NCBI GenBank assembly: GCA_002256005.1
Contig: NKIQ01000012.1
Coordinates: 1-64,000, forward strand
Source of the DNA: Alphaproteobacteria bacterium PA4
GTDB lineage: Bacteria > Pseudomonadota > Alphaproteobacteria > Sphingomonadales > Sphingomonadaceae
DNA: 64,000 bases
Direction: 5' to 3'
The first letter of the stretch is position 1. Every line of letters starts with the position of its first letter. The translations under genes and the position numbers were made by a program. The notes under the pieces were generated by a model. That model did not search any database. It was given only the letters and a program-made list of their open reading frames with translations, and was not told the origin of the DNA. Shown here one piece after another: positions 1-64,000 of this stretch.

Positions 1-100
1 CCTTAGGCCCCAGACCCCAATTGTCGGGACCGCCCGCGCGCGGCCTCACGCGAGCCAAACGACTGGGGTCTGGGGCCCAAGGCCCCAGCCGCCGGAGGCC
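1..100. repeat. REPIN-like inverted pair, left arm cut by window edge
   Basis: Two head-to-head copies of a palindromic unit. The left copy (1-19) is truncated by the window start. The right copy (65-100) runs in the opposite orientation. The unit has a GC-rich core that reads CTGGGGCC..GGCCCCAG, followed by GACCCC. The same unit recurs at 2748, 3677, 10640/10728, 26514/26604 and 46009/46089. Two inverted REP-type units separated by a short spacer match the REPIN architecture known from RAYT-mobilised repeats; that relationship is inference. Confidence 0.75.
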
Positions 101-159
101 CCTTCTTGCTTTTCCGCCGCGAAAACGCGACGCTGGAAAAAACCTTGGGGACCACGCAC

Positions 160-1182
160 ATGACCGAACAGAATCGCCGCTGGCTGCTCGCATCGCGGCC
201 GCAGGGCATGATCAAGGACAGTGATTTCACGCTGGACACCGGACCGGTGCCGCGGGCCGGGGAGGGGGAGTTCGTCGTCCGCGTCACGCATCTGTCCTTC
301 GATCCGACGCAGCGTGGCTGGCTGGGTGGGGATACCTATCTGCCGGCGGTGAAGATCGGCGATCCGGTGCGCGCCGGCGGCATCGGCCAGGTGGTCGAAT
401 CGCACCATCCGGGCTTTGCGGTGGGGGACGTGGTGCAGGGCACTTTCGGCTGGCAGGAATATGCCGTGTCGGCCGGCACCACCGAAACCGGCCCGGTGAC
501 GAAGCTGCACGCCGGGGTGACGCCGGAGCAGGCGCTGGGCGTGTTCGGCGTGACGGGGCTGACGGCCTGGTTCGGCCTGACCGACGTCGGCAGGCCGCAG
601 CCGGGCGACACGGTGCTGGTGTCGGGCGCGGCCGGCGCCACCGGTTCGGTGGTGGTGCAGGTGGCCAAGGCGCTGGGCTGTACGGTGATCGGCATCGCCG
701 GCGGGCCGGACAAATGCCGCTGGGTGGTGGAGAGCGCCGGCGCCGATGCCTGCATCGATTACCGCAGCGAAAATGTCGCCCGCCGCATCAAGGAACTGGC
801 GCCCAGGGGCGTCCATGTCGTGTTCGAAAATGTCGGCGGTGCCATCCTCGATGCTGCGCTGCTGAATATCCGCAAGGGCGCACGCGTCGTGCTGTGCGGC
901 GGCATCTCGTCGTACAACGACACGGGAGACAGCCGCTCCGGCCTCAACAATTACATGCAGTTGACGGTGATGCGGGCCCGCATGGAGGGCTTCATCATCC
1001 TCGATTACGGCGCCCGCTTCGGTGAAGGCGTGCAGGCGCTGGCCAAGCTGATGGCGGAAGGCAAGCTGGTCACCGCGGTCGACATGCAGGAAGGGTTCGA
1101 GAATTGCCCGGCGACGTTGCGCCGGCTGTTCGAGGGCAAGAATGTCGGCAAGCAGCTGCTGAAGGTCGCCGACCCGGTCTGA
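160..1182 (+). CDS. NADP-dependent oxidoreductase, zinc-free medium-chain family (CurA/YncB-like)
   Basis: A 340-residue cytosolic enzyme of the medium-chain dehydrogenase/reductase superfamily. The N-terminal GroES-like half carries SFDPTQRGW, typical of the prostaglandin/curcumin reductase branch. The Rossmann half has the nucleotide motif VSGAAGATGSVVVQ near residue 155. There is no zinc-binding cysteine cluster, so it probably reduces activated C=C bonds with NADPH. I chose ATG at 160 over an in-frame start at 106 because the homologous region begins at MTEQNRRW and the upstream stretch is repeat-derived. It converges on the acetyltransferase gene with a 7-base gap. The true substrate is unknown. 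Confidence 0.88.
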   Translation: MTEQNRRWLLASRPQGMIKDSDFTLDTGPVPRAGEGEFVVRVTHLSFDPTQRGWLGGDTYLPAVKIGDPVRAGGIGQVVESHHPGFAVGDVVQGTFGWQEYAVSAGTTETGPVTKLHAGVTPEQALGVFGVTGLTAWFGLTDVGRPQPGDTVLVSGAAGATGSVVVQVAKALGCTVIGIAGGPDKCRWVVESAGADACIDYRSENVARRIKELAPRGVHVVFENVGGAILDAALLNIRKGARVVLCGGISSYNDTGDSRSGLNNYMQLTVMRARMEGFIILDYGARFGEGVQALAKLMAEGKLVTAVDMQEGFENCPATLRRLFEGKNVGKQLLKVADPV

Positions 1183-1189
1183 TCGCGGC

Positions 1190-1825
1190 TCAGGCGTCGG
1201 GCAGCGCAAGGCCATGGACGGCGCGGTAGAAGCGCGCCGCGCCATCCCGGCTCGGCGCCGTGGCGAAATCCGGGGCAGCGGCCAGCCCCCGGCGCAGGGT
1301 GGCGGCGTCCAGCAGCCACCAGCGCGTCGCTTCGATCGCGGCGATGACATCGGCGGCAAAACGCAGCCGCAATGGCCGCGCCGGCACGCCCGCCATCACC
1401 GCATAGGGCGGCACATCGGCGGTGACGATGGCGCCGGCGCCGATGATGGCACCGCGGCCGATGCGCTGGCAGCCGGGCAGGATCACGGCATTATGGCCCA
1501 GCCAGACATCGTCGCCGATCTCCTGGCGGTTCGCCGGAATGCGCGGCCCGCCGGGAATGGCGCCGTCATACAGGATCGGGTGGCTGCTCAGCGCCGTGAT
1601 CGGGTGATTGGCCTCGATCACCCGCGCAGAGCTGGCGATCGAGCAATAGCGGCCGATGCGCGTGCCCGGTGGCATGCGCCAGCGGTCAAAGGCGCCGAAG
1701 CTGTAAAGGCCGATATCGAGGTCATGGCGCGCCAGAAAGCGCCGGCGCAGCCAGCGGCTTTCATATTGGCCACCGGGGGCCAGACGCACGCTCAGCCGGT
1801 CGATCAAATTGCCGATCATCGCCAT
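1190..1825 (-). CDS. hexapeptide-repeat acetyltransferase (CatB/Vat-like)
   Basis: About 211 residues with a left-handed beta-helix signature. The stretch [16 protein letters not shown], followed by [14 protein letters not shown] and AGVPARPLR, is the xenobiotic-acetyltransferase/CatB-like pattern and includes the probable catalytic His of WLGHNA. Such enzymes transfer acetyl from acetyl-CoA to hydroxyls of sugars or antibiotics, and the acceptor here cannot be told. Three in-frame ATGs lie close together (1846, 1825, 1819) and none has a strong ribosome-binding site; 1825 is a compromise. Nothing beside it suggests a resistance cassette or a polysaccharide locus. Confidence 0.82.
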
Positions 1826-1966
1826 GTCATGCCCGTTTCGGCGCATCCTGGCTGGGTTAGACGCCTGCGCTGAGCCCTTGTCAATTTGCAGGGGGTGACG
1901 CCGCCCGATGATTGACGCGGCGCGGCAACCGGCGTTTGATACGGTGCCAATCGAAAGGAACGCGCC

Positions 1967-2734
1967 ATGTTGCCGCTCATCGATCCCGAATTCGGGGCAA
2001 AATACATCAAATCCGCCAATGATTTCTATGGTTACGGCGTGCACCTGCTGTTCAACGAATGGTGGGAAAAGGCACCCCAGGCCACCATCGACAAATATGT
2101 GGCGGCGATCGAAAGCCACCCGGAACACGGCCCGCTGGCACGCGAAGCCTGGATGGCGCCGCCGTTCCGCCTCGCCTCGCTCGATCATTGCGCGCCGGGC
2201 ACGCTCGGCGCCGCCTATCGCGCCCATATGGTCGACAATGGCCTCGCCGAAAAACTGGCGGAAGGCTATGCCCTGCTCACCGCCGATTTCGAAGCCGGCG
2301 GCAAGCTCGATCGCATGCCCCCGGTCATCAAGTACAAGGTGCTGCGCGGCTTCCAGACGCACGATCTCCACCATGTGCTCACCGGCTATACCACCAGCCC
2401 GCCCAACGAACTGGCGCTGCAGGCCTTTCAGCTGGCGCAGATGGATTACCCCTATGCGGCGATGACGCTGGGCGTGATCGTCAGCCATATGGCCCTCGTC
2501 GACCCCTGGCTGATCAAGCCGGCGATGGACGCCATCACCGACGGCTGGGCCTTTGGCCGCCGGGCGAAGAGCCTGCAATTCATCCGGTTCGAAGAGATGC
2601 TCGACCGCCCGCTCGCCGATATCCGCCGCGAATATGGCCTGGAACGCGACACGCCGTTCAATCCGGTGATGGAACAGGTCTCCGAACTCATCGCCCAGGA
2701 ACTGGTGATCCAGGAACGCATGCGCGCCGCGTGA
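1967..2734 (+). CDS. Coq4 family protein
   Basis: A 255-residue soluble protein. The Coq4 metal-binding motif HDxxH(x11)E is intact as His132-Asp133, His136 and Glu148 ([10 protein letters not shown], then NE). Coq4 proteins act in ubiquinone biosynthesis, where they organise the pathway complex and take part in decarboxylation/hydroxylation of ring carbon C1. Many bacterial homologues have no assigned role, and sphingomonads often carry several paralogues, so a role in quinone synthesis here is inference. A good ribosome-binding sequence (GAAAGGA) precedes the ATG. No other ubi gene lies nearby. Confidence 0.8.
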
Positions 2735-2747
2735 GGCGGTGTTATCT

Positions 2748-2783
2748 GCCTCCGGCGGCTGGGGCCTGAGGCCCCAGACCCCC
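2748..2783 (+). repeat. solo copy of the REPIN-type palindromic unit
   Basis: A single copy of the window-wide unit, 13 bases after the Coq4-family stop codon. It has the same orientation as the left arms of the inverted pairs and no partner arm nearby. There is no T-run, so it is not a classical terminator, though the core hairpin could protect the transcript 3' end. Confidence 0.75.
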
Positions 2784-2851
2784 ATTTGCTGACGATAGCG
2801 GACGCTTGCCTTGCGTGCTAACCTGACTCATCGCGGCAGGGGGGGGATGCC

Positions 2852-3670
2852 ATGCCATATCGTCAGGCGCACTGGTTCGTCGGCCTTGTGCTGACCATGA
2901 TCCTGCTCGGTTTCTGGGGCAGTTACTGGTCGGCGATTGCCGCGGTGCCGCTGGCCTTCCACGTCCATGCCATCAGCGCCTCGGCCTGGCTGGTCCTGCT
3001 GATCGTCCAGAGCCTCGCCATCCACCGCCGGTCCAACGCGCTGCACCGCCAGCTCGGCCTCGCCAGCTTCGCGCTGTTCCCGCTGCTCATCCTCGGCTTC
3101 GTGATGATCATCGACATTTCGGCGCAAGGCTATGTCGCCGCCCGCAATGACTTCGCCGTCCACAACGGCCCGTCCTTCGGCATCGGCATGGCCATCGCCA
3201 TCGCGGCCTATCTGACGCTCTTCTATCTCGCGCTGAAGCACCGGCGGAATGTGAAACTCCACGCCGGCTATCTGCTCGCCACGCCGCTGATCCTGTTCGA
3301 ATCGCCCTTTTCGCGGGTGATGGGCGATTACCTGCCCTGGCTCAACATCATCAACAGCCCGGGGCCGCAGGTCGTGCAGGATACCATCGCCCTGTCCGAT
3401 GCCCTGTCGATCGTCTTCGCCCTGGCGCTCTATGCCCTGAACCGCAAGCACAGCACCCCCTGGCTCGTCGCTGCCGCCTTCATGGCCGCCCAGGCCATTG
3501 CCATGTGGTTCGCGCCGTTCGTCCCGGCCCTCGGCCCGATGTTCGCCGCCTATGCACGGATTCCGCTGGGGCTGACGGCATCGGCGGGTATTGCTGCGGG
3601 GGCGCTGGCGGGGTGGCTGGGCTGGCGTGCCGGGGGTGGTGCGCGGCGAGTGGTGGCGAAAGCGGTTTGA
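2852..3670 (+). CDS. uncharacterised multi-pass membrane protein
   Basis: A 272-residue protein with about seven hydrophobic segments spread over the whole length (roughly residues 8-28, 35-55, 70-88, 110-128, 145-160, 190-208, 215-260). Histidines sit near membrane faces (HVHAIS, HRQLG, HAGYLL), reminiscent of DUF2306-type or other haem-linked membrane proteins. I do not recognise a firm family. The ATG at 2852 follows a purine-rich GGGGGGG tract that can act as ribosome-binding site. Repeats lie on both sides, so it is probably transcribed alone. Confidence 0.7.
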   Translation: MPYRQAHWFVGLVLTMILLGFWGSYWSAIAAVPLAFHVHAISASAWLVLLIVQSLAIHRRSNALHRQLGLASFALFPLLILGFVMIIDISAQGYVAARNDFAVHNGPSFGIGMAIAIAAYLTLFYLALKHRRNVKLHAGYLLATPLILFESPFSRVMGDYLPWLNIINSPGPQVVQDTIALSDALSIVFALALYALNRKHSTPWLVAAAFMAAQAIAMWFAPFVPALGPMFAAYARIPLGLTASAGIAAGALAGWLGWRAGGGARRVVAKAV

Positions 3671-3676
3671 AAAAGG

Positions 3677-3712
3677 GCCTCCGGCGGCTGGGGCCTGAGG
3701 CCCCAGACCCCC
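3677..3712 (+). repeat. solo copy of the REPIN-type palindromic unit
   Basis: Second solo copy, starting 7 bases after the stop codon of the preceding membrane protein and almost touching the separate inverted-repeat element at 3723. It has the same orientation as the copy at 2748. Confidence 0.75.
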
Positions 3713-3722
3713 ATTGATAAAG

Positions 3723-3878
3723 ACCCCTCTCCCGCTTGCGGGAGAGGCGACTCGCCCCCTTGGGCGAGCGGGTGAGGGTGTCTCTTTCGTCGGACCGGTC
3801 CTCAACGTCGAAATGCGGGTACACCCTCACCCGGGGCGCTGGCGCGCCTCTCGCCTCTCCCGCAAGCGGGAGAGGGGT
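3723..3878. repeat. 156-bp element with perfect 28-bp terminal inverted repeats
   Basis: Positions 3723-3750 and 3851-3878 are exact reverse complements. Each arm contains its own hairpin (CTCTCCCGC/GCGGGAGAG). A second inverted pair, GGTGAGGGTG (3771-3780) and CACCCTCACC (3822-3831), nests inside. It holds no plausible gene. The arrangement resembles a MITE or a compound intergenic palindrome of the kind common in alphaproteobacterial genomes. Confidence 0.8.
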
Positions 3879-3917
3879 GGTACTGGCAACCATTGCGCGG
3901 TGGTGTAAATTGCGCTG

Positions 3918-4235
3918 ATGGACATGGTGCAGAACATTACCGATCAAAGCGCCCTGCTCGCCGAAGTCCGCACGACGCTGGCGCGCATCGACGCGGAGGA
4001 GGGGACGATGCCCGGTGAGGTCCTCGGCGCCATACTCGATGATGGCCTGCACCCGATCGCCGCGTGGCGGCGCTATCGCGGCCAGTCCCAGGCCGAACTG
4101 GCGCGGCGAACGGGGCTGAGCCAAGTCTGGCTGAGCCGCATTGAAAGTGGAGGCGGGACTGGGTCGGAAGCGACGCGGCGGAAGGTGGCGGAGGCGCTGG
4201 AGGCGCCGGTTTGGGCTTTGGAGAGCGGGGTTTGA
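3918..4235 (+). CDS. XRE-type helix-turn-helix transcriptional regulator
   Basis: A 105-residue protein with a C-terminal helix-turn-helix of the XRE/Cro class: AWRRYRGQSQAELARRTGLSQ (about residues 49-69) followed by the recognition segment VWLSRIESGGG. The N-terminal half (EVRTTLARIDAEE) looks like the short N-domain seen in some antitoxins. No toxin gene lies next to it, so it is either a solitary antitoxin-like regulator or an independent DNA-binding protein. ATG at 3918 and ATG at 3924 are both possible starts. It sits between two palindromic repeats. Confidence 0.78.
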   Translation: MDMVQNITDQSALLAEVRTTLARIDAEEGTMPGEVLGAILDDGLHPIAAWRRYRGQSQAELARRTGLSQVWLSRIESGGGTGSEATRRKVAEALEAPVWALESGV

Positions 4236-4277
4236 GTGTATTGTCCCCGGCATTTCGCACAGACTGTGCTGGCTCGT

Positions 4278-4311
4278 GTCTCGTCTCTCCCGCAGGCGGG
4301 AGAGACGAGAC
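4278..4311. repeat. 34-bp perfect hairpin between convergent genes
   Basis: Arms of 16 bases (GTCTCGTCTCTCCCGC and its exact complement) are separated by AG. It lies between the convergent ends of the XRE gene (4235) and the 57-residue gene (4363). It shares the CTCTCCCGC..GCGGGAGAG core with the element at 3723. The hairpin could act as a bidirectional terminator, but no T-run follows. Composition changes sharply right after it. Confidence 0.65.
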
Positions 4312-4362
4312 CTTTATTCAAGCGTAGGTGCGCAATTTCGCCTGAGGCTAGCGCCCTTTAAA

Positions 4363-4536
4363 TCAGTCAGCCGATTCCAAGACCGCAGGAAGAATGTGAG
4401 AGAAAATACGTCCAAACTTGAGGTCTGCAACGCGACCCTGGTTAATACGGTAATCAGATGCAATTTCGACGTACTTGTCTCCGCGTGCAATGCGGCCCTT
4501 GATAACTGCAATTTCAGCTCGGGAAAGGTGTTTCAT
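4363..4536 (-). CDS. 57-residue helix-turn-helix-like protein
   Basis: A small gene read directly from the minus strand: it starts MKHLSRAEIAVIKGRIARG and ends HILPAVLESAD. Residues about 20-43 (KYVEIASDYRINQGRVADLKFG) resemble the homeodomain-like helix-turn-helix found in phage and HNH-nuclease-associated proteins. TGGAG stands 8 bases before the ATG, a good ribosome-binding site. It lies 102 bases downstream of the recombinase-like gene on the same strand and shares its AT-rich composition. An excisionase-like or regulatory role is only a guess. Confidence 0.62.
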   Translation of the reverse strand: MKHLSRAEIAVIKGRIARGDKYVEIASDYRINQGRVADLKFGRIFSHILPAVLESAD

Positions 4537-4638
4537 AGTCTACTCCAGTTTGCGAAAGAGTGACTGGCCAATCACAATACTGAAAATAGCGTCCAGCGGC
4601 GGCTACGCAAGCGATGCAATTTTGTTTAATGCAGTGCT

Positions 4639-5916
4639 CTACCCAGAACTTATTGAAATAATTGTACCTTCTGAATCGAACTTTACACCGTTGGACACAA
4701 GTCGCTGCTCCTCCAACTTTCGGTAGATGGGCGCAGACCAGGCATACGTCATGTATGTATAGCTGGGCGTTGTCCGAGGCTTATAGGCGCGAGCGGCGTG
4801 ATTTAGGGATAGTTCGTGCCATCCCATGTCCTGTGCCATTTGCCGCCAAAAGCGACTGACCGTAGAAATCGGGTGCGATGGATCAGTAGTTGACGGGAAA
4901 TAGTATCTAGACACTAAGTCCTCGTCCTCCATACGGCGCGTCGCGAGCGCCAATGTTGCCGCCGCATTGGCATTAATCGGCTCAATACCTAAGTACCAGT
5001 AGTCCCTTTCTGATGGTGAATAAGGGTACCAGATTTGCGCCGCTACCTGATCACGCCGCGCCTTCAAAACGCGCGACAGTTTCGCTCCGGTCTGAAAATA
5101 CAGTTTGATAGCTAGTGCTTGTGCCCACCGCTCAGTTTCGGCGTCTAGTCGGGAAAACAGCTCTTTGAACTCGATTTGGCTGATCTTGATGTTTGCCGAC
5201 TCACCCGATGTTCGGCGCAAGTGCCATATCTTCAAGGTCTCGCTCTGAACATCGTGCCAAACTGCCATCAGCATCGGGCACACTTGTGCCGCAGAATGGA
5301 ACACTTGACCAACAAAAGATTGAAGAGTTCTTGCATTAGTTGGTGACAAGATCGGCGCCGTTAATGTGTTAGCTAGTAATTTTGGTTCAATCTTAGATAC
5401 CGCACACGAAAGAATTCCATCCGGCATATTTGAACTTAATTTGTCTAATCGGTCTACATATGACTCACGTCGTTGGGAATTTTTAAGGTAAGCAATTTCG
5501 GCTTCACACAGGTCCCCAAGCGTTCGGCGCGCCATCCGATCGGATGCCATCTCCAAGCGAATGCGGCGGCGCTGAGAAGGGGTTATTTGACCGCGGTGTA
5601 TTGCAACTCTTTCTTTAGCCCATAGGCGCGCGTCAGCTAAGCAATTTGCAAGCCTATCTTGCACACTCCAGTCTCGGGCTTGATTTGGGCCATCAGTCCG
5701 AAGAGCGCGGGAGGCTTCCGCTTGGAAAGATTCTCGGACAATGCGCTGCTCTAAATTACGAACTCTTATAGCGAAGGCGCCGCCGGGTCCGGCGCGCGTC
5801 CGCCATAATCGAATTCCAAAACCGGGGACTTCGGTGTCCGATATCCACAGTTCGCCACGATCCGGAATCGTAACAGACTGAACAACGCGCTTTGTCAGTC
5901 GGACGCGTAGTGCCAT
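4639..5916 (-). CDS. degenerate tyrosine-recombinase-like (integrase) protein
   Basis: A 425-residue protein. The N-terminus (LTKRVVQSV... WISDTEVPGFGIRLW, residues 7-38) matches the arm-type DNA-binding region of DUF4102-type phage integrases. The C-terminal half follows the tyrosine recombinase fold, but the catalytic residues look lost. The expected TGxR arginine is Lys279 (TGAKLSRVL), the HxxR box reads HELS at 367-370 with no arginine, and Tyr398 may be the only candidate nucleophile. The reading frame is open throughout with ordinary codons, so it is not an obvious pseudogene. Start ATG at 5916. It ends 102 bases before the small helix-turn-helix gene. Confidence 0.65.
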   Translation of the reverse strand: MALRVRLTKRVVQSVTIPDRGELWISDTEVPGFGIRLWRTRAGPGGAFAIRVRNLEQRIVRESFQAEASRALRTDGPNQARDWSVQDRLANCLADARLWAKERVAIHRGQITPSQRRRIRLEMASDRMARRTLGDLCEAEIAYLKNSQRRESYVDRLDKLSSNMPDGILSCAVSKIEPKLLANTLTAPILSPTNARTLQSFVGQVFHSAAQVCPMLMAVWHDVQSETLKIWHLRRTSGESANIKISQIEFKELFSRLDAETERWAQALAIKLYFQTGAKLSRVLKARRDQVAAQIWYPYSPSERDYWYLGIEPINANAAATLALATRRMEDEDLVSRYYFPSTTDPSHPISTVSRFWRQMAQDMGWHELSLNHAARAYKPRTTPSYTYMTYAWSAPIYRKLEEQRLVSNGVKFDSEGTIISISSG

Positions 5917-5929
5917 AGGTGCCTCAGCC

Positions 5930-7908
<1,979 letters not shown>

Positions 7909-7924
7909 GGTGCCAGTGGTACGC

Positions 7925-8677
7925 CTATGCCCCGAACTTGGCCAGCCCTTTGTCGGTGCCGCACAGCTGGTCCCAGAAGCGGAAATACAGGCCGTAATTG
8001 CAGTTGTAGCGCTTGTGATGTTCCTCATGGTGGCTCGCGGTGATAACATGACGGCCGAACCAGCCGTTCACCCAGCGCGCCGGGAACATTTCCCAGCCCA
8101 TGTGATTGGTCACGCCCATCACCGTGGCGATGGTCAGCACCACGCCCAATGCGCTCCAGTGGATGGGGATGAGGAAGGCCAGCGCCGGGATCAGCAGCGT
8201 GCCCGACAGCGCCTCCCAGGGGTGGAAGCTCATCGCCGCCCAGGCGGTCGGCGGCTTGGAGGCATGGTGGACGGCGTGTACCGCCTTGAACAGCCTCGGC
8301 CCGTGCATCCAGCGGTGCGTCCAGTAGAACCAGCTGTCGTGGAGGAACAGGTAGAGCAGCACGCTGACCGGCCACCAGAGCAGCCCGGCGAGTCCGCCCA
8401 ATTCCCATTGAATCTGCGTGACGCCATAGAAGCGCCAGCCGGCGATCATCAGCCCGGCGGGCAGGCCATAGATCAGCGCCGACACCAGCGACCAGCGGAT
8501 CTCGTCGCGAATCTGGCGGCGGCGGCGATCGGGGTCCCGCGGCCCGGCGGTGATGCCGCGCCGTGCCGTCCACCAGGCAAACCCACCGCTCGCCGCGAAA
8601 TAGCGGACGATGACAATGAGCATCGTCTGCACGGTGCCGATGAGGAGAGGCGTCCAGAAATCCACGAGGGCTGCCAT
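7925..8677 (-). CDS. sterol desaturase / fatty acid hydroxylase superfamily membrane protein
   Basis: A 250-residue integral membrane di-iron protein. The histidine clusters of the superfamily are present: HDSWFYWTHR, HAVHHASK and SHHEEHHKRYNCNYG. Four or so hydrophobic segments surround them. Members hydroxylate or desaturate lipids, sterol-like molecules or carotenoids; the substrate cannot be assigned from sequence. Start ATG at 8677. The stop codon is close to the riboswitch, and the gene is 61 bases downstream of the papain-like gene on the same strand, so the two may be cotranscribed. Confidence 0.85.
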   Translation of the reverse strand: MAALVDFWTPLLIGTVQTMLIVIVRYFAASGGFAWWTARRGITAGPRDPDRRRRQIRDEIRWSLVSALIYGLPAGLMIAGWRFYGVTQIQWELGGLAGLLWWPVSVLLYLFLHDSWFYWTHRWMHGPRLFKAVHAVHHASKPPTAWAAMSFHPWEALSGTLLIPALAFLIPIHWSALGVVLTIATVMGVTNHMGWEMFPARWVNGWFGRHVITASHHEEHHKRYNCNYGLYFRFWDQLCGTDKGLAKFGA

Positions 8678-8738
8678 GCCGCGTCGGGCGCAGGGCGGCA
8701 AGATAGGGCGGGGGTGTTGGGCGCTCGTGTCGCGGGTG

Positions 8739-9539
8739 TCAGGCGGGGGCGAGCATGAAGGCGTCGCCGTGCGCCCAGAAATTCGTACGCATGGTCGCAA
8801 AGCTGATCCGGCCATAGCCGCCACGGCCCCAGTCTGCCCCCCAGCTGTTGCGAAAATGGAACATCTGCTGGCGCAGGTCATAACCGGTCACAGCGACGAA
8901 ATGGTTGGGAAAATCTTCCCGTGCGTCTTCACCGCTCGGCACCAGCCCAGGCACAGGTTCCACCAGGCCATCATCACGCCAGCCGGCGGCGTTGTGGGGC
9001 AGCGCCAGCCCCACCACAGCCGGCCTGCGCAGCATGCGGCGTTGCAAGTCCTCGATCCGATAACTGTAAGGCAACATGTACATCTGCAGTTTCACCTGCT
9101 TGCCAAGCGCCAACAGGGCCGCATCCGGCCGCTGGACCAGCTCGCCTGGCACCTGCTTTTGCAGATAGGGCCGGGCAGACGCAGGCACCATGCCGAAATC
9201 CTGCACGATATCCATCACAGCATACAAATCGACGGTTTCATCGGCGGGCAGGCGGCTGCCGCCATGCTTGATATCCGTGAGATATTGTTCCGAGAATATG
9301 ACCGGCAGGCCGGTCTGGCGGGCCACAGCGGCCTCGGCAAGGGCGGTGGCGGCGAAATAGGCGCAGGTCATGCGGTCGCCCTGCTGCTTTGCCGGGCCAA
9401 GCAGGGCGGACAGGTCGACCACCGGCGGCAGCGGCAGTTCCGGCACCACCGGCCGGGCGCGGGCGGCCGTCGCGAGCGCCAGCGGGGCGGCCAGCAGCTG
9501 GCGTCGGTTGAGGCCTGGCCAGGGTCGTAATGATGTCAT
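8739..9539 (-). CDS. exported papain-like (C1-fold) cysteine peptidase
   Basis: A 266-residue protein with a twin-arginine-like leader (LNRRQLLAAPLALATAARA). The papain triad is recognisable: Gln52/53 and Cys59 (KQQGDRMTCAYF), a later His (NHFVAVTGYD) and Asn in FRNSWGADWGRGGYG. It is therefore probably an active C1-type peptidase exported folded. No propeptide of eukaryotic size is visible. Bacterial C1A-like proteins are sparsely studied, so the substrate is unknown. It is followed by the fatty acid hydroxylase gene. Confidence 0.8.
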   Translation of the reverse strand: MTSLRPWPGLNRRQLLAAPLALATAARARPVVPELPLPPVVDLSALLGPAKQQGDRMTCAYFAATALAEAAVARQTGLPVIFSEQYLTDIKHGGSRLPADETVDLYAVMDIVQDFGMVPASARPYLQKQVPGELVQRPDAALLALGKQVKLQMYMLPYSYRIEDLQRRMLRRPAVVGLALPHNAAGWRDDGLVEPVPGLVPSGEDAREDFPNHFVAVTGYDLRQQMFHFRNSWGADWGRGGYGRISFATMRTNFWAHGDAFMLAPA

Positions 9540-9632
9540 GCAGGCTCCCTCAGGGGTGGAACCTAACGTCGCGGGGGTGGGCCTGCCAAGGCGGCTTGCG
9601 CCGGCTGGGCAGAATAACGGGGCTGCTGCTTG

Positions 9633-9712
9633 CCCCCCTCACCCGGCTCGCTTCGCGAGTCCGACCGCTCCCTCAGCCGTAGGCGAGGCCTTCGCGTCAA
9701 CGGGAGAGGTGC
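9633..9712. repeat. degenerate intergenic palindromic repeat
   Basis: An imperfect copy of the common motif CCCTCACCCG ... CGGGAGAGG, with internal GGCTCGCTTCGCGAGTC. It lies between the divergently ordered ends of the papain-like and phhA transcripts. It resembles the inner and outer parts of the 3723 element but is strongly diverged. Confidence 0.4.
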
Positions 9713-9714
9713 GT

Positions 9715-10557
9715 TCAGCCCTTGGCGCGGGCGTAGGCCTGGGTGCCGTGGGTGAGGACGCGGTCGCCGGGCAGCACCGCATCGCTGTCGATGTCGCTGG
9801 CGCCGGCGAGTTCGGCATAGACCGGGCCGAAATCGGTGCGCAGCGTCTGGTCGAGGAGGTCCTCGAAACTGTCGATGACGAAATAGCTCTGCTGATAATC
9901 GTCGATGCGATAGCGGGTGCGCATGATGCGCTTCAGGTCAAAGCCGATGCGGTTGGGCGAGGGGTCATCGAGCGCGAACAGCGATTCGCCGCGCGAGGAG
10001 ACGATGCCGGCGCCATAGATGCGGCGCCCCTCCGGCGTGTCGATCAAGCCGAATTCGACTGTGTACCAGTAGAGCCGCGCCAACTGGTCGATGGCGCCGC
10101 GCCCGGCCGCGCGCAGGCCGCCGCGGCCATAGGCCTGCATGTAATCGGCAAACACCGGATGCGCGAGCAACGGCACATGGCCGAAGACATCGTGGAAGAC
10201 ATCGGGCTCCTCCAGATAGTCGAGCTGGTCGGCGCCGCGGATGAAACGCCCGGCGACAAAGCGGCGATTGGCGAGATGATCGTAGAACACCGCATCGGGG
10301 ACCAGGCCGGGCACCGCCACCACCTGCCAGCCGGTGGCGCGCATCAGCCGCTCCGACAGGCGCTGGAAATCCGGGATGCCGCCCCGATCGAGCTGCAGAA
10401 TCGCCAGCCCCTCCAGAAATTCCGGCGCGGCGCGGCCGGGCAGCAGGCGGGCCTGGCGGGCAAACAGCGTGTCCCACACCGCATGTTCGGCCGGCGTGTA
10501 CCGGCCCCAATCCTGCGGGATGGTGCCATCGGCGGCAGTGTCGGCAGCGACGATCAT
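9715..10557 (-). CDS. phhA: phenylalanine 4-hydroxylase
   Basis: A 280-residue non-haem iron monooxygenase that converts phenylalanine to tyrosine with tetrahydropterin. The iron ligands are clear: His122 and His127 (FHDVFGHVPLLAHP) and Glu168 (YWYTVEFGLI). It has the short bacterial form, with no regulatory ACT domain. The partner pterin-4a-carbinolamine dehydratase (phhB) is 15 kb away at 24855 rather than adjacent. ATG at 10557 is the only reasonable start because the upstream sequence in frame is repeat-derived; no strong ribosome-binding site precedes it. A small palindrome overlaps the start codon. Confidence 0.95.
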   Translation of the reverse strand: MIVAADTAADGTIPQDWGRYTPAEHAVWDTLFARQARLLPGRAAPEFLEGLAILQLDRGGIPDFQRLSERLMRATGWQVVAVPGLVPDAVFYDHLANRRFVAGRFIRGADQLDYLEEPDVFHDVFGHVPLLAHPVFADYMQAYGRGGLRAAGRGAIDQLARLYWYTVEFGLIDTPEGRRIYGAGIVSSRGESLFALDDPSPNRIGFDLKRIMRTRYRIDDYQQSYFVIDSFEDLLDQTLRTDFGPVYAELAGASDIDSDAVLPGDRVLTHGTQAYARAKG

Positions 10558-10569
10558 AACATCTGTTAT
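10556..10569. promoter_or_regulatory. 14-bp palindrome overlapping the phhA start
   Basis: ATAACA-TC-TGTTAT, an AT-rich inverted repeat in a GC-rich context, covers the phhA start codon. Position and symmetry would suit a repressor operator or a translational control hairpin. No regulator gene is adjacent and the site may be chance. Confidence 0.3.
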
Positions 10570-10639
10570 AAACTGCCGATGCCGCCTTGGCCATGGCGGA
10601 TGCGCGTTGGCGATATGGACTTGGCGTTGGAAAGAGAAG

Positions 10640-10762
10640 GCCTCCGGCGGCTGGGGCCTTGGCCCCAGACCCCATTCAGCAGTGCGGTCCATTCGTTACC
10701 GCAGAGCGTCCTCGACAAGAATGGATTGGGGTCTGGGGCCTGCGGCCCCAGCCCCCGGAGGC
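10640..10762. repeat. REPIN-like inverted pair
   Basis: Left arm 10640-10673 and right arm 10728-10762 are head-to-head copies of the window-wide unit with a 54-base spacer. It lies between the divergent phhA and atpI genes. Confidence 0.85.
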
Positions 10763-10953
10763 TCTGTTTTCCATTACCGCGCCATCACCGCCGGCATTTG
10801 CCATGTGTCATGCTGCTCTGCACAATGGTTGACATCCCCCCCATGGCTGGATAGACGCCGCGCCAAGCTTTGACGGCCTGGCTGTCAAGGGTCAGCGGCC
10901 TGTTGCGATGCCCTTTGCAATGGCTGCGTCCAAGTATTCGATAGGGGTTTCCC
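10763..10953 (+). other. leader of the F0 ATP synthase operon, no gene seen
   Basis: About 190 bases between the repeat pair and atpI hold no credible reading frame. The atp promoter must lie here or within the repeat. A TTGCGA at about 10900 could serve as a -35 box, but no convincing -10 is spaced from it. AGGGG seven bases before 10954 is a good ribosome-binding site for atpI. Confidence 0.3.
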
Positions 10954-11235
10954 TTGGTCAACCAGAACCACGACGATGATGCGCTGGCGCGCCGCATTGC
11001 CGCGGCTCGCCAGGCTGAAGCGTCATCGCGAGATGGCAAGAAGCGTGAGGAAAGCCAGGGCTGGTCGATCGCGCTGGAATTTGTCGGCGCCATGCTGGTC
11101 GGGGGTTTCCTTGGCTGGTTCATCGACAAGCAGGCGGGAACCGGCCCCTGGGGTTTGATTCTGTTGTTGTTGCTGGGTTTCGCCGCCGGTTTGCGGTCGG
11201 TGATGCGCCAGCAGAAGAAGTTTGACGGGAAATAG
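10954..11235 (+). CDS. atpI: F0F1 ATP synthase assembly protein AtpI
   Basis: A 93-residue protein with a charged N-terminus and two transmembrane helices (about 45-60 and 68-85; FVGAMLVGGFLGWFIDK, then WGLILLLLLGFAAG), the AtpI/AtpR-like pattern. It assists assembly of the c-ring and possibly Mg2+ supply. The start is TTG at 10954 after AGGGG; no ATG lies at a suitable position. It opens the F0 operon and its stop codon is 7 bases before the atpB start. Confidence 0.87.
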   Translation: MVNQNHDDDALARRIAAARQAEASSRDGKKREESQGWSIALEFVGAMLVGGFLGWFIDKQAGTGPWGLILLLLLGFAAGLRSVMRQQKKFDGK

Positions 11236-11242
11236 ACGCGTC

Positions 11243-11992
11243 ATGGCCAATCCGATGGAACAGTTCTCGATCGAGCCGATCGTCCCGCTGGACGTGGCCG
11301 GGCAGGACCTGTCCTTCACCAATTCGTCGCTGTGGATGCTCATCGCCATGCTGGTGGTGGCGGCGTTCCTCTATATCGGCACGGCCAAGCCGCAGCTGGT
11401 GCCGGGCCGCGCCCAGGCCGCCGTCGAATATCTCTATGATTTCATACGCGACATGCTGCGTGAAAACGTCGGCAAGGAAGGCCTGAAGTACGCGCCGCTG
11501 ATCTTTTCGGTGTTCATTTTCGTGCTGGCCTGCAATCTGCTCGGCCTCATTCCCTTCGTCGGCGCCTTCACACCGACCAGCCATATCGCCGTCACCTTCG
11601 GCCTTGCGGCCATCGTCTTCGCGCTGGTCCTGATCGTCGGCTTTGCCAAGCATGGCCTGCATTTCTTCAGCCTGTTCCTGCCGGAAGGCACGCCGATCTT
11701 CGTGCTGCCGCTGGTCGCCGCCATCGAATTCCTGTCGTTCCTGTCGCGCCCGTTCACGCTCGCCATCCGGTTGTTCGCCAACATGACCGCCGGTCACGTG
11801 CTGCTGAAGGTGTTCGGCGGTTTCGTCGTGGCCTTGGGCTCGTTCGAGGCGCTGCCCTATGTCTTCGGCATCATCCCGCTGACGGTCAACGTCGCGCTGA
11901 CCGCGCTCGAACTGCTGATCGCGGTGGTCCAGGCCTATGTCTTCGCGCTGCTGGCGTCGATCTATCTGAACGACGCCGTCAACCTGCATTAA
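11243..11992 (+). CDS. atpB: ATP synthase F0 subunit a
   Basis: A 249-residue polytopic subunit a, which forms the proton half-channels beside the c-ring. The essential arginine lies in RPFTLAIRLFANMTAGH (about residues 178-194). The start is ATG at 11243 (MANPMEQF), matching the family N-terminus; an upstream TTG in frame is not needed. It belongs to the order atpI-atpB-atpE-atpF'-atpF usual in alphaproteobacteria, with the F1 genes encoded elsewhere. Confidence 0.96.
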   Translation: MANPMEQFSIEPIVPLDVAGQDLSFTNSSLWMLIAMLVVAAFLYIGTAKPQLVPGRAQAAVEYLYDFIRDMLRENVGKEGLKYAPLIFSVFIFVLACNLLGLIPFVGAFTPTSHIAVTFGLAAIVFALVLIVGFAKHGLHFFSLFLPEGTPIFVLPLVAAIEFLSFLSRPFTLAIRLFANMTAGHVLLKVFGGFVVALGSFEALPYVFGIIPLTVNVALTALELLIAVVQAYVFALLASIYLNDAVNLH

Positions 11993-12048
11993 TCCCAACC
12001 CGAACAATCGTTTAACCCCAAAATCGCTTAAACCAAGAAGGACTTACA

Positions 12049-12273
12049 ATGGATATCGCTGCTGCCAAGCTGATCGGTGCTGGTCTTGCTGCCATGGGCG
12101 CCGGCTTCGCCGCCATCGGCGTCGGCCTCATCTTCGGCATGTTCCTGTCGGGCGCGCTGCGCAACCCGGCCGCTGCCGACAAGCTCGGCGCCCGCCTGAT
12201 CTTCGGCTTCGCCGTGACCGAAGCACTCGGCCTGATCGCCGCCGTCGTCGCGCTCGCGCTCGCCTTCGGCTAA
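12049..12273 (+). CDS. atpE: ATP synthase F0 subunit c
   Basis: A 74-residue hairpin of two membrane helices. The ring-forming glycine pattern (AGLAAMGAGFAAIGVGLIFG) is in helix 1, and the ion-binding carboxylate is Glu in FAVTEALGLIA (helix 2). The polar loop has RNPAA. The carboxylate environment looks proton-type rather than sodium-type. AAGAAGGA lies just before the ATG, giving strong translation as expected for the multi-copy subunit. Confidence 0.97.
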   Translation: MDIAAAKLIGAGLAAMGAGFAAIGVGLIFGMFLSGALRNPAAADKLGARLIFGFAVTEALGLIAAVVALALAFG

Positions 12274-12278
12274 GACCT

Positions 12279-12758
12279 GTGCCTCAGTTCGATCCTGCCA
12301 ATTTCACATCCCAGCTGGTGTGGCTCGCTGCGATTTTCGCGGTGCTGTACTTCGCCGTGGTGCGGCCGACCTTGCCCAAGGTCGGCCGGATCATCGATGA
12401 ACGCGAAGGCCGGGTGGCAGGCGATCTGGATGCGGCGGTTGCCGCCAAGGGCGAAGCGGACGCCATCCGCACCCGCTATGACGACGGCATGGCCGCAGCG
12501 CGCAGCGCTGCCCAGGCCGAAGTCGGTGCGGCGCAGGACAAGGCGGCCCGCGCCGCCGAAGCCCGCATGAAGGATCTGGCCGCCGCGCTCGACGCCCGCA
12601 CTGCCGAGGCGACGACGCGGCTGGCCGGGGCGCGTGACGCGGCTCGCGCCACGCTCGCCGCCACCACCGCCGAGCTGACCGGCGAAGCGGTGGCACGGCT
12701 GACCGGTCTTGACCTGCCGGCCGCCGAGATCGAAGCGGCACTGGCCGCACAGAAGTAG
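12279..12758 (+). CDS. atpF': ATP synthase F0 subunit b'
   Basis: A 159-residue subunit with one N-terminal membrane helix (LVWLAAIFAVLYFAVV, about 13-28) and a long alanine- and charge-rich coiled coil that forms half of the peripheral stalk. It starts with GTG at 12279, 5 bases after the atpE stop. A heterodimeric b/b' stalk is the rule in photosynthetic and alphaproteobacterial lineages. It is named b' because it precedes the longer b gene. Confidence 0.92.
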   Translation: MPQFDPANFTSQLVWLAAIFAVLYFAVVRPTLPKVGRIIDEREGRVAGDLDAAVAAKGEADAIRTRYDDGMAAARSAAQAEVGAAQDKAARAAEARMKDLAAALDARTAEATTRLAGARDAARATLAATTAELTGEAVARLTGLDLPAAEIEAALAAQK

Positions 12759-12767
12759 GATAGACTT

Positions 12768-13391
12768 GTGGCCGAACCCCTGGGCGCCCCGCTGACCGAA
12801 ACCGCCGCCGGTGCGCCGGCCGCGGCGACCGACCTGCCGTCGGCCGAACTGCACGCCGGCACCACGGCCGAAGGTGGCGCACACCATGAAGAGGCGCTGC
12901 TGCTCGGCCAGGGCGCCGAATTCTACGTCTATGTCTCGATGGCGATCTTTTTTGCGCTCGCCATCATCCTCGGCAAGCTGCCGCAGCGCATCGCCGCTGC
13001 GCTCGACGAGCGCATCGCCGGGGTGAAACGCCAGCTCGACGAAGCCAAGGCCATTCGCGCCGAAGCCGAAGCGCTGCTCGCCGATGCCGGCAAGCGCCGC
13101 GATGCCGCCACCCAGGATGCCGAAGCCATCGTCGCCCGCGCCCGCAGCGAAGCCGCCGAACTGGTCGCCGCCAGCGAAAAGGCCGCGAGCCTGACCATCG
13201 AGCGCCGCACCGCTGCCGCCGAAGCCAAGATCGCCGCTGCCGAGCGTGCTGCCGAAGCCGAACTGCGTGCCGATGTCGCCCGCCGCGTCACCGCCGCCGC
13301 GGCAACGCTGATCGCCGCCAGGGCCGACAAGACGCTGCAGGCCAAGCTGACCGACGATGCCATTGCCGGGCTCGATCGTCGCCTGCACTGA
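12768..13391 (+). CDS. atpF: ATP synthase F0 subunit b
   Basis: A 207-residue subunit. An extended N-terminal region of about 45 residues (Ala/Pro/Glu-rich, with AHHEE) precedes the membrane helix FYVYVSMAIFFALAIILG (about 52-69). A coiled coil of more than 120 residues follows and completes the peripheral stalk. Start is GTG at 12768 with GTAGGATAG upstream. The N-terminal extension before the membrane helix is longer than in E. coli b but common in related alphaproteobacteria. It is the last gene of the operon. Confidence 0.92.
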   Translation: MAEPLGAPLTETAAGAPAAATDLPSAELHAGTTAEGGAHHEEALLLGQGAEFYVYVSMAIFFALAIILGKLPQRIAAALDERIAGVKRQLDEAKAIRAEAEALLADAGKRRDAATQDAEAIVARARSEAAELVAASEKAASLTIERRTAAAEAKIAAAERAAEAELRADVARRVTAAAATLIAARADKTLQAKLTDDAIAGLDRRLH

Positions 13392-13524
13392 TCGCCAGCG
13401 GCGGCCTGGGGCGAATTGCCGCCGCATGACGACGCACTTAATCATCGGCAATCTGTTGCCGGGAAATTGCAAGCCCCTGTAATCTTCCTTATATGCAGCC
13501 AACCAATTGATGGTGGAGACCTTG

Positions 13525-13914
13525 ATGACCAACGTTCGTGTTTCGATGATCGGTGCCGCGGTTCTGGCCGCTGCCGTTGCCGCGCCGGCCTTTGCCCAGG
13601 CGATGCCGGCTGGCGATGCCAAGCGCGGTGAAGCGGCGTTTGCCGTGTGCAAGACCTGCCATGTCGTCGACAAGGGCGTGAACCGCATCGGTCCGTCGCT
13701 GTTCGGCGTTGTCGGCCGCAAAGCGTCGATGGTCCCGGGCTACAGCTATTCCGCCGCCAACAAGAAGAGCGGCCTGACCTGGACTCCGGCAAACCTGTTC
13801 AAGTATCTGGAAGCGCCGCAGAAGATGGTTCCGGGCACCAAGATGACCTATGCCGGCCTGAAGGATGCGCAGAAGCGCGCCGATGTGATCGCGTTCCTCG
13901 CGACCAAGAAGTAA
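13525..13914 (+). CDS. periplasmic class I cytochrome c
   Basis: A 129-residue preprotein with a Sec signal (about 1-25, ending AAPAFAQA). The haem motif is CKTCH (residue 43 region) and the probable sixth ligand is Met in KMTYAG. Size and motifs fit a soluble cytochrome c2/c550 that carries electrons between the bc1 complex and the terminal oxidase. ATG at 13525 is preferred because GGAG lies 7 bases upstream. A strong terminator follows. Confidence 0.92.
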   Translation: MTNVRVSMIGAAVLAAAVAAPAFAQAMPAGDAKRGEAAFAVCKTCHVVDKGVNRIGPSLFGVVGRKASMVPGYSYSAANKKSGLTWTPANLFKYLEAPQKMVPGTKMTYAGLKDAQKRADVIAFLATKK

Positions 13915-13950
13915 GGCGCAGCGCGGCCCCGCGCAGCGCAGCTGCGCGCG

Positions 13951-14094
13951 GACTCGCGCCAGCCCGGCCGGCGAACAGGAAAGGGTGCCCCACCGGGGCA
14001 CCCTTTTTTGATTCGTCCGACGTGCGGCTCCGCCGCACCCTTTCTTCTTCCTTCAACACACCCGCGGACTCGGCGGCTCCGCCGCCGGCCGCCT
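13951..14094 (+). repeat. terminator-linked repeat module, copy A
   Basis: This stretch matches 24439-24584 in order and content: GACTCGC..GAGC/CAGC, CGGCC.GCGA, a terminator hairpin with T-run, GAxTCGTCxGACGTGCGG, a pyrimidine tract, and GCGGACTCGGCGGCTCCGCCG followed by CGGCCGC. The terminator stem itself differs between copies while the flanks are conserved. Confidence 0.7.
13983..14009 (+). terminator. rho-independent terminator of the cytochrome c gene
   Basis: Stem GGGTGCCCC / GGGGCACCC with loop ACC, directly followed by six T. It lies 69 bases after the cytochrome c stop codon. Confidence 0.92.
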
Positions 14095-14160
14095 CCCAGA
14101 GCCCATCCGCCGCCACCAAACCCCTTCCCGCACCCCATCAATCCCCCTAAATCTCCCGAA

Positions 14161-14496
14161 ATGCCCCTGGATCACCGCCTCGCCGTCTATGGCACACTCG
14201 CCCCCGGCCGCTCGAACCACCACCAGCTCGCCGGTCTGACCGGTTCCTGGCAGCCCGGCCATGTCCGCGGCCATTTCCAGCCGACCGGCTGGGGTGCCGC
14301 CCAGGGCTATCCCGCCCTGACCCTCGACGCCGCTGCCGACCCCGTTCCCGTCCTGCTGTTCACCTCCGCAGACCTGCCCGAACACTGGCCGCGCCTCGAC
14401 GCTTTCGAAGGCGCCGATTACCGCCGCGTCATCGTCAGTATCGACACCGAAGCCGGCCCCATCACCGCCTGGCTCTACGAGGCCGCGCCGCGCTGA
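14161..14496 (+). CDS. gamma-glutamylcyclotransferase-like (AIG2 fold) protein
   Basis: A 111-residue protein with the fold's substrate loop VYGTLAPGRSN (residues 9-19) and the probable catalytic Glu in DAFEGADYRR. GGCT/AIG2 proteins cyclise gamma-glutamyl groups to 5-oxoproline; many bacterial members are untested. Start ATG at 14161. It is 48 bases before the ABC-F gene on the same strand, and the two may share a transcript. Confidence 0.85.
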   Translation: MPLDHRLAVYGTLAPGRSNHHQLAGLTGSWQPGHVRGHFQPTGWGAAQGYPALTLDAAADPVPVLLFTSADLPEHWPRLDAFEGADYRRVIVSIDTEAGPITAWLYEAAPR

Positions 14497-14544
14497 ACCC
14501 GCCCGCCATTCCCTACCGCAGCGCAGCATGCTAGGGCCGCAGCC

Positions 14545-16428
<1,884 letters not shown>

Positions 16429-16482
16429 ACTGCTCCCCTCCCCTGAGCCGAAGGCGGCCGTAGGGCAACGGGTGGGGAGTAA

Positions 16483-17934
16483 TCAATACCCCTTCAATTC
16501 CTGCCCGGTCAGCCGGACCACATGCACGACATTGGTCGTCCCCGGTGTCGAAAACGGCACGCCGGCGATGAGCACCAGCGGGTCGCCGCCCTTCGCGATC
16601 TTGGTGCGCAGCGCCATGCGCTTCGACTTTTCGACCATTTCTTCAAAGCCGGCGACGTCGCGGGTGACGACAGCATGGACGCCCCAGACCAGCCCCATGC
16701 GACGCGCCGTCGCCAGCCGCGGCGTGAGGCACAGCACCGGCACGGCGGCGCGTTCGCGGGCGGCGCGGCCGGCGGTGGAGCCGCTGATCGTGAAGCAGAC
16801 GATGGCGCGCGCCGAAACAATGTGGCTGATCGAGGCCGCGGCGGCAGTCATCGCGCTGGCGGTGGTGCGGCTGCTTTCGGTATCGGTGAAATGCACGCGG
16901 GCGGAATAGCCTGGGTCGGCCTCCACCTCGCGGGCGATGGCGTCCATCATGGCGACCGCTTCGACCGGGAACTTGCCGGCGGCGCTTTCGGCCGACAGCA
17001 TCACCGCATCGGCGCCGTCATAGATGGCGGTGGCGACGTCGGACACTTCGGCACGGGTCGGGCTCGGCGACAGGATCATCGATTCGAGCATCTGGGTGGC
17101 GACGACCACCGGCTTGCCGGCGGCGCGCGCCATGGCGACGATGCGCTTTTGCGCCGGGGGCACCTGTTGCGGCGGCAGTTCGACACCGAGGTCGCCGCGC
17201 GCCACCATCACCGCATCGGCGAGCTCCAGGATTTCGGCCAGCCGCTCCAGCGCCGCCGGCTTCTCGATCTTGGCGAGCAGTGCCGCCTGACCGCCGATCA
17301 GCGCGCGCGCCTCCGCCACATCCTCCGGCCGCTGCACGAACGACAGCGCCACCCAGTCGACGCCCTGGTCGAGCGCGAAGGCCAGGTCGCTGCGGTCCTT
17401 GGCGGTCAGTGCCGGCAGCGGCACCACCACATCGGGGACATTGACGCCCTTGTTGTCGGAAATCTTCCCGCCGACCTCGATCCGGCAGGCGATCGTGTCG
17501 GCGCTGACCGCCTTGACCCGCAGCACCAGCTTGCCATCATCGACCAGCAGACGGGCGCCGGGTTGCAGCGCCGCGAACAATTCCTTGTGCGGCAGGCACA
17601 CGCGCGTCGCGTCGCCGGGCGCGGTGTCGCGGTCGAGCGTGAAGTCGGCGCCATTGGCCAGTTCGGCGCTGCCGCCGGCGAAGCGGCCGACGCGCAGCTT
17701 CGGCCCCTGCAGATCGGCGAGGATGGTCAGCGGCCGTCCGGCGGATTTTTCGACGGCGCGGATGGCGGCGATCAGCGCGGCTTTCTCCGGCTGGGTGCCA
17801 TGGCTCATGTTGACGCGAAAGGCATCGGCCCCGGCGGCGAGCAGGGCCGCAATACGCTCCTCGCTGCTCGACGCCGGCCCCAGAGTCGCAAGCACCTTGA
17901 CCCGGCGGGCGCGCGGTTCGACATGATGGGGCAT
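16483..17934 (-). CDS. pyk: pyruvate kinase
   Basis: A 483-residue glycolytic enzyme that makes ATP and pyruvate from phosphoenolpyruvate. Diagnostic stretches include ATLGPASSS, FRVNMSHG, LADLQGPKLRVG, the catalytic lysine/glutamate segment LLAKIEKPAA and VMVARGDLGVELP, plus MLESMILSPSPTRAE. It has the A, B and C domains in the usual order. Start ATG at 17934 with CAGGAT upstream. It is divergent from the DUF1244 gene. Confidence 0.97.
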   Translation of the reverse strand: MPHHVEPRARRVKVLATLGPASSSEERIAALLAAGADAFRVNMSHGTQPEKAALIAAIRAVEKSAGRPLTILADLQGPKLRVGRFAGGSAELANGADFTLDRDTAPGDATRVCLPHKELFAALQPGARLLVDDGKLVLRVKAVSADTIACRIEVGGKISDNKGVNVPDVVVPLPALTAKDRSDLAFALDQGVDWVALSFVQRPEDVAEARALIGGQAALLAKIEKPAALERLAEILELADAVMVARGDLGVELPPQQVPPAQKRIVAMARAAGKPVVVATQMLESMILSPSPTRAEVSDVATAIYDGADAVMLSAESAAGKFPVEAVAMMDAIAREVEADPGYSARVHFTDTESSRTTASAMTAAAASISHIVSARAIVCFTISGSTAGRAARERAAVPVLCLTPRLATARRMGLVWGVHAVVTRDVAGFEEMVEKSKRMALRTKIAKGGDPLVLIAGVPFSTPGTTNVVHVVRLTGQELKGY

Positions 17935-18005
17935 GAAATAGCATCCTGGTAGGAATGAGCGGCACCCATAGCCGCCAAACCGCCGCCGCGCCAAGGGAGA
18001 AGCCG

Positions 18006-18338
18006 ATGAATCCGAGCATTTTCGCCGATGATGCCACCCGCGACCGCATCGAGGCCGCCGCCTTTCGCCGGCTGGTGGCGCTGCTGCAGGCGCGCACCGA
18101 TGTTCAGAATGTCGACCTGATGGGCGTTGGCGGCTTTTGCCGCAACTGCCTGGGCGATTGGCTGCACGAGGCGGCCGTCGAAGCGGGGTTGCCCATCGAT
18201 CACGCCGCGGCGCGCACCCATGTCTACGGCATGCATCAGGCCGATTGGAAGAAGCTGCACCAGGGCGAGGCAACCCCGAAGCAACTGGCCCGCATGGCCG
18301 GGTCGCTGGAGCGCAACAAGGCGGCGGGCCTGGCCTGA
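18006..18338 (+). CDS. DUF1244 domain protein
   Basis: A 110-residue protein with the strongly conserved DUF1244 core VQNVDLMGVGGFCRNCLGDWL (about residues 34-54), whose two cysteines and helix-rich context suggest metal or redox chemistry. The family is widespread in proteobacteria with known structures but no established function. ATG at 18006 begins MNPSIFADD, the usual N-terminus. It is transcribed away from pyk. Confidence 0.9.
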   Translation: MNPSIFADDATRDRIEAAAFRRLVALLQARTDVQNVDLMGVGGFCRNCLGDWLHEAAVEAGLPIDHAAARTHVYGMHQADWKKLHQGEATPKQLARMAGSLERNKAAGLA

Positions 18339-18360
18339 TTGCCGGCACGCCGCCCCCGGA

Positions 18361-18861
18361 TCAGGCAGTGGCGGCGTGGCCGCCCGTCCGCGCGTTGCGG
18401 AAGATCAGCCAGCTGCCCAGCGCATACATGATGATGTTGACGACGGCGAAGACGCCCCAGAAGGCCAGATTTCCCATTTCCGGCACCAGCCCGAAGCGCG
18501 GATTGGTCAGGAATTGCGATACCCCGGCCATGACCAGGCCCAGATAGCTGTAGCCCATGTTGATGCGGTGGCTGTGCAGCCATTCGGCCGCGCCGGTCGC
18601 TCGCCAGCGCCGCATGGCGCGCAGGCCGAAGAACAGCGAACACAGGCTGACGATGGCAAAGACATGGAACAGGTTGATGCCCAGCCGATAGCTGTTGAGC
18701 GCGCCGAAATTGCCGAGCAGCATGGCGATCACATAGAGCCAGCCGGCGCGGCGGTGATTGTCGCCACCCTTGCGACCGATGACCTGCCAGGCGCCGATGC
18801 CCAGCGCCGCGCTGACGGCGGTGAAGTGCAACCAGAGCATCGGCGACAGATTTTCGAACAT
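18361..18861 (-). CDS. DUF2306 family membrane protein
   Basis: A 166-residue protein with four predicted membrane helices (about 8-25, 40-60, 68-86, 125-155). It has the family's polar pattern H(x)nN, here LHFTAV, HRRAGW, NSYRLGINLFH and HSHRINMGYSYLG. Conserved histidines suggest haem or quinone contact, which is inference. The function is unknown. It converges with the DUF1244 gene (23-base gap). Confidence 0.78.
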   Translation of the reverse strand: MFENLSPMLWLHFTAVSAALGIGAWQVIGRKGGDNHRRAGWLYVIAMLLGNFGALNSYRLGINLFHVFAIVSLCSLFFGLRAMRRWRATGAAEWLHSHRINMGYSYLGLVMAGVSQFLTNPRFGLVPEMGNLAFWGVFAVVNIIMYALGSWLIFRNARTGGHAATA

Positions 18862-19009
18862 GCGGAACTCTCCCCTTCAAAGGCTGGATGGTGGCCGGCA
18901 CGGCGGGCCATGGCCGGATGTGGCGGCGCTGCCCGGCTTGTCTCAAGGGCGATTTCGTCTAGCCTGCATGGCTCTTCGCAAATCCCGGTTCGGGCAGGAT
19001 TGACGCTTC

Positions 19010-19825
19010 GTGAAATCGGTCATCGGTTTTGTCATGCGGCCCTATGTGGTGCTGACCATCGCCGCCGTGACGATCGCGGTGCTGGCGGCGCCGTTCGGCA
19101 CCTGGCCATTGCAGCCGCTGCTGCGTTTCATCCTGTGGGGTGTGCTGATCGGGGCCAATGCCATCAAATGGCGGCTGTGGTTCGGCCGCATCGGCCCGCG
19201 CATCGGCGACGGCTGGCAGGGGCAGGCTCTGCTTGTCGTCGGCGGGGCGGTGCTGCTCAACCTGACGCTGCCGTTCGAAATCGCGCTGGTCTATCGCCTG
19301 CTCGGCATCGCGGCGACCATTCCCTGGGCGCCGGTGTTCAGCACGGCGCTGGCGATTTCGCTCGCCATCGGCGCGGCGGTGGCGGCGGCCCATATGCCAC
19401 GCCCGGCGCCCGGCTCTGCGACAGCGGAACCGCCGGCGGTCAACCTGGAACCTCCGTCGGCAGCCCCCGCCACCGTGCCGCCGCCCGCCGCCAGCGGCCT
19501 CGCCGTCCGCGCCGGTGTCGCCAATCTCGATCAGGTGCACGGCGTGATGGCGGAAGACCATTATCTGCGGCTGTGGCTCGCCGATGGCCGTGCCCCGCTG
19601 ATTCTCTATCGCTTCGGGGATGCGGTGCGCGAACTCGCCGGCTGCGACGGCTTGCAGATCCACCGCAGCGCCTGGGTGGCGGCCGCCGCCGTCACCGGCG
19701 CCCGGCGCCAGGGCCGGCGCTGGCAGCTGCTGATCGTCGGCGGCCACAGCCTGCCGGTCAGCGAGGCGGCGCAAAAGGCGGTGCGCGCCCGCGGCTGGCT
19801 GGACAAGCCGGTCGAAACGTCATGA
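19010..19825 (+). CDS. membrane-anchored LytTR-type transcriptional regulator
   Basis: A 271-residue protein. The N-terminal half has four hydrophobic segments (to about residue 125), then a proline/alanine-rich linker (about 128-165). The C-terminal LytTR DNA-binding domain has [15 protein letters not shown], the [16 protein letters not shown] segment and [16 protein letters not shown]. Such proteins sense a membrane signal and bind direct repeats in DNA. The start is taken as GTG at 19010; ATG at 19034 is possible. No histidine kinase lies nearby. It may instead partner an unlinked membrane gene. Confidence 0.82.
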
Positions 19826-19913
19826 CGCCGCGCTTGAATTCTGCCGACGCAGCGTCCAAAACCCCGGCATTCGCCGCGCTGCCGCCGGGCAGCGGGCCAT
19901 CCAGGGAGCCCCC

Positions 19914-20156
19914 ATGAACGAGAATGTTTCCGCCGAGCAGCTGCGCCTGTTCATCGAGCGGATCGAGACGCTGGAAGAAGAGAAGAAGGGCATCGCCGAC
20001 GACATCAAGGACGTCTATGCCGAAGCCAAGGGCACCGGTTTCGACACCAAGACGATGAAGGCCATCGTGCGGCTGCGCAAGATGGAAGCCAGTGCCCGGC
20101 AGGAAGCCGAAGCGCTGCTCGATACCTACAAGACGGCGCTCGGCCTGGTCGACTGA
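19914..20156 (+). CDS. gapR: GapR-family nucleoid-associated protein (DUF2312)
   Basis: An 80-residue alpha-helical protein with the coiled coil [18 protein letters not shown] followed by the conserved [20 protein letters not shown]. In Caulobacter GapR clamps overtwisted DNA ahead of replication and transcription and stimulates topoisomerases, and this is a full-length match to that family. Start ATG at 19914 with CCAGGGAG upstream. It is followed by the glutathione transferase gene after 37 bases. Confidence 0.93.
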
Positions 20157-20193
20157 CGCCGAATTCATCAGACATAACAACGGGGAGATCGAC

Positions 20194-20832
20194 ATGAGCA
20201 TGCATCTTTATGGCGGCGCCCTGTCGCCGTTCGTCATGCGACCGCTGCTGGTCGCGCGCGCCAAGGGCCATGAGCTGCCGCTGGAAAGCTTTGACGGCGG
20301 CATCAAGAGCGACGCCTATCGCGCACTGACGCCGATGGCGAAGATGCCACTGCTCGTCGATGGCGATTTCGCGCTGCCGGAAAGCCAGGTCATCGCCGAT
20401 TATCTCGATGCCGTGCTGCCCGGCCCGGCGCTGATCCCGGCCGATCCGAAGGAAGCCGCCCGCGTCCGCCTGCTCATCCGCCTCGCCGACATCAATCTGG
20501 TGCCGCATCTGGGCGGGCTGTTCCGCGGCCGCGACAATCCCGATGGCGTTGCCCCGGCGATGGCCGGGCTGGCCGAAGGGCTGGGCTACATCGCGCATTT
20601 CCGAAAGGACAGCGATGTGTTTGCGGTGGGTGACAGCTTCACCCAGGCCGATGCCGCCCTTATCCCACTATTCTTCTTCTTCGATGCGTTCGATCGCGGC
20701 ATGCAGACCGGCCAGCTGGTCGCGGCGCAGCCGCACCTCGCCGCGTGGTGGGCGCACATCAAGGCGACCGAACTGGGCGCCCGCGCCGTCGCCGAACAGG
20801 CCGCCGGCCTGAAGGCGATGATGGGCGGTTGA
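20194..20832 (+). CDS. glutathione S-transferase family protein
   Basis: A 212-residue protein. The N-terminal thioredoxin-like domain has MHLYGGALSPFVMRP with the probable Ser10 near the catalytic site, and the glutathione-recognition segment LPESQVIADYL. A helical C-terminal domain has the family Asp in SFTQADAALIPL. The substrate is not predictable. ATG at 20194 has GGGGAGAT upstream. It is probably independent of gapR. Confidence 0.9.
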   Translation: MSMHLYGGALSPFVMRPLLVARAKGHELPLESFDGGIKSDAYRALTPMAKMPLLVDGDFALPESQVIADYLDAVLPGPALIPADPKEAARVRLLIRLADINLVPHLGGLFRGRDNPDGVAPAMAGLAEGLGYIAHFRKDSDVFAVGDSFTQADAALIPLFFFFDAFDRGMQTGQLVAAQPHLAAWWAHIKATELGARAVAEQAAGLKAMMGG

Positions 20833-20928
20833 GGCCGCGCCATCCGCCAGCCGGGCAGCGCGGTTAGGTTTCGACAGACGGCGGGCGCTTGCGCTAAGAC
20901 AGACGAGTGATTCCTGCGGGGAGGCAGC

Positions 20929-22192
<1,264 letters not shown>

Positions 22193-22209
22193 ACCGGGAG
22201 ACGACCGCC

Positions 22210-22530
22210 ATGATCACGACAACGACGAGCAACATCGAAGGCCGCAGCATCAGCCAGTATCTGGGGCTGGTGTCGGGCGAAGCGGTGATGGGTGCCAACA
22301 TCTTCCGCGATTTCTTCGCCGGCATCCGCGATATCGTCGGTGGTCGTTCGGGGTCCTATGAAAACGTCCTGCGCGGCGGCCGCGACCAGGCCCTGTCGGA
22401 AATCATCGAGGATGCGGCCAGGCTGGGTGCCGACGCCATCGTCGGCATCTCGATCGATTATGAAGCCATCGGCGCCAGCGATTCGATGATGATGGTCGTC
22501 GTCACCGGCACCGCGGTGAAGCTGGCCTGA
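22210..22530 (+). CDS. YbjQ/UPF0145 family protein
   Basis: A 106-residue protein that matches the YbjQ family (putative heavy-metal-binding domain). It has the segments [28 protein letters not shown] and [17 protein letters not shown]. These proteins form pentameric rings; their biological role is unknown. It starts 17 bases after the flavoprotein-subunit stop, so it may ride on that transcript. Confidence 0.9.
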
Positions 22531-22589
22531 TCGCGGACACGCCGCACAAGCGGCATGACAATCGCGCCTTCACGGCCTAGTCGGGGGCC

Positions 22590-23480
22590 GTGAAGACTGA
22601 CACCAGCCGCGGCATCCAGGCGATGGTCCTGTCCTGCATCGCCTTTGCGTCGATGTGGGTGATGATCCGTTACGCCAGCCGTGACGTGCACGCCTTCGAG
22701 ATCGTGTTCTTTCGCAATGCCATCGGTACGCTGTGGCTGTTGCCGATGATGCTGCGCAATCCCGGCCTCATCCGCCGCGAGCGACTGACCGCCAATCTGC
22801 GCCGCGCGACCTCGGGCTTCATCGCCACCATGGGCACCTTCTACGCCGTCTCGCATGCCCCGATGGCGACGGTGCTCAGCATCAATTACACGGCGCCGCT
22901 GTTTGCCACCGTCGGTGCCGTGCTGTTCCTGGGTGAGCGCATCCATATCCGCCGGGTGCTGGCACTGGCTGCCGGCTTCGTCGGGATGCTCATCGTGCTG
23001 CGACCGGGGGCGGTGCCGCTGACACCGGGGATCATCGCCGCGATGATTTCGGCGGTGTCGACGGCCTTTTCGATTGTCGCCATTCGCGCGCTGGTCGGCA
23101 AGGACGACAGCCGGGCGGTGGCGGCCTGGAGCTTCATCCTGATGACCATCCCCAGCTTCATCGCGGCGCTGCCGGTGTGGAGTTGGCCGCCGCTGCACGC
23201 CTGGGTGCTGCTGGTGATGATCGGCGGCGCTGCGGCCATTGGCCAGCTGACGCTCAGCCGCGCCTTTGCGCTCGCCGAAGCGTCGGCGGTGCTGCCCTAT
23301 GATTTCGTCCGGTTCGCGCTGATCGCCAGCTTCGGCATCGGTTTGTTCGGCGAACGGCTGGATGGCTACACCATCCTCGGTGGCACCATCATCTTTGCGA
23401 CGACGATCTATCTCGCAGTGCGTGAAGCCAAGGTGGCGCGCGATGCACGCGCGGCAAGCCTGCCGGAACAGCCGGGGTAG
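22590..23480 (+). CDS. EamA/DMT family transporter
   Basis: A 296-residue inner-membrane protein with about ten hydrophobic helices in two homologous EamA halves (about 10-140 and 150-285). DMT carriers export metabolites such as amino acids; the substrate is unknown. The start is GTG at 22590. A 13-bp-arm hairpin follows at 23494. Confidence 0.9.
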   Translation: MKTDTSRGIQAMVLSCIAFASMWVMIRYASRDVHAFEIVFFRNAIGTLWLLPMMLRNPGLIRRERLTANLRRATSGFIATMGTFYAVSHAPMATVLSINYTAPLFATVGAVLFLGERIHIRRVLALAAGFVGMLIVLRPGAVPLTPGIIAAMISAVSTAFSIVAIRALVGKDDSRAVAAWSFILMTIPSFIAALPVWSWPPLHAWVLLVMIGGAAAIGQLTLSRAFALAEASAVLPYDFVRFALIASFGIGLFGERLDGYTILGGTIIFATTIYLAVREAKVARDARAASLPEQPG

Positions 23481-23493
23481 TATTTATTGGCGT

Positions 23494-23533
23494 CAGTCGG
23501 TGCCGGCCCGCTCCCCCCGCCCGGCACCGACTG
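23494..23533. repeat. REP-like hairpin, second repeat family
   Basis: Perfect arms CAGTCGGTGCCGG and CCGGCACCGACTG enclose 14 bases (cccgctccccccgc). The GGTGCCGGCCCGCTCCCC block recurs inside the element at 54446-54608. It lies 13 bases after the transporter stop without a T-run. Confidence 0.7.
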
Positions 23534-23625
23534 GCCTTCATCAACGCCGCTGATACTCCCATTTCTGCGGTTGCGCCCGGCGCTGCGGGTTTCCATAAGC
23601 GGGCATTCTTTTGGGGAGACCAACA

Positions 23626-24405
23626 ATGAAGCTTGCAGGATGTTCGGCAGTGGTGACGGGCGGCGCGTCCGGCCTGGGTGAAGCAACGGCGCGGGCGCTG
23701 GCCGCAGAAGGCGTCAAGGTCGCGATTTTCGACATGAACGCCGACAAGGGTGAAAAGGTCGCCGCCGATATCGGCGGTGTCTTCTGCCATGTGAATGTCA
23801 CCAGCGATGAATCGGTCGACGCCGGCTTTGCCAAGGCGCGCGCCGCCATCGGCCAGGAACGCATCCTGATCAACTGCGCCGGCACCGGCAATGCCGCCAA
23901 GACCGCCAGCCGCGCCAAGGAAACCGGCGAAATCAAGCATTTCCCGATGGATGCCTTCAACATGATCATCCAGATCAACCTGGTTGGCACCTTCCGCTGC
24001 ATCGCCAAATCGGCGGCGGGCATGCTGACCCTGCCGGTGATGGAGGATGGCGAGCGCGGCGCCATCGTCAACACGGCATCGGTCGCGGCCGAAGACGGCC
24101 AGATGGGCCAGGCGGCGTACAGCGCCTCCAAGGGCGGCGTCGTCGGCATGACCCTGCCGATCGCCCGCGACCTCGCGTCGGAATCGATCCGCGTCAACAC
24201 CATCCTGCCCGGCATCTTCAACACGCCGCTGCTGCAGGGCGCACCGCAGAATGTGAAGGACGCGCTGGCCGCATCGGTGCCGAATCCGAAGCGGCTGGGC
24301 GCGCCGGATGAATATGCCAGCCTGGCGGTGGAAATGTGCCGGAACGGCTATTTCAACGGGGAAGATGTGCGTCTGGACGGGGCGATCCGGATGGCGCCGC
24401 GATAA
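23626..24405 (+). CDS. short-chain dehydrogenase, 3-hydroxyacyl-CoA dehydrogenase type (HSD17B10-like)
   Basis: A 259-residue NAD(H)-dependent SDR. Cofactor motif GGASGLGEATA (residues 11-21), INCAGTGNA, and the catalytic YSASK (Tyr-x-x-x-Lys) are intact, with the expected Ser in NTASVAAEDG. The segment following VTSDES and the length fit the type-II 3-hydroxyacyl-CoA dehydrogenase group, which acts in beta-oxidation of branched or steroid-like acyl-CoAs. ATG at 23626 with GGGGAG upstream. A terminator follows. Confidence 0.92.
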   Translation: MKLAGCSAVVTGGASGLGEATARALAAEGVKVAIFDMNADKGEKVAADIGGVFCHVNVTSDESVDAGFAKARAAIGQERILINCAGTGNAAKTASRAKETGEIKHFPMDAFNMIIQINLVGTFRCIAKSAAGMLTLPVMEDGERGAIVNTASVAAEDGQMGQAAYSASKGGVVGMTLPIARDLASESIRVNTILPGIFNTPLLQGAPQNVKDALAASVPNPKRLGAPDEYASLAVEMCRNGYFNGEDVRLDGAIRMAPR

Positions 24406-24438
24406 GCGGCGCGTCGATAGTGCGTAGTACTATCGACC

Positions 24439-24584
24439 GACTCGCTTGAGCGCGGCCAGCGAGCGAAAAGGGCGGTTGTTCAGCCGCCCTTTTTGACTCG
24501 TCTGACGTGCGGGCTTTGCCCGCTCTTCCCTTGCTTTTCTGACTCTCTTCGGCGGACTCGGCGGCTCCGCCGTCGGCCGCGCCC
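24439..24584 (+). repeat. terminator-linked repeat module, copy B
   Basis: Second copy of the module at 13951-14094. It shares GACTCG..GAGCG.GGCCAGCGA, the hairpin position, GACTCGTCTGACGTGCGGG, a TTGCTTTTC-type pyrimidine tract and GCGGACTCGGCGGCTCCGCCG. The stem is different, so the two copies are not a recent simple duplication. Confidence 0.7.
24466..24494 (+). terminator. rho-independent terminator after the SDR gene
   Basis: AAAAGGGCGG and CCGCCCTTTTT form a stem around an eight-base loop, ending in five T. It starts about 60 bases after the dehydrogenase stop codon. Confidence 0.88.
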
Positions 24585-24674
24585 CACGCCCGAACCCGGC
24601 CCGACACGCCCCATTGACACCCCCGCCCAACCCAATAGCATCGCCCCTGCCACCTATCGGGGAAGGACAGAAAA

Positions 24675-24851
24675 ATGGCGCACAAGTTCGAAATCTACAA
24701 GGACAAGGCCGGCGAGTTCCGCGTCCGCTTCAAATACAACAGCGAAGTGATGTTCTCGACCGAAGGCTATGCCAGCAAGGCGTCGGCAGTGAACGCCATC
24801 GAATCGATCAAGAAGAACGGCCCGGACGCGCCGACCGAAGACAACAGCTGA
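24675..24851 (+). CDS. single-domain DUF1508 (YegP-like) protein
   Basis: A 58-residue gene read directly: MAHKFEIYKDKAGEFRVRFK at the start, then SEVMFSTEGYASKASAVNAI and a short acidic tail. YegP-type DUF1508 domains are usually tandem; this is a single-repeat version, which is frequent in alphaproteobacteria. The fold is a small beta-beta-alpha unit and its role is unknown. GGAAGGA lies about 8 bases before the ATG. It converges with phhB (3-base gap). Confidence 0.9.
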   Translation: MAHKFEIYKDKAGEFRVRFKYNSEVMFSTEGYASKASAVNAIESIKKNGPDAPTEDNS

Positions 24852-24854
24852 ACC

Positions 24855-25136
24855 TCAACCCACATCGATGGCGCGGGCGAGGCTGAAATCGCGAGAGGAC
24901 AGCCCGCCCGCGTCATGGGTCGTCAGCCGGATATCGACGCGGTTGTAGACGTTCGACCATTCCGGGTGATGGTCGGCCTTTTCGGCGAGCAGCGCGACGC
25001 GCGCCATGAAGCCGAAGGCGGCGGCGAAATCGCCGAACACATAGCGCCGCTCGATGCCGTCGCCGTTGCGGGTCCAGCCCGGCACGGTCGCCAGCGCTGC
25101 GGCAATGGCGGCCTCATCCAGTTTTTCGATCATCAT
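24855..25136 (-). CDS. phhB: pterin-4a-carbinolamine dehydratase
   Basis: A 93-residue enzyme that regenerates tetrahydropterin after phenylalanine hydroxylation. The active-site run [20 protein letters not shown] holds the conserved histidines, tryptophan and distal histidine. It would recycle the cofactor for phhA (9715-10557) although the genes are 15 kb apart. Either of two adjacent ATGs (25136, 25133) could start it. It is divergent from the metallopeptidase gene. Confidence 0.95.
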
Positions 25137-25191
25137 GGTTCCTCTTGTCGCGGGCCTCGCCTCGGCGGCGCTTCTGCCCTATCCAATGCCG

Positions 25192-25620
25192 ATGTCCGCC
25201 CGTCAAACCCCCGGATCTTCGACCTTGGCTCCCAGCCTTGCCGATATCGACGCCATTGCCCAGCGCGCCGTCGAGCGGCTGCCCGAGCAGTTCCGCCGCC
25301 ATCTCGCCAGCGTGCTGCTGCGCATCGAGGATTTTCCCGATACCGAGGTGATGGCCGAGCTGGAGCTGGAGAGCGAATGGGAGATTCTGGGTCTGTACCA
25401 GGGTCGCCATATCGGCCTGAAGGGTGACGAGCCGAGCGGCGCGCTGCCCGACATGATCTTTCTCTATCGCCGCCCGATCCTCGACGAATGGTGCCAGACC
25501 GATGACAGTCTGGAGGCCATCGTCACCCATGTGCTGGTCCATGAAGTCGGCCATCACCTGGGGTTGAGCGATGCGGCCATGCACGCGATCGAGGCCGCCG
25601 CCGGCGAGGAGAATTCATGA
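25192..25620 (+). CDS. zincin-like metallopeptidase family protein (PF06262 type)
   Basis: About 142 residues. The C-terminal motif HEVGHHLGLSD (HExxHxxxxxD) is the putative zinc site, preceded by the conserved LPEQFR and LYQGRHIG. Family members are small minimal zincins of unknown substrate. The start is uncertain: ATG at 25192 or 25186 gives the usual family N-terminus, while ATG at 25135 would add a 19-residue hydrophobic leader. It overlaps the next gene by ATGA. Confidence 0.85.
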   Translation: MSARQTPGSSTLAPSLADIDAIAQRAVERLPEQFRRHLASVLLRIEDFPDTEVMAELELESEWEILGLYQGRHIGLKGDEPSGALPDMIFLYRRPILDEWCQTDDSLEAIVTHVLVHEVGHHLGLSDAAMHAIEAAAGEENS

Positions 25621-26495
25621 TGGCAAGGACACGGCGCTGGCTGCTCGGCGCGGGCGGCATCGCGGCGCTTGCGGCAATGAGCGGCTGCACCCGCCTCGGC
25701 GCGCTCAACGGCCTCAACGCGGTCACGCCCGGCGATGGCGACACCGATCGCGTCGCTCGCGATATCGCCTTTGGCAGCGATCCGCGCCAGCAGCTCGATG
25801 TCTATGCGCCGGCGGGCGCCAGGGCGGCGCCGGTGATCGTGTTCTTCTACGGCGGCAGCTGGGCGAGCGGCCGGCGCCAGGACTATGACTTTGCCGCCCG
25901 GGCGCTGGCGGCGCGTGGTTTCGTTGTCGTCGTGCCGGATTACCGGCTGGTGCCGCAGGTGCGCTATCCGGCCTTTGTCGAGGATGGCGCGGCGGCGGTG
26001 GCCTGGACGGTCGCCAACATCGCCGGCCACGGCGGCGACCCGCAGCGCATTGCCACCATGGGCCATAGCGCCGGCGGCTATATCGCCGTGCTGCTGGCGC
26101 TGGAGCCGCGCTGGCTGGCCGCCGCCGGTGCGCCTGGCGCCATCAAGGCGGCGGTCGGCCTCGCCGGCCCCTATGACTTCGCGCCGTTCAAGCCCGGCGG
26201 CGCCGCCGATGACGCCTTTGGCCACTTCCCCGACATCCCCGCCACCCAGCCGATCACCCACGCCCGCGCCGGCGCGCCGCCGTTGCTGCTGCTGACGGGG
26301 GACGAGGACACGACCGTGCTGCCGCGCAATGTCACCGTGCTGGCCGCCGCACAGCAGAAGCTGGGCAGCCCCGTTGAAACCCGGACCTATCCCGGCATCG
26401 GCCATATCGGCATCATTCTCGCCATGTCGAAGCCGTTCCGCGGCAAGGCACCGGTGGTGGCGGATACGGCGGCGTTTCTGGGTCGGGTGCTGTAG
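25617..26495 (+). CDS. exported alpha/beta hydrolase (esterase/lipase, probable lipoprotein)
   Basis: A 292-residue protein with an N-terminal twin-arginine-like or lipoprotein leader: MMARTRRWLLGAGGIAALAA followed by MSGC, a possible lipobox. The hydrolase core has oxyanion motif FFYGGSWASG (HGGG-like) and nucleophile elbow GHSAGG; Asp (GDEDTTV) and His (GIGHIG) follow. It resembles carboxylesterase/BD-FAE-type hormone-sensitive-lipase enzymes. Its ATG lies inside the stop of the metallopeptidase gene, so the two are translationally coupled. Confidence 0.87.
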   Translation: MMARTRRWLLGAGGIAALAAMSGCTRLGALNGLNAVTPGDGDTDRVARDIAFGSDPRQQLDVYAPAGARAAPVIVFFYGGSWASGRRQDYDFAARALAARGFVVVVPDYRLVPQVRYPAFVEDGAAAVAWTVANIAGHGGDPQRIATMGHSAGGYIAVLLALEPRWLAAAGAPGAIKAAVGLAGPYDFAPFKPGGAADDAFGHFPDIPATQPITHARAGAPPLLLLTGDEDTTVLPRNVTVLAAAQQKLGSPVETRTYPGIGHIGIILAMSKPFRGKAPVVADTAAFLGRVL

Positions 26496-26513
26496 GCGGG
26501 CAATAGAACAAGG

Positions 26514-26638
26514 GCCTCCGGCGGCTGGGGTCGAAGACCCCAGACCCCATTCGTTGGCGTTCCGCGAGCACAGAACGCGGTGCTTTGACGAAGCCAAGGA
26601 AATGGGGTCTGGGGCCTAAGGCCCCAGCCGCCGGAGGC
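26514..26638. repeat. REPIN-like inverted pair
   Basis: Arms 26514-26548 and 26604-26638. The right arm runs into the stop codon of the minus-strand hydrolase. The left arm's core differs slightly (GGGGTCGAAGACCCC) but stays a perfect stem, showing compensatory change. Confidence 0.85.
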
Positions 26639-27432
26639 TAAAACGCCTTCACGAACCCTGCCACCACCGCCGCCCAGGCCTCGGGCTGTTCGTCGACGAT
26701 GTCGTGCGTGCCGCCGTCCAGGGCTGCGAAGCGCCAATCCGGTCGCAGGGCGGCGGCCTGCTGGCTGGCGGCGTAGAGATCCTCGCCGCTGTTGCTGAAG
26801 ACAAGGGTCGGCACGGTGATGCGCGGCAGGTCCGCAGCGATGTCATAGGCGAAGGCGGCGTCGAAGCCCCAATGGTAGCGATCGGGGTTGGCGAGCATCG
26901 TCGCGACATGGCGGTGCATGGCGGCGAGGTTGCGCCAGCCGGGGGAGGCGCGCAGCCGCTGGTCCCAGGCGGCCTGCAGATGGCTGCCATCCGCCAGCGG
27001 ATGCAGCGGCGCAAAGCGGAACGTGGCGAAATGCGCCCGGGTGGCGGCATCGAACAGCGGCACGCCGTTGAGGATCAGGCTGTGCAGCCGGGCGCCGTGG
27101 CGCGCCGCGAAGGCCGCAGCAATGCCGGCACCGGTGTGGTGGCCGAGCAGATGGACGGGATGCGGCCCCAGTGCGTCGAGCACCGGCAGCAGCGCTTCGG
27201 CATGGTCGATGATGCTGGCCGGGGCAGGGGGCGGGTCGGAAGCGCCGAAGCCGGCGGTGTCGATGGCGACGACATGCACGCCGGCGGCGGCGAGCGCCGG
27301 AAACGCCGGCAGGAACTGGCTGGCCGACAGGGGTGACTGGTGGAGCAGGACGAGCGTCGGACCGCTGCCGGCCTCGGTCAGATGCACCTGGCCCCAGCGG
27401 CCGTCGACATAGCGGCGGCGGATCACGGTCAC
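26638..27432 (-). CDS. alpha/beta hydrolase with a GHHTG elbow
   Basis: A 264-residue cytosolic alpha/beta-fold protein. The nucleophile elbow reads HLLGHHTGAGIA (about residues 93-104), so the usual Ser of GxSxG is replaced by His. The catalytic His is present in GGTHDIVD, and an acid is plausible in NSGEDLY. Related proteins with G(H/Y)HTG elbows exist, so this is a subfamily trait and not a sequencing slip; they may not be serine hydrolases. It overlaps the preceding gene's stop by 4 bases and is the last gene of the receptor operon. Confidence 0.83.
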   Translation of the reverse strand: MTVIRRRYVDGRWGQVHLTEAGSGPTLVLLHQSPLSASQFLPAFPALAAAGVHVVAIDTAGFGASDPPPAPASIIDHAEALLPVLDALGPHPVHLLGHHTGAGIAAAFAARHGARLHSLILNGVPLFDAATRAHFATFRFAPLHPLADGSHLQAAWDQRLRASPGWRNLAAMHRHVATMLANPDRYHWGFDAAFAYDIAADLPRITVPTLVFSNSGEDLYAASQQAAALRPDWRFAALDGGTHDIVDEQPEAWAAVVAGFVKAF

Positions 27433-28331
27433 TTGACCTCGACCCAGCTGGCCCCTGCCACCGGCGCGCGGGCCAGCGGGGTGAGCGGCTTCCCGGCCAG
27501 CGCCAGCGCGAGGAACTGCAGCGTCACCGCCACGGCATCGGCGAACTGCGCTTCCTGCGGTGGCTCCGTGCGCTCCGGCCGGCAGATGATGTTGCCGAAG
27601 TAGTGGTCGACGCCGGTGCCGACGAACAGTGCCGCCGGGCCGGGGGCCTCGTCAAAACTGGCACGGTGCACCTGCCAGGTCGGCGCCATCATCGGCAGCG
27701 TGTCGGCGGTGCCGGTCTGGACGAGCATGGGCCGCGCGATGCTGGCCCAGGCGCCGGGATTGAGCATCGGCGGGAACGGGCCGGGCGGCGACCAGGCGAC
27801 CACGGCGGCGATGCCCGGCTCCACCACGGCCGGGCCCCCGATGGCGGCACCGCCGAGCATCTGGGCGATCATCGCGCCGAAACTGTGCCCGGCGGCGACG
27901 GCGGGGCCGCCGGTCATGCCCAGCATGGCGCGATTGGCGAAGATGGCGCGCATGTCGGCAAGGCGCAGGCCATTGGCGAGGGCACGATCGACCTTGCCGC
28001 CGCCGGGATGATCGGGCGAATCCATGTGGAGCGGCGCGGCGACGTCATAGCCGCCGGCGGCCAGGGCCGCGCCCAGCCGGTCGTACTTGGCCGGCGCCGC
28101 ATTGGCGCCATGCGAGAAAGCGAGCAGCCCCCGGGCCTTGCCACGGGCGCGCCACAGGCGCAGCGGCACGGGGCGGCCGTCCGCGGCGGTGATGGACCTG
28201 TCTTCGGCCATGGCGTTCCCTGCCGCCAGCAACAGCACCGCCGCGCCGGCGATGGCGGCGCGGCGGCTGATGCCGGCATCGGCTGCCGCCGCCCATCCGG
28301 ATAGATCCGAACCGGCGGCGGCGACCGTCAT
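27429..28331 (-). CDS. exported alpha/beta hydrolase (dienelactone hydrolase/PET-hydrolase-like fold)
   Basis: A 300-residue protein with leader ISRRAAIAGAAVLLLAAG ending near NAMAED, suggesting Tat or Sec export. The core has AFSHGANAAP (oxyanion region), nucleophile elbow GHSFGAM and a terminal His in GVDHYF. It likely hydrolyses an ester in the periplasm. Its start ATG overlaps the receptor stop as TGATG and its stop overlaps the downstream hydrolase start by 4 bases: three genes in one coupled operon with the receptor. Confidence 0.87.
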   Translation of the reverse strand: MTVAAAGSDLSGWAAAADAGISRRAAIAGAAVLLLAAGNAMAEDRSITAADGRPVPLRLWRARGKARGLLAFSHGANAAPAKYDRLGAALAAGGYDVAAPLHMDSPDHPGGGKVDRALANGLRLADMRAIFANRAMLGMTGGPAVAAGHSFGAMIAQMLGGAAIGGPAVVEPGIAAVVAWSPPGPFPPMLNPGAWASIARPMLVQTGTADTLPMMAPTWQVHRASFDEAPGPAALFVGTGVDHYFGNIICRPERTEPPQEAQFADAVAVTLQFLALALAGKPLTPLARAPVAGASWVEVK

Positions 28332-30832
28332 CAGAAGCGCACGGCGCCGGTGAGGCCGAAGGTGCGGCGTTCGCCCAGCGTCGGCACATAGGAGGCCGAC
28401 AGCGCCCCCCCGGTGCCGATCAGGAACAGCGACGACGAGATATATTTCTTGTCGGCGATGTTCTTGATGAAGGCATTGAACGAGAAGCGACCGAAGGTGA
28501 CCCCCGCCGACGCGTTCAGCAGGAAGCGATCGGGCGCCCAGGCCAGATTGGCTTCATCGATATAGGATTTGGTCTGATAGCTGGCATCGCCGCGCACATA
28601 CCAGTCGTTGCTCGCGCCGAACTTGCCATCGAAGGTCACGCCGGCGCGGGCGTCGAGCTCGGGAATGCGCTCGATCTGGTTGCCGGCAATCGGCAGCACG
28701 CGGGTCGGCGTGCCGGCGATCGTCGTGCAGACCTTGCCGTCGCAATTGCCGCTGGCGCCGAACCGCTGCGACACGCTGCCTTCGGCATAGCGCGAGCGAT
28801 TGTAGCTGATGCCGAAGTCGAGGCGCACCGGCTGGGCAACCCGCCACACCGCTTCCAGTTCGACACCATTGACCTTCACGCCGCCGATGTTGCCGATCAG
28901 CGACGGCACGATGGCGGTGAAGTTTGGCGCCGTGCCATCGGCCTGCAGGCGAACGGCATTGGTCTGCAGATTCTTCCAATCGGTATGATAGGCGGCAAGA
29001 TTGACGGTCAGCGCCTTGTCGAAGAAGCTGTTCTTCGTGCCGATTTCATAGGTCCAGTTGGATTCATTCTGATATTCGCGCTGCGAGACCAACGGCACAT
29101 TGCCGTTGAGGCCGCCCGACTTCACGCCCTTGGCGATGCTGCCATAGACCATGCTGTCGTCGCTCAGCTTGTAGGTGATGGTGCCGCGCGGCGTGAAATA
29201 GCTGGTGGTGCGGCTGAACCGCGTCGGATCGGCCGCCTGGATGAGGTTGTTCGGCGCAGCCTGGCGCACCAGATAATCGGCGATGCGCTGATCCTCGATC
29301 GTGTAGCGCCCTTCCAGCGTGATCTCCAGCGCGTCGCTGGCCTTGTAGCCCAGGAAGGCGAAGCCGCTCCAGATATCCTCGTCGCGCTGCAGATAGGTGT
29401 TGCGCTGGAAGAAGGCGGTGGGGAAGGGCAGGCCGGCGCCGATCGGGAAGAAGGCGGCCGGATCGGGCTGGATCAGCGTGTTCGGCGGTGCGACTTCGCT
29501 GCCGTTCGAATCGATGTCCTTGGTGCGCGAATAATTGACGCCGAACATGGCCCGGAACGGCCCCTTGTCGTCGTAATTGACGCGAACTTCATGGCTCCAG
29601 CCCTTGAAGCTGGAATCATTGCCCGATGAATCGAACAAAGTGCCGAAATTGGTGCCGAACAGCACCAGCGGCACCAGCGGGTCGCGCGTGGGCGACCCAC
29701 GCGCATTGACCTTCGCCTGCGTATAGCCGAGCTGGTACATGACGCTGAACGGGCCTTCCGGCGCCCATTCGACCTTGCCGGACACGACCTGCGTCGGCCC
29801 CTTCAGGCCATAGGCGCGCGGGTCGCTGACCAGGCCGGGCAGGCGGGTTTCGCCCGGCACGAGCACTGGCAGCACCGGCACTTCGCCGGCAAACAGGCGG
29901 TTTTCGGTGACGCCAAAGGCATTGGCGACCGGCGAGGCATTCAGCGTGTTGCGGCTGCTGGCGGTGCCCGAAGTGGCGAGCGTATAGCCCGGCACCGAAT
30001 CAATACTGCGTTCGGTGCGGATGTATTCGGCATCGATGGTCAGGCTGTCGGTCGGCTTGGCGATGACGCGAACCTGATAGGCTTCCTTGTTCCAGCCGCC
30101 GAGGTTGCCACGGGTCGCGGCATTGGTAGCGTTGGCCAGCGGATGGGCATTGGCCCAGGTGCCATCGAACTGCGAATGCGCAATGGCGCCGAGGATGGCG
30201 AGTTTGCCCTTGATGATCGGCAGGCTGATGTAGCCACGGGCGTCATAGCGGTCATAGTTGCCAATGGTGCCGCTCAGCTGGCCTTCGATCTCGTCGAGGT
30301 TGGGGGCGCGGCTGGTCATGTTGATGGCGCCGGCAAAGGCGTTGCGACCATAGAGCGCCGACTGCGGACCCTTGATGATTTCGACACGCTGCACTTCCAG
30401 CAGCGCCTGGTCGATCAGGTAACCGCGCTGCAGATAGATGCCGTCGAGATAGACGGGCACGTTCTGCACTGGCGAGGTGGTGCGCAGATTGGTCTGGCCG
30501 CGAATGGCCGGCTGCACGACGATCGGCGTGATCGCTTCGAAGCTGAAGCCGACGGTGCGCTCGGCAATGTCGGACAGGTCGTCGATGCCCTGGCGGCGCA
30601 TGTCCTCGCCGGTGATGACGCTGACGGCGATCGGCACATCCTGCAGGCGTTCATCGACGCGGCGGGCGGTGACGACGATGGCATTGCCTTCATCGACGCC
30701 ATCGGCGGCTGCAACCTGCTGGGCCGCGGCGCCGCTGGCGAGCAGCGATCCCGACAGCATGGCCATGGCCAGTGCCGCAACGCTGACCCCCCGGACCCCG
30801 ACATGTTTGTTGCGTTTGACCTGATCGCGCAT
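28331..30832 (-). CDS. TonB-dependent outer-membrane receptor
   Basis: An 833-residue protein with a Sec signal (cleavage near AAAQQ, residue 38). A TonB-plug region starts IVVTARRVDERLQDVPIAVS and includes the plug motif IIKGPQSALYGRNAFAGAIN. A 22-strand barrel ends in the aromatic GLTGAVRF. It belongs to the large sphingomonad class that imports aromatic or plant-derived compounds, not classical siderophores. It starts the receptor-hydrolase-hydrolase operon and lies downstream of the IclR regulator on the same strand with a 148-base gap containing palindromes. Confidence 0.95.
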   Translation of the reverse strand: MRDQVKRNKHVGVRGVSVAALAMAMLSGSLLASGAAAQQVAAADGVDEGNAIVVTARRVDERLQDVPIAVSVITGEDMRRQGIDDLSDIAERTVGFSFEAITPIVVQPAIRGQTNLRTTSPVQNVPVYLDGIYLQRGYLIDQALLEVQRVEIIKGPQSALYGRNAFAGAINMTSRAPNLDEIEGQLSGTIGNYDRYDARGYISLPIIKGKLAILGAIAHSQFDGTWANAHPLANATNAATRGNLGGWNKEAYQVRVIAKPTDSLTIDAEYIRTERSIDSVPGYTLATSGTASSRNTLNASPVANAFGVTENRLFAGEVPVLPVLVPGETRLPGLVSDPRAYGLKGPTQVVSGKVEWAPEGPFSVMYQLGYTQAKVNARGSPTRDPLVPLVLFGTNFGTLFDSSGNDSSFKGWSHEVRVNYDDKGPFRAMFGVNYSRTKDIDSNGSEVAPPNTLIQPDPAAFFPIGAGLPFPTAFFQRNTYLQRDEDIWSGFAFLGYKASDALEITLEGRYTIEDQRIADYLVRQAAPNNLIQAADPTRFSRTTSYFTPRGTITYKLSDDSMVYGSIAKGVKSGGLNGNVPLVSQREYQNESNWTYEIGTKNSFFDKALTVNLAAYHTDWKNLQTNAVRLQADGTAPNFTAIVPSLIGNIGGVKVNGVELEAVWRVAQPVRLDFGISYNRSRYAEGSVSQRFGASGNCDGKVCTTIAGTPTRVLPIAGNQIERIPELDARAGVTFDGKFGASNDWYVRGDASYQTKSYIDEANLAWAPDRFLLNASAGVTFGRFSFNAFIKNIADKKYISSSLFLIGTGGALSASYVPTLGERRTFGLTGAVRF

Positions 30833-30892
30833 GGAATTTCACCCCTCCTGTCTGTGCCATTGGCCGGGATGGGGTTTGCCCCCACCTCCGGT

Positions 30893-30910
30893 GTGTCACG
30901 GTTCTGACAC
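30893..30910. promoter_or_regulatory. GTGTCA-N6-TGACAC palindrome in the receptor promoter region
   Basis: An 18-base inverted repeat 61 bases upstream of the receptor ATG. Its spacing and location suit an operator. No direct evidence ties it to the neighbouring IclR protein. Confidence 0.3.
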
Positions 30911-30949
30911 GATGCACGGACTGGCATCGGGTCATGGGGGCTTCACGCT

Positions 30950-30973
30950 GGCTATCCGTTGTGCGGATAAGCC
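30950..30973. promoter_or_regulatory. inverted repeat between iclR-type gene and receptor gene
   Basis: GGCTATCCG-TTGTG-CGGATAAGCC: arms of 9-10 bases with one bulge. It begins 8 bases after the regulator stop codon. It could be an operator of the receptor operon (IclR proteins often bind ATCCG/CGGAT-type repeats) or a 3' hairpin of the regulator mRNA. Confidence 0.35.
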
Positions 30974-30980
30974 GGCGGGG

Positions 30981-31838
30981 TCAGGCGTCGTTCAGTGCCT
31001 CCGAAATGGCGGCGGCGACAGCCTTCAATTCATCGACGAAGCGGCCCTCGGCTTCGGCCATGCTGACCGCAGAAGCAAAGAAAATCAGCGCCAAAGCGCC
31101 GCAGACCCGGCCATTCTGGAAGATCGGCACAGCGATGGAGGAGGTCTTGCCGGGCGTTGCGGTATAGGCATTGCGCGCCTGTGTGGCAAAACCGCGCGCC
31201 CTGATGTCCATCAGCATCTTTTCGCTGCTGGTCAGCAACACGGCCATGCGCTCGGCTGGGCCGTCCAGCTGCTTCAACCCATTCAGCACGCCGCGCCGCT
31301 CATCCTCGTCGCAAAAGGCCAGATAGGCCTTGCCGGTCGAACATTCGATGATCGGCAGGGTGAAACCCGGCACGTAATTGTGCAGGGTGAGGCTGGTCAG
31401 CTTGTGCGTCGAATCGCGCACCATCATCATCGGGCCGACCCGGGTGGTGACGCTGACCGGCCAGGCCAGTTTCCTGGTCAGCGCGACGATGTGCGGGCGG
31501 GCGACGGCGACCAGATCGCCTTCCTCCTGATAGCCAAAGCTCAAGGTGCGGACGAGTGCCGTCGGGCGGTAGCGTTTGCGCGCCGGTTCGCGCTCGATCA
31601 TGCCTTCGTCGATCAGCGTCTGCACGATCCGACAGGCGGTGGGATAGGGGATGTGCGCCGATCGGCAGATTTCCATCATGGTGATCGATCCGCCGCGATT
31701 GACCGCCTGCAACACGGCGAGCCCGCGGCTGATCGCCCGCACATTGCCATCGCGATCGGGGCCATCGGCAACCGAAACGGCTGGCCTTCGGTTTGTCACC
31801 GCCTTTGGCGCGTTGTCGATGATTGCGGCGGTTGCCAT
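30981..31838 (-). CDS. IclR family transcriptional regulator
   Basis: A 285-residue regulator. The N-terminal winged helix-turn-helix has SITMMEICRSAHIPYPTACR (about residues 52-71); the C-terminal effector-binding domain has the usual IclR signature segments. IclR proteins often control aromatic-compound catabolism. ATG at 31838 has GGGAG about ten bases upstream. It is divergent from the DUF1838 gene and upstream of the receptor operon, so it may control both. An unstructured leader of about 25 residues precedes the DNA-binding domain. Confidence 0.92.
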   Translation of the reverse strand: MATAAIIDNAPKAVTNRRPAVSVADGPDRDGNVRAISRGLAVLQAVNRGGSITMMEICRSAHIPYPTACRIVQTLIDEGMIEREPARKRYRPTALVRTLSFGYQEEGDLVAVARPHIVALTRKLAWPVSVTTRVGPMMMVRDSTHKLTSLTLHNYVPGFTLPIIECSTGKAYLAFCDEDERRGVLNGLKQLDGPAERMAVLLTSSEKMLMDIRARGFATQARNAYTATPGKTSSIAVPIFQNGRVCGALALIFFASAVSMAEAEGRFVDELKAVAAAISEALNDA

Positions 31839-31918
31839 CGCATGCTCCCAGTGCTGATATCCGGCAGACGGACAGACTAGCGATTCACAGCTTGCTGACA
31901 AATGGCGCGTCGGTCAAC

Positions 31919-31930
31919 TTGTCCGGACAA
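31919..31930. promoter_or_regulatory. TTGTCCGGACAA palindrome in a divergent promoter region
   Basis: A perfect 12-base palindrome between the divergent IclR-type gene (start 31838) and the DUF1838 gene (start 31970). It is placed as expected for the operator of a divergently transcribed IclR regulator. Confidence 0.45.
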
Positions 31931-31969
31931 ATTGTCTGGCCTGCGCCAGGCCGCAAGAGGGAGAGTCGC

Positions 31970-33001
31970 ATGGAACGCCGCGAATTTCTGGCCACAGGCG
32001 GCTTGCTCGCCGCCGGCATGGCACTGACCGGGGCAGAGGCCGCGCGGGCTGCTGCCGACACCAGCAGCCTGAAGGGCCGCGCTGTCGATCTGATGACGCC
32101 GGTCGGCAATCGCGAGGCCTGGGCCCGGCTGCTCGGCAACACCGACATGAAATCGACCAAATATGGCTGGGCGCAGGGTCTGATCCAGGGCGTGCGCCCG
32201 GGCGAGGCCATTCGTGACATCTGCGGCTTCACCATGTTGTCGTGCGCGCGCCTGTTGCCGCACGAAAGCGGCAGCGGCTATCGCAAGATCCTGCGCGAAA
32301 TCGGCCTCTACACCGATCTGAAGAGCGGCGAGATCATCGAGGAGATGGTCAATCCCTATCTCAACGAGACGGTGAAGGTGGTGCCGATCACCAATGATCC
32401 GTTCAACCACACCATCACCGAATTCGCGCCGGAGCCTCCCAGCTATGGCGGCATCAACAAGTTCAAGCCGGCGCCCAAGCCCTTGCAACTCGACTGGACC
32501 CGGCGCGGCGAGACGCTGAACCTGTTCAGCCACATCAACCTGTTCTACCCGTCGTCGCTGCCACCGGCGAAATGGCCGCGCGAAAACGCCAATCCGTTCA
32601 ACCAGGTGACCGAAACCTTCCTGTACCAGATCCCCTGGGCGGACATGCAGAACCCCAAAAAGACCAGTGTCGAATATAATGGCACCTGGACGCGGACGAC
32701 GCCGTGGCTGCCCTGGCTGTTGATGGGGCCGACGCCCGGCCATGCCCAGTACGCGACCTTCATGGGCGCCGTCGACGATATCAACCGCATCGATCGCAAG
32801 ACGCTGGATTATGTCGAGAAGCATTTCCCGAAGTATCTGAAGGCGCCGGACAAATGGGAAGATCCCAGCCTGTCGAGCCTTGAACTCTATGCCCGCACCC
32901 AGACCCCGGCGCCGGTGCCGGCCGGCCAGCCCGTGCCGCGTGCGCCCGATCCGGAACTGCCGGCCTGGTTCAAGGCGATGCAGGCCAAGCCCGGCGCCTG
33001 A
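31970..33001 (+). CDS. Tat-exported DUF1838 family protein
   Basis: A 343-residue protein with a twin-arginine leader (MERREFLATGGLLAAGMAL, cleavage near ARAAA). The mature part matches DUF1838, a family of unknown function that often neighbours TonB receptors and catabolic genes in sphingomonads. Tat export suggests it folds or binds a cofactor before export. ATG at 31970 has AGAGGGAGAG upstream. It is divergent from the IclR gene. Confidence 0.85.
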   Translation: MERREFLATGGLLAAGMALTGAEAARAAADTSSLKGRAVDLMTPVGNREAWARLLGNTDMKSTKYGWAQGLIQGVRPGEAIRDICGFTMLSCARLLPHESGSGYRKILREIGLYTDLKSGEIIEEMVNPYLNETVKVVPITNDPFNHTITEFAPEPPSYGGINKFKPAPKPLQLDWTRRGETLNLFSHINLFYPSSLPPAKWPRENANPFNQVTETFLYQIPWADMQNPKKTSVEYNGTWTRTTPWLPWLLMGPTPGHAQYATFMGAVDDINRIDRKTLDYVEKHFPKYLKAPDKWEDPSLSSLELYARTQTPAPVPAGQPVPRAPDPELPAWFKAMQAKPGA

Positions 33002-33042
33002 TCGGCGGGCCGCCCCCATCATTGTGGGGGCGGCCGCGACCA

Positions 33043-34272
33043 TCAGGCAATGCTGGCGTGCCGCCGGCGCAGCGCCATGCCGGCCAGGCTGAAGCCGGTC
33101 AGCAACTGCAGCCAGATACCGGGTTCGGGCACTGCGGCCGATGTGTTGGCGGCGAAGGCGGCAAGACCGCCGCCAGTCTGGTCGAGCGCTGTGTTGTTGC
33201 CGGTGGCAGCCGCGTCGAGCAGCGCGAGATCCTGCAACAACAGATCGGGTACCTGTTCCGTAAACTGGCTGGTGTCCAACCAGTTTGGCTCCGCGGCTGT
33301 GGTGTCGACGATGGCGGCATCGTCACTGCCGCTGCCCGCACTGCCGCTAAAGGCGCCCAGCTCTGCCACACTGTTGTTGGTCACGATATTCCCGCTGCCG
33401 CCAACGACATTGATCGACGTGCGCCAGGTGGCATCGGCCATGGTGCGCAGTGTGTTGTTGGAAATCACACTGTCGAAACAGCCATAGCAGGCGATGCCCT
33501 GCGGATAGCTTGTGAACAGGTCATTGCCGGTGATCGTGATGCGGATGCCGCTGGCCGCCTTCGGGTCGAACGAGGTGATGCCCTGAGTGGCGCCGGAGAT
33601 GATGTTGTTGGTGATGCTGATGTCACTCTGCATCGGCTTGCCGGCCAGGCTCCACAATTGCACACAATCCGGGTGCGCGCCGACCAACGGCGCCGTCCCG
33701 CTGCATTTGTTGGCCGTGACATTGACGCGCTGGCTGTCGACGACGTTGATGCCGTCGCTCGACATTTTGGTGAAGGAGTTGCTGGAGAGTTTGGCATCGG
33801 ACACGCTGGTCACCGCCAGGCCGACCTTACCGCCCGAAAAGGCCACTGCCGTCACCGTCGGCCTGATCGTGCCGGCAAAGGTGATGCCCATGTCGATGCC
33901 ATTGTTGGCGACCGTCGCCTTCACGATCGAGACATTGGCACCATTATAGACCGCAATGGCGCGGCCGCTGCGCATGGCACTGGTTGTCGAACCGAATTTG
34001 CCGCCGGTCAGATAGAGGTTGCTGACGTTCCTGATGGTCAGCGTGTCGCTGACGGTTGCCGCGCTGGCATCGACGGTCAGGCGCGTCGCAAAGCTGCGAT
34101 TCTGCAGGGCAAAGCTGCCGAAGTTGCCCTGCAACTTTATCGTGTCGCCATCCTGAGCACTGGCAAACACGGAACCGATCGTGGCACTGGTTGCCGTGAG
34201 AACAGCGGCAGACGCTGGTAAGGAAAACGCAGCATTTGTCACCAGAGCGCAAACAAAAAGTTTATTTTTCAT
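33043..34272 (-). CDS. exported right-handed beta-helix protein with PEPxxWA-type sorting tail
   Basis: A 409-residue protein with a signal peptide (MKNKLFVCALVTNAAFSLPASA). Repeated Asn/Val-rich coils (ITITGNDLF, ISNNTLRT, IVTNNSVAE) form a right-handed parallel beta-helix of the pectate-lyase/carbohydrate-binding type. The C-terminus VPEPGIWLQLLTG..LAGMALRRR is a PEP-CTERM signal, which exosortase and associated machinery recognise. A role in cell-surface or matrix attachment is likely; a catalytic activity is not established. It lies between convergent DUF1838 and same-strand flavin monooxygenase genes. Confidence 0.85.
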   Translation of the reverse strand: MKNKLFVCALVTNAAFSLPASAAVLTATSATIGSVFASAQDGDTIKLQGNFGSFALQNRSFATRLTVDASAATVSDTLTIRNVSNLYLTGGKFGSTTSAMRSGRAIAVYNGANVSIVKATVANNGIDMGITFAGTIRPTVTAVAFSGGKVGLAVTSVSDAKLSSNSFTKMSSDGINVVDSQRVNVTANKCSGTAPLVGAHPDCVQLWSLAGKPMQSDISITNNIISGATQGITSFDPKAASGIRITITGNDLFTSYPQGIACYGCFDSVISNNTLRTMADATWRTSINVVGGSGNIVTNNSVAELGAFSGSAGSGSDDAAIVDTTAAEPNWLDTSQFTEQVPDLLLQDLALLDAAATGNNTALDQTGGGLAAFAANTSAAVPEPGIWLQLLTGFSLAGMALRRRHASIA

Positions 34273-34414
34273 GATGTTGACCCCGAATACGACCCCGGGA
34301 TTATGCTATTCCGATCGCCGGACCATGCCAAGCAATCGTCAGTCTGTATGTCCGAAGTTTGCGGTCGAAAGCGACGAAGCGATGGATTTGTAACGCGAGG
34401 TGGCCGCAATCCGT

Positions 34415-35560
34415 TCAGATCGGCGTTCTCGTCGCATCATAGTGGAACAGGCCCAGGCTTTCTTCGTTTCGAATCGGTCCGGCGCCGAGTTTGGCCGGGT
34501 CTTCGCCCTGGAATTGCAAACCCAGCAATCGCGATTGCGTCTGTACCATTGTCGTCCGGTCGCGGCGCAGATCTTCATAAACCCGTAACGCCGTCGCGGG
34601 TTGATACTGCGTGAGGCAGCGTGCCAGCACCGCGCCATCCTCCAGCGCCGTCGCCGCGCCCTGGCCCATGAACGGCAGCATGGCATGCGCGGCGTCGCCG
34701 AGCAGGGTGACGCGACCCTGCACCCAGCTGGCCAGCGGCTGGCGCGCGTGCAGTGCCCATTTGAACAGGCCGCTCGGCGGCGTCGCGGCGATGATCGCCG
34801 GCACCGTCGCGTCCCAATCGCCGAAATGCGTCAGCAATTCTTCGATCGTCGACGGGATCGACCAGCCTTCGCCTTCCCAGCCGTTCAGCTCGACAAAGGC
34901 GGCATAGTTGATCAGCCGGCCACCGCGCACCGGATAGCGCATGAACAGGCGCTGCGGGCCGATATGGATGCCGGGGGGCAAGGCCTGCACCGCCGTCGGC
35001 AGCGCGTCGACCGGCACGATACCGCGCCAGGCGACCTGGCCGGTGAACTGCGGCTGGTCCGCCCCGAACAGCGCCGCGCGCACCGCCGATTTGACGCCAT
35101 CGGCCCCGACGACGACATCGGCGCTGGCGCTGCTGCCGTCGCGAAAGCGCATGGTGCCATCGGTCGTCACCGTCGCCAGCGCCTTGCCCAGCTGCAGCAC
35201 GCCCGGCGGCAGCGCGCCGGCCAGCATGGCGTGCAGATCGGCGCGGTGGATGTGATAATAGCCGGCGCCGCCATGCGCCGCGGCAAAGTCCGCGCCGCGC
35301 CCCGACTGGCGCAGCACGTCGCCGGTCTGCCAATGCTGGGTCCATTGCACCTCCGGCACCACCGAAATCGCCCGCATGGCGTCGCCCAGCCCCAGCCAGT
35401 CGATGACGCGCACGGCATTGGGGCTGAGCGTGATGCCGGCACCCAGTTCCCCCAGCACCGGCGCCTGTTCATAGAGCGTGACGCGCTGCCCGGCCTGCAC
35501 CAGCGCCAGCGCCAGGGTGAGCCCGCCCATGCCGGCCCCGATCACCGCGATGTCGGTCAT
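34415..35560 (-). CDS. FAD-dependent aromatic monooxygenase (salicylate/3-hydroxybenzoate hydroxylase type)
   Basis: A 381-residue class A flavoprotein monooxygenase. The GxGxxG dinucleotide site is VIGAGMGGLTLA (residues 5-16), and the second FAD site is LLGDAAHAMLPFMGQGAATALEDG split over residues 290-315. It probably hydroxylates an aromatic acid with NAD(P)H and O2. The MFS gene lies 13 bases upstream in the same direction, so the two form an operon with transport feeding oxidation. Substrate unknown. Confidence 0.92.
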   Translation of the reverse strand: MTDIAVIGAGMGGLTLALALVQAGQRVTLYEQAPVLGELGAGITLSPNAVRVIDWLGLGDAMRAISVVPEVQWTQHWQTGDVLRQSGRGADFAAAHGGAGYYHIHRADLHAMLAGALPPGVLQLGKALATVTTDGTMRFRDGSSASADVVVGADGVKSAVRAALFGADQPQFTGQVAWRGIVPVDALPTAVQALPPGIHIGPQRLFMRYPVRGGRLINYAAFVELNGWEGEGWSIPSTIEELLTHFGDWDATVPAIIAATPPSGLFKWALHARQPLASWVQGRVTLLGDAAHAMLPFMGQGAATALEDGAVLARCLTQYQPATALRVYEDLRRDRTTMVQTQSRLLGLQFQGEDPAKLGAGPIRNEESLGLFHYDATRTPI

Positions 35561-35573
35561 GCCTGTCTCCCGC

Positions 35574-36785
35574 TCAGCGTTGATAGCGACCCAGCGTCAG
35601 CAGCAGCAGCGGCGCGATCAGGAAGGTGGCGCCGGCGGCGAGCAGCGCCGGGTCATAGCTGCCGTAAAGGCCGTGAATGTGCCCGAATACGGCGGGCGCA
35701 AAGCCGGTCGCCCCCAGCACGCCCGCCATCAGCATGCCATAGATGAAGCCATAATTCTTCATGCCGAAATAGCGCCCGGCCATATAGGCGATGAGATCGA
35801 ACTCCGCCCCGCCGGCGAGGCCAACGCAGACGGCGGCGACGCCGATCAGCGGTCCGCTCGGCAGCGTGGTGCCGGCGAGCAGGAAACAGGCCGCCGCGGG
35901 AATGGCGAGGAACAGCAGCGCCACCAGCGGTGCCCAGAAGCGATCGAGCAGGAAGCCGGCGACGATGCGCCCGGCCATCACCGACAGGCCGGCGAGGCTG
36001 GCATAGCGGGCGGCGGTGGCGGCATCGAGGCCGCGGTCGGTGAGCAACGGTACCAGATTGGGGATCAGCCCGGCGACGCCGAAGGTGACCGCCGAGAACA
36101 CCAGCAGCATCGTCCAGAAGCGCCGGTCGCGCAGCACGCTGGCACGGTCGGCGCCGGGCAGGGCGGCGCGGTTGCTGATGGGGGCATCGCGGAACCACAG
36201 CCCCACCACCGGCAGCGCGATGACGACCACAGCGGCGCCAAGCAGATGATAGCCCATCGGCCAGCCGCGGTTGGCGATGATCGCCGTCATGATCGGCGGC
36301 GCCAGCACGGCGGTGATGCCGGTGCCGAACAGGGCGAGGCCCAGCGCGGCGCCGCGCGACCGATCGAACCAGCCGGAAATGCCGCGCGTCCAGGTCATCT
36401 GCGCCGTCCCGGCGCCGAGCAGTGCGACCAGCGCCCAGCCGAGATACCAGCCCGAAATGCTGGCGGCGAACAGCGGCAGTGCCGCGAGGGCCGCGGCGAA
36501 GCCCAGCATCGACAGCAGCGCCACCGGTCGCGCGCCGAAGCGGTCGACCGCCGCGCCCCACAGCCAGCTGATGCCGACCATCACCAGCATCTGCACGGCA
36601 AAGCCCCATTGGATGGCCTCGCGGCTCCAGCCGGTGGCGGCGGCGATCGGCTTCAGGAAGATGCCGAGCGTGTAGAAGGGCAGTGCCGAGATCGAGAAGG
36701 CCGCGCCGATGGCACCGCCGGCGACGATGCGCCAGCCGCGGCGGAATTCCGAAGGCGCGATGCTGCCGGGCAGGGCCTGATCCAT
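35574..36785 (-). CDS. MFS transporter
   Basis: A 403-residue inner-membrane carrier with 12 hydrophobic helices; the loop 2-3 motif reads WLWGAAVDRFGARP, the usual MFS motif A region. It resembles oxalate:formate-antiporter-like or aromatic-acid MFS carriers. ATG at 36785 follows GAGAGGAT. It is the first gene of a two-gene unit with the flavin monooxygenase and is divergent from the flavoprotein operon. Confidence 0.92.
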   Translation of the reverse strand: MDQALPGSIAPSEFRRGWRIVAGGAIGAAFSISALPFYTLGIFLKPIAAATGWSREAIQWGFAVQMLVMVGISWLWGAAVDRFGARPVALLSMLGFAAALAALPLFAASISGWYLGWALVALLGAGTAQMTWTRGISGWFDRSRGAALGLALFGTGITAVLAPPIMTAIIANRGWPMGYHLLGAAVVVIALPVVGLWFRDAPISNRAALPGADRASVLRDRRFWTMLLVFSAVTFGVAGLIPNLVPLLTDRGLDAATAARYASLAGLSVMAGRIVAGFLLDRFWAPLVALLFLAIPAAACFLLAGTTLPSGPLIGVAAVCVGLAGGAEFDLIAYMAGRYFGMKNYGFIYGMLMAGVLGATGFAPAVFGHIHGLYGSYDPALLAAGATFLIAPLLLLTLGRYQR

Positions 36786-36900
36786 GCCGTATCCTCTCGC
36801 CGGTGCCGGCGTTCCGGGCAAGCCCATCCATTTTCATCCGCCCTGCGGTCAAATCCTGCCGCCATTTCCCCCGGCGGCGACGCGGCCCTAGGGTGACGCC

Positions 36901-38295
36901 ATGCCCGTCATCCCGCATCCCCCGCAGCCGCCGGCCGGCCATTGGCCGGTCGTCATCATCGGCGGCGGTGCCTGTGGCCTGGTCGCGGCGCTGGCGGCGC
37001 GCGATGCCGGGGCAGAGGTGCTGGTCATCGAGCGCGACGCCAGCCCGCGTGGCACCACGGCGATGTCGACCGGGCTGGTCCCGGCCGCCGGCACGCCCGA
37101 TCAGGCGGCCGCCGGTATCGCCGACAATGCCGAAGTGCTGGCGCGGGATATCATCGCCAAGGCCAAGGGCGGTGACGCTGCCGTGGTCGCGGCGCTGGCC
37201 GCAGCGTCGGCAGAAACCGTATTGTGGCTGCGCGAACGCCATGGCGTGCCGTTCACCCTCGTCACCGGCTTCACCTATGCTGGTCACAGCGTGATGCGGA
37301 TGATGGGCACGCCCAACCGTACCGGTAGCGAGCTGATGGCGGCATTGCTCGCCGCCTGCGCGGCGGCCGGGGTCGACCTGCTCTGCGATGCGACGGTCAG
37401 CGACCTGGTCGCCGACAGCGACGGCCGCGTCACGGCGGTGGTGGCGACCCGGCCGGACGGTGCGGCGGAGGTCATCGGCTGCGACGCACTGATCCTCGCC
37501 TGCTCGGGGTTCGGCGGCAACGGTGCCATGGTCGCCCATTTTATCCCCGAAATCGCCGGCGCCGTCTTTCACGGACACCCGGGCAACAAGGGCGATGCGC
37601 TGGCCTGGGGGCAGGCGCTGGGCGCGGCGGTCGCCGACATGGACGCCTATCAGGGCCATGGCGGGCTGGCCTGGGGCCATGGCATCCCGATCCTCTGGCC
37701 GCTGATCATGGCCGGCGGTTTCCAGGTCAATCGGCTGGGCACGCGCTTTTCCAACGAGGCACTCGGCTATTCCGAACAGGCGGCGAAGATCGTTGCCCAG
37801 CCCGAGGCGCAGGCGATCAGCATCTTCGATGAACGCCTGCACCGGCTGATGCTCGACTTCGACGATTATCACGATGCCCTGCGCGCCGGTGCGATCATCG
37901 AAGCGACGGATGTGGCGGAACTGGCAGCAAAAACCGGCCTGCCGCTGGATACGCTCGAGGCGACGCTGGCTGATGTCGCGGCGATGGTCGCCGGCACCGC
38001 CACTTGTCCGTTCGGCCGGGATTTTAGCGGGCATCCGCCGCTGGCACCGCCCTATCGTGCCGCGCGGGTGACGGGGGCGCTGTTCCACACCCAGGGCGGG
38101 CTGGTCGTCGATGCCGATGCCCGGGTGCTGCGCGGCGATGGCACGCCGCTGCCCAATCTGTTCGCCGGCGGTGGTGCGGCGCGCGGGGTGTCCGGCGCCG
38201 GGGCGGCGGGCTATATTGCCGGCAACGGCCTGTTGACGGCGACGGGATTGGGGCGGCTGGCCGGCATCGCCGCCGCAAAGGGGAACGCGATATGA
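36901..38295 (+). CDS. FAD-dependent oxidoreductase, fumarate-reductase/KstD-like flavoprotein
   Basis: A 464-residue flavoprotein with the N-terminal FAD site VVIIGGGACGLVAALAA (about residues 17-33) and the C-terminal FAD contact FAGGGAARGVSGAGAAGYI. It belongs to the succinate-dehydrogenase/3-ketosteroid-dehydrogenase superfamily, which moves hydride to or from saturated ring or acid substrates. The family is broad, so the reaction is unassigned. It overlaps the methyltransferase gene by ATGA (38292-38295) and is the first of three coupled genes. Confidence 0.9.
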   Translation: MPVIPHPPQPPAGHWPVVIIGGGACGLVAALAARDAGAEVLVIERDASPRGTTAMSTGLVPAAGTPDQAAAGIADNAEVLARDIIAKAKGGDAAVVAALAAASAETVLWLRERHGVPFTLVTGFTYAGHSVMRMMGTPNRTGSELMAALLAACAAAGVDLLCDATVSDLVADSDGRVTAVVATRPDGAAEVIGCDALILACSGFGGNGAMVAHFIPEIAGAVFHGHPGNKGDALAWGQALGAAVADMDAYQGHGGLAWGHGIPILWPLIMAGGFQVNRLGTRFSNEALGYSEQAAKIVAQPEAQAISIFDERLHRLMLDFDDYHDALRAGAIIEATDVAELAAKTGLPLDTLEATLADVAAMVAGTATCPFGRDFSGHPPLAPPYRAARVTGALFHTQGGLVVDADARVLRGDGTPLPNLFAGGGAARGVSGAGAAGYIAGNGLLTATGLGRLAGIAAAKGNAI

Positions 38296-39449
38296 AAAGC
38301 ATCATCGATCAGGCCGGGCATGGCGCGCTGGTCAAGGGCGGGCATGACGATCGCGCCGCGCAGGATTTCGCCTTCACGCTGCGGAATTTCGTCACTTCCG
38401 AACTGATGCCGGCCAATCGCATCGTCTATGATCGCCGCGCCGGGCCGCGCCATGCCCGCCAGACCGGCGCGCCGGCGACAACGCCGCAACAGGTGCGCGC
38501 CGCCATGGGCGCCGACAGCTGGTACAAATTCTATGTCTCCGCCCGCCGCACCAGCCAGGAACTGATCTGGTCGAGCGTCATTCCGGCCGTGGAGGCCGCC
38601 GCCCCCGCAGCCGCACCGGCGTCGGCCGGCGGCACGCTGACGCTGGCCGAGGATTTCGTGCCGCCGCGCTATATCGCGGCCATCGACATCCATTGCATGC
38701 CCGGCGGCTATTGTGCCGATCGCGGCCCGGGCGATACCGCCGCCGGCGCCGTCTATGATCGCGGCGTCTATCTCTACATGTCGGGCCTGATGGGGCCGAT
38801 GAATGATGCCGTCGGCCAATTGGCGGCGCGATGGCTGAAGTCGCGGCTGCCGGATTTCGCACCGGCAACCATCCTCGATCTCGGCTGCGGCGTTGGCCAT
38901 TCGACGCTGGCTTATGCCCCGGCCTATCCCGGTGCGGTGCTGCATGGTCTGGATTGCGGTGCGGCGCTGCTGCGCTATGGCCATGCCCGGGCGGAATCGC
39001 TGGGCGTGCCGGTGCATTTCCAGCAGGGCGATGCCGAGCACACACCCTATGCCGATGCCAGCTTCGACCTCGTCACCAGCCATATCGTGCTGCACGAAAC
39101 CAGCACGCGGGCGCTTCCGGCGATCCTGAAGGAATGCCACCGCCTGCTGAAGCCCGGCGGCGTCATGCTGCATATCGACCAGCCGCGCTTTGACGACAGC
39201 GACCCCTATGCGACCTTCCTGCAGGAAAACGAGACCTATTATAACAATGAACCCTTCTGGCGGCAGTATCGCCGCATCGATCTGGCGGCGGTGGCCGAAG
39301 CGGCAGGCTTTGCCGCGGACGCCATCGAAACCGATGTGCTGACCGCCGCGGTGGTGCAGCAGAGCCAGAACAACGAAAAGGTCGCCGCCGAATCCGCCGC
39401 CGCCCGCAAGCGCGGCTTTTCCGTCCTGCTCGCCCGGAAGTCCGCATGA
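38292..39449 (+). CDS. class I SAM methyltransferase with a large unassigned N-terminal domain
   Basis: A 385-residue protein. The SAM-binding motif I is ILDLGCGVGHS (residues about 194-204), with motif II-like LHGLDCG and motif VTSHIVLHE later. About 185 residues precede it with no domain I recognise; they include ATTPQQVRAAMGADSWYKF and RTSQELIWSS. This fusion is tied to the upstream flavoprotein and downstream small protein by ATGA overlaps on both sides, so the three gene products should act in one pathway. Substrate unknown. Confidence 0.87.
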   Translation: MKSIIDQAGHGALVKGGHDDRAAQDFAFTLRNFVTSELMPANRIVYDRRAGPRHARQTGAPATTPQQVRAAMGADSWYKFYVSARRTSQELIWSSVIPAVEAAAPAAAPASAGGTLTLAEDFVPPRYIAAIDIHCMPGGYCADRGPGDTAAGAVYDRGVYLYMSGLMGPMNDAVGQLAARWLKSRLPDFAPATILDLGCGVGHSTLAYAPAYPGAVLHGLDCGAALLRYGHARAESLGVPVHFQQGDAEHTPYADASFDLVTSHIVLHETSTRALPAILKECHRLLKPGGVMLHIDQPRFDDSDPYATFLQENETYYNNEPFWRQYRRIDLAAVAEAAGFAADAIETDVLTAAVVQQSQNNEKVAAESAAARKRGFSVLLARKSA

Positions 39450-39796
39450 AACCGCTGCCCAAACATGTCACCGGCAACCGCCCGGCGGTGCATGACGAAC
39501 CGGCCATCGACCGGCTGATCGCCATGGTCCTTGCGCTGACCCGTGAAGTCTCGGTGCTGCGCGACCGCGTCGATACGCTGGAATTGCTGGGGCAGCAGGC
39601 CGGCTGGCTGGCCCCCGAGGCGGTTGACGCGTTCGTGCCGCCGCTGCCCGTCCGCCAGCGCCGCGAAGGCGCGCGCGAGGCGATGATCGGCCGGGTGCTG
39701 GCCATCCTGTCGGAAGAAATCGCCGATCTCGATGGCGGCGAGACCGATGACGCCTATTGGGCCACGATCGCGGCGATCGAAAAGGGCGAGGCATAG
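39446..39796 (+). CDS. uncharacterised 116-residue protein of the flavoprotein operon
   Basis: A soluble protein with a central coiled coil-like segment (LIAMVLALTREVSVLRDRVDTLE, about residues 24-46) and a helical acidic C-terminus. I recognise no family. Its ATG sits inside the methyltransferase stop (ATGA). Coupling suggests a small partner or chaperone of the upstream enzymes; that is inference. Confidence 0.72.
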   Translation: MKPLPKHVTGNRPAVHDEPAIDRLIAMVLALTREVSVLRDRVDTLELLGQQAGWLAPEAVDAFVPPLPVRQRREGAREAMIGRVLAILSEEIADLDGGETDDAYWATIAAIEKGEA

Positions 39797-39806
39797 CACC
39801 AGCCAA

Positions 39807-39831
39807 CTCCCTCCCCCCTGCGGGGAGGGAG
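39807..39831. repeat. hairpin CTCCCTCCCC / GGGGAGGGAG
   Basis: Ten-base arms and a five-base loop, 11 bases after the operon's last stop codon. It could stabilise the transcript end. There is no T-run. Confidence 0.55.
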
Positions 39832-39869
39832 GCTGTTCAGCCGGCCGCCAACCATGGCATAGCGCCGCC

Positions 39870-40472
39870 ATGACCATCCAATCGCTGTTCGCCACGCCCT
39901 TCTACACCGCCGCCATCGCCGACGCGGATTTGCTCGCCGAACTCGAGCACAGCTGCCGCAGCCTCGCCGCCGAGGATCGCGCCGGCCGGGCCTGGGCCAA
40001 GACGAACGGCTATCAGGGCTATACCAGCTATGCCTCGCTGACCGATCTGCCGCAGCGCGACCCGGCCTTTGCCGATTTGAAGCGCCATCTCGATCGCCAC
40101 GCCCGCAGCTTTGCCGATGCCGTGCATTTTGATCTGGGCGGGCGCAAGCCGAAGCTCGACAGCCTGTGGGTCAATGTCCTGAAGCCCGGCGGCGGCCATA
40201 GCGGCCACATCCATCCGCACAGCATCATTTCGGGCACGCTCTACATCGCCGTGCCGCCGGGCGCCGGGCCGCTGAAGCTGGAAGATCCGCGCCTGCCGCT
40301 GATGATGAACGCCCCCGGCCGCACCCCGGAAGCTCCCGAAACATCCCGGCCCTTCGTCTATAGGGCGCCGCAGCCGGGAACGCTGTTCCTGTGGGAAAGC
40401 TGGTTGCGCCATGAAGTGCCGGCGGGGACGGCGAAGAGCGACCGCATCAGCATCAGCTTCAACTATAGCTGA
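39870..40472 (+). CDS. 2OG-Fe(II) oxygenase family protein (TIGR02466 type)
   Basis: A 200-residue protein matching the putative 2OG-Fe(II) oxygenase family TIGR02466. The jelly-roll metal site is at HSGHIHPHSIISGTLYI, with a distal His in RHEVPAG and an arginine for 2-oxoglutarate (SDRISISFN). It likely oxidises a protein or small-molecule substrate that is not known. Start ATG at 39870. It converges with the ribbon-helix-helix gene (5-base gap). Confidence 0.9.
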   Translation: MTIQSLFATPFYTAAIADADLLAELEHSCRSLAAEDRAGRAWAKTNGYQGYTSYASLTDLPQRDPAFADLKRHLDRHARSFADAVHFDLGGRKPKLDSLWVNVLKPGGGHSGHIHPHSIISGTLYIAVPPGAGPLKLEDPRLPLMMNAPGRTPEAPETSRPFVYRAPQPGTLFLWESWLRHEVPAGTAKSDRISISFNYS

Positions 40473-40477
40473 CGGCG

Positions 40478-40669
40478 CTATTCCGCCTTCGGCCGACCCC
40501 GCTTCGGTGTGGCGCTGACCGCCACCTTGACGCCGCGCCGCGCCAGTGCCTCGCGCAACAGGCACTCGATTTCGGCATTGATGCTGCGCAGGTCGGTGGC
40601 GGCGGCGCGTTCGATGGCGTCGTGCAGCGCGGGGTCGAGCCGCAGGGCAAAGGGTTTGCGCGCCGTCAC
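40478..40669 (-). CDS. ribbon-helix-helix (Arc-type) DNA-binding protein
   Basis: A 63-residue protein. The beta-strand KPFALRLD (residues 5-12) and helices DPALHDAIERAA and INAEIECLLREALARR are the Arc/MetJ fold, followed by a basic tail TPKRGRPKAE. It starts 5 bases after the SPFH gene's stop, so it is cotranscribed. Such proteins often autoregulate, and the palindrome at 41584 upstream of the operon is a candidate site. The SPFH/Arc pair recurs in other genomes. Confidence 0.9.
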   Translation of the reverse strand: MTARKPFALRLDPALHDAIERAAATDLRSINAEIECLLREALARRGVKVAVSATPKRGRPKAE

Positions 40670-40673
40670 GCCA

Positions 40674-41567
40674 CTATTGGTAGAGCGTGCCGGTGTTCAG
40701 CACGGGCTGGGTGTCGCGCTCGCCGCACAGCACCACCATCAGATTGCTGACCATGGCGGCCTTGCGCTCGTCATCCAGCTCGACGACCTTCTTGTCGCTG
40801 AGCATGGCCAACGCCATCTCGACCATGCCGACGGCACCGGCGACCAGGGTTTCGCGCGCGGCAACCACGGCGGCAGCCTGCTGGCGGCGCAGCATGGCGC
40901 CGGCGATTTCCGGGGCATAGGCCAAATGGGTGAAGCCGCATTCGTCGACGGTGATGCCGGCGACGGTCAACCGGGCGATCAGCTCGGCGCGCAATTCGCT
41001 GCTGATCCGGTCATGGTCGCCGCGCAGCGTCACTTCCTTGTGCTCGAAATCGTCATAGGGGTAGCGGGCGCCGATGGTGCGCACGGCGACTTCGATCTGG
41101 GCGGCGACAAAGGCGCGATAATCATCGACATCGAACAGCGCCTGCGCCGAATCGGTGACGCGCCAGACCACCTGGGCGGCCATTTCGATCGGGTTGCCGC
41201 GCAGGTCATTGACCTTGATCATCTGCGAAATCAGGTTGTTGGCGCGCAGCGAGATCTTGGTCTTGCCCATCCACGGCCAGGTCCAGCGCAGGCCGGGGCT
41301 GCGATCGGTGCCGCGATAATCGCCGAACAGCGTCACCGCCGCTGCTTCATTGGGGCCGATCATGTAGAAACCGGGCAGGATGAACAGCGCGGCGAACAGC
41401 GATAGCCCGGCGAGGGCCAGCAGGATCGGCGCATGGTTCGCGGCGGCCAGAAACACCAGGCCACCGCTGGCGAGCAGCGCGACCAATAGCAGGAGCAGCA
41501 TCATATAGCCGCTGGCCCCGTTGCCGGCGGTTTCGCGGCTGGGTTGGCGGATGGCAGCTTCGGACAT
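40674..41567 (-). CDS. SPFH/band-7 domain membrane protein
   Basis: A 297-residue protein with two N-terminal hydrophobic segments (about 22-42 and 46-64), then an SPFH domain with [21 protein letters not shown] and the PGLRWTWPW segment. A helical C-terminus completes it. SPFH proteins form membrane rings and microdomains and often support proteases or stress responses. It is followed directly by the Arc-type gene and preceded by a strong palindrome. Start ATG at 41567. Confidence 0.93.
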
Positions 41568-41583
41568 TGTCGTTACCCTTGTT

Positions 41584-41615
41584 GGAATGATGATATCATA
41601 ATTATATCAAATTCC
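41584..41615. promoter_or_regulatory. AT-rich nested palindrome upstream of the SPFH operon
   Basis: TGATAT (41591-41596) pairs with ATATCA (41604-41609) around an AT-rich centre. An outer pair GGAAT (41584-41588) and ATTCC (41611-41615) extends the symmetry. It lies 17 bases upstream of the SPFH start codon, in a region otherwise very GC-rich. The combination of -10-like AT content and dyad symmetry is what an autorepressing ribbon-helix-helix protein would bind. Confidence 0.55.
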
Positions 41616-41633
41616 GACAATTGCAAGCCCCCT

Positions 41634-41909
41634 TCAATCGCTGCCACCGCCGCCGCCATCACCGCCGCCGGCGTCGCCTCCCCAGCTGCCGCTGCTGCCG
41701 CCGCCGCCGAAGTCACCACCGCCGGGGGTAAAGTCCGTCGCCGCTTCGCCAACCGACAACGGTGCGTCTGGCGCGTCGCCGATGATGATACCGTCGCTGC
41801 CGTCGTTCCGGCGCGTCTGCGGTGCCGACCTGCGCTTGTGCAGCAGCAGCCAGAGCAACAGCGCCAAAACCAGGATGGCAATGATCATCACGACGATGGC
41901 GCCCGTCAC
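41634..41909 (-). CDS. small membrane protein with a glycine/serine-rich tail
   Basis: A 91-residue protein: one membrane helix (IVVMIIAILVLALLLWLLL, about 5-23), a short basic stretch (HKRRSAP) and a C-terminal tail dominated by Gly with Ser, Asp and a single Trp. Start GTG at 41909, four bases after the upstream gene's stop. I recognise no family; low-complexity tails of this type occur in small secreted or membrane proteins. Confidence 0.7.
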   Translation of the reverse strand: MTGAIVVMIIAILVLALLLWLLLHKRRSAPQTRRNDGSDGIIIGDAPDAPLSVGEAATDFTPGGGDFGGGGSSGSWGGDAGGGDGGGGGSD

Positions 41910-41912
41910 CGA

Positions 41913-42044
41913 TCAGTCTGGCTTGTCGCCATCGCGCGGCGGCCGGCGGAACAGATTGGCCGGGTCCTTGTAGGCCAGCCACATGAAATAGCCGATCATG
42001 GCCATGAAGCTGACGATCAGGGCGATGACGCCGTAGAGGAACAT
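41913..42044 (-). CDS. 43-residue single-pass membrane protein
   Basis: Read directly from the minus strand: MFLYGVIALIVSFMAMIG and a helix through about residue 24, then a basic tail ending RRPPRDGDKPD. It starts with ATG at 42044, about 15 bases after the parC stop codon, with AAAAGG upstream. The glycine-tail gene follows after 3 bases. Both likely ride on the parC transcript. Function unknown. Confidence 0.7.
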   Translation of the reverse strand: MFLYGVIALIVSFMAMIGYFMWLAYKDPANLFRRPPRDGDKPD

Positions 42045-42059
42045 GCGAATAGCCTTTTA

Positions 42060-44318
42060 CTAAAATGTGTTGTCGCGCGGAAAACCGGTCGGCGGCAGGC
42101 GGCCGGCGCTGCCGCGGGCGCCCTTCCAGAAGGTCAGGTCGCTTTCGGTGCGAGTCCGTGCGCTGGCGCCGCCCATCGCCCAGCTGAGGCCTTCGGCCAT
42201 CACGAAGCTGCGGGCGTCCGACAGGCCGCCGTCCTTGTAGCGTTGCAGCGCCACGCCCTGGCCGCGCGCCATCACCGGCAGCTCGGCACGATCGAACACC
42301 AGCAGCTTCCGATTGTCGCCGATGACGGCGATCATGTCGTCCCCCGGCGGGAGCGGGCGGATGACCTTCAGCACCGCCTTGTCCTTCAGATTGACGACCT
42401 GGCGGCCCTTGCGGGTTTCGGCGAGCACGTCCGCCGCCTCGACGATGAAGCCGCGGCCGTCGCTGGCCGCGAGCAACAGCGGTGCCTCCGGCTTCCACAC
42501 CGCCAGCGCGACGATGCTGGTTGTTTCGGCCAGGTCGATCATCAACCGCAACGGCTCACCGAAGCCGCGGCCGCCGGGCAGCTTGTCCGGGCTCAGCGTG
42601 TAGAAACGGCCATCGGAGGCGGCGACCATGATCTTGTCGGTGGTATAGGCATGGAAGGCAAAGGCTGGGCCATCGCCCTCCTTGAACTTGATGGCGTCGC
42701 CGGCGCCAAGGTCGCTGTGCCCCTTCATCGCCCGCACCCAGCCCTTCTGGCTGGCGATGATGGTCAGCGGTTCCTTTTCGATCATCGCCTCCAGCGGCAC
42801 CAGCTTGATATCGGGCGCGGCGGTGATCAGCGTGCGGCGGCGGCCGATCAGGGTCGTCGGCCCATAGGTTTCGCGGATGGCGGCAAGATCGGTCTGCAGG
42901 CGCGCCGTCTGCGCATCAGGGCTGTCGATCAGCGTGCGCAGCCCCTTGGCCTCCAGCGTCAGCGCCTTGTTCTCGCGCTCGATCTCGATCTCCTCCAGCT
43001 TGCGCAAACTGCGCAGCCGCATGTTGAGAATGGCTTCGGCCTGGGTTTCGGTCAGGTCGAAGGCGGCGATCAGATCGGCCTTGGCATCATCGGCCTCCCG
43101 GATGATGCGGATGACCTCGTCAAGGTTGAGATAGGCCTTGAGCAGCCCCCCCAAAATCTCCAGCCGCGCCTCGATCTTGCCGAGCCGGTAACGCGAGCGG
43201 GCCACCAGCACTTCGCGCTGGTGCACCAGCCAGCGGGCGATGACCTGCTTCAGCGACAGCACGCCGGGCCGGCCATGATCGAGCACGTTCATGTTGAGCG
43301 AGACGCGCACTTCCAGGTCGGTCAGCTTGAACAGGCTTTCCATCAACATGTCGGCATCAACGTTGCGCGATTTCGGCTCGATGACGATGCGCAACTGTTC
43401 GTCCGATTCGTCATCAATGTCGCCGAGGATGGCGAGCTTCTTGTCGTTGACCAGCGCGGCCAGCGCCTCGATCAGCTTGCCCTTCACCACCTGATAGGGG
43501 ATTTCCTCGACGATGATGCGCCACATGCCCTGGCCCAGCTCCTCGCGGCGCCAGCGGGCGCGCAGGCGGAAGCTGCCGCGGCCGGTGGCATAGCTTTCGG
43601 CGATGCTGGCCGCCGGCTCCACGCAGACGCCGCCGGTGGGGAAGTCCGGGCCCTTCACCCATTGCAGCAGGTCGGTATCGGTCAGTTCGCCATTGCCGAG
43701 CAGCGCCATGGCGGCATCGAGGATTTCGGCGGCATTGTGCGGCGGGATGCTGGTCGCCATGCCGACGGCAATGCCGGAGGAGCCATTGGCGAGCAGATTG
43801 GGGAACAGGCCGGGGAACACCTCCGGCTCTTCCTCCTCGCCATTATAGGTCGCGCGGAAATCGACGCTCGCCTCGTCGAGGCCATCCATCAGCAGCGTCG
43901 CGGCGCGGGTCAGCCGCGCCTCGGTGTAGCGCATGGCAGCGGCGTTATCGCCGTCGATATTGCCGAAATTGCCCTGGCCGTCGATCAGCGGATAGCGCAG
44001 CGAGAAATCCTGGCTGAGCCGCACCAGTGCGTCATAGATCGACTGGTCACCATGCGGGTGATATTTCCCCATGACATCGCCGACGACGCGCGCCGATTTC
44101 TTGTAGGCCGAGGCTGGATCGAGGCGCAGCAGCCGCATGCCCCACAGGATGCGGCGGTGCACCGGCTTCAGCCCGTCGCGCAGATCGGGCAGCGAACGCG
44201 CCGTGATCGTCGACAGCGCATAGACGAGGTAGCGATCGCCGAGCGCCGTATCGAAGGGCGTATCGAGAATGCGATCGGCAGGCGGTTCGGGCGGAGCGGC
44301 GGTGGTGGTTCTGGCCAT
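42060..44318 (-). CDS. parC: DNA topoisomerase IV subunit A
   Basis: A 752-residue subunit that decatenates replicated chromosomes with ParE. The active-site Tyr lies in [10 protein letters not shown] (residue about 121), and the quinolone-pocket region reads [15 protein letters not shown] with Gln and Asp at the positions equal to Ser80 and Glu84 of E. coli. A C-terminal beta-pinwheel follows. Length equals that of E. coli ParC. ATG at 44318 (MARTTT) has no clear ribosome-binding site. recO lies upstream on the same strand. Confidence 0.96.
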
Positions 44319-44359
44319 GGCGCCGGGATAGCGCGCAGCCGCCGCCGGGTCCACCGGAC

Positions 44360-45079
44360 TCAGCCGAGCCGTGCCACCAGTCGTTGTCGCACGGCCATCA
44401 CCTCGGCCTTGCGACCGTTCAGGACATCGCGGGCGAGGAAATGCCCGGTCAGTCGCAGCCCGTCACGGATCGCCGGCAGATCGGCCAAGGCGTCACCGAT
44501 CAGGAACGCCGGCAGAGGCAGCAGCCGCGCCGCCCAGGGCTGCCCCGCGGCGCGCGAGACGGCTTGCGACGATTTGGGCGAGACATAGGCGAGGTCGCTG
44601 GTGACGCCGGTGGCGGCGCAGGCCGCCAGGTCGAGCCCGAACCCCAGCTCGGCGAGCAGCAGCAGTTCGTAGCGCACGATGCTCTCGCCGACGCTGGTCA
44701 GATCGGCGCCGGCGGCCAGGGCGCCGACCAGCGCAGCCAGGGTATGGAAGAGCGCCGGGTGCGGCACCGCCTCGGCCAGCGCATTGACGGTCAGCGCGGT
44801 CAACCATTCGAGCGCGGCGAGACCGCTGCCGGACAGCACCAGCGCGGCCCGTACCGCGGTCAGCTCTACCGTCGCAGTGGCCAGCTGCGTGTCGGTGCGC
44901 GCCTTCAGCGTCAGGGCGACACCATTCCCCGCCTGCAACACCGGCCGCATGCTGCGACCGCGGCCACCATGGACGTAGCCGGCCACCAGCCCATGCGCCG
45001 GCGTCAGGAAACGCACCACTGCGCCATGTTCGCCATGCGGCAGCGCCGTCAGAACAATGGCGTCGGTTTCCGTCAGCAC
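44360..45079 (-). CDS. recO: DNA repair protein RecO
   Basis: A 239-residue protein with the N-terminal OB-fold (TDAIVLTALPHGEHGAVVRFL) and a helical C-terminal domain. It loads RecA on gapped DNA with RecR. The zinc-binding cysteines of some homologues are not seen. It lies 4 bases downstream of era, in an era-recO-parC series that is common in alphaproteobacteria. Confidence 0.93.
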   Translation of the reverse strand: MLTETDAIVLTALPHGEHGAVVRFLTPAHGLVAGYVHGGRGRSMRPVLQAGNGVALTLKARTDTQLATATVELTAVRAALVLSGSGLAALEWLTALTVNALAEAVPHPALFHTLAALVGALAAGADLTSVGESIVRYELLLLAELGFGLDLAACAATGVTSDLAYVSPKSSQAVSRAAGQPWAARLLPLPAFLIGDALADLPAIRDGLRLTGHFLARDVLNGRKAEVMAVRQRLVARLG

Positions 45080-45083
45080 GCTG

Positions 45084-45980
45084 TCAGTCGACCCAGTCGA
45101 GTCCCGAATCGCGGTAGACGGCGCGGTCTTCGGTCCAGTCTTCCTTGACCTTGACGTGCAGGAACAGGTGCACCTTCTTGCCGGTCAGTTCGCTGATGCC
45201 GGCGCGGGCGGTGCTGCCGATCTCCTTCAGCCGGTTGCCGCTCTTGCCCAGCACGATGGCGCGCTGGCTGTCGCGCTCCACCAGGATCTGCTGGTGGATG
45301 GCGATGCTGCCATCACGGCGCTCTTCCCATTTCTCGGTCTCGACAGCGCTCGAATAGGGCAGTTCGGCGTGCAGCTGGTTGTAAATCTGCTCGCGGGTGA
45401 TTTCCGCCGCCATCAACCGGGTCGTCGCGTCGGTCAGCTGGTCTTCCGGGAAATGCCAGGGGCCGGGCGGCATGGCGGCGGCCAGCGCACCCTTCAGTTC
45501 CGCCACGCCATCGCCGGTGTTGGCCGAAACAAAATAGGTGTCACGAAACGCCGCCAGGCTGTTGGCGTGGGCGGCGAGATCGAGCAGCCTTGTCTTGGCG
45601 GTGATGTCGACCTTGTTGAGCACCAGCAGCTTAGGCTCCGGCCGGTGAATCAGGCTTTCCAGGATCGCCGTCGCATCGTCACGAAAGCCGGTCTTGGCAT
45701 CGACGACAAAGGCGATCAGGTCGGCGCCCTCCGCCCCCTCCCATGCCGCGCGCACCATGGCGCGGTCGAGCCGGCGGCGCGGCGCGAAAATCCCCGGTGT
45801 GTCGATCAACAGCAGCTGCGCCGAACCTTCCGTCGCGATGCCGATCAACCGCGTCCGCGTCGTCTGCACCTTGGACGAAACGATCGCCACCTTCTGCCCG
45901 ACCAGCGCATTGACGAGGGTCGATTTGCCGGCATTGGGGGCGCCGACGATGGCGATGGAACCGCAGCTTGTGTCTGTCAT
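45084..45980 (-). CDS. era: GTPase Era
   Basis: A 298-residue GTPase required for 30S subunit maturation. G1 GAPNAGKST, G3 DTPG and G4 NKVD are present, and the C-terminal KH domain has AIVLGKSGNRLKEIG. Start ATG at 45980. It follows rnc on the same strand, but a repeat pair of 115 bases has entered the rnc-era gap. Confidence 0.97.
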   Translation of the reverse strand: MTDTSCGSIAIVGAPNAGKSTLVNALVGQKVAIVSSKVQTTRTRLIGIATEGSAQLLLIDTPGIFAPRRRLDRAMVRAAWEGAEGADLIAFVVDAKTGFRDDATAILESLIHRPEPKLLVLNKVDITAKTRLLDLAAHANSLAAFRDTYFVSANTGDGVAELKGALAAAMPPGPWHFPEDQLTDATTRLMAAEITREQIYNQLHAELPYSSAVETEKWEERRDGSIAIHQQILVERDSQRAIVLGKSGNRLKEIGSTARAGISELTGKKVHLFLHVKVKEDWTEDRAVYRDSGLDWVD

Positions 45981-46008
45981 CTGATGTCCTGAAGTGGGGA
46001 GGCGTATT

Positions 46009-46123
46009 GCCTCCGGCGGCTGGGGCCTCAGGCCCCAGACCCCGAATTGATGGACTGTCCGTAGCACGAAGCGCGCATGAATCGAAATGGGGTCTGGGGC
46101 CTGAGGCCCCAGCCGCCGGAGGC
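46009..46123. repeat. REPIN-like inverted pair inside the rnc-era gap
   Basis: Arms 46009-46043 and 46089-46123 with a 45-base spacer. It lies between the rnc stop and the era start on the same strand, so both genes probably read through it. Its two hairpins may be RNase III substrates or transcript stabilisers; no evidence is available. Confidence 0.85.
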
Positions 46124-46152
46124 CCTTCACGCCGCCGGAGACAAATCGCGCG

Positions 46153-46836
46153 CTACCCCGCCAGTCGCGCCAGCAATCCCAGCGCCGCGGCCTTCTCGGC
46201 TTCCTGCTTGCTCGCGCCTTCGCCCTGCGCCGGGTCTTCGCCGCGCACTGCCACCTCGATGGTGAAGCGCGGCGCATGGTCAGGCCCCTGGCGATCGATT
46301 ACGATATAGCTCGGCATGCCGCGGCGGCGTTTCAGCGCCCATTCCTGCAGGCGGGATTTGGGGTCGGCGAGCAGGCGCGGGCTGTCGCCGCCGAGAAGGC
46401 GTGCCCATTCCCGGCGGACAAAGGCTTCGGCAACCGCCCAGCCGCCATCGAGATAGAGCGCCGCGACCAGCGCTTCGGCGACATCGCCCAGCACATTGTC
46501 GGACTGGTGCAGGCCTTTGGTGCGGGCATTGGGCTCCATGATCAGCATGTCGGGTACGCCGAGCGCGCGGCCAATGGCGGCATTGGCCGGCCCTTCGACC
46601 AGCGCGTGCAGGCGCGACGTCAGCCGGCCCTCGGCCTCGTCATGACTCTCATACAGCCAGGCGGCAACGGCGCAGCCGAGCACGCGGTCGCCAAGGAATT
46701 CCAGCCGCTGGTAGGAATTGGCGCCCTTGCCGGCGCTGCTGTGGGTGAGGGCGCGGCGGACAAGGCCGATATCGGCGAAGGCATGGCCCAGCCTGGCTTC
46801 GGCCCAGGCGGCGAGCGTCGCGTCGCTATGCGTCAT
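46153..46836 (-). CDS. rnc: ribonuclease III
   Basis: A 227-residue double-strand RNase. The signature LEFLGDRVLG (residues about 46-55) supplies catalytic carboxylates, and DNVLGDVAEALVAALYLDGG supplies the Glu/Asp pair. The C-terminal dsRBD is intact (DPKSRLQEW..GEGASKQEAEKAAA). It processes rRNA and structured mRNAs. Start ATG at 46836. It leads the rnc-era-recO-parC run. Confidence 0.96.
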   Translation of the reverse strand: MTHSDATLAAWAEARLGHAFADIGLVRRALTHSSAGKGANSYQRLEFLGDRVLGCAVAAWLYESHDEAEGRLTSRLHALVEGPANAAIGRALGVPDMLIMEPNARTKGLHQSDNVLGDVAEALVAALYLDGGWAVAEAFVRREWARLLGGDSPRLLADPKSRLQEWALKRRRGMPSYIVIDRQGPDHAPRFTIEVAVRGEDPAQGEGASKQEAEKAAALGLLARLAG

Positions 46837-46954
46837 GGTGGCGGGTCCGTTGCATGGCGCTGCGTGGCGCTGCTGGCGCTGCGGGTCAAGAGGCGTGGCG
46901 ATTGTCGCGGTGAATGTCTTGGCCTTTTCACATCTCTGCGCCAAGACTGTCGCC

Positions 46955-48472
46955 ATGACCGACGCCACGCTCCGCACCCTTGCCGCCGCCCCGCAGCCCG
47001 ATCTCCTCAGCCTGTTCGCCAGCGAGCCTGATCGCGTCGCGCGCCTGAGCCTCGATGTCGCCGGCATCCATGCCGATCTGAGCAAGCTGGCGATCAGCCG
47101 CGATGTGCTGGCGGCGCTGCTGGCCCGCGCCGACGAGGCCGATCTCAACGGTTGGCGCGAAAAGCTGTTCACCGGCGCTATCGTCAACGCCAGCGAACGG
47201 CGCGCGGCGACGCACATGGCCGAGCGCGGCATGGGCGCCGCCAGTGACGTTGCCGCCGCCGCCACCGGCCAGGCTGCGATGCAGTCGGTGGTCGCGGCGG
47301 TGCGGGCCGAGGATGTGCGCGACATCATCCATATCGGCATCGGCGGTTCGGCACTGGGGCCGGCGCTGCTGCTCGATGCGCTGGCGCGTGACGGCGATGG
47401 CCCGCGCGTCCATGTCGTCGCCAATATCGATGGCGAGGCGCTGAAGCGGGCACTGGCGCAATGCGATCCGGCGCGGACCCGGCTGGTTATCGTTTCCAAG
47501 ACCTTCACCACCACCGAAACCATGACCAATGCCGCCACCGCCATCGCCTGGCTGGCCGCCGCCGGCATCGCCGACCCGCACGCCCGCGCCATTGCGGTGA
47601 CGGCAGCGCCGGCCAAGGCGCAGGCCTGGGGCGCTGGCGCGGTGTTGCCCTTCGCTGAAACCGTCGGTGGCCGCTATTCGCTCTGGTCGGCGGTCGGCCT
47701 GCCCTATGCACTGCGCTGTGGCCGGGATGCCTGGCAGGCACTGCTGGCCGGGGCGGCGGCGATGGATGCGCATTTCCGCGATGCGCCGGCGGCGGCCAAT
47801 CTGCCGGTGCTGGCCGGCCTCGCCGATGTCTGGGCGGCGCATTATCTGGGCCAGCAGACCCGCGCCGTCTTTGCCTATGACGAGCGGTTGCGGTTGCTGC
47901 CGTCGTTCCTCCAGCAGCTCGAAATGGAAAGCAACGGCAAGCGGGTGACGCGCGACGGCGCGCCGCTCGCCGGCGCCAGCGCCGCCGTCACCTGGGGCGG
48001 CACTGGCACCGATGCCCAGCACGCGGTGTTCCAGCTCCTGCACCAGGGCACCATCGTCGGCCCGGTGGAGTTCGTCGCGGTGAAGACGCCCGGCCATGAC
48101 CTGCCGGCGACGCACCACCGCCAGCTGCTCGCCAATTGCTTCGCGCAGGGCGCCGCGCTGATGAAGGGGCGGACGCCTGCCGAGGCGCTGGCGCTGTCCG
48201 GCGGCGACCCGGCGCTGGCGGCGGCCAAGACCTTCCCCGGCAACCGGCCATCGGCAACACTGCTGCTCGATCGCCTCGATCCGAGAACGCTTGGCGCGCT
48301 GCTCGCCTTTTACGAACACCGGACGTTCGTTGCGGCCGTGCTGCTCGGCATCAACCCCTTCGACCAATGGGGTGTCGAGCTCGGCAAGGAAATGGCGACG
48401 GCGGTGCTGGGGGGCGGCGGCAGCGGGTTCGACGCATCGACCGAAGCGCTGCTGGCGCGCGGGTTAGGCTAG
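46955..48472 (+). CDS. pgi: glucose-6-phosphate isomerase
   Basis: A 505-residue glycolytic/gluconeogenic enzyme. Substrate motifs [25 protein letters not shown] and the catalytic region [12 protein letters not shown] are intact. ATG at 46955 starts [12 protein letters not shown]. The gene diverges from rnc and its last 9 bases overlap the 3' end of the convergent bpt gene. Confidence 0.97.
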
Positions 48473-49198
48473 CGTCCGCCACACACCGTGCTGCAGCGCC
48501 TCGACCGGCTGATAGCTGCGCTTGTAGGCCATGCGATCACAGCCTTCGATCCAATAGCCCAGATAGACATAGGGCATGCCGGCGCGGGCGGCACGGGTGA
48601 TGTGATCGAGGATGATGAAGCTGCCCAGCCCTTTGCGGCTCGTGAGATCGGGGTCATAGAAACTGTAGATCATCGACAGGCCATCGGCCTGTTTGTCGGT
48701 CAGGCAGCAGCCGACCAGCCGGCCGGGCCGGCCATCGACGCTCGGCTCGCGATACTCGACGACGACGGTGTCGACCGGCGATTGTTCGACCATATCGGCG
48801 AAATCATGCGCGTCCATCGCCGCCATGCCGCCGACCGGATGGCGTGCGGTCAGGTAGCGGCGCAGCAATTGCCATTGTTCCTCGGTCGACCAGGGCTGGC
48901 AGGCGTTGACCTCAAGGTCGGCGTGGCGCTTCAGCAGTTTGCGCTGGGTGGCGGAGGGCGTGAAGCGCGGCGCCACCACCCGCACCGAGACACAGGCCTG
49001 GCAGGTGTCGCAGCTCGGGCGATAGACGACATTCTGGCTGCGGCGAAAGCCGATGCGGCCCAGCGCCTCGTTCATTTCGCCGGCGTCCTGGCCCTTCAGT
49101 TCGGCAAAGACCTTCCGCTCGGTGCGGCCGGGAATATAGGGGCAGGGGGCGGGGGCCGTGACGAAGAAGCGCGGAAAGCGAAAGCTCTGGTCGGTCAC
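48464..49198 (-). CDS. bpt: aspartate/glutamate leucyltransferase (N-end rule)
   Basis: A 244-residue aminoacyl-tRNA-protein transferase. The N-terminal [13 protein letters not shown] and the cysteine motif [13 protein letters not shown] are typical, and the C-terminal GNAT-like half has [15 protein letters not shown]. It adds leucine to proteins with acidic N-termini for ClpAPS degradation. It converges with pgi (9-base overlap). Confidence 0.95.
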
Positions 49199-49289
49199 AC
49201 AGCTCCCCTCTCCGGATGCGATGCTCGGGTCTCAGTCTAATGCGGCCCGGCGGCAAAAGGCTATAGGCTTTGCGACGAGATTCTTTCGA

Positions 49290-50537
49290 TCAATCGGCTT
49301 CCACCATGCGCACTTCATAGGCGGCGGCGCGCAGGGCCTCGAGCAGGCGCTGCAGGTGATCGGCGTCGCGGGTCTCGCACTCGATCTCGGCGATCAGGCC
49401 CTTGGCCGGCAGGCTGGTGAAGACGCGCTGGTGATAGACTTCGAGGATGTTGACCTGCTGCTGGTCAAAGATGCGCGCGACCTCGAACAACTGCCCCGGC
49501 CGGTCCTTCAGCCGGATGCGCAGGCGCGCCAGCCGCCCGGCGCGGGCGAGATCGCGCAGCAGCACATTGGCAAGCAGCCGCGTGTCGATGTTGCCGCCGC
49601 ACAGCACCAGGCCGACCTTCGTCCCGCGGAAGCGCCGCGGATGCGCGAGCAGCGCGGCGAGCCCGGCAGCGCCGGCGCCCTCCACCACGGTCTTTTCGAT
49701 GTTGAGCAGCATGGCGACGGCGCGTTCCAAGTCGCGCTCGCCGACCAGCACGATGTCGTCGACAAGGGCGCGGACGACCTCGGACGTCAGCACGCCCGGC
49801 GTCTTGACGGCGATGCCTTCGGCCAGCGTATCGCCATCGCAAACGCTCGACTGGCCCTTCAGCATGGCATGCATCGACGGGTAGAGCTCGGCCTGCACGC
49901 CGATCACCTCGATCGCCGGGTTGCGGGCCTTGGCGACAGTGGCGATGCCGGAGATCAGCCCGCCGCCGCCGATGGGGACGACCAGCGTGTCGAGATCGGG
50001 CGCATCGTCGAGCATTTCCAGCCCGACCGTGCCCTGGCCGGCCATGACCAGCGCATCGTCGAAAGGATGGACGAAGACGAAGCCGCGCTTGGCCGCCAGC
50101 TCATGGGCATGGGCGGCGGCCTCCTCGAACTTCTCGCCGAACAGCACGACATGGGCGCCATGGCCTTCGGTCTGCTGCACCTTCACGACGGGCGTGAACT
50201 TGGGCATCACGATGGTGGCGGGGATGCCCAGCCGCTTGGCGCCATAGGCCAAGCCCTGCGCGTGATTGCCGGCCGAAGCGGCGATGACGCCGCGCTGCCG
50301 CTCCTCCGCCGTCAGGCTGAGCAGCTTGTTGAGCGCGCCACGTTCCTTGTAGGCGGCGGTGAACTGCAAATTTTCGAACTTCAACCAGACATCGGCGCCG
50401 GTCAGCTCCGACAGCGTCTGGCTGCGCAGGCAGGGCGTGCGGATGATCTGGCCACTAATGGCGCGCGCGGCGGCCTCAACATCGGCAAGGGCGATCGGCA
50501 GCGGGGCCGTGGCAGCAGCGGAGGCGGTGGCAGTCAT
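49290..50537 (-). CDS. ilvA: threonine ammonia-lyase with C-terminal ACT domain
   Basis: A 415-residue PLP enzyme that deaminates threonine to 2-oxobutanoate. The PLP lysine is in AAYKERGA, and the phosphate clamp is GGGGLISG. A single ACT domain (residues about 335-410) follows, the shorter type. That layout fits either biosynthetic or catabolic threonine dehydratases. Start ATG at 50537. It is divergent from the dehydrogenase gene. Confidence 0.94.
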   Translation of the reverse strand: MTATASAAATAPLPIALADVEAAARAISGQIIRTPCLRSQTLSELTGADVWLKFENLQFTAAYKERGALNKLLSLTAEERQRGVIAASAGNHAQGLAYGAKRLGIPATIVMPKFTPVVKVQQTEGHGAHVVLFGEKFEEAAAHAHELAAKRGFVFVHPFDDALVMAGQGTVGLEMLDDAPDLDTLVVPIGGGGLISGIATVAKARNPAIEVIGVQAELYPSMHAMLKGQSSVCDGDTLAEGIAVKTPGVLTSEVVRALVDDIVLVGERDLERAVAMLLNIEKTVVEGAGAAGLAALLAHPRRFRGTKVGLVLCGGNIDTRLLANVLLRDLARAGRLARLRIRLKDRPGQLFEVARIFDQQQVNILEVYHQRVFTSLPAKGLIAEIECETRDADHLQRLLEALRAAAYEVRMVEAD

Positions 50538-50590
50538 GCCCCGCTGTTATAGGGCGCGGCGCTGTGGCGCAACCGAAGTGCCGCCTGTTC

Positions 50591-50622
50591 TGTCATCCCG
50601 GGCTTGACCCGGGACCCAGCTT
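50591..50622. repeat. widespread alphaproteobacterial CCCGGGCTTGACCCGGG repeat
   Basis: TCCCGGG (50596-50602) and CCCGGGA (50608-50614) flank CTTGA, within TGTCATCCCGGG..ACCCAGCTTT. This motif is familiar from many alphaproteobacterial genomes as an interspersed repeat. It is located in the divergent ilvA-dehydrogenase gap. Confidence 0.55.
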
Positions 50623-50661
50623 TCTTTCTTCGATGCCGTCAGCACAACAGGGACACCCGCA

Positions 50662-51525
50662 ATGCGCATTTCCTTCCTCGGCCTCGGCATCATGGGCGGC
50701 CCGATGGCGCGCCACCTCGCCGCCGCCGGCCATGACGTCACTGTCTACAACCGCTCGGCCGAAAAGGCCGTGGCCTGGGTGGCAGCGCATGGTGGCCGCG
50801 CTTTGGCGACACCGGCCGAAGCGGCAGCGGGCGCCGAGGTCGTGCTGGCCTGTGTCGGCGCCGATGCCGATCTGCGCGCCGTCACGCTGGGGCCGGATGG
50901 CGCCTTTGCCGCCATGGCGCCGGGGAGCCTGTTCATCGATCATACCACCGTCTCCGCTGCCATCGCCCGCGAACTGGCCGAGGCGGGCGATGCCCGCGGC
51001 CTGCTGGTCGTCGATGCGCCGGTGTCGGGCGGCCAGGCCGGTGCCGAAAATGGCCAGCTGACCATCATGTGCGGCGGCACGCCCGAGGCCTTCGCGGCGG
51101 CGGAGCCTGTCATGCAGGCCTATGCCCGCCGCATCGGACATATGGGCACGGCCGGCAGCGGCCAGCTGACCAAGATGGTCAACCAGCTCTGCATCGCCGG
51201 CGTGCTGCAGGGGCTGGCGGAAGGGTTGGCGCTCGGCCGTGCCGCCGGCCTCGATCTCGGCCAGGTGGTCGGGGTGATTTCCAAGGGCGCGGCGCAGAGC
51301 TGGCAGATGGAGAACCGCGCCGCGACCATGGCGGAAGGGCGTTTCGATTTCGGCTTCGCCGTCGACTGGATGCGCAAGGACCTGGGGCTGGCGCTCGATG
51401 AAGCGCGTCGGCTCGGCGTACCACTGCCGCTGGGGGCGCTGGTCGATCAATTCTATGTCGATGTGCAGGCGATGGGCGGCGGTCGGCAGGACACGTCCTC
51501 GCTGATCCGCCGGCTGGTGAAATGA
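50662..51525 (+). CDS. NAD(P)-dependent 3-hydroxyisobutyrate-dehydrogenase family protein
   Basis: A 287-residue beta-hydroxyacid dehydrogenase: nucleotide motif GLGIMGGPMARHLA (residues 7-20), substrate motif DAPVSGGQAGAENG and catalytic Lys in GSGQLTKMVNQ. Substrate may be 3-hydroxyisobutyrate or another beta-hydroxy acid. It overlaps the GNAT gene start by ATGA (51522-51525). Confidence 0.94.
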   Translation: MRISFLGLGIMGGPMARHLAAAGHDVTVYNRSAEKAVAWVAAHGGRALATPAEAAAGAEVVLACVGADADLRAVTLGPDGAFAAMAPGSLFIDHTTVSAAIARELAEAGDARGLLVVDAPVSGGQAGAENGQLTIMCGGTPEAFAAAEPVMQAYARRIGHMGTAGSGQLTKMVNQLCIAGVLQGLAEGLALGRAAGLDLGQVVGVISKGAAQSWQMENRAATMAEGRFDFGFAVDWMRKDLGLALDEARRLGVPLPLGALVDQFYVDVQAMGGGRQDTSSLIRRLVK

Positions 51526-52055
51526 ACCCGCTGTTCCGCCCGGCGCGGCTGCCGGACGATGCCGCCCTGCTGCTCGATCTCAACACCGAATATCTGCAAT
51601 CGGTGTTCGACGGCGTCGCCGCAGTTTATCCCTTCACGCTCGCCGATGTGTTTCCGGGCGGCAATATCCGCGCCTATCTCGCCGGCGCGCTCGACAAGGT
51701 GGTGAGCGGCGCGCCGGGCAGTGCCTTTTACATTGTCGAGGTCGATGGCCAGGTCGCCGGCATGGGCGGGCTGCGCGCCGTGCGCCCCGGCATCGCCGAA
51801 ATGAAGCGCGTCTATGTGCGACCGGCGTTTCGCGGCGCCCGGCTGGGACTGGCGATCGTCGATCGCCTGATGGCCGATGCCCGCGGCTTTGGCTACACGC
51901 AGATGTTCCTTGATACCGCGCCCACGCTGACAACCGCCATCGCCCTTTATCAGCGCCTGGGCTTTGCCGATATTCCGCCCTATCCGGAGGTGGAAGTGTC
52001 GCCGCTGCTGCATCCCATCTGGGTGTTCATGGGGCGGTCCCTGCAGGCGGGCTGA
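51522..52055 (+). CDS. GNAT family acetyltransferase
   Basis: A 177-residue N-acetyltransferase with the acetyl-CoA motif RVYVRPAFRGARLGLAIVDRL (R/QxxGxA-like) and C-terminal LYQRLGF. The substrate is not known. It is translationally coupled to the dehydrogenase gene. Its 3' end overlaps the convergent uncharacterised gene by 29 bases. Confidence 0.9.
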   Translation: MNPLFRPARLPDDAALLLDLNTEYLQSVFDGVAAVYPFTLADVFPGGNIRAYLAGALDKVVSGAPGSAFYIVEVDGQVAGMGGLRAVRPGIAEMKRVYVRPAFRGARLGLAIVDRLMADARGFGYTQMFLDTAPTLTTAIALYQRLGFADIPPYPEVEVSPLLHPIWVFMGRSLQAG

Positions 52056-52731
52056 CGATGGGGGTCGGGTCGTTTATGCTGTTCCGACCGGTCGCGCTGC
52101 ACGCCTTCACCGGAGTCGGCACATCGGCACCAAGATGCGATGTCCAGCATTCGTTGAGCAGAGAGCAATAGCAGGCCGTCGCCGTCATCTGCCAGCGACC
52201 CTTGTCCAGGACTTGCCAGGCGGCGAGCTCTGCTTGCCCGGCCGGCTTCTTGTAGCGAATGAATCGCACCTTCTCGCCCCCGCTGAGCATCGTGTTGGCG
52301 ATCACCGACGAAGTGAAGGTGAGGTTGTAGTTCGCCGGCGCACCCATGGGCTGCAGATAGTCGCGCAAATACCGGCTGGCCTTGCCCTTGTAATACAGCT
52401 CCAGCCAGACGATGCGGGCCGGACCGGTGCCGGCATTGCTCAGCTCATAGCTGATCTCCGGCTTGCCCGCGTCATCGAGGTTGCCATGCGACATGACCAG
52501 CAGCGGCGTGGAATTGGCTCGCACCAGCCTGGCGTTCTGATCGACCAGCGCCTCCATGGTGCGCCCGGTGTGCAGCGAGACATAGAGCGAGGCAAAGGAT
52601 GCCGCGACGACACTGATGGCCAGGATCCGGTCGAACCAGGGATTGCCACTGTGCTGGTGCTGATGCGGCGGTTCCGGGGCTTCGATCACGACTGGCCTAT
52701 CCGGCGGCAATTGCTCGACATTGTCGTCCAT
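52027..52731 (-). CDS. uncharacterised single-pass membrane protein
   Basis: A 234-residue protein with a proline- and histidine-rich N-terminus (HQHQHSGNP), one membrane helix (about 36-53, ILAISVVAASFASLYVSL), then a predominantly beta periplasmic or cytosolic domain with four cysteines near the C-terminus (CYCSLLNEC, KAC). I recognise no family. Its last 29 bases overlap the GNAT gene on the other strand, an unusually large convergent overlap. Confidence 0.75.
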   Translation of the reverse strand: MDDNVEQLPPDRPVVIEAPEPPHQHQHSGNPWFDRILAISVVAASFASLYVSLHTGRTMEALVDQNARLVRANSTPLLVMSHGNLDDAGKPEISYELSNAGTGPARIVWLELYYKGKASRYLRDYLQPMGAPANYNLTFTSSVIANTMLSGGEKVRFIRYKKPAGQAELAAWQVLDKGRWQMTATACYCSLLNECWTSHLGADVPTPVKACSATGRNSINDPTPIVSPPAGTAP

Positions 52732-52825
52732 CCCGTACGCCCTTTGCTTATTGCCAATATTCTGCCGTGACCGGGCAAGGTCAACGGGGACTTGTCATCT
52801 TGGCGGGCGAATGTTTCAGTAGGAC

Positions 52826-54454
52826 ATGAACAAGATCCCGCTTCTCGCCCTGCTGCTCGTCAGCGCTGTCCCGGTACTGGCCGACACGGCCTATACCAAT
52901 GCCAATGGCTATACGCTGGGGGCGGATGGCACGTTGCTGCGCTTCGGCACGCTGCTCGTCGATGATGCCGGCAAGGTGAAGGCGACGCTGCCCGCCGGCG
53001 CACCGCTGCCCAAGGGCAAGCGCGTCGATGTGAAGGGCCGCACGCTGCTGCCCGGCCTCATCGATGCCCATGGCCATGTCATGAGCCTTGGCGAACGCGC
53101 GCTGGCGGTTGATCTGTCCGAAACCACCAGCCTCGCCCAGGCACAGGCGGCGGTGAAGGCCAACCCCGGGCAGGGCAGCTGGATCCGCGGCGGCGGCTGG
53201 AATCAGGAACGCTGGGGCCTTGGCCGTTTCCCGACCGCAGCCGAGCTGGATGCTGCCACCGGTGACCGGCCGGCCATCCTGCGCCGTGTCGATGGCCATG
53301 CCATCTGGGTGAACAGCGCCGCGCTGAAGCTCGCCGGCATCACCGCCGCGACCAAGGATCCCGATGGCGGCCGCATCGAACGCGACGCCGCCGGCAACCC
53401 CAATGGCGTTCTGGTTGATGGTGCGATGAAGCTGGTCGCCGCCAAGGTGCCGCCGCTCAGTGCCAAGGAACAGGATGCGGCGCTGACCAAGGCGCTGGCT
53501 ATCATGGCCTCTGTCGGCCTCACCGGCGCGCACGACGCCGGCATCGATCGCCCGACCTGGGACCGCTATCTGCGCTTCGCCCGCGCCGGCAAGTTGACCG
53601 CGCGACTCTACGCGATGGCCTATGGCCCCGATAATCGCACCGCCATCGCCCCCAATGGCCCCATCCCCTGGGGCCATGGTGACCGGCTGGCGATGATGGC
53701 GATGAAGCTGCAGGCCGATGGCGCGCTGGGCAGCCGCGGCGCCTGGATGGCCGATGACTACAGCGATGCGCCGGGCAACAAGGGTCTGCCCTTCTTCGAG
53801 GAAGGCAATCTGCGCCGCATCATCATCGCGTCCTCCGCCGCGGGCTTCCAGACCAATGTCCATGCCATCGGCGATGCCGCCAATGGCGCGGTGCTGGGCG
53901 CCTTTGCGGCGATCCCGGAAGGCCAGCGCTCGGCGCTGCGCCACCGCGACGAGCATGCCCAGATCGTCAATACCGGCGACCTGCCGCGCTTTGCCCGGCT
54001 GGGCATCATCGCCAGCATCCAGCCGACCCATGCCACCAGCGACAAGGGCATGGCCGAGGCACGGGTGGGCGAAGCGCGGCTGGCCGGTGGCTATGCCTGG
54101 AAGAGCCTGATCGACAGCGGCGCCCGCATCGCCGGCGGCAGTGACTTCCCGGTCGAACCGCCCAACCCCTTCTATGGCCTGCATGCCGCCGTTACCCGCC
54201 AGTCGCGCGACGGCCAGCCGCCGCAGGGCTGGCGCATGGCGGAAGCGATGACATTGCCCCAGGCCTTTGCCGCCTTCACCACCGGCGCCGCCTGGGCCGG
54301 CCATGCCGAGACCAGGGTCGGCACACTGACGCCGGGCAAATGGGCCGACTTCATCATCATCGACCGCGATCCTTTTGCCACCCCGGCGGCCACGCTGTGG
54401 CAGACACAGGTCGATGAAACCTGGCTGGCCGGGCGGCGGGTGTTCCGACGCTAG
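52826..54454 (+). CDS. exported amidohydrolase (YtcJ/NfdA-like)
   Basis: A 542-residue protein with a short signal peptide ([20 protein letters not shown]). Metal ligands of the amidohydrolase fold are visible: [26 protein letters not shown] and GGSDFPVE. It belongs to the YtcJ-type group (amidohydrolase 3), which hydrolyses amides or formamides in the periplasm. The stop codon lies within the left arm of the 163-bp inverted-repeat element. Confidence 0.93.
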
Positions 54455-54608
54455 CGTCGATTGCCGTCGGACGGCACCGGCCCGCTACCCCGCCCGGCCA
54501 CCCAAGTCATTTTACGATATGGGTGGCCCGGAGCGGATGCGACCTCCGTCGCGGGCGGGGGAGCGGGCCGGTGCCGACTTCACTTCGACGCAATCGACGC
54601 TAGCGTCG
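54446..54608. repeat. 163-bp inverted-repeat element with self-palindromic ends
   Basis: Ends at 54446-54463 and 54591-54608 are exact inverse copies, and each contains the perfect 14-base palindrome CGACGCTAGCGTCG. Internal blocks (GGCACCGGCCCGCT and its complement AGCGGGCCGGTGCC; CCCGCCCGG; ACCC/GGGT) are also inverted, so the element folds as a long imperfect hairpin. It shares the GGCACCGGCCCGCT block with the hairpin at 23494. The left end overlaps the amidohydrolase stop. Confidence 0.8.
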
Positions 54609-54636
54609 ATCACATGCGCCGGAGGTCGGCGCCGGC

Positions 54637-57600
54637 TCAATAATCCTTCTTCCAGCGCAAATTGGCGCTGGTGCCGCCCAGCGTCGCCACCTGTGAGAGG
54701 ATCGACAGCGAGCGGGTGAGCGAGATTTCGATGTTGGTGGCGCTATAGCCCTGGGCGTCGGTGGCCAGTTCCACATAGACGCTGCGGCCGATATATTGAC
54801 CTGCGGCGACGGCGGTCTTGCGGCCGGTCGTCGTGTCGGCCGGCAGGATGCGCAGCCGGTCTATGCCCAGGCCCTTCTTCACCATGTTGATCGGGTTGAG
54901 CCCGCCGCTGCCGCCGCGCAGGGAGGCGAGGGCGGCGGCGAGTTGCAGCGCTTCCGGCGCCGACAGATCGGTGACCGAGCTGCCGAACAGCACGCGGCTC
55001 AGCACTTCGTCCTCGGGCAGCGCCGGTACGGAGCTGAAGGCGATCTGCGGGCGCTGGGCCGTGCCGGTGATCGCCAGCTGGGCGGTGAAGCCCTGGGCGC
55101 TGCTTTCGGCGGCGATGTCGATGATCGGATCGGGCGGGAACACGCCCTGAAAGCGGACATCGCCCTTGGTCAGGCTGAAACGCTTGCCGGCGAAATCATA
55201 GTCGCCGCGCACCAGCTGCACCCGGCCGCTGACTTCGGGTGTGGTGGCGCCGCCCTTGACCTTCACATTGGCGCGCCATTCCGCCTCGATGCCCATGCCG
55301 GACAGGAACAGCCGGCGATCGCCGCTGATATCCAGATTGAGCAGCCAGCGTGTCGGCGGCGCATAGGCCACGACGCGGCGGCCAAGCACACGGGTGTTCT
55401 TTTCGGTGACATAGAGCGTCGGCACGTCGATGGCGCTGCCACGGCCGATGCGATAGGTCGCCTTGTCGACGACGAGCTTGCCCGAGACGACGCCGCCATA
55501 TTGGTCGGTGGCGATACGGACGGTGCCGGTGGCGCTGCCGGTGAAATCGTCGCGGTTGACCAATTGGGCGTTCTTCAGCCGCAGCCTTATGTCCATCGGA
55601 AAGCCGCGTTCCCCGGACAGGTCGATGCCGCCGGTGCCGATGATGCTGCCATCCTTGCCGACCCGGCCGGAGAAACGGGTGAGTTCCAGCCGCGAGGCGG
55701 TGAAGCGGCTGTCGAGCGAGACCTGGTCGATGACGGCGCCGACGCTGACCGCTTCGACACGCGCGCCCTCGCTGCGCGCCGTGCCGCTGATCTGCGGGTT
55801 GCCGAGCAGGCCGGAGACATCCGCGGCGACCGAAATCGGCCCACGCACGTCCATCGCCTCGACGCCCGACAGGCCCCAGAGCGCCTGGGCCGGGCCATTG
55901 TAGCGCAGTTGTGCGACGACCGGGCTGGCGAACAGCCGTTCGGTCAACGTGCCGCTGCCCGCCGGAATCGGGCCGATGCGCGCCTGCATCCGCCCTTCGA
56001 CCTTGCCGCCGCGCACGATGACGGCGCGGGCGACGCTGCCTGCCGCGCTCAGATTGGCATTGATGCCGACATCGATGGGGGCGGAAGAGGAGGCGATGCC
56101 CGCGCGCGACAGATGGTTGATGCGCAGCGCGGCGGTGCCGGTCGGCGTGCCGCCCGCCGGCAGGTCGATGTCGATGGTTCCCGACACCCGCCCGCTGACA
56201 TCGAGGGCGGGCAGGGCAACGGTGAGCAGCGACAACGACACCCGGTCGAAATTGGCCTTCAGCGCGCTGTGGCTGCCGAAGATGCCGGACAGCGCGGTCT
56301 TGCCATCGGGCGTGATGATGCTGACGGGTGCCAGCCGCCAGCCATCGCTGTCGCGGGTGAACACGGCGGGCCCGCTCAGCGTCACCGGCTTGCCGTCGAG
56401 CGTGCCGCTGCCGATCAGTCTTGCCTCATCGGCGCCGAGATCGGCCGTCGCCGTCAGCGTGAAGGGGATGGTGGTGGTACCGCTGGCGGCGAGTTTGGCC
56501 TGGCCATCGCCATTGGCATAGCGCAGCGTGCCGCTGGCGGTATCGAGGCGCAGGCCGTCGCGTTCCACGCCCGACAGTGTGAAGCTGCCGCTGGCGCTGG
56601 GGCCGCTGTCGGGCAGCAGCACGCTCAGCTGCACGCGGCCGCGATCGATGCTGATCGGCGTCACAAGGTCGATGCGCGCCTCGTTCGCCGTCACATCGAC
56701 ATCGGCGCGCTGCACGGCGCCGGCGGCGGCAAGTTGCACCACGCCGGTCAGGCCCGAGCCCGCAAAGCCGATGCGACCGGCAAAGGGACCAGTATCGGTC
56801 TGGACGATGCGGCCCTGGCCGATCATGCCGACGATGCTGGCGCGTTCGATCTCGATGGTCACCGGGTCGGTGGCGGTGCGGATCAGGCCGCGCCCGGCGA
56901 CCGGGCCGTAGCTGGAGGCGCCATCGGCGGTGAAGGACCAGCCGCCGACCGCCGGCGCGACATGGCCGCTGAGGTTGGTGAGGCCGATGCCGAAACCGGG
57001 TTTCTGCAGCACGACATCGACGACCGGCGCGTCGATCGGCCCGGCCAGCGCCAGCGTCAGCGGGCCATAGGCGCGCGAAGTGCCGGCACCGCTCAGCCTG
57101 TCCAGGCCGGCGGCGCTGCGCGTGCCATTGGCGGACAATGTCAGGCCCGGTGCCACCAGCCGGGTGTTGCGGAAGGCGAGCGACAGATCGTCGGCGATAT
57201 CGAGGTCGCTGGTGATCACCGGCAGCCCATCGGTCAGCGCGGCAAAAAAGCCATTGTCGATTCGGACGAGCCTGACCGTCGTGCGGCCGGCGACGCGGGC
57301 GCCGTTGCGGCTCGGCGTCACCCGCACATCGGCGCTGATATCGGCCAGGCCGGTCTGCGGGATGACATAGCGCGGCAGCAGGCCCTTGATGGCGATCAGA
57401 TAATCGTCACGCGCCGGCACCACTGTCAGCACCGCCTGGCCCGACAATTTGTCGCTGCGAAAGCCGATGGCGTTGCTGGTCAGCCGGCCATCGGCCCAGG
57501 CGATAGCGCCGGAGGCACGCACATTGGTCAGCAGCGGCGCCGCGGTTTCGGCGACACCGGTGACGCGTCGCGCCGTCGCCGCCACCTGAATGGTCAGCGG

Positions 57601-58821
57601 CGTGCTGCCGAGATTGATGGTGCCAGTGGCGGCCAGGCCCTCGGCGACATAGCTGCTCCAGGCGGCGCTGGCGGTGGTCAGCCGATAGGTCAGCACCGGA
57701 TCGGCAAAGCGCCCGCCGAGCGTGCCGGTGGCGCTGACGTTGCGCCCGCCGATCTTGGGGTGCAGCGCCGCCGGCGCGAGCAGGCGGGCGGTTATGGTGC
57801 CGCTGTCGATGGTTTCGGCGCCGATATCGAGCCGGGCTTTGGCGGTGACGCTGAGGGCGCTGCTGGCGAGGTCGGCCGTCACCGCGGTCTTGCCGTCCGC
57901 GGCCACGGCACTGGCGTCGATCCGGACCAGCGGCGCGGCCAGCCGTGCCGGCACGCCGGTCAGCACCAGCCCGGCATTGGCGCTGCCTTTCAGCGTGAAG
58001 CGGCCCTCGGCGGCGGTCAGCGCCAGATTGGCGAGTGCCTTGCCGCCCAGCCGGGCGTCGAGGCGGCCCTGCCAGGCCTGCCACGCCCCGTCACCGGCCA
58101 GCGTGACAGCGAGCGGGGCGTTCAGCCCCAGCAAACCGGCAATCGCGCCATTGGCCGGGCCCTTGATGACGCCATCGAGATCGAAGCGATTGGCGTCGGG
58201 CTCGGCGTCGATGACCAGCCGCAGCGTGTCGCCGCTGCCGGCGAGGCCGCTTTCGGGCAGGGTCAGCGCCACCAGCCGGGCCTTGACGCGGCCATCGCGG
58301 ATATCGGCGTTGCCGCCGACGCTCAGCACGCGGCGCTGGCCCGAGACCGGCGCCTCGAGGATCAGCCGGTCGATGGCCAGCCGGCCGATATCGAAATCGA
58401 AATCGGGCAGGATGCGGTCATCGGTGCTGGGGTTGAGCGCCGGGGCGCGCAAGATGCGCACGACAGGCGCGGCGATGTCGCGGGCACGAAAGGTCTTGTT
58501 GATCAGGTCGAGCGGCCGCCAGTCCAGCGCCAGCCGCGGCACCTCGGCAAAGCGGCCCCTGGGGTCGGACAGCACCATGTCATGGATCACCGCCTTGCCG
58601 AACAGGCTGCCGTCGATGCGCCCGGCGGTGATGCGCAGTCCGCTTTGCGGCTTCACCAGCGGCAGTTGCCGGACAACAAAGGCGCGGCCGGCATCGCTGT
58701 CGATCCAGCGCAGCGCGGCAAAACCGAGCACGGTCAGCAATGTCAGGCCGATGACGATGAACGACAGCGCCCGGGCAATGCCATGGCCGCCGCGTCGCAC
58801 GGGTGGTGCTGCCTCCGCCAT
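54637..58821 (-). CDS. tamB: translocation and assembly module inner-membrane component TamB
   Basis: A 1394-residue protein with an N-terminal membrane anchor (ALSFIVIGLTLLTVLGFAAL, about 15-34) and a long beta-taco domain. It ends with the conserved DUF490 C-terminus (NPINMVKKGLGIDRLRI..YIGRSVYVELATDAQG..LRWKKDY). TamB spans the periplasm and works with TamA in outer-membrane protein insertion and lipid transport. The start overlaps the tamA stop as TGATG, so the two are coupled. Confidence 0.96.
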   Translation of the reverse strand: MAEAAPPVRRGGHGIARALSFIVIGLTLLTVLGFAALRWIDSDAGRAFVVRQLPLVKPQSGLRITAGRIDGSLFGKAVIHDMVLSDPRGRFAEVPRLALDWRPLDLINKTFRARDIAAPVVRILRAPALNPSTDDRILPDFDFDIGRLAIDRLILEAPVSGQRRVLSVGGNADIRDGRVKARLVALTLPESGLAGSGDTLRLVIDAEPDANRFDLDGVIKGPANGAIAGLLGLNAPLAVTLAGDGAWQAWQGRLDARLGGKALANLALTAAEGRFTLKGSANAGLVLTGVPARLAAPLVRIDASAVAADGKTAVTADLASSALSVTAKARLDIGAETIDSGTITARLLAPAALHPKIGGRNVSATGTLGGRFADPVLTYRLTTASAAWSSYVAEGLAATGTINLGSTPLTIQVAATARRVTGVAETAAPLLTNVRASGAIAWADGRLTSNAIGFRSDKLSGQAVLTVVPARDDYLIAIKGLLPRYVIPQTGLADISADVRVTPSRNGARVAGRTTVRLVRIDNGFFAALTDGLPVITSDLDIADDLSLAFRNTRLVAPGLTLSANGTRSAAGLDRLSGAGTSRAYGPLTLALAGPIDAPVVDVVLQKPGFGIGLTNLSGHVAPAVGGWSFTADGASSYGPVAGRGLIRTATDPVTIEIERASIVGMIGQGRIVQTDTGPFAGRIGFAGSGLTGVVQLAAAGAVQRADVDVTANEARIDLVTPISIDRGRVQLSVLLPDSGPSASGSFTLSGVERDGLRLDTASGTLRYANGDGQAKLAASGTTTIPFTLTATADLGADEARLIGSGTLDGKPVTLSGPAVFTRDSDGWRLAPVSIITPDGKTALSGIFGSHSALKANFDRVSLSLLTVALPALDVSGRVSGTIDIDLPAGGTPTGTAALRINHLSRAGIASSSAPIDVGINANLSAAGSVARAVIVRGGKVEGRMQARIGPIPAGSGTLTERLFASPVVAQLRYNGPAQALWGLSGVEAMDVRGPISVAADVSGLLGNPQISGTARSEGARVEAVSVGAVIDQVSLDSRFTASRLELTRFSGRVGKDGSIIGTGGIDLSGERGFPMDIRLRLKNAQLVNRDDFTGSATGTVRIATDQYGGVVSGKLVVDKATYRIGRGSAIDVPTLYVTEKNTRVLGRRVVAYAPPTRWLLNLDISGDRRLFLSGMGIEAEWRANVKVKGGATTPEVSGRVQLVRGDYDFAGKRFSLTKGDVRFQGVFPPDPIIDIAAESSAQGFTAQLAITGTAQRPQIAFSSVPALPEDEVLSRVLFGSSVTDLSAPEALQLAAALASLRGGSGGLNPINMVKKGLGIDRLRILPADTTTGRKTAVAAGQYIGRSVYVELATDAQGYSATNIEISLTRSLSILSQVATLGGTSANLRWKKDY

Positions 58822-60878
58822 CAGAAGGCCTGGCCGATCGAGACGTAGAAGGCGAGGCGCGGGTCGCCGGCCTGGCGGGTCAGGGGTGTCGCCAGATCGA
58901 TGCGCACCGGGCCGAAGCTGGTGTAATAGCGAAAGCCGAGGCCGGCGCCGTAGCGCAGATCGGTGAAGCGCGGCAGCGATGAGCTGTACACTTGGCCCGC
59001 ATCGACGAAGCCGACCAGCCCGACATCATTGCCGAAAGCGGTGAAGCGGTAGCGCACCTCTGCCGAGGCTTCCGTCAGGCTGTTGCCGCCGGTCGGGCTG
59101 CCATCGCCATCCTTGGGGCCGACGCCCTGATAGTCGAAGCCGCGCACCGAACCGCCACCGCCGGCATAGAAGCGCCGGTCGGGCGCGATGCGACCGCGGC
59201 TGGCCCCGGCGATGGCGCCCAGATGCAGGCGCCCGGCCAGCACCACCGGCCCCAGCGGATAATAGGCGGTGCCGTCGAATTGCGTCTTCAGATAGTTGAA
59301 ATAGGTGCCGCTGCGCAGCGTGAATTCGGGCGAGACACGCGCCGTCAGCCGGAAACCCTTCGACGGGTTGAGCAGATTGTCCGACTGGTCCCAGGTGACG
59401 TTGCCGGGCAGGGCGATGATGAAATAGGTGTTGTTGGGATCGGACGGCGCCGAACGGTCGCGCTGCCGCGTCACCAGCGCCTCGACACCCAGCGAATAGG
59501 TCCAGGGTTTCTGCCAGACGATGTTCGATTCGCGGGCGATGGCGGCGCCGAGGCCAAAGGTCGTCGCGTCAAAGGCGTTCTGCTGTTCCGCCGACAGGCC
59601 GAGGCGCAGTGACAGCGTCTGGTCGCGCCGCTTGAAATTGCGGCGGCGCAGTTCGCCGATCAGCACCTGTTCGCGCTCGGCGGCGACGGTGCGGACGGTG
59701 AAGCCGCCCTCCGGCTTGATCAGGTTGCGATGCGCCCAGCTGGCTTCGACGCGGATGCCCTGGCCGGTCGAATAACCCCCGGTGGCGGCGATGGTGCGCA
59801 CGGGTGCCGCTTCGGTGGTGATCTGCAGATCGACGGTCTGGGTGCCATCGGCATTGGGCGGACCGGCGGCAACCGCCTTTATATTGACGGCGCCGAACAG
59901 TCCGGTCTGGATCAGCGCGCGGCGCAGATCGTCCCGGCCGAAGCCGCTATAGGGCTGGCCGGGCTTGAAACGGGCGATGATGGCAAGATGCCTTTCATCA
60001 AAGCCCTGGGTATCACCGTTGATGTGCAGGCCACCGAACACGGCGCGCGGGCCGGTCTCGACACTCTGCACCAGTTGTGCGGTGCGGGTGGCATGGTCGA
60101 TGGTGATATCGGGCTTCAGCACCTGGGCGAATGGATAACCAGCGTCGGCGAGCTGGGCGGCCAGACTTTCGGTGGCGGCGGTGACCTTGACCGCATCGAC
60201 AGTGTCGCCCGGCTTCAGACCGAGCAGTGGCAGCGCCAGCGCCGTCGGGGCCGGGCCATCGGGGGCGGTGATGCTGATGCTGTCAAAGGTATAGAGTGGC
60301 CCGGGATCGACAGTGACGACCACCCGGGTCGGCTGGCCGGCGCGCACCGGCGCCAGGATCTGGATGGCGGTGCTGCCACCATAATGGCCGACAGAGCGCA
60401 GCAACTGGTCGATGAGGTCGCGGTCCTCGATGGTGCGGCGGTTGATCTGTGCCAGATTGGCGGCCTCGCCACGCTTGCTCCACAGCGCCGACAGCCCCTC
60501 ATATTCGTCCTGAAGGCCGAGCGGTGCCAGTCCCTTCACCTCCACGGCATAGCGGACATCGCCGGCGATTTCGGCATCGGCGTCGCTGTCGGTGGTCGAT
60601 TCGACGGTGGGCCAGGGCACGTCGGCTGCGGCATCGCCGGGCATCGGCGGGAAATCTTCCAGCGCCGGCTCGCCGGTCGGCAGTGGTATCGTCGACGGCC
60701 GCGCTGCATCGGCCAGTGCGTCATCCAGACTGGTGGCACCGGTGCTTAATGGCGCTGGTGGCGCCGGTTCGGGCGGCGCCGGCGATGTGCTCTGGGCGGC
60801 CAGCGGCGCTGCCAGCCCCAGTGCGACACAGGCCGACACCCTGAGCGAGCATCGCAAAAATGGTTCCCCAAACACCAC
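58821..60878 (-). CDS. tamA: outer-membrane assembly protein TamA (Omp85 family)
   Basis: A 685-residue Omp85-family protein. After a signal peptide (cleavage near APLAAQS) comes an unusual roughly 90-residue low-complexity Pro/Ala/Asp-rich segment. POTRA domains (about 110-330) follow, then a 16-strand barrel containing the VRGF-type motif (GSVRGFDYQG). It ends in the aromatic IGQAF. The start is taken as GTG at 60878, since no ATG lies at a suitable site. It is followed by tamB with a TGATG overlap. Confidence 0.93.
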   Translation of the reverse strand: MVFGEPFLRCSLRVSACVALGLAAPLAAQSTSPAPPEPAPPAPLSTGATSLDDALADAARPSTIPLPTGEPALEDFPPMPGDAAADVPWPTVESTTDSDADAEIAGDVRYAVEVKGLAPLGLQDEYEGLSALWSKRGEAANLAQINRRTIEDRDLIDQLLRSVGHYGGSTAIQILAPVRAGQPTRVVVTVDPGPLYTFDSISITAPDGPAPTALALPLLGLKPGDTVDAVKVTAATESLAAQLADAGYPFAQVLKPDITIDHATRTAQLVQSVETGPRAVFGGLHINGDTQGFDERHLAIIARFKPGQPYSGFGRDDLRRALIQTGLFGAVNIKAVAAGPPNADGTQTVDLQITTEAAPVRTIAATGGYSTGQGIRVEASWAHRNLIKPEGGFTVRTVAAEREQVLIGELRRRNFKRRDQTLSLRLGLSAEQQNAFDATTFGLGAAIARESNIVWQKPWTYSLGVEALVTRQRDRSAPSDPNNTYFIIALPGNVTWDQSDNLLNPSKGFRLTARVSPEFTLRSGTYFNYLKTQFDGTAYYPLGPVVLAGRLHLGAIAGASRGRIAPDRRFYAGGGGSVRGFDYQGVGPKDGDGSPTGGNSLTEASAEVRYRFTAFGNDVGLVGFVDAGQVYSSSLPRFTDLRYGAGLGFRYYTSFGPVRIDLATPLTRQAGDPRLAFYVSIGQAF

Positions 60879-60972
60879 GAGTCAGTCCTAGACCAGCCAA
60901 TCGCCCGCGCAAAGCCGTGGCTGCGGCAAGGCGGGACTGGCACGACGCCGCAGAGCGTGGCAAAGCACCAGC

Positions 60973-61089
60973 ATGTCGCAACGCCCTGAAGTCGATCCTG
61001 TTCCCCGCCCGCCCCAGCGTGGCGGCGGCGTGCTGATCGCCGCCGGGCTGCTGCTCGGGCCGGTTCCGTCTAAGTGCAAGAGACTCTAG
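60973..61089 (+). pseudogene. truncated 5' remnant of a small membrane protein gene
   Basis: An open frame of 38 codons: MSQRPEVDPVPRPPQRGGGV followed by LIAAGLLLGPVP, then KCKRL and stop. The N-terminus resembles a recurrent sphingomonad small membrane protein in which a Gly-rich helix hairpin continues further. Here the frame ends within the first helix, just where the S24 repressor gene ends on the opposite strand. It may be a remnant cut by arrival of the repressor module; resemblance is from memory, so confidence is low. Confidence 0.35.
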
Positions 61090-61766
61090 CTCAGCCGCCG
61101 CCCCACCCAGACCACGCGGCCGATGACTGTCAGCCCGGCGGGATCGCAATCGTCCCAGCTTGGATAGGCATCATTGTCGCTGCGGATGGCCAGCCGCCGT
61201 GTCGCCGGATTGACCGACAGTCGCTTGACCAGCAGCGCATCATCGGTGCGCAGCACATAAATGCCGTCGCGCAGCCGCTCGCGATCATCGGTATCGACCA
61301 GGATGTGATCGCCGTCGGCCAGCGTCGGCAACATTGAATCGCCCTGCACATTGATCACCGACAGCGCTTCCGGCCGGCCGCTGGCGACGTCGCGCACCCA
61401 ATTGGCCTGGAAGGCGAGGGCGGCGAGCGCGTTTTCGTCGCCAGGCTGGGCGCCGCCACCGGCGGAGGCGCCGACATCCAGCTGCGGGATCAGCACATAG
61501 TCGCGGGCATGGCGAATCAGTCCTGGTCGCGCGACGACGGCGTGATCGGGCTTGTCATCCGGGCCGCCGAGCAGCCGTTCCGGCACGCCGAAATGCTGGG
61601 CGAGGACACGACGATCGGTTTCCGACAAGCGACGGGGCACGCCGCGCTTGACGAACTGCTGGATATAGGTCGGATTTCGCCCAAGGCGTCGCGACAGCGA
61701 GGCATAGTCCTCGCCGCGCGATGCGATAAGCTCGTCCAACCGCTTGCGGATGGCGATACTGTCCAT
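61086..61766 (-). CDS. XRE/S24 family transcriptional repressor (CI/LexA-like)
   Basis: A 226-residue protein. The N-terminal helix-turn-helix has YASLSRRLGRNPTYIQQFVKRG. The C-terminal S24 peptidase-like domain has the serine in GDSMLPTLADGD and the lysine in LLVKRLSV, the Ser-Lys dyad used for RecA-stimulated self-cleavage. It may be a DNA-damage-responsive repressor. Start ATG at 61766. It faces the 66-residue gene across a 141-base AT-rich region with palindromes. Confidence 0.93.
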   Translation of the reverse strand: MDSIAIRKRLDELIASRGEDYASLSRRLGRNPTYIQQFVKRGVPRRLSETDRRVLAQHFGVPERLLGGPDDKPDHAVVARPGLIRHARDYVLIPQLDVGASAGGGAQPGDENALAALAFQANWVRDVASGRPEALSVINVQGDSMLPTLADGDHILVDTDDRERLRDGIYVLRTDDALLVKRLSVNPATRRLAIRSDNDAYPSWDDCDPAGLTVIGRVVWVGRRLS

Positions 61767-61803
61767 GACTCACGGACCTCCTCTCCCGGCCCGCTTGCAC
61801 CGG

Positions 61804-61836
61804 ACTATAGCATAGTTTTTTACCTAGACTAGTAGG
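61804..61836. promoter_or_regulatory. AT-rich palindromes in the divergent repressor promoter region
   Basis: ACTAT-AGC-ATAGT (61804-61816) and, 6 bases on, CCTAGACTAGTAGG with internal CTAG-A-CTAG (61823-61836). They lie between the S24 repressor (start 61766) and the divergent 66-residue gene (start 61908), and are candidate operators for the repressor. Confidence 0.5.
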
Positions 61837-61907
61837 ATTTGCGCATCGATAAAGTCGCAACGCCACCGAATCGGTTGTGATTCTCAAAGGTAGGCGATGG
61901 GAGGTTG

Positions 61908-62105
61908 ATGATGACATTGCTGACAACGGTCGAACGTCACCTGCGCCGGCGAGCGTTGGCGCCGTCGCGGTTCGGACGTGTCGTGGCAGGCGATCCGCGC
62001 TTTGTCTTCGATCTGCGCCGTGGGCGCGAGCCGCGACCCGCCACGGCGGCGCGCGTCCTGGCCTTTATCGCCAGCGCCGAGGCCGGCGACCTGCGGGAGG
62101 TCTGA
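61908..62105 (+). CDS. 65-residue helix-turn-helix-like protein divergent from the S24 repressor
   Basis: A short protein. Residues about 20-55 (SRFGRVVAGDPRFVFDLRRG followed by REPRPATAARVLAFI) form a predicted helix-turn-helix of a type common in sphingomonads beside S24 proteins. GGGAGG precedes the ATGs at 61908 and 61911, and either may be used. The next gene starts 2 bases after its stop, so they are cotranscribed. A Cro-like role opposite the repressor is inference. Confidence 0.75.
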   Translation: MMTLLTTVERHLRRRALAPSRFGRVVAGDPRFVFDLRRGREPRPATAARVLAFIASAEAGDLREV

Positions 62106-62107
62106 TC

Positions 62108-62509
62108 ATGCGACCCAACACCAGTGCCATTGCCCTGCAACTGCTGCGTGCCGTCGTCGCCACCGCCGGTTGCGACCCGTCCGATAGGGAAAAACCCATA
62201 ATTGTTACCGAATTGCTCGAAACCCGCGACTGGGCGAGCGCTACGTTCGAAGGCGAGATGCATCGCCTGCATCTGCGGATCGACGGGGAAGCCTCGGCGG
62301 TGGCCGCGATGCTCGACCGGTTGCGCCACGGTGTGCCGGACCGGGACATCGCTCTCAATGGCTGGTTCGTGGCCGATATCTTGGTCGAAGATAGGCAAGA
62401 TGACGGCGATCATGACGATAGCCTAGGCAATTCCCTCGCCATAGTTAACCAAAATGTGACATCTTTGTCGCAATCCTTGATAATTCGCGCGCTCGTGCTG
62501 CGCGACTGA
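62108..62509 (+). CDS. uncharacterised 133-residue protein of the S24 module
   Basis: A soluble protein that starts MRPNTSAIALQLLRAVV, has acidic stretches (DRQDDGDHDD) and is mostly helical/mixed. I recognise no family. It starts 2 bases after the helix-turn-helix gene, so it is cotranscribed and probably under the same repressor. Confidence 0.72.
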   Translation: MRPNTSAIALQLLRAVVATAGCDPSDREKPIIVTELLETRDWASATFEGEMHRLHLRIDGEASAVAAMLDRLRHGVPDRDIALNGWFVADILVEDRQDDGDHDDSLGNSLAIVNQNVTSLSQSLIIRALVLRD

Positions 62510-62703
62510 CGATGCCTGGCGGGCCAGAGGGCAGCTGGCCGCCATTGCCTCACTGCGTCGGGGTCTGGCTTCGACAGGGGCGATTTGCCGCTCCCCGGCC
62601 AGTTTGAGCGCCACTCGAAATCGCTTGCGACTTGCCGGCTTCCGGGCAATATTGAGTCGTAATCAAAAGTGCTGGCATGGCGCCGGCCGGTCGGGTGGGC
62701 GAA

Positions 62704-63819
62704 ATGCAGCAAGTCGAACAAGCGCGCGGCAAGGGGCTGGCCTGGTCCGCCGCGCTGATCGTCACCTCAGCCCTGCTGCTCTCGGCCTGCGGGTCTGAGG
62801 CACCGCCGCCACCCCCTGCCAGTGAAACCGCCATCCCCGTCACGCTCGCCACCGCCACTGGCGCCGATGGCGGCAGCAGCCTCGCCATCAGCGGCACCGT
62901 CCGGCAGAAGCGCGAGACGCCGCTCGGCTTCAACGCGCCGGGCCGCATCGCCGCCATCCTGGTCCGCGAGGGCGATGTCGTTGCCAGGGGTCAGGTGCTG
63001 GCCCGGCTCGATCCCACCAGCCTCGATGCCGCCGTCGTCTCCGCCCGCGCCGAGGCTGCCCGCGCCGAGGCCGATTACCGCCGGCTCGAAGGCCTGTTCG
63101 CCAAGGGCTGGGTGACGGCACCGCGGGTCGAAACCGCCCGCGCCACCGCCGCCGCCGCCCGCGCCCGCGTCGCGCAATCGGGTTTCGACCTTGGCCTTGC
63201 CACCATCCATGCGCCTTCGGCCGGCACGGTGCTGCGCCGCCCGGCCGAACCCGGCCAGATCACCAGCCCCGGCCAGACCGTGTTGATCATCGGCGAGCGC
63301 GATTCGGGCTATGTCTTTCGCGTGCCGCTGGCCGACAGCGACCTGGCGCGCGTGAAACTGGGCCAGGCCGCCAATGTCAGCATACCGGCGCTTGGGCCGA
63401 CGCCGATGGTCGCCAGTGTCAGCGAGATCGGCGCCCGCGGCGATGATGCCACCGGCACCTTCCGTGTCGAGCTGGCGCTGCCCAACCGGCCCGACATGCG
63501 CTCCGGTCTGATCGGCACGGCGCGACTGCGCTTTGCCGATTCCAATGCCGTCGCCGGCGTCACCGTGCCGGCGACCGCCATCTTCGCGGCGCGCGCTGAC
63601 GAGGGCTTTGTCTATGTCATCGATGCCGCCGGCCGGCAGGTGCGGCTTCGCCAGGTGGCGCTGGGGCCGCTCGGCGATACTTCAGTCACCATCGCATCGG
63701 GGCTGCGGCCCGGCGAGCGGGTCGTCGCTTCGGGTGTCGACCGGCTGCGCGATGGTGCGGCGGTGACGGTCATCGCTCCGGCTGCTGCCGCGGCCACCGC
63801 CGCCGCGAAACGCGGCTGA
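62704..63819 (+). CDS. RND efflux periplasmic adaptor (membrane fusion protein)
   Basis: A 371-residue protein with a lipoprotein signal (LLLSACGS). It has the HlyD-like barrel-sandwich hybrid (LGFNAPGRIAAILVREGDVV..QVLARLDP), an alpha-helical hairpin (about 110-160), a second lipoyl half (IHAPSAGTVLRRPAEPGQI) and a beta-barrel C-terminus. It bridges the inner-membrane pump and outer channel. ATG at 62704 is chosen because GGGTGGG lies upstream; ATG at 62677 is an alternative. The pump gene follows 4 bases later. Confidence 0.93.
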   Translation: MQQVEQARGKGLAWSAALIVTSALLLSACGSEAPPPPPASETAIPVTLATATGADGGSSLAISGTVRQKRETPLGFNAPGRIAAILVREGDVVARGQVLARLDPTSLDAAVVSARAEAARAEADYRRLEGLFAKGWVTAPRVETARATAAAARARVAQSGFDLGLATIHAPSAGTVLRRPAEPGQITSPGQTVLIIGERDSGYVFRVPLADSDLARVKLGQAANVSIPALGPTPMVASVSEIGARGDDATGTFRVELALPNRPDMRSGLIGTARLRFADSNAVAGVTVPATAIFAARADEGFVYVIDAAGRQVRLRQVALGPLGDTSVTIASGLRPGERVVASGVDRLRDGAAVTVIAPAAAAATAAAKRG

Positions 63820-63823
63820 TCCG

Positions 63824-64000
63824 ATGGGCATCATCGAATTCGCCATCCGGCGCTGGCAGATCACCCTGGTGGTGTTTGCCCTGCTGTCGGCGATCGGCAT
63901 CTCCTCGTTCCTGACCATCCCGCGCACTGTCGATCCACATTTCCCGTCGCCGTTCATCAACGTCGTCGCCATCGTGCCGGGCGCCGAGCCGGGCGACATG
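63824..64000 (+). CDS. RND efflux transporter, inner-membrane subunit (partial, runs off window)
   Basis: The first 59 codons are visible: MGIIEFAIRRWQITLVVFAL, one membrane helix, then the characteristic IPRTVDPHFPSPFINVV and PGAEPGDM. This is the N-terminus of an AcrB/MexB-superfamily pump (RND permease with a VDP-type rather than EDP-type motif). It is truncated by the window end and starts 4 bases after the adaptor gene. Confidence 0.92.
   Translation, partial: MGIIEFAIRRWQITLVVFALLSAIGISSFLTIPRTVDPHFPSPFINVVAIVPGAEPGDM

Follow-up and report, generated by a model that had tools for sequence, protein, structure and literature searches.

A new REPIN-like repeat family, RAYT-independent as far as tested, common to two orders of Alphaproteobacteria

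Results

Ten copies of a palindromic unit in the window

The window, that is the whole stretch of 64,000 nucleotides analysed here, contains ten copies of one palindromic unit. All ten coordinates listed by the first-pass annotation were confirmed, as was its arrangement of eight copies in four head-to-head pairs with two copies unpaired (Table 1). It had further described the first pair as cut at the edge. The window does start at base 1 of the contig (C29), which is why the unit at position 1 has no tag and no 5' stem.

Table 1. Copies of the unit in the window and their neighbours
Feature	Position	Strand	Remark
Head-to-head pair cut by contig start	1..99		Left unit truncated, right unit 65-99
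Unpaired unit	2748..2782	+	13 nt past end of ORF 1967-2734 (+)
Unpaired unit	3677..3711	+	6 nt past end of ORF 2852-3670 (+)
Head-to-head pair, 123 bp	10640..10762		Left arm entered by hydroxylase open frame
Head-to-head pair, 125 bp	26514..26638		Between two convergent alpha/beta-hydrolase genes
Head-to-head pair, 115 bp	46009..46123		Between tandem genes rnc (-) and era (-)

The frame that enters the 10640..10762 pair belongs to a biopterin-dependent hydroxylase gene (9715-10692, minus strand), so the real start of this gene is probably just below the pair. Around the pair at 46009..46123, whose 35-bp arms are 100% complementary, the stop codon of rnc lies at 46153-46155 and the ATG of era is inferred at 45980 (both minus strand). 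Three pairs of the window are predicted to fold at -95 to -110 kcal/mol, with z from -8 to -13.

Anatomy and number of copies in the source genome

Each unit is made of an 11-nt tag (GCCTCCGGCGG), an 8-bp GC-rich stem (CTGGGGCC) around a short variable loop, mostly of 3 nt, and a tail ACCCC. No GTAG/GGAG-like tetranucleotide was found next to the hairpin on its 5' side. How many copies are there in the genome? The 17-mer GCCTCCGGCGGCTGGGG, with at most one mismatch, matches 322 times in 3.0 Mb (169 on the plus and 153 on the minus strand) and a reversed-pattern control 0 times, so the matches are not due to chance. Stretches of the source genome around known copies, the window included, gave a 248-kb sample, in which 122 units (at most two mismatches) formed 53 pairs less than 700 bp apart and left 16 unpaired. 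Head-to-head orientation is nearly universal: close neighbours (less than 300 bp apart) are +- in 52 of 53 cases, ++ in one, and -+ or -- in none. The outer span of the pairs is variable, mostly 79-130 bp. The tag, with 0 or 1 mismatch, stands at 113 of 253 hairpin matches in the same 248 kb; nearly all of the other 140 are, by eye, units read from the opposite strand or out of register. The ends of the 33 pairs outside MITEs show no direct repeats (z -1.4 to 1.2, nine lengths from 2 to 12), and flank-to-flank inverted complementarity beyond the tag is not above chance (z -1.4 to -2.1).

The first-pass annotation had also claimed compensatory stem evolution. The stem swap at 26514, in the left arm of its pair, is real, with CTGGGGTC..GACCCCAG in place of CTGGGGCC..GGCCCCAG, and it is one of a kind of change that recurs. 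In 109 pairs, which include 8 from IMG/VR (two of them nearly identical) and some orthologous pairs and leave out pair L253, which could not be parsed, 56 of 1744 stem cells are variant: 24 show two-sided compensation inside the arm, 25 are broken and 7 are G-U-like. When the IMG/VR pairs are set aside, the compensated cells number 23 out of 54 variant ones. The opposite arm is unchanged in 22 of the 24 compensated cells, and it matches 0 of 11 changes in the tag and 0 of 33 in the tail. A two-sided stem variant occurs in 6 of 16 arms in G017 and in 0 of 108 in G000 and G013, in elements that carry different spacers. The hairpin structure is thus conserved in each unit, and this is the anatomy of a REP/REPIN.

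Distribution and empty sites

Among 24 congeneric genomes the number of copies ranges from 0 to 322, with at least one match in 14. Near-exact 17-mers are also present in five Acetobacterales genomes (59, 286, 57, 418 and 68), and the unit therefore occurs in two alphaproteobacterial orders. The exact 19-mer was found in 0 of 384 other sampled Alphaproteobacteria. One of the lists of loci used in the analysis includes a contig of the delta MAG (L057). The pair at 46009 gave no match in plasmid and phage collections. Eight IMG/VR stretches hold the 19-mer, among them L244 without the hairpin. Proteins of four stretches (L243, L245, L247 and L248) are phage-like or gene-transfer-agent-like, which is no evidence for a vehicle, since such contexts are expected from the make-up of IMG/VR.

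The site of the 26514..26638 pair is empty in G023, and natural empty sites are also present in genomes of the Roseococcus group, where one site has a pair in three of four genomes and another a single unit in two of four. Copies fixed in all relatives, which would have spoken against mobility, are thus not what is seen. At orthologous sites the spacers drift or are wholly replaced while intact arms are nearly frozen: 2 of 384 positions differ in intact arm cores against 13 of 82 in alignable spacers, in a count of 12 arms which leaves out a decayed arm (G061, site D) and a lost one (G064, site E). Patchy copy number, empty sites, replaced spacers and a subfamily limited to one genome (see below) all agree with the earlier suggestion of mobility, on an evolutionary time scale. 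Loop sharing within genomes was considered as a mark of within-genome spread. The observed level was reached in 0 of 500 permutations for G000, G013 and G017 (3 of 500 in an earlier count), but in 298 of 500 (earlier 290) for the Roseococcus group, which is at chance level, and the mark was dropped.

Search for a mobiliser

Is there a RAYT in the genomes that carry the unit? The Y1 profile PF01797 gave no match in the source genome at E up to 1, and none in 23 of the 24 congeneric genomes at an E cut-off of 0.01, so that an IS200/IS605-type transposase, on which the first-pass reading depended, was not found there. The only match in the genus is in G009, which has 0 copies of the unit. Nor does PF01797 match in any of 14 distinct alphaproteobacterial carriers, each with 7 or more copies. 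The RAYT model NF047646 gave two chance-level matches and 0 of 11 carriers over the cut-off; among 14 control genomes, 8 gave matches and 1 was over the cut-off. These searches give no support to a RAYT of the host genome as the mobiliser. Most of the carrier genomes are drafts or metagenome assemblies, from which an enzyme could be missing if its gene lies in a collapsed repeat.

An autonomous copy flanked by units was also looked for. Intervals of 1.5-3 kb from + to - units in L112, L137, L138 and L077 contain ORFs that are ordinary or unknown, with no transposase recognised by eye, and L250 contains, by eye, one Rieske-like gene. Neither the Y1 and RAYT profiles nor the unit-flanked intervals inspected by eye thus yielded a mobiliser in the carriers. 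What stands of the REPIN/RAYT reading is the REPIN-like anatomy, the head-to-head pairing, the compensatory stems and mobility on an evolutionary time scale; a resident RAYT as mobiliser is not supported.

Discussion

The family described here is new, REPIN-like and common to two orders, and as far as tested it does not depend on a RAYT. Its copies are miniature elements, each of two inverted tagged-hairpin REP units round a variable spacer, and they probably spread by a trans-acting activity. That activity would read the tag and the hairpin. Arms appear to be exchanged between copies through recombination, which would explain why nearly frozen arms stand round drifting or replaced spacers. 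Once transcribed, copies would fold into very stable hairpins at the 3' ends of mRNAs or between the genes of operons, and such hairpins probably limit where copies survive. The jump between orders would be horizontal. More tentatively, at less than an even chance, the elements may be multiplied by non-RAYT machinery, either an enzyme that acts on single strands and has so far escaped recognition or a process in which dispersed hairpins are copied with arms as templates, and may cross orders and then expand anew in the new host. Several points weigh against the favoured explanation. The searches yielded no mobiliser, and no transposition event was observed; either gain or loss may lie behind the empty sites; purifying selection would account for the frozen arms as well as exchange does; of the orthologous arms, one is decayed and one lost; and the species compared in the genus of the window are distant, with about 70-79% identity at the tested site.

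Could the pairs be gene-end signals instead? They would then be hairpins that work in both directions at 3' ends, as intrinsic terminators, protectors of mRNA ends or RNase III sites; selection would keep them, and ordinary gene transfer and recombination, rather than transposition, would spread them. Their position agrees with this: they sit after stop codons at medians of 13 and 11 nt, and of 108 pairs 62 have a called gene on either side, in 31 convergent, 30 tandem and 1 divergent arrangements (these counts lack L072 and L120, which a MITE filter had wrongly removed). The ends are T-rich: about 2 T per 12 nt would be expected, and the convergent, tandem and partly called classes have 4.0-6.9; the single divergent pair has 2.0. 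The stable predicted folds of the three window pairs and the conserved intact arm cores at orthologous sites point the same way. However, in a tandem arrangement the non-serving end matches the serving one in T-richness (4.35 v 4.76, p 0.24; 6.92 v 5.85, p 0.98), and compensation works inside arms, not between them. One pair lies between rnc and era, and at one Roseococcus-group site a pair separates two tandem genes which, in G062, seem to overlap. A needed function is also ill fitted by a range of 0 to 322 copies in one genus. On balance we consider this reading rather unlikely.

REPINs of the classical kind, with a RAYT that has been lost or overlooked, would share the layout published for REPINs, namely inverted doublets with arms more conserved than the spacer, as far as described in PMC3116915. 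Such an origin is quite improbable in view of the carriers without PF01797 or NF047646 over cut-off and of the hairpin without GTAG/GGAG at its 5' side, and it would need repeated loss in two orders.

It is quite improbable that the whole family consists of MITEs mobilised in trans by a DDE transposase, which is true for most of one subfamily. This subfamily, found in the source genome only, mostly rides inside a MITE of about 215 bp, which has its own ends, with TA/CTAG-like borders and inverted ends around GTATCGACATTCA, and often lies at gene ends. Both inverted ends are present in 27 of 39 copies and one end in 8, by a pattern whose chance match is expected in 14% of stretches. Neither flank is present in 4 of 39 by pattern or in 6 of 37 by eye, and there homology stops at the tag ends. 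However, its spacer, with 38 copies in the source genome, is absent from all 23 congeners; other aligned pairs have, by eye, no such ends and no target duplication; and the outer span is not constant. In the favoured explanation, one copy would have been captured in the source genome by a MITE, probably one that depends on a DDE transposase, and then amplified as cargo.

DNA-uptake signal sequences also occur as inverted pairs after genes. An uptake-type signal, suggested by such pairs at gene ends and by the long invariant tag, is hardly credible here, since the 12-mer GCCTCCGGCGGC never stands alone in the window (8 of 8 exact copies are inside units) and the whole 35-mer is conserved, with a compensated stem.

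How does the family compare with known systems? REPINs as described by Bertels and Rainey 2011 (PMC3116915) are likewise extragenic inverted doublets of tagged hairpins with a spacer less conserved than the arms, and singlets and tens to hundreds of copies are described there too. Unlike them, the present family has no RAYT detected in its carriers, an 11-nt tag unlike GTAG and no fixed spacing; and its unit is common to two orders, in contrast to RAYTs, which PMC8049555 describes as inherited vertically and present in single copy. CGTC-tagged REPs, by the account in PMC3733652 common in Alphaproteobacteria and with no dedicated transposase known, are alike in the predominance of head-to-head dimers, a stem of 8-9 bp and a short tail. 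They have a CGTC, TGTC or CCTC tag directly at an AT-first stem, a loop of 4-5 and a tail CCA, as against the longer tag, GC-rich stem, mostly 3-nt loop and tail ACCCC seen here; CCTC does occur within our tag, 6 nt from the stem and not adjoining it. As a separate observation, CGTC-REP-like repeats were seen by eye in relatives, at sites of the same kind, and within some of the MITE copies. By description, REP-like families without conserved terminal motifs are also alike, being repeated hairpins without GTAG or CGTC (PMC3733652). Correia elements (CREE) of Neisseria are described as short, strain-variable inverted-repeat elements beside genes, whose RNA can be bound or cut by RNase III (PMC2649163). 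They are set apart by description, for here each of the two arms forms a hairpin of its own, and target duplication is not seen.

In the model of PMC8049555, REPINs form populations that are inherited mainly vertically and are tied to a domesticated RAYT. A family with the same anatomy which could expand, and pass from one order to another, with no RAYT would break this link. It would also give a natural system in which to seek the missing enzyme, namely the isolate Roseococcus sp. SDR and its near relatives with empty sites, and it bears on the old puzzle of the alphaproteobacterial CGTC repeats, which PMC3733652 describes as being without a known dedicated transposase.

Structure of the unit

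The first-pass annotation had reported ten palindromic copies in the window, and all of them are in place, the one at position 1 being incomplete because the window begins with the first base of contig C29, whose edge cuts it. The unit reads tag GCCTCCGGCGG, stem CTGGGGCC, a loop mostly of 3 nt, stem GGCCCCAG and tail ACCCC. Across the PA4 genome (G000; 3.0 Mb, 53 contigs, 96% complete), GCCTCCGGCGGCTGGGG with at most one mismatch gives 322 matches (169 on the plus and 153 on the minus strand), and the reversed pattern gives none. In 248 kb of this genome (48 stretches, window included), 122 units were found at up to two mismatches, forming 53 head-to-head pairs with 16 units unpaired; these counts describe a sample, since the stretches were picked around listed copies and the list covers about 100 of the 322 places.

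Is it the sequence or the structure of the unit that is conserved? In 109 pairs of 60-160 bp outside MITEs, taken from every carrier read, there are 56 variant cells among the 1744 of the stems. In 24 of these both sides changed with Watson-Crick pairing kept, 7 are one-sided and G-U-like, and 25 are broken. The compensatory stem change that had been claimed is thus confirmed, and in 22 of the 24 two-sided cases the opposite arm is unaltered. Since the stem is compensated within one arm without a match in the other, the hairpin of each arm is the conserved structure, and the tag is kept as sequence. Tag changes number 11 in 2398 cells, a count that, like variation in the 5' stem, is biased low because units were located by a 17-mer; tail changes number 33 in 1090 cells, and none of either kind (0/11 and 0/33) is mirrored in the opposite arm. 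A second scan of the 248 kb, keyed to the 3' stem and tail, produced 253 matches, and in 113 of them the tag has at most one mismatch. By eye, almost all of the other 140 come from reading the same units on the opposite strand or in a shifted frame; a few of the 140 have the tag substituted by a CGTC-type repeat, which resembles the CGTC-tagged REPs of Alphaproteobacteria. Folded in silico, an isolated pair favours a single long stem (-95 to -110 kcal/mol, three window pairs), and single units fold at -20 to -25 kcal/mol (three units). Units with an 18-nt loop instead of 3 nt and an intact or nearly intact stem occur in loci L271 (near 2680) and L092 (1659-1756).

Repeat units and neighbouring features in the window
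Feature	Position	Strand	Remark
Single unit	2748
Single unit	3677
Large inverted repeat	3720-3880		CTCTCCCGCTTGCGGGAGAGG type, by eye; directly after the preceding unit
TPP riboswitch (RF00059)	7803-7912	-	64.2 bits; upstream of ORF 5930-7807 (-)
Pair	10640 (start)
Pair	26514 (start)
Pair	46009-46123		between rnc and era, minus strand; 29 nt past rnc stop, 28 nt ahead of inferred era ATG

Position relative to genes

The element follows a stop codon at a median of 13 nt in the Polymorphobacter group (n = 78, pooling eight IMG/VR pairs of unknown host) and 11 nt in the Roseococcus group (n = 42). Both neighbours were called for 62 of 108 pairs, with 31 convergent, 30 tandem and 1 divergent; the calls come from a crude purpose-made caller, which missed era beside the 46009 pair. 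In two locus sets and the window, divergent gaps account for 0/23, 0/23 and 1/4 of unit-bearing gene gaps and for 19/107, 27/124 and 8/51 of unit-free ones. Pairs outside MITEs are T-rich outward at both ends. Between tandem genes, T content is equally high at the serving end and at the end with no gene to serve, and therefore selection for terminators explains the T-tracts poorly. Note that rnc and era, separated here by the 46009 pair (window 45978-46155), are usually a tightly linked core gene pair. Once transcribed, the long stems would be cut by RNase III, and this could matter at the pair between these two genes. In Roseococcus sp. SDR, one small gene (Rieske-like by eye) lies between a pair of arms in inverted orientation, separated by about 450 bp (L250, 1175-1698).

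Variation at orthologous sites and apparent exchange of arms

Where the window has the 26514 pair, G023 has the two flanking genes directly next to each other; G004 has a CGTC-type repeat, as does G013 after the first gene (by eye), and G017 has a separate pair of its own after the first gene. Genomes of the Roseococcus group share 86-92% identity over a 12-kb SDR stretch. Site A holds a pair in SDR, G063 and G061 and none in G062, where the neighbouring genes seem to overlap at GTGA. At site B, SDR and G061 carry one unpaired unit, which G062 and G063 lack; G061 has an A-rich tract that goes only with the unit. Seven distinct sites were compared, and since all but A and B are known only through loci fetched by the unit in both genomes, they yield no turnover estimate.

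Arm cores (tag, stem and tail) differ at 2/384 positions across 12 intact comparisons, against 13/82 for alignable spacers at three sites (Fisher p 5e-9); the loci came from an exact-unit search, so that one side of every comparison is biased towards conserved arms, and two arms fall outside the 12 (G061 site D, stem partly deleted; G064 site E, missing). Some spacers at two sites are unalignable. Loops of 3 nt and 18 nt stand opposite each other at two sites, with the stem intact or changed at one base. A two-sided stem variant occurs in 6/16 arms of G017, in elements with differing spacers, and in 0/108 arms of G000 and G013. It seems that, within a genome, arms spread or are swapped independently of spacers. 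The SDR stretch (L270:5000-17000) also has two unit-free insertions of about 105-130 bp (query about 9420-9559 and 10390-10523), missing from G061 and G062, which are perhaps other intergenic repeats.

A subfamily carried by a MITE

The modal 128-bp pairs have a common spacer, with 38 occurrences in G000 and no match among 23 congeners. Among 39 copies in the stretches read, under a looser match than the 38-copy count, inverted MITE ends around GTATCGACATTCA are both present in 27, one in 8 and neither in 4, with a 14% chance of a random match to an end per stretch. The host MITE is about 215 bp long, with TA/CTAG-like borders and ends that are presumably IS5-like. Inspection by eye found neither end in 6/37 copies (one of the six, C12:84541, is outside the 38), and homology in those six breaks off at the tag ends; either the pair itself moved, or the spacer was swapped into an older pair. 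A CGTC-type repeat partly replaces the pair in some MITE copies. The CGTC-tagged-REP-like repeat CACCCCGGACTTGATCCGGGG or CCCCGGACTTGATCCGGGG is nested in, or partly replaces, the pair in L223, L227, L237, L192, L193 and L196.

Distribution and the search for a transposase

Unit counts in 24 congeneric genomes are 322, 276, 110, 72, 52, 30, 17, 9, 7 and 2, with four genomes at 1 and ten at 0. Outside the genus, 4/36 genomes have a single match each, and the exact 19-mer is found in 0/384 other sampled members of the class. Among the matches listed, carriers on named genome contigs are Polymorphobacter multimanifer, Sphingomonadales MAGs, an 'uncultured Alphaproteobacteria' MAG, Roseococcus sp. 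SDR (59 copies; no MAG label), one Roseococcus MAG (286), three Acetobacteraceae MAGs (57, 418, 68) and one MAG called Deltaproteobacteria (5). Polymorphobacter belongs to Sphingomonadales and Roseococcus to Acetobacterales. The unit also lies near terminase or portal genes on metagenomic virus-like contigs (L243, L245, L247, L248), whose source collection contains such contigs only and whose genes (terminase, portal, capsid and DUF2460-type among others) resemble a gene transfer agent cluster.

Does a resident RAYT, the Y1 transposase that mobilises REPINs, move the units, as the first-pass annotation supposed? The search speaks against it. PF01797 (Y1) has no match in G000 at E up to 1; in the genus it matches 1/24 genomes at E up to 0.01 (G009, itself without copies), and among genomes reached through loci 1/11 at E up to 0.1, the delta MAG only. 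G007, G013, G017, G023 and G006 of the genus are apparently identical with the named genomes G065-G069, as copy counts, sizes and some contigs agree. Counting duplicates once, 0/14 carriers from the Alphaproteobacteria that hold 7 or more copies have it. The RAYT model NF047646 exceeds its cut-off in 0/11 carriers, its two matches there (E 0.32 and 0.36, ORFs of 474 and 514 aa) being at chance level; it responds in 8/14 control genomes, E. coli included, with 1 above cut-off. A repeat-borne transposase gene could escape notice in draft assemblies; RAYTs are normally single-copy, according to PMC8049555. Alphaproteobacterial CGTC repeats form head-to-head dimers and have no dedicated transposase, as PMC3733652 describes. 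PMC3116915, PMC8049555, PMC12306157 and PMC2649163 were also drawn on, and PMC12510024 has the string within a construct sequence. In open-access journal papers, nothing linked Polymorphobacter with 'palindrom'; Roseococcus with 'palindrom' gave one paper, a biofilm review, and the 11-mer tag 4 papers on other subjects, both judged by listing.

The tight placement after stop codons may come from either target preference there or selection against insertion elsewhere. On balance we favour, with some reserve, a REPIN-like, evolutionarily mobile family, whose copies would have been moved over evolutionary time by an agent other than a resident RAYT, with arms exchanged between copies and, in G000, hitch-hiking on a MITE.
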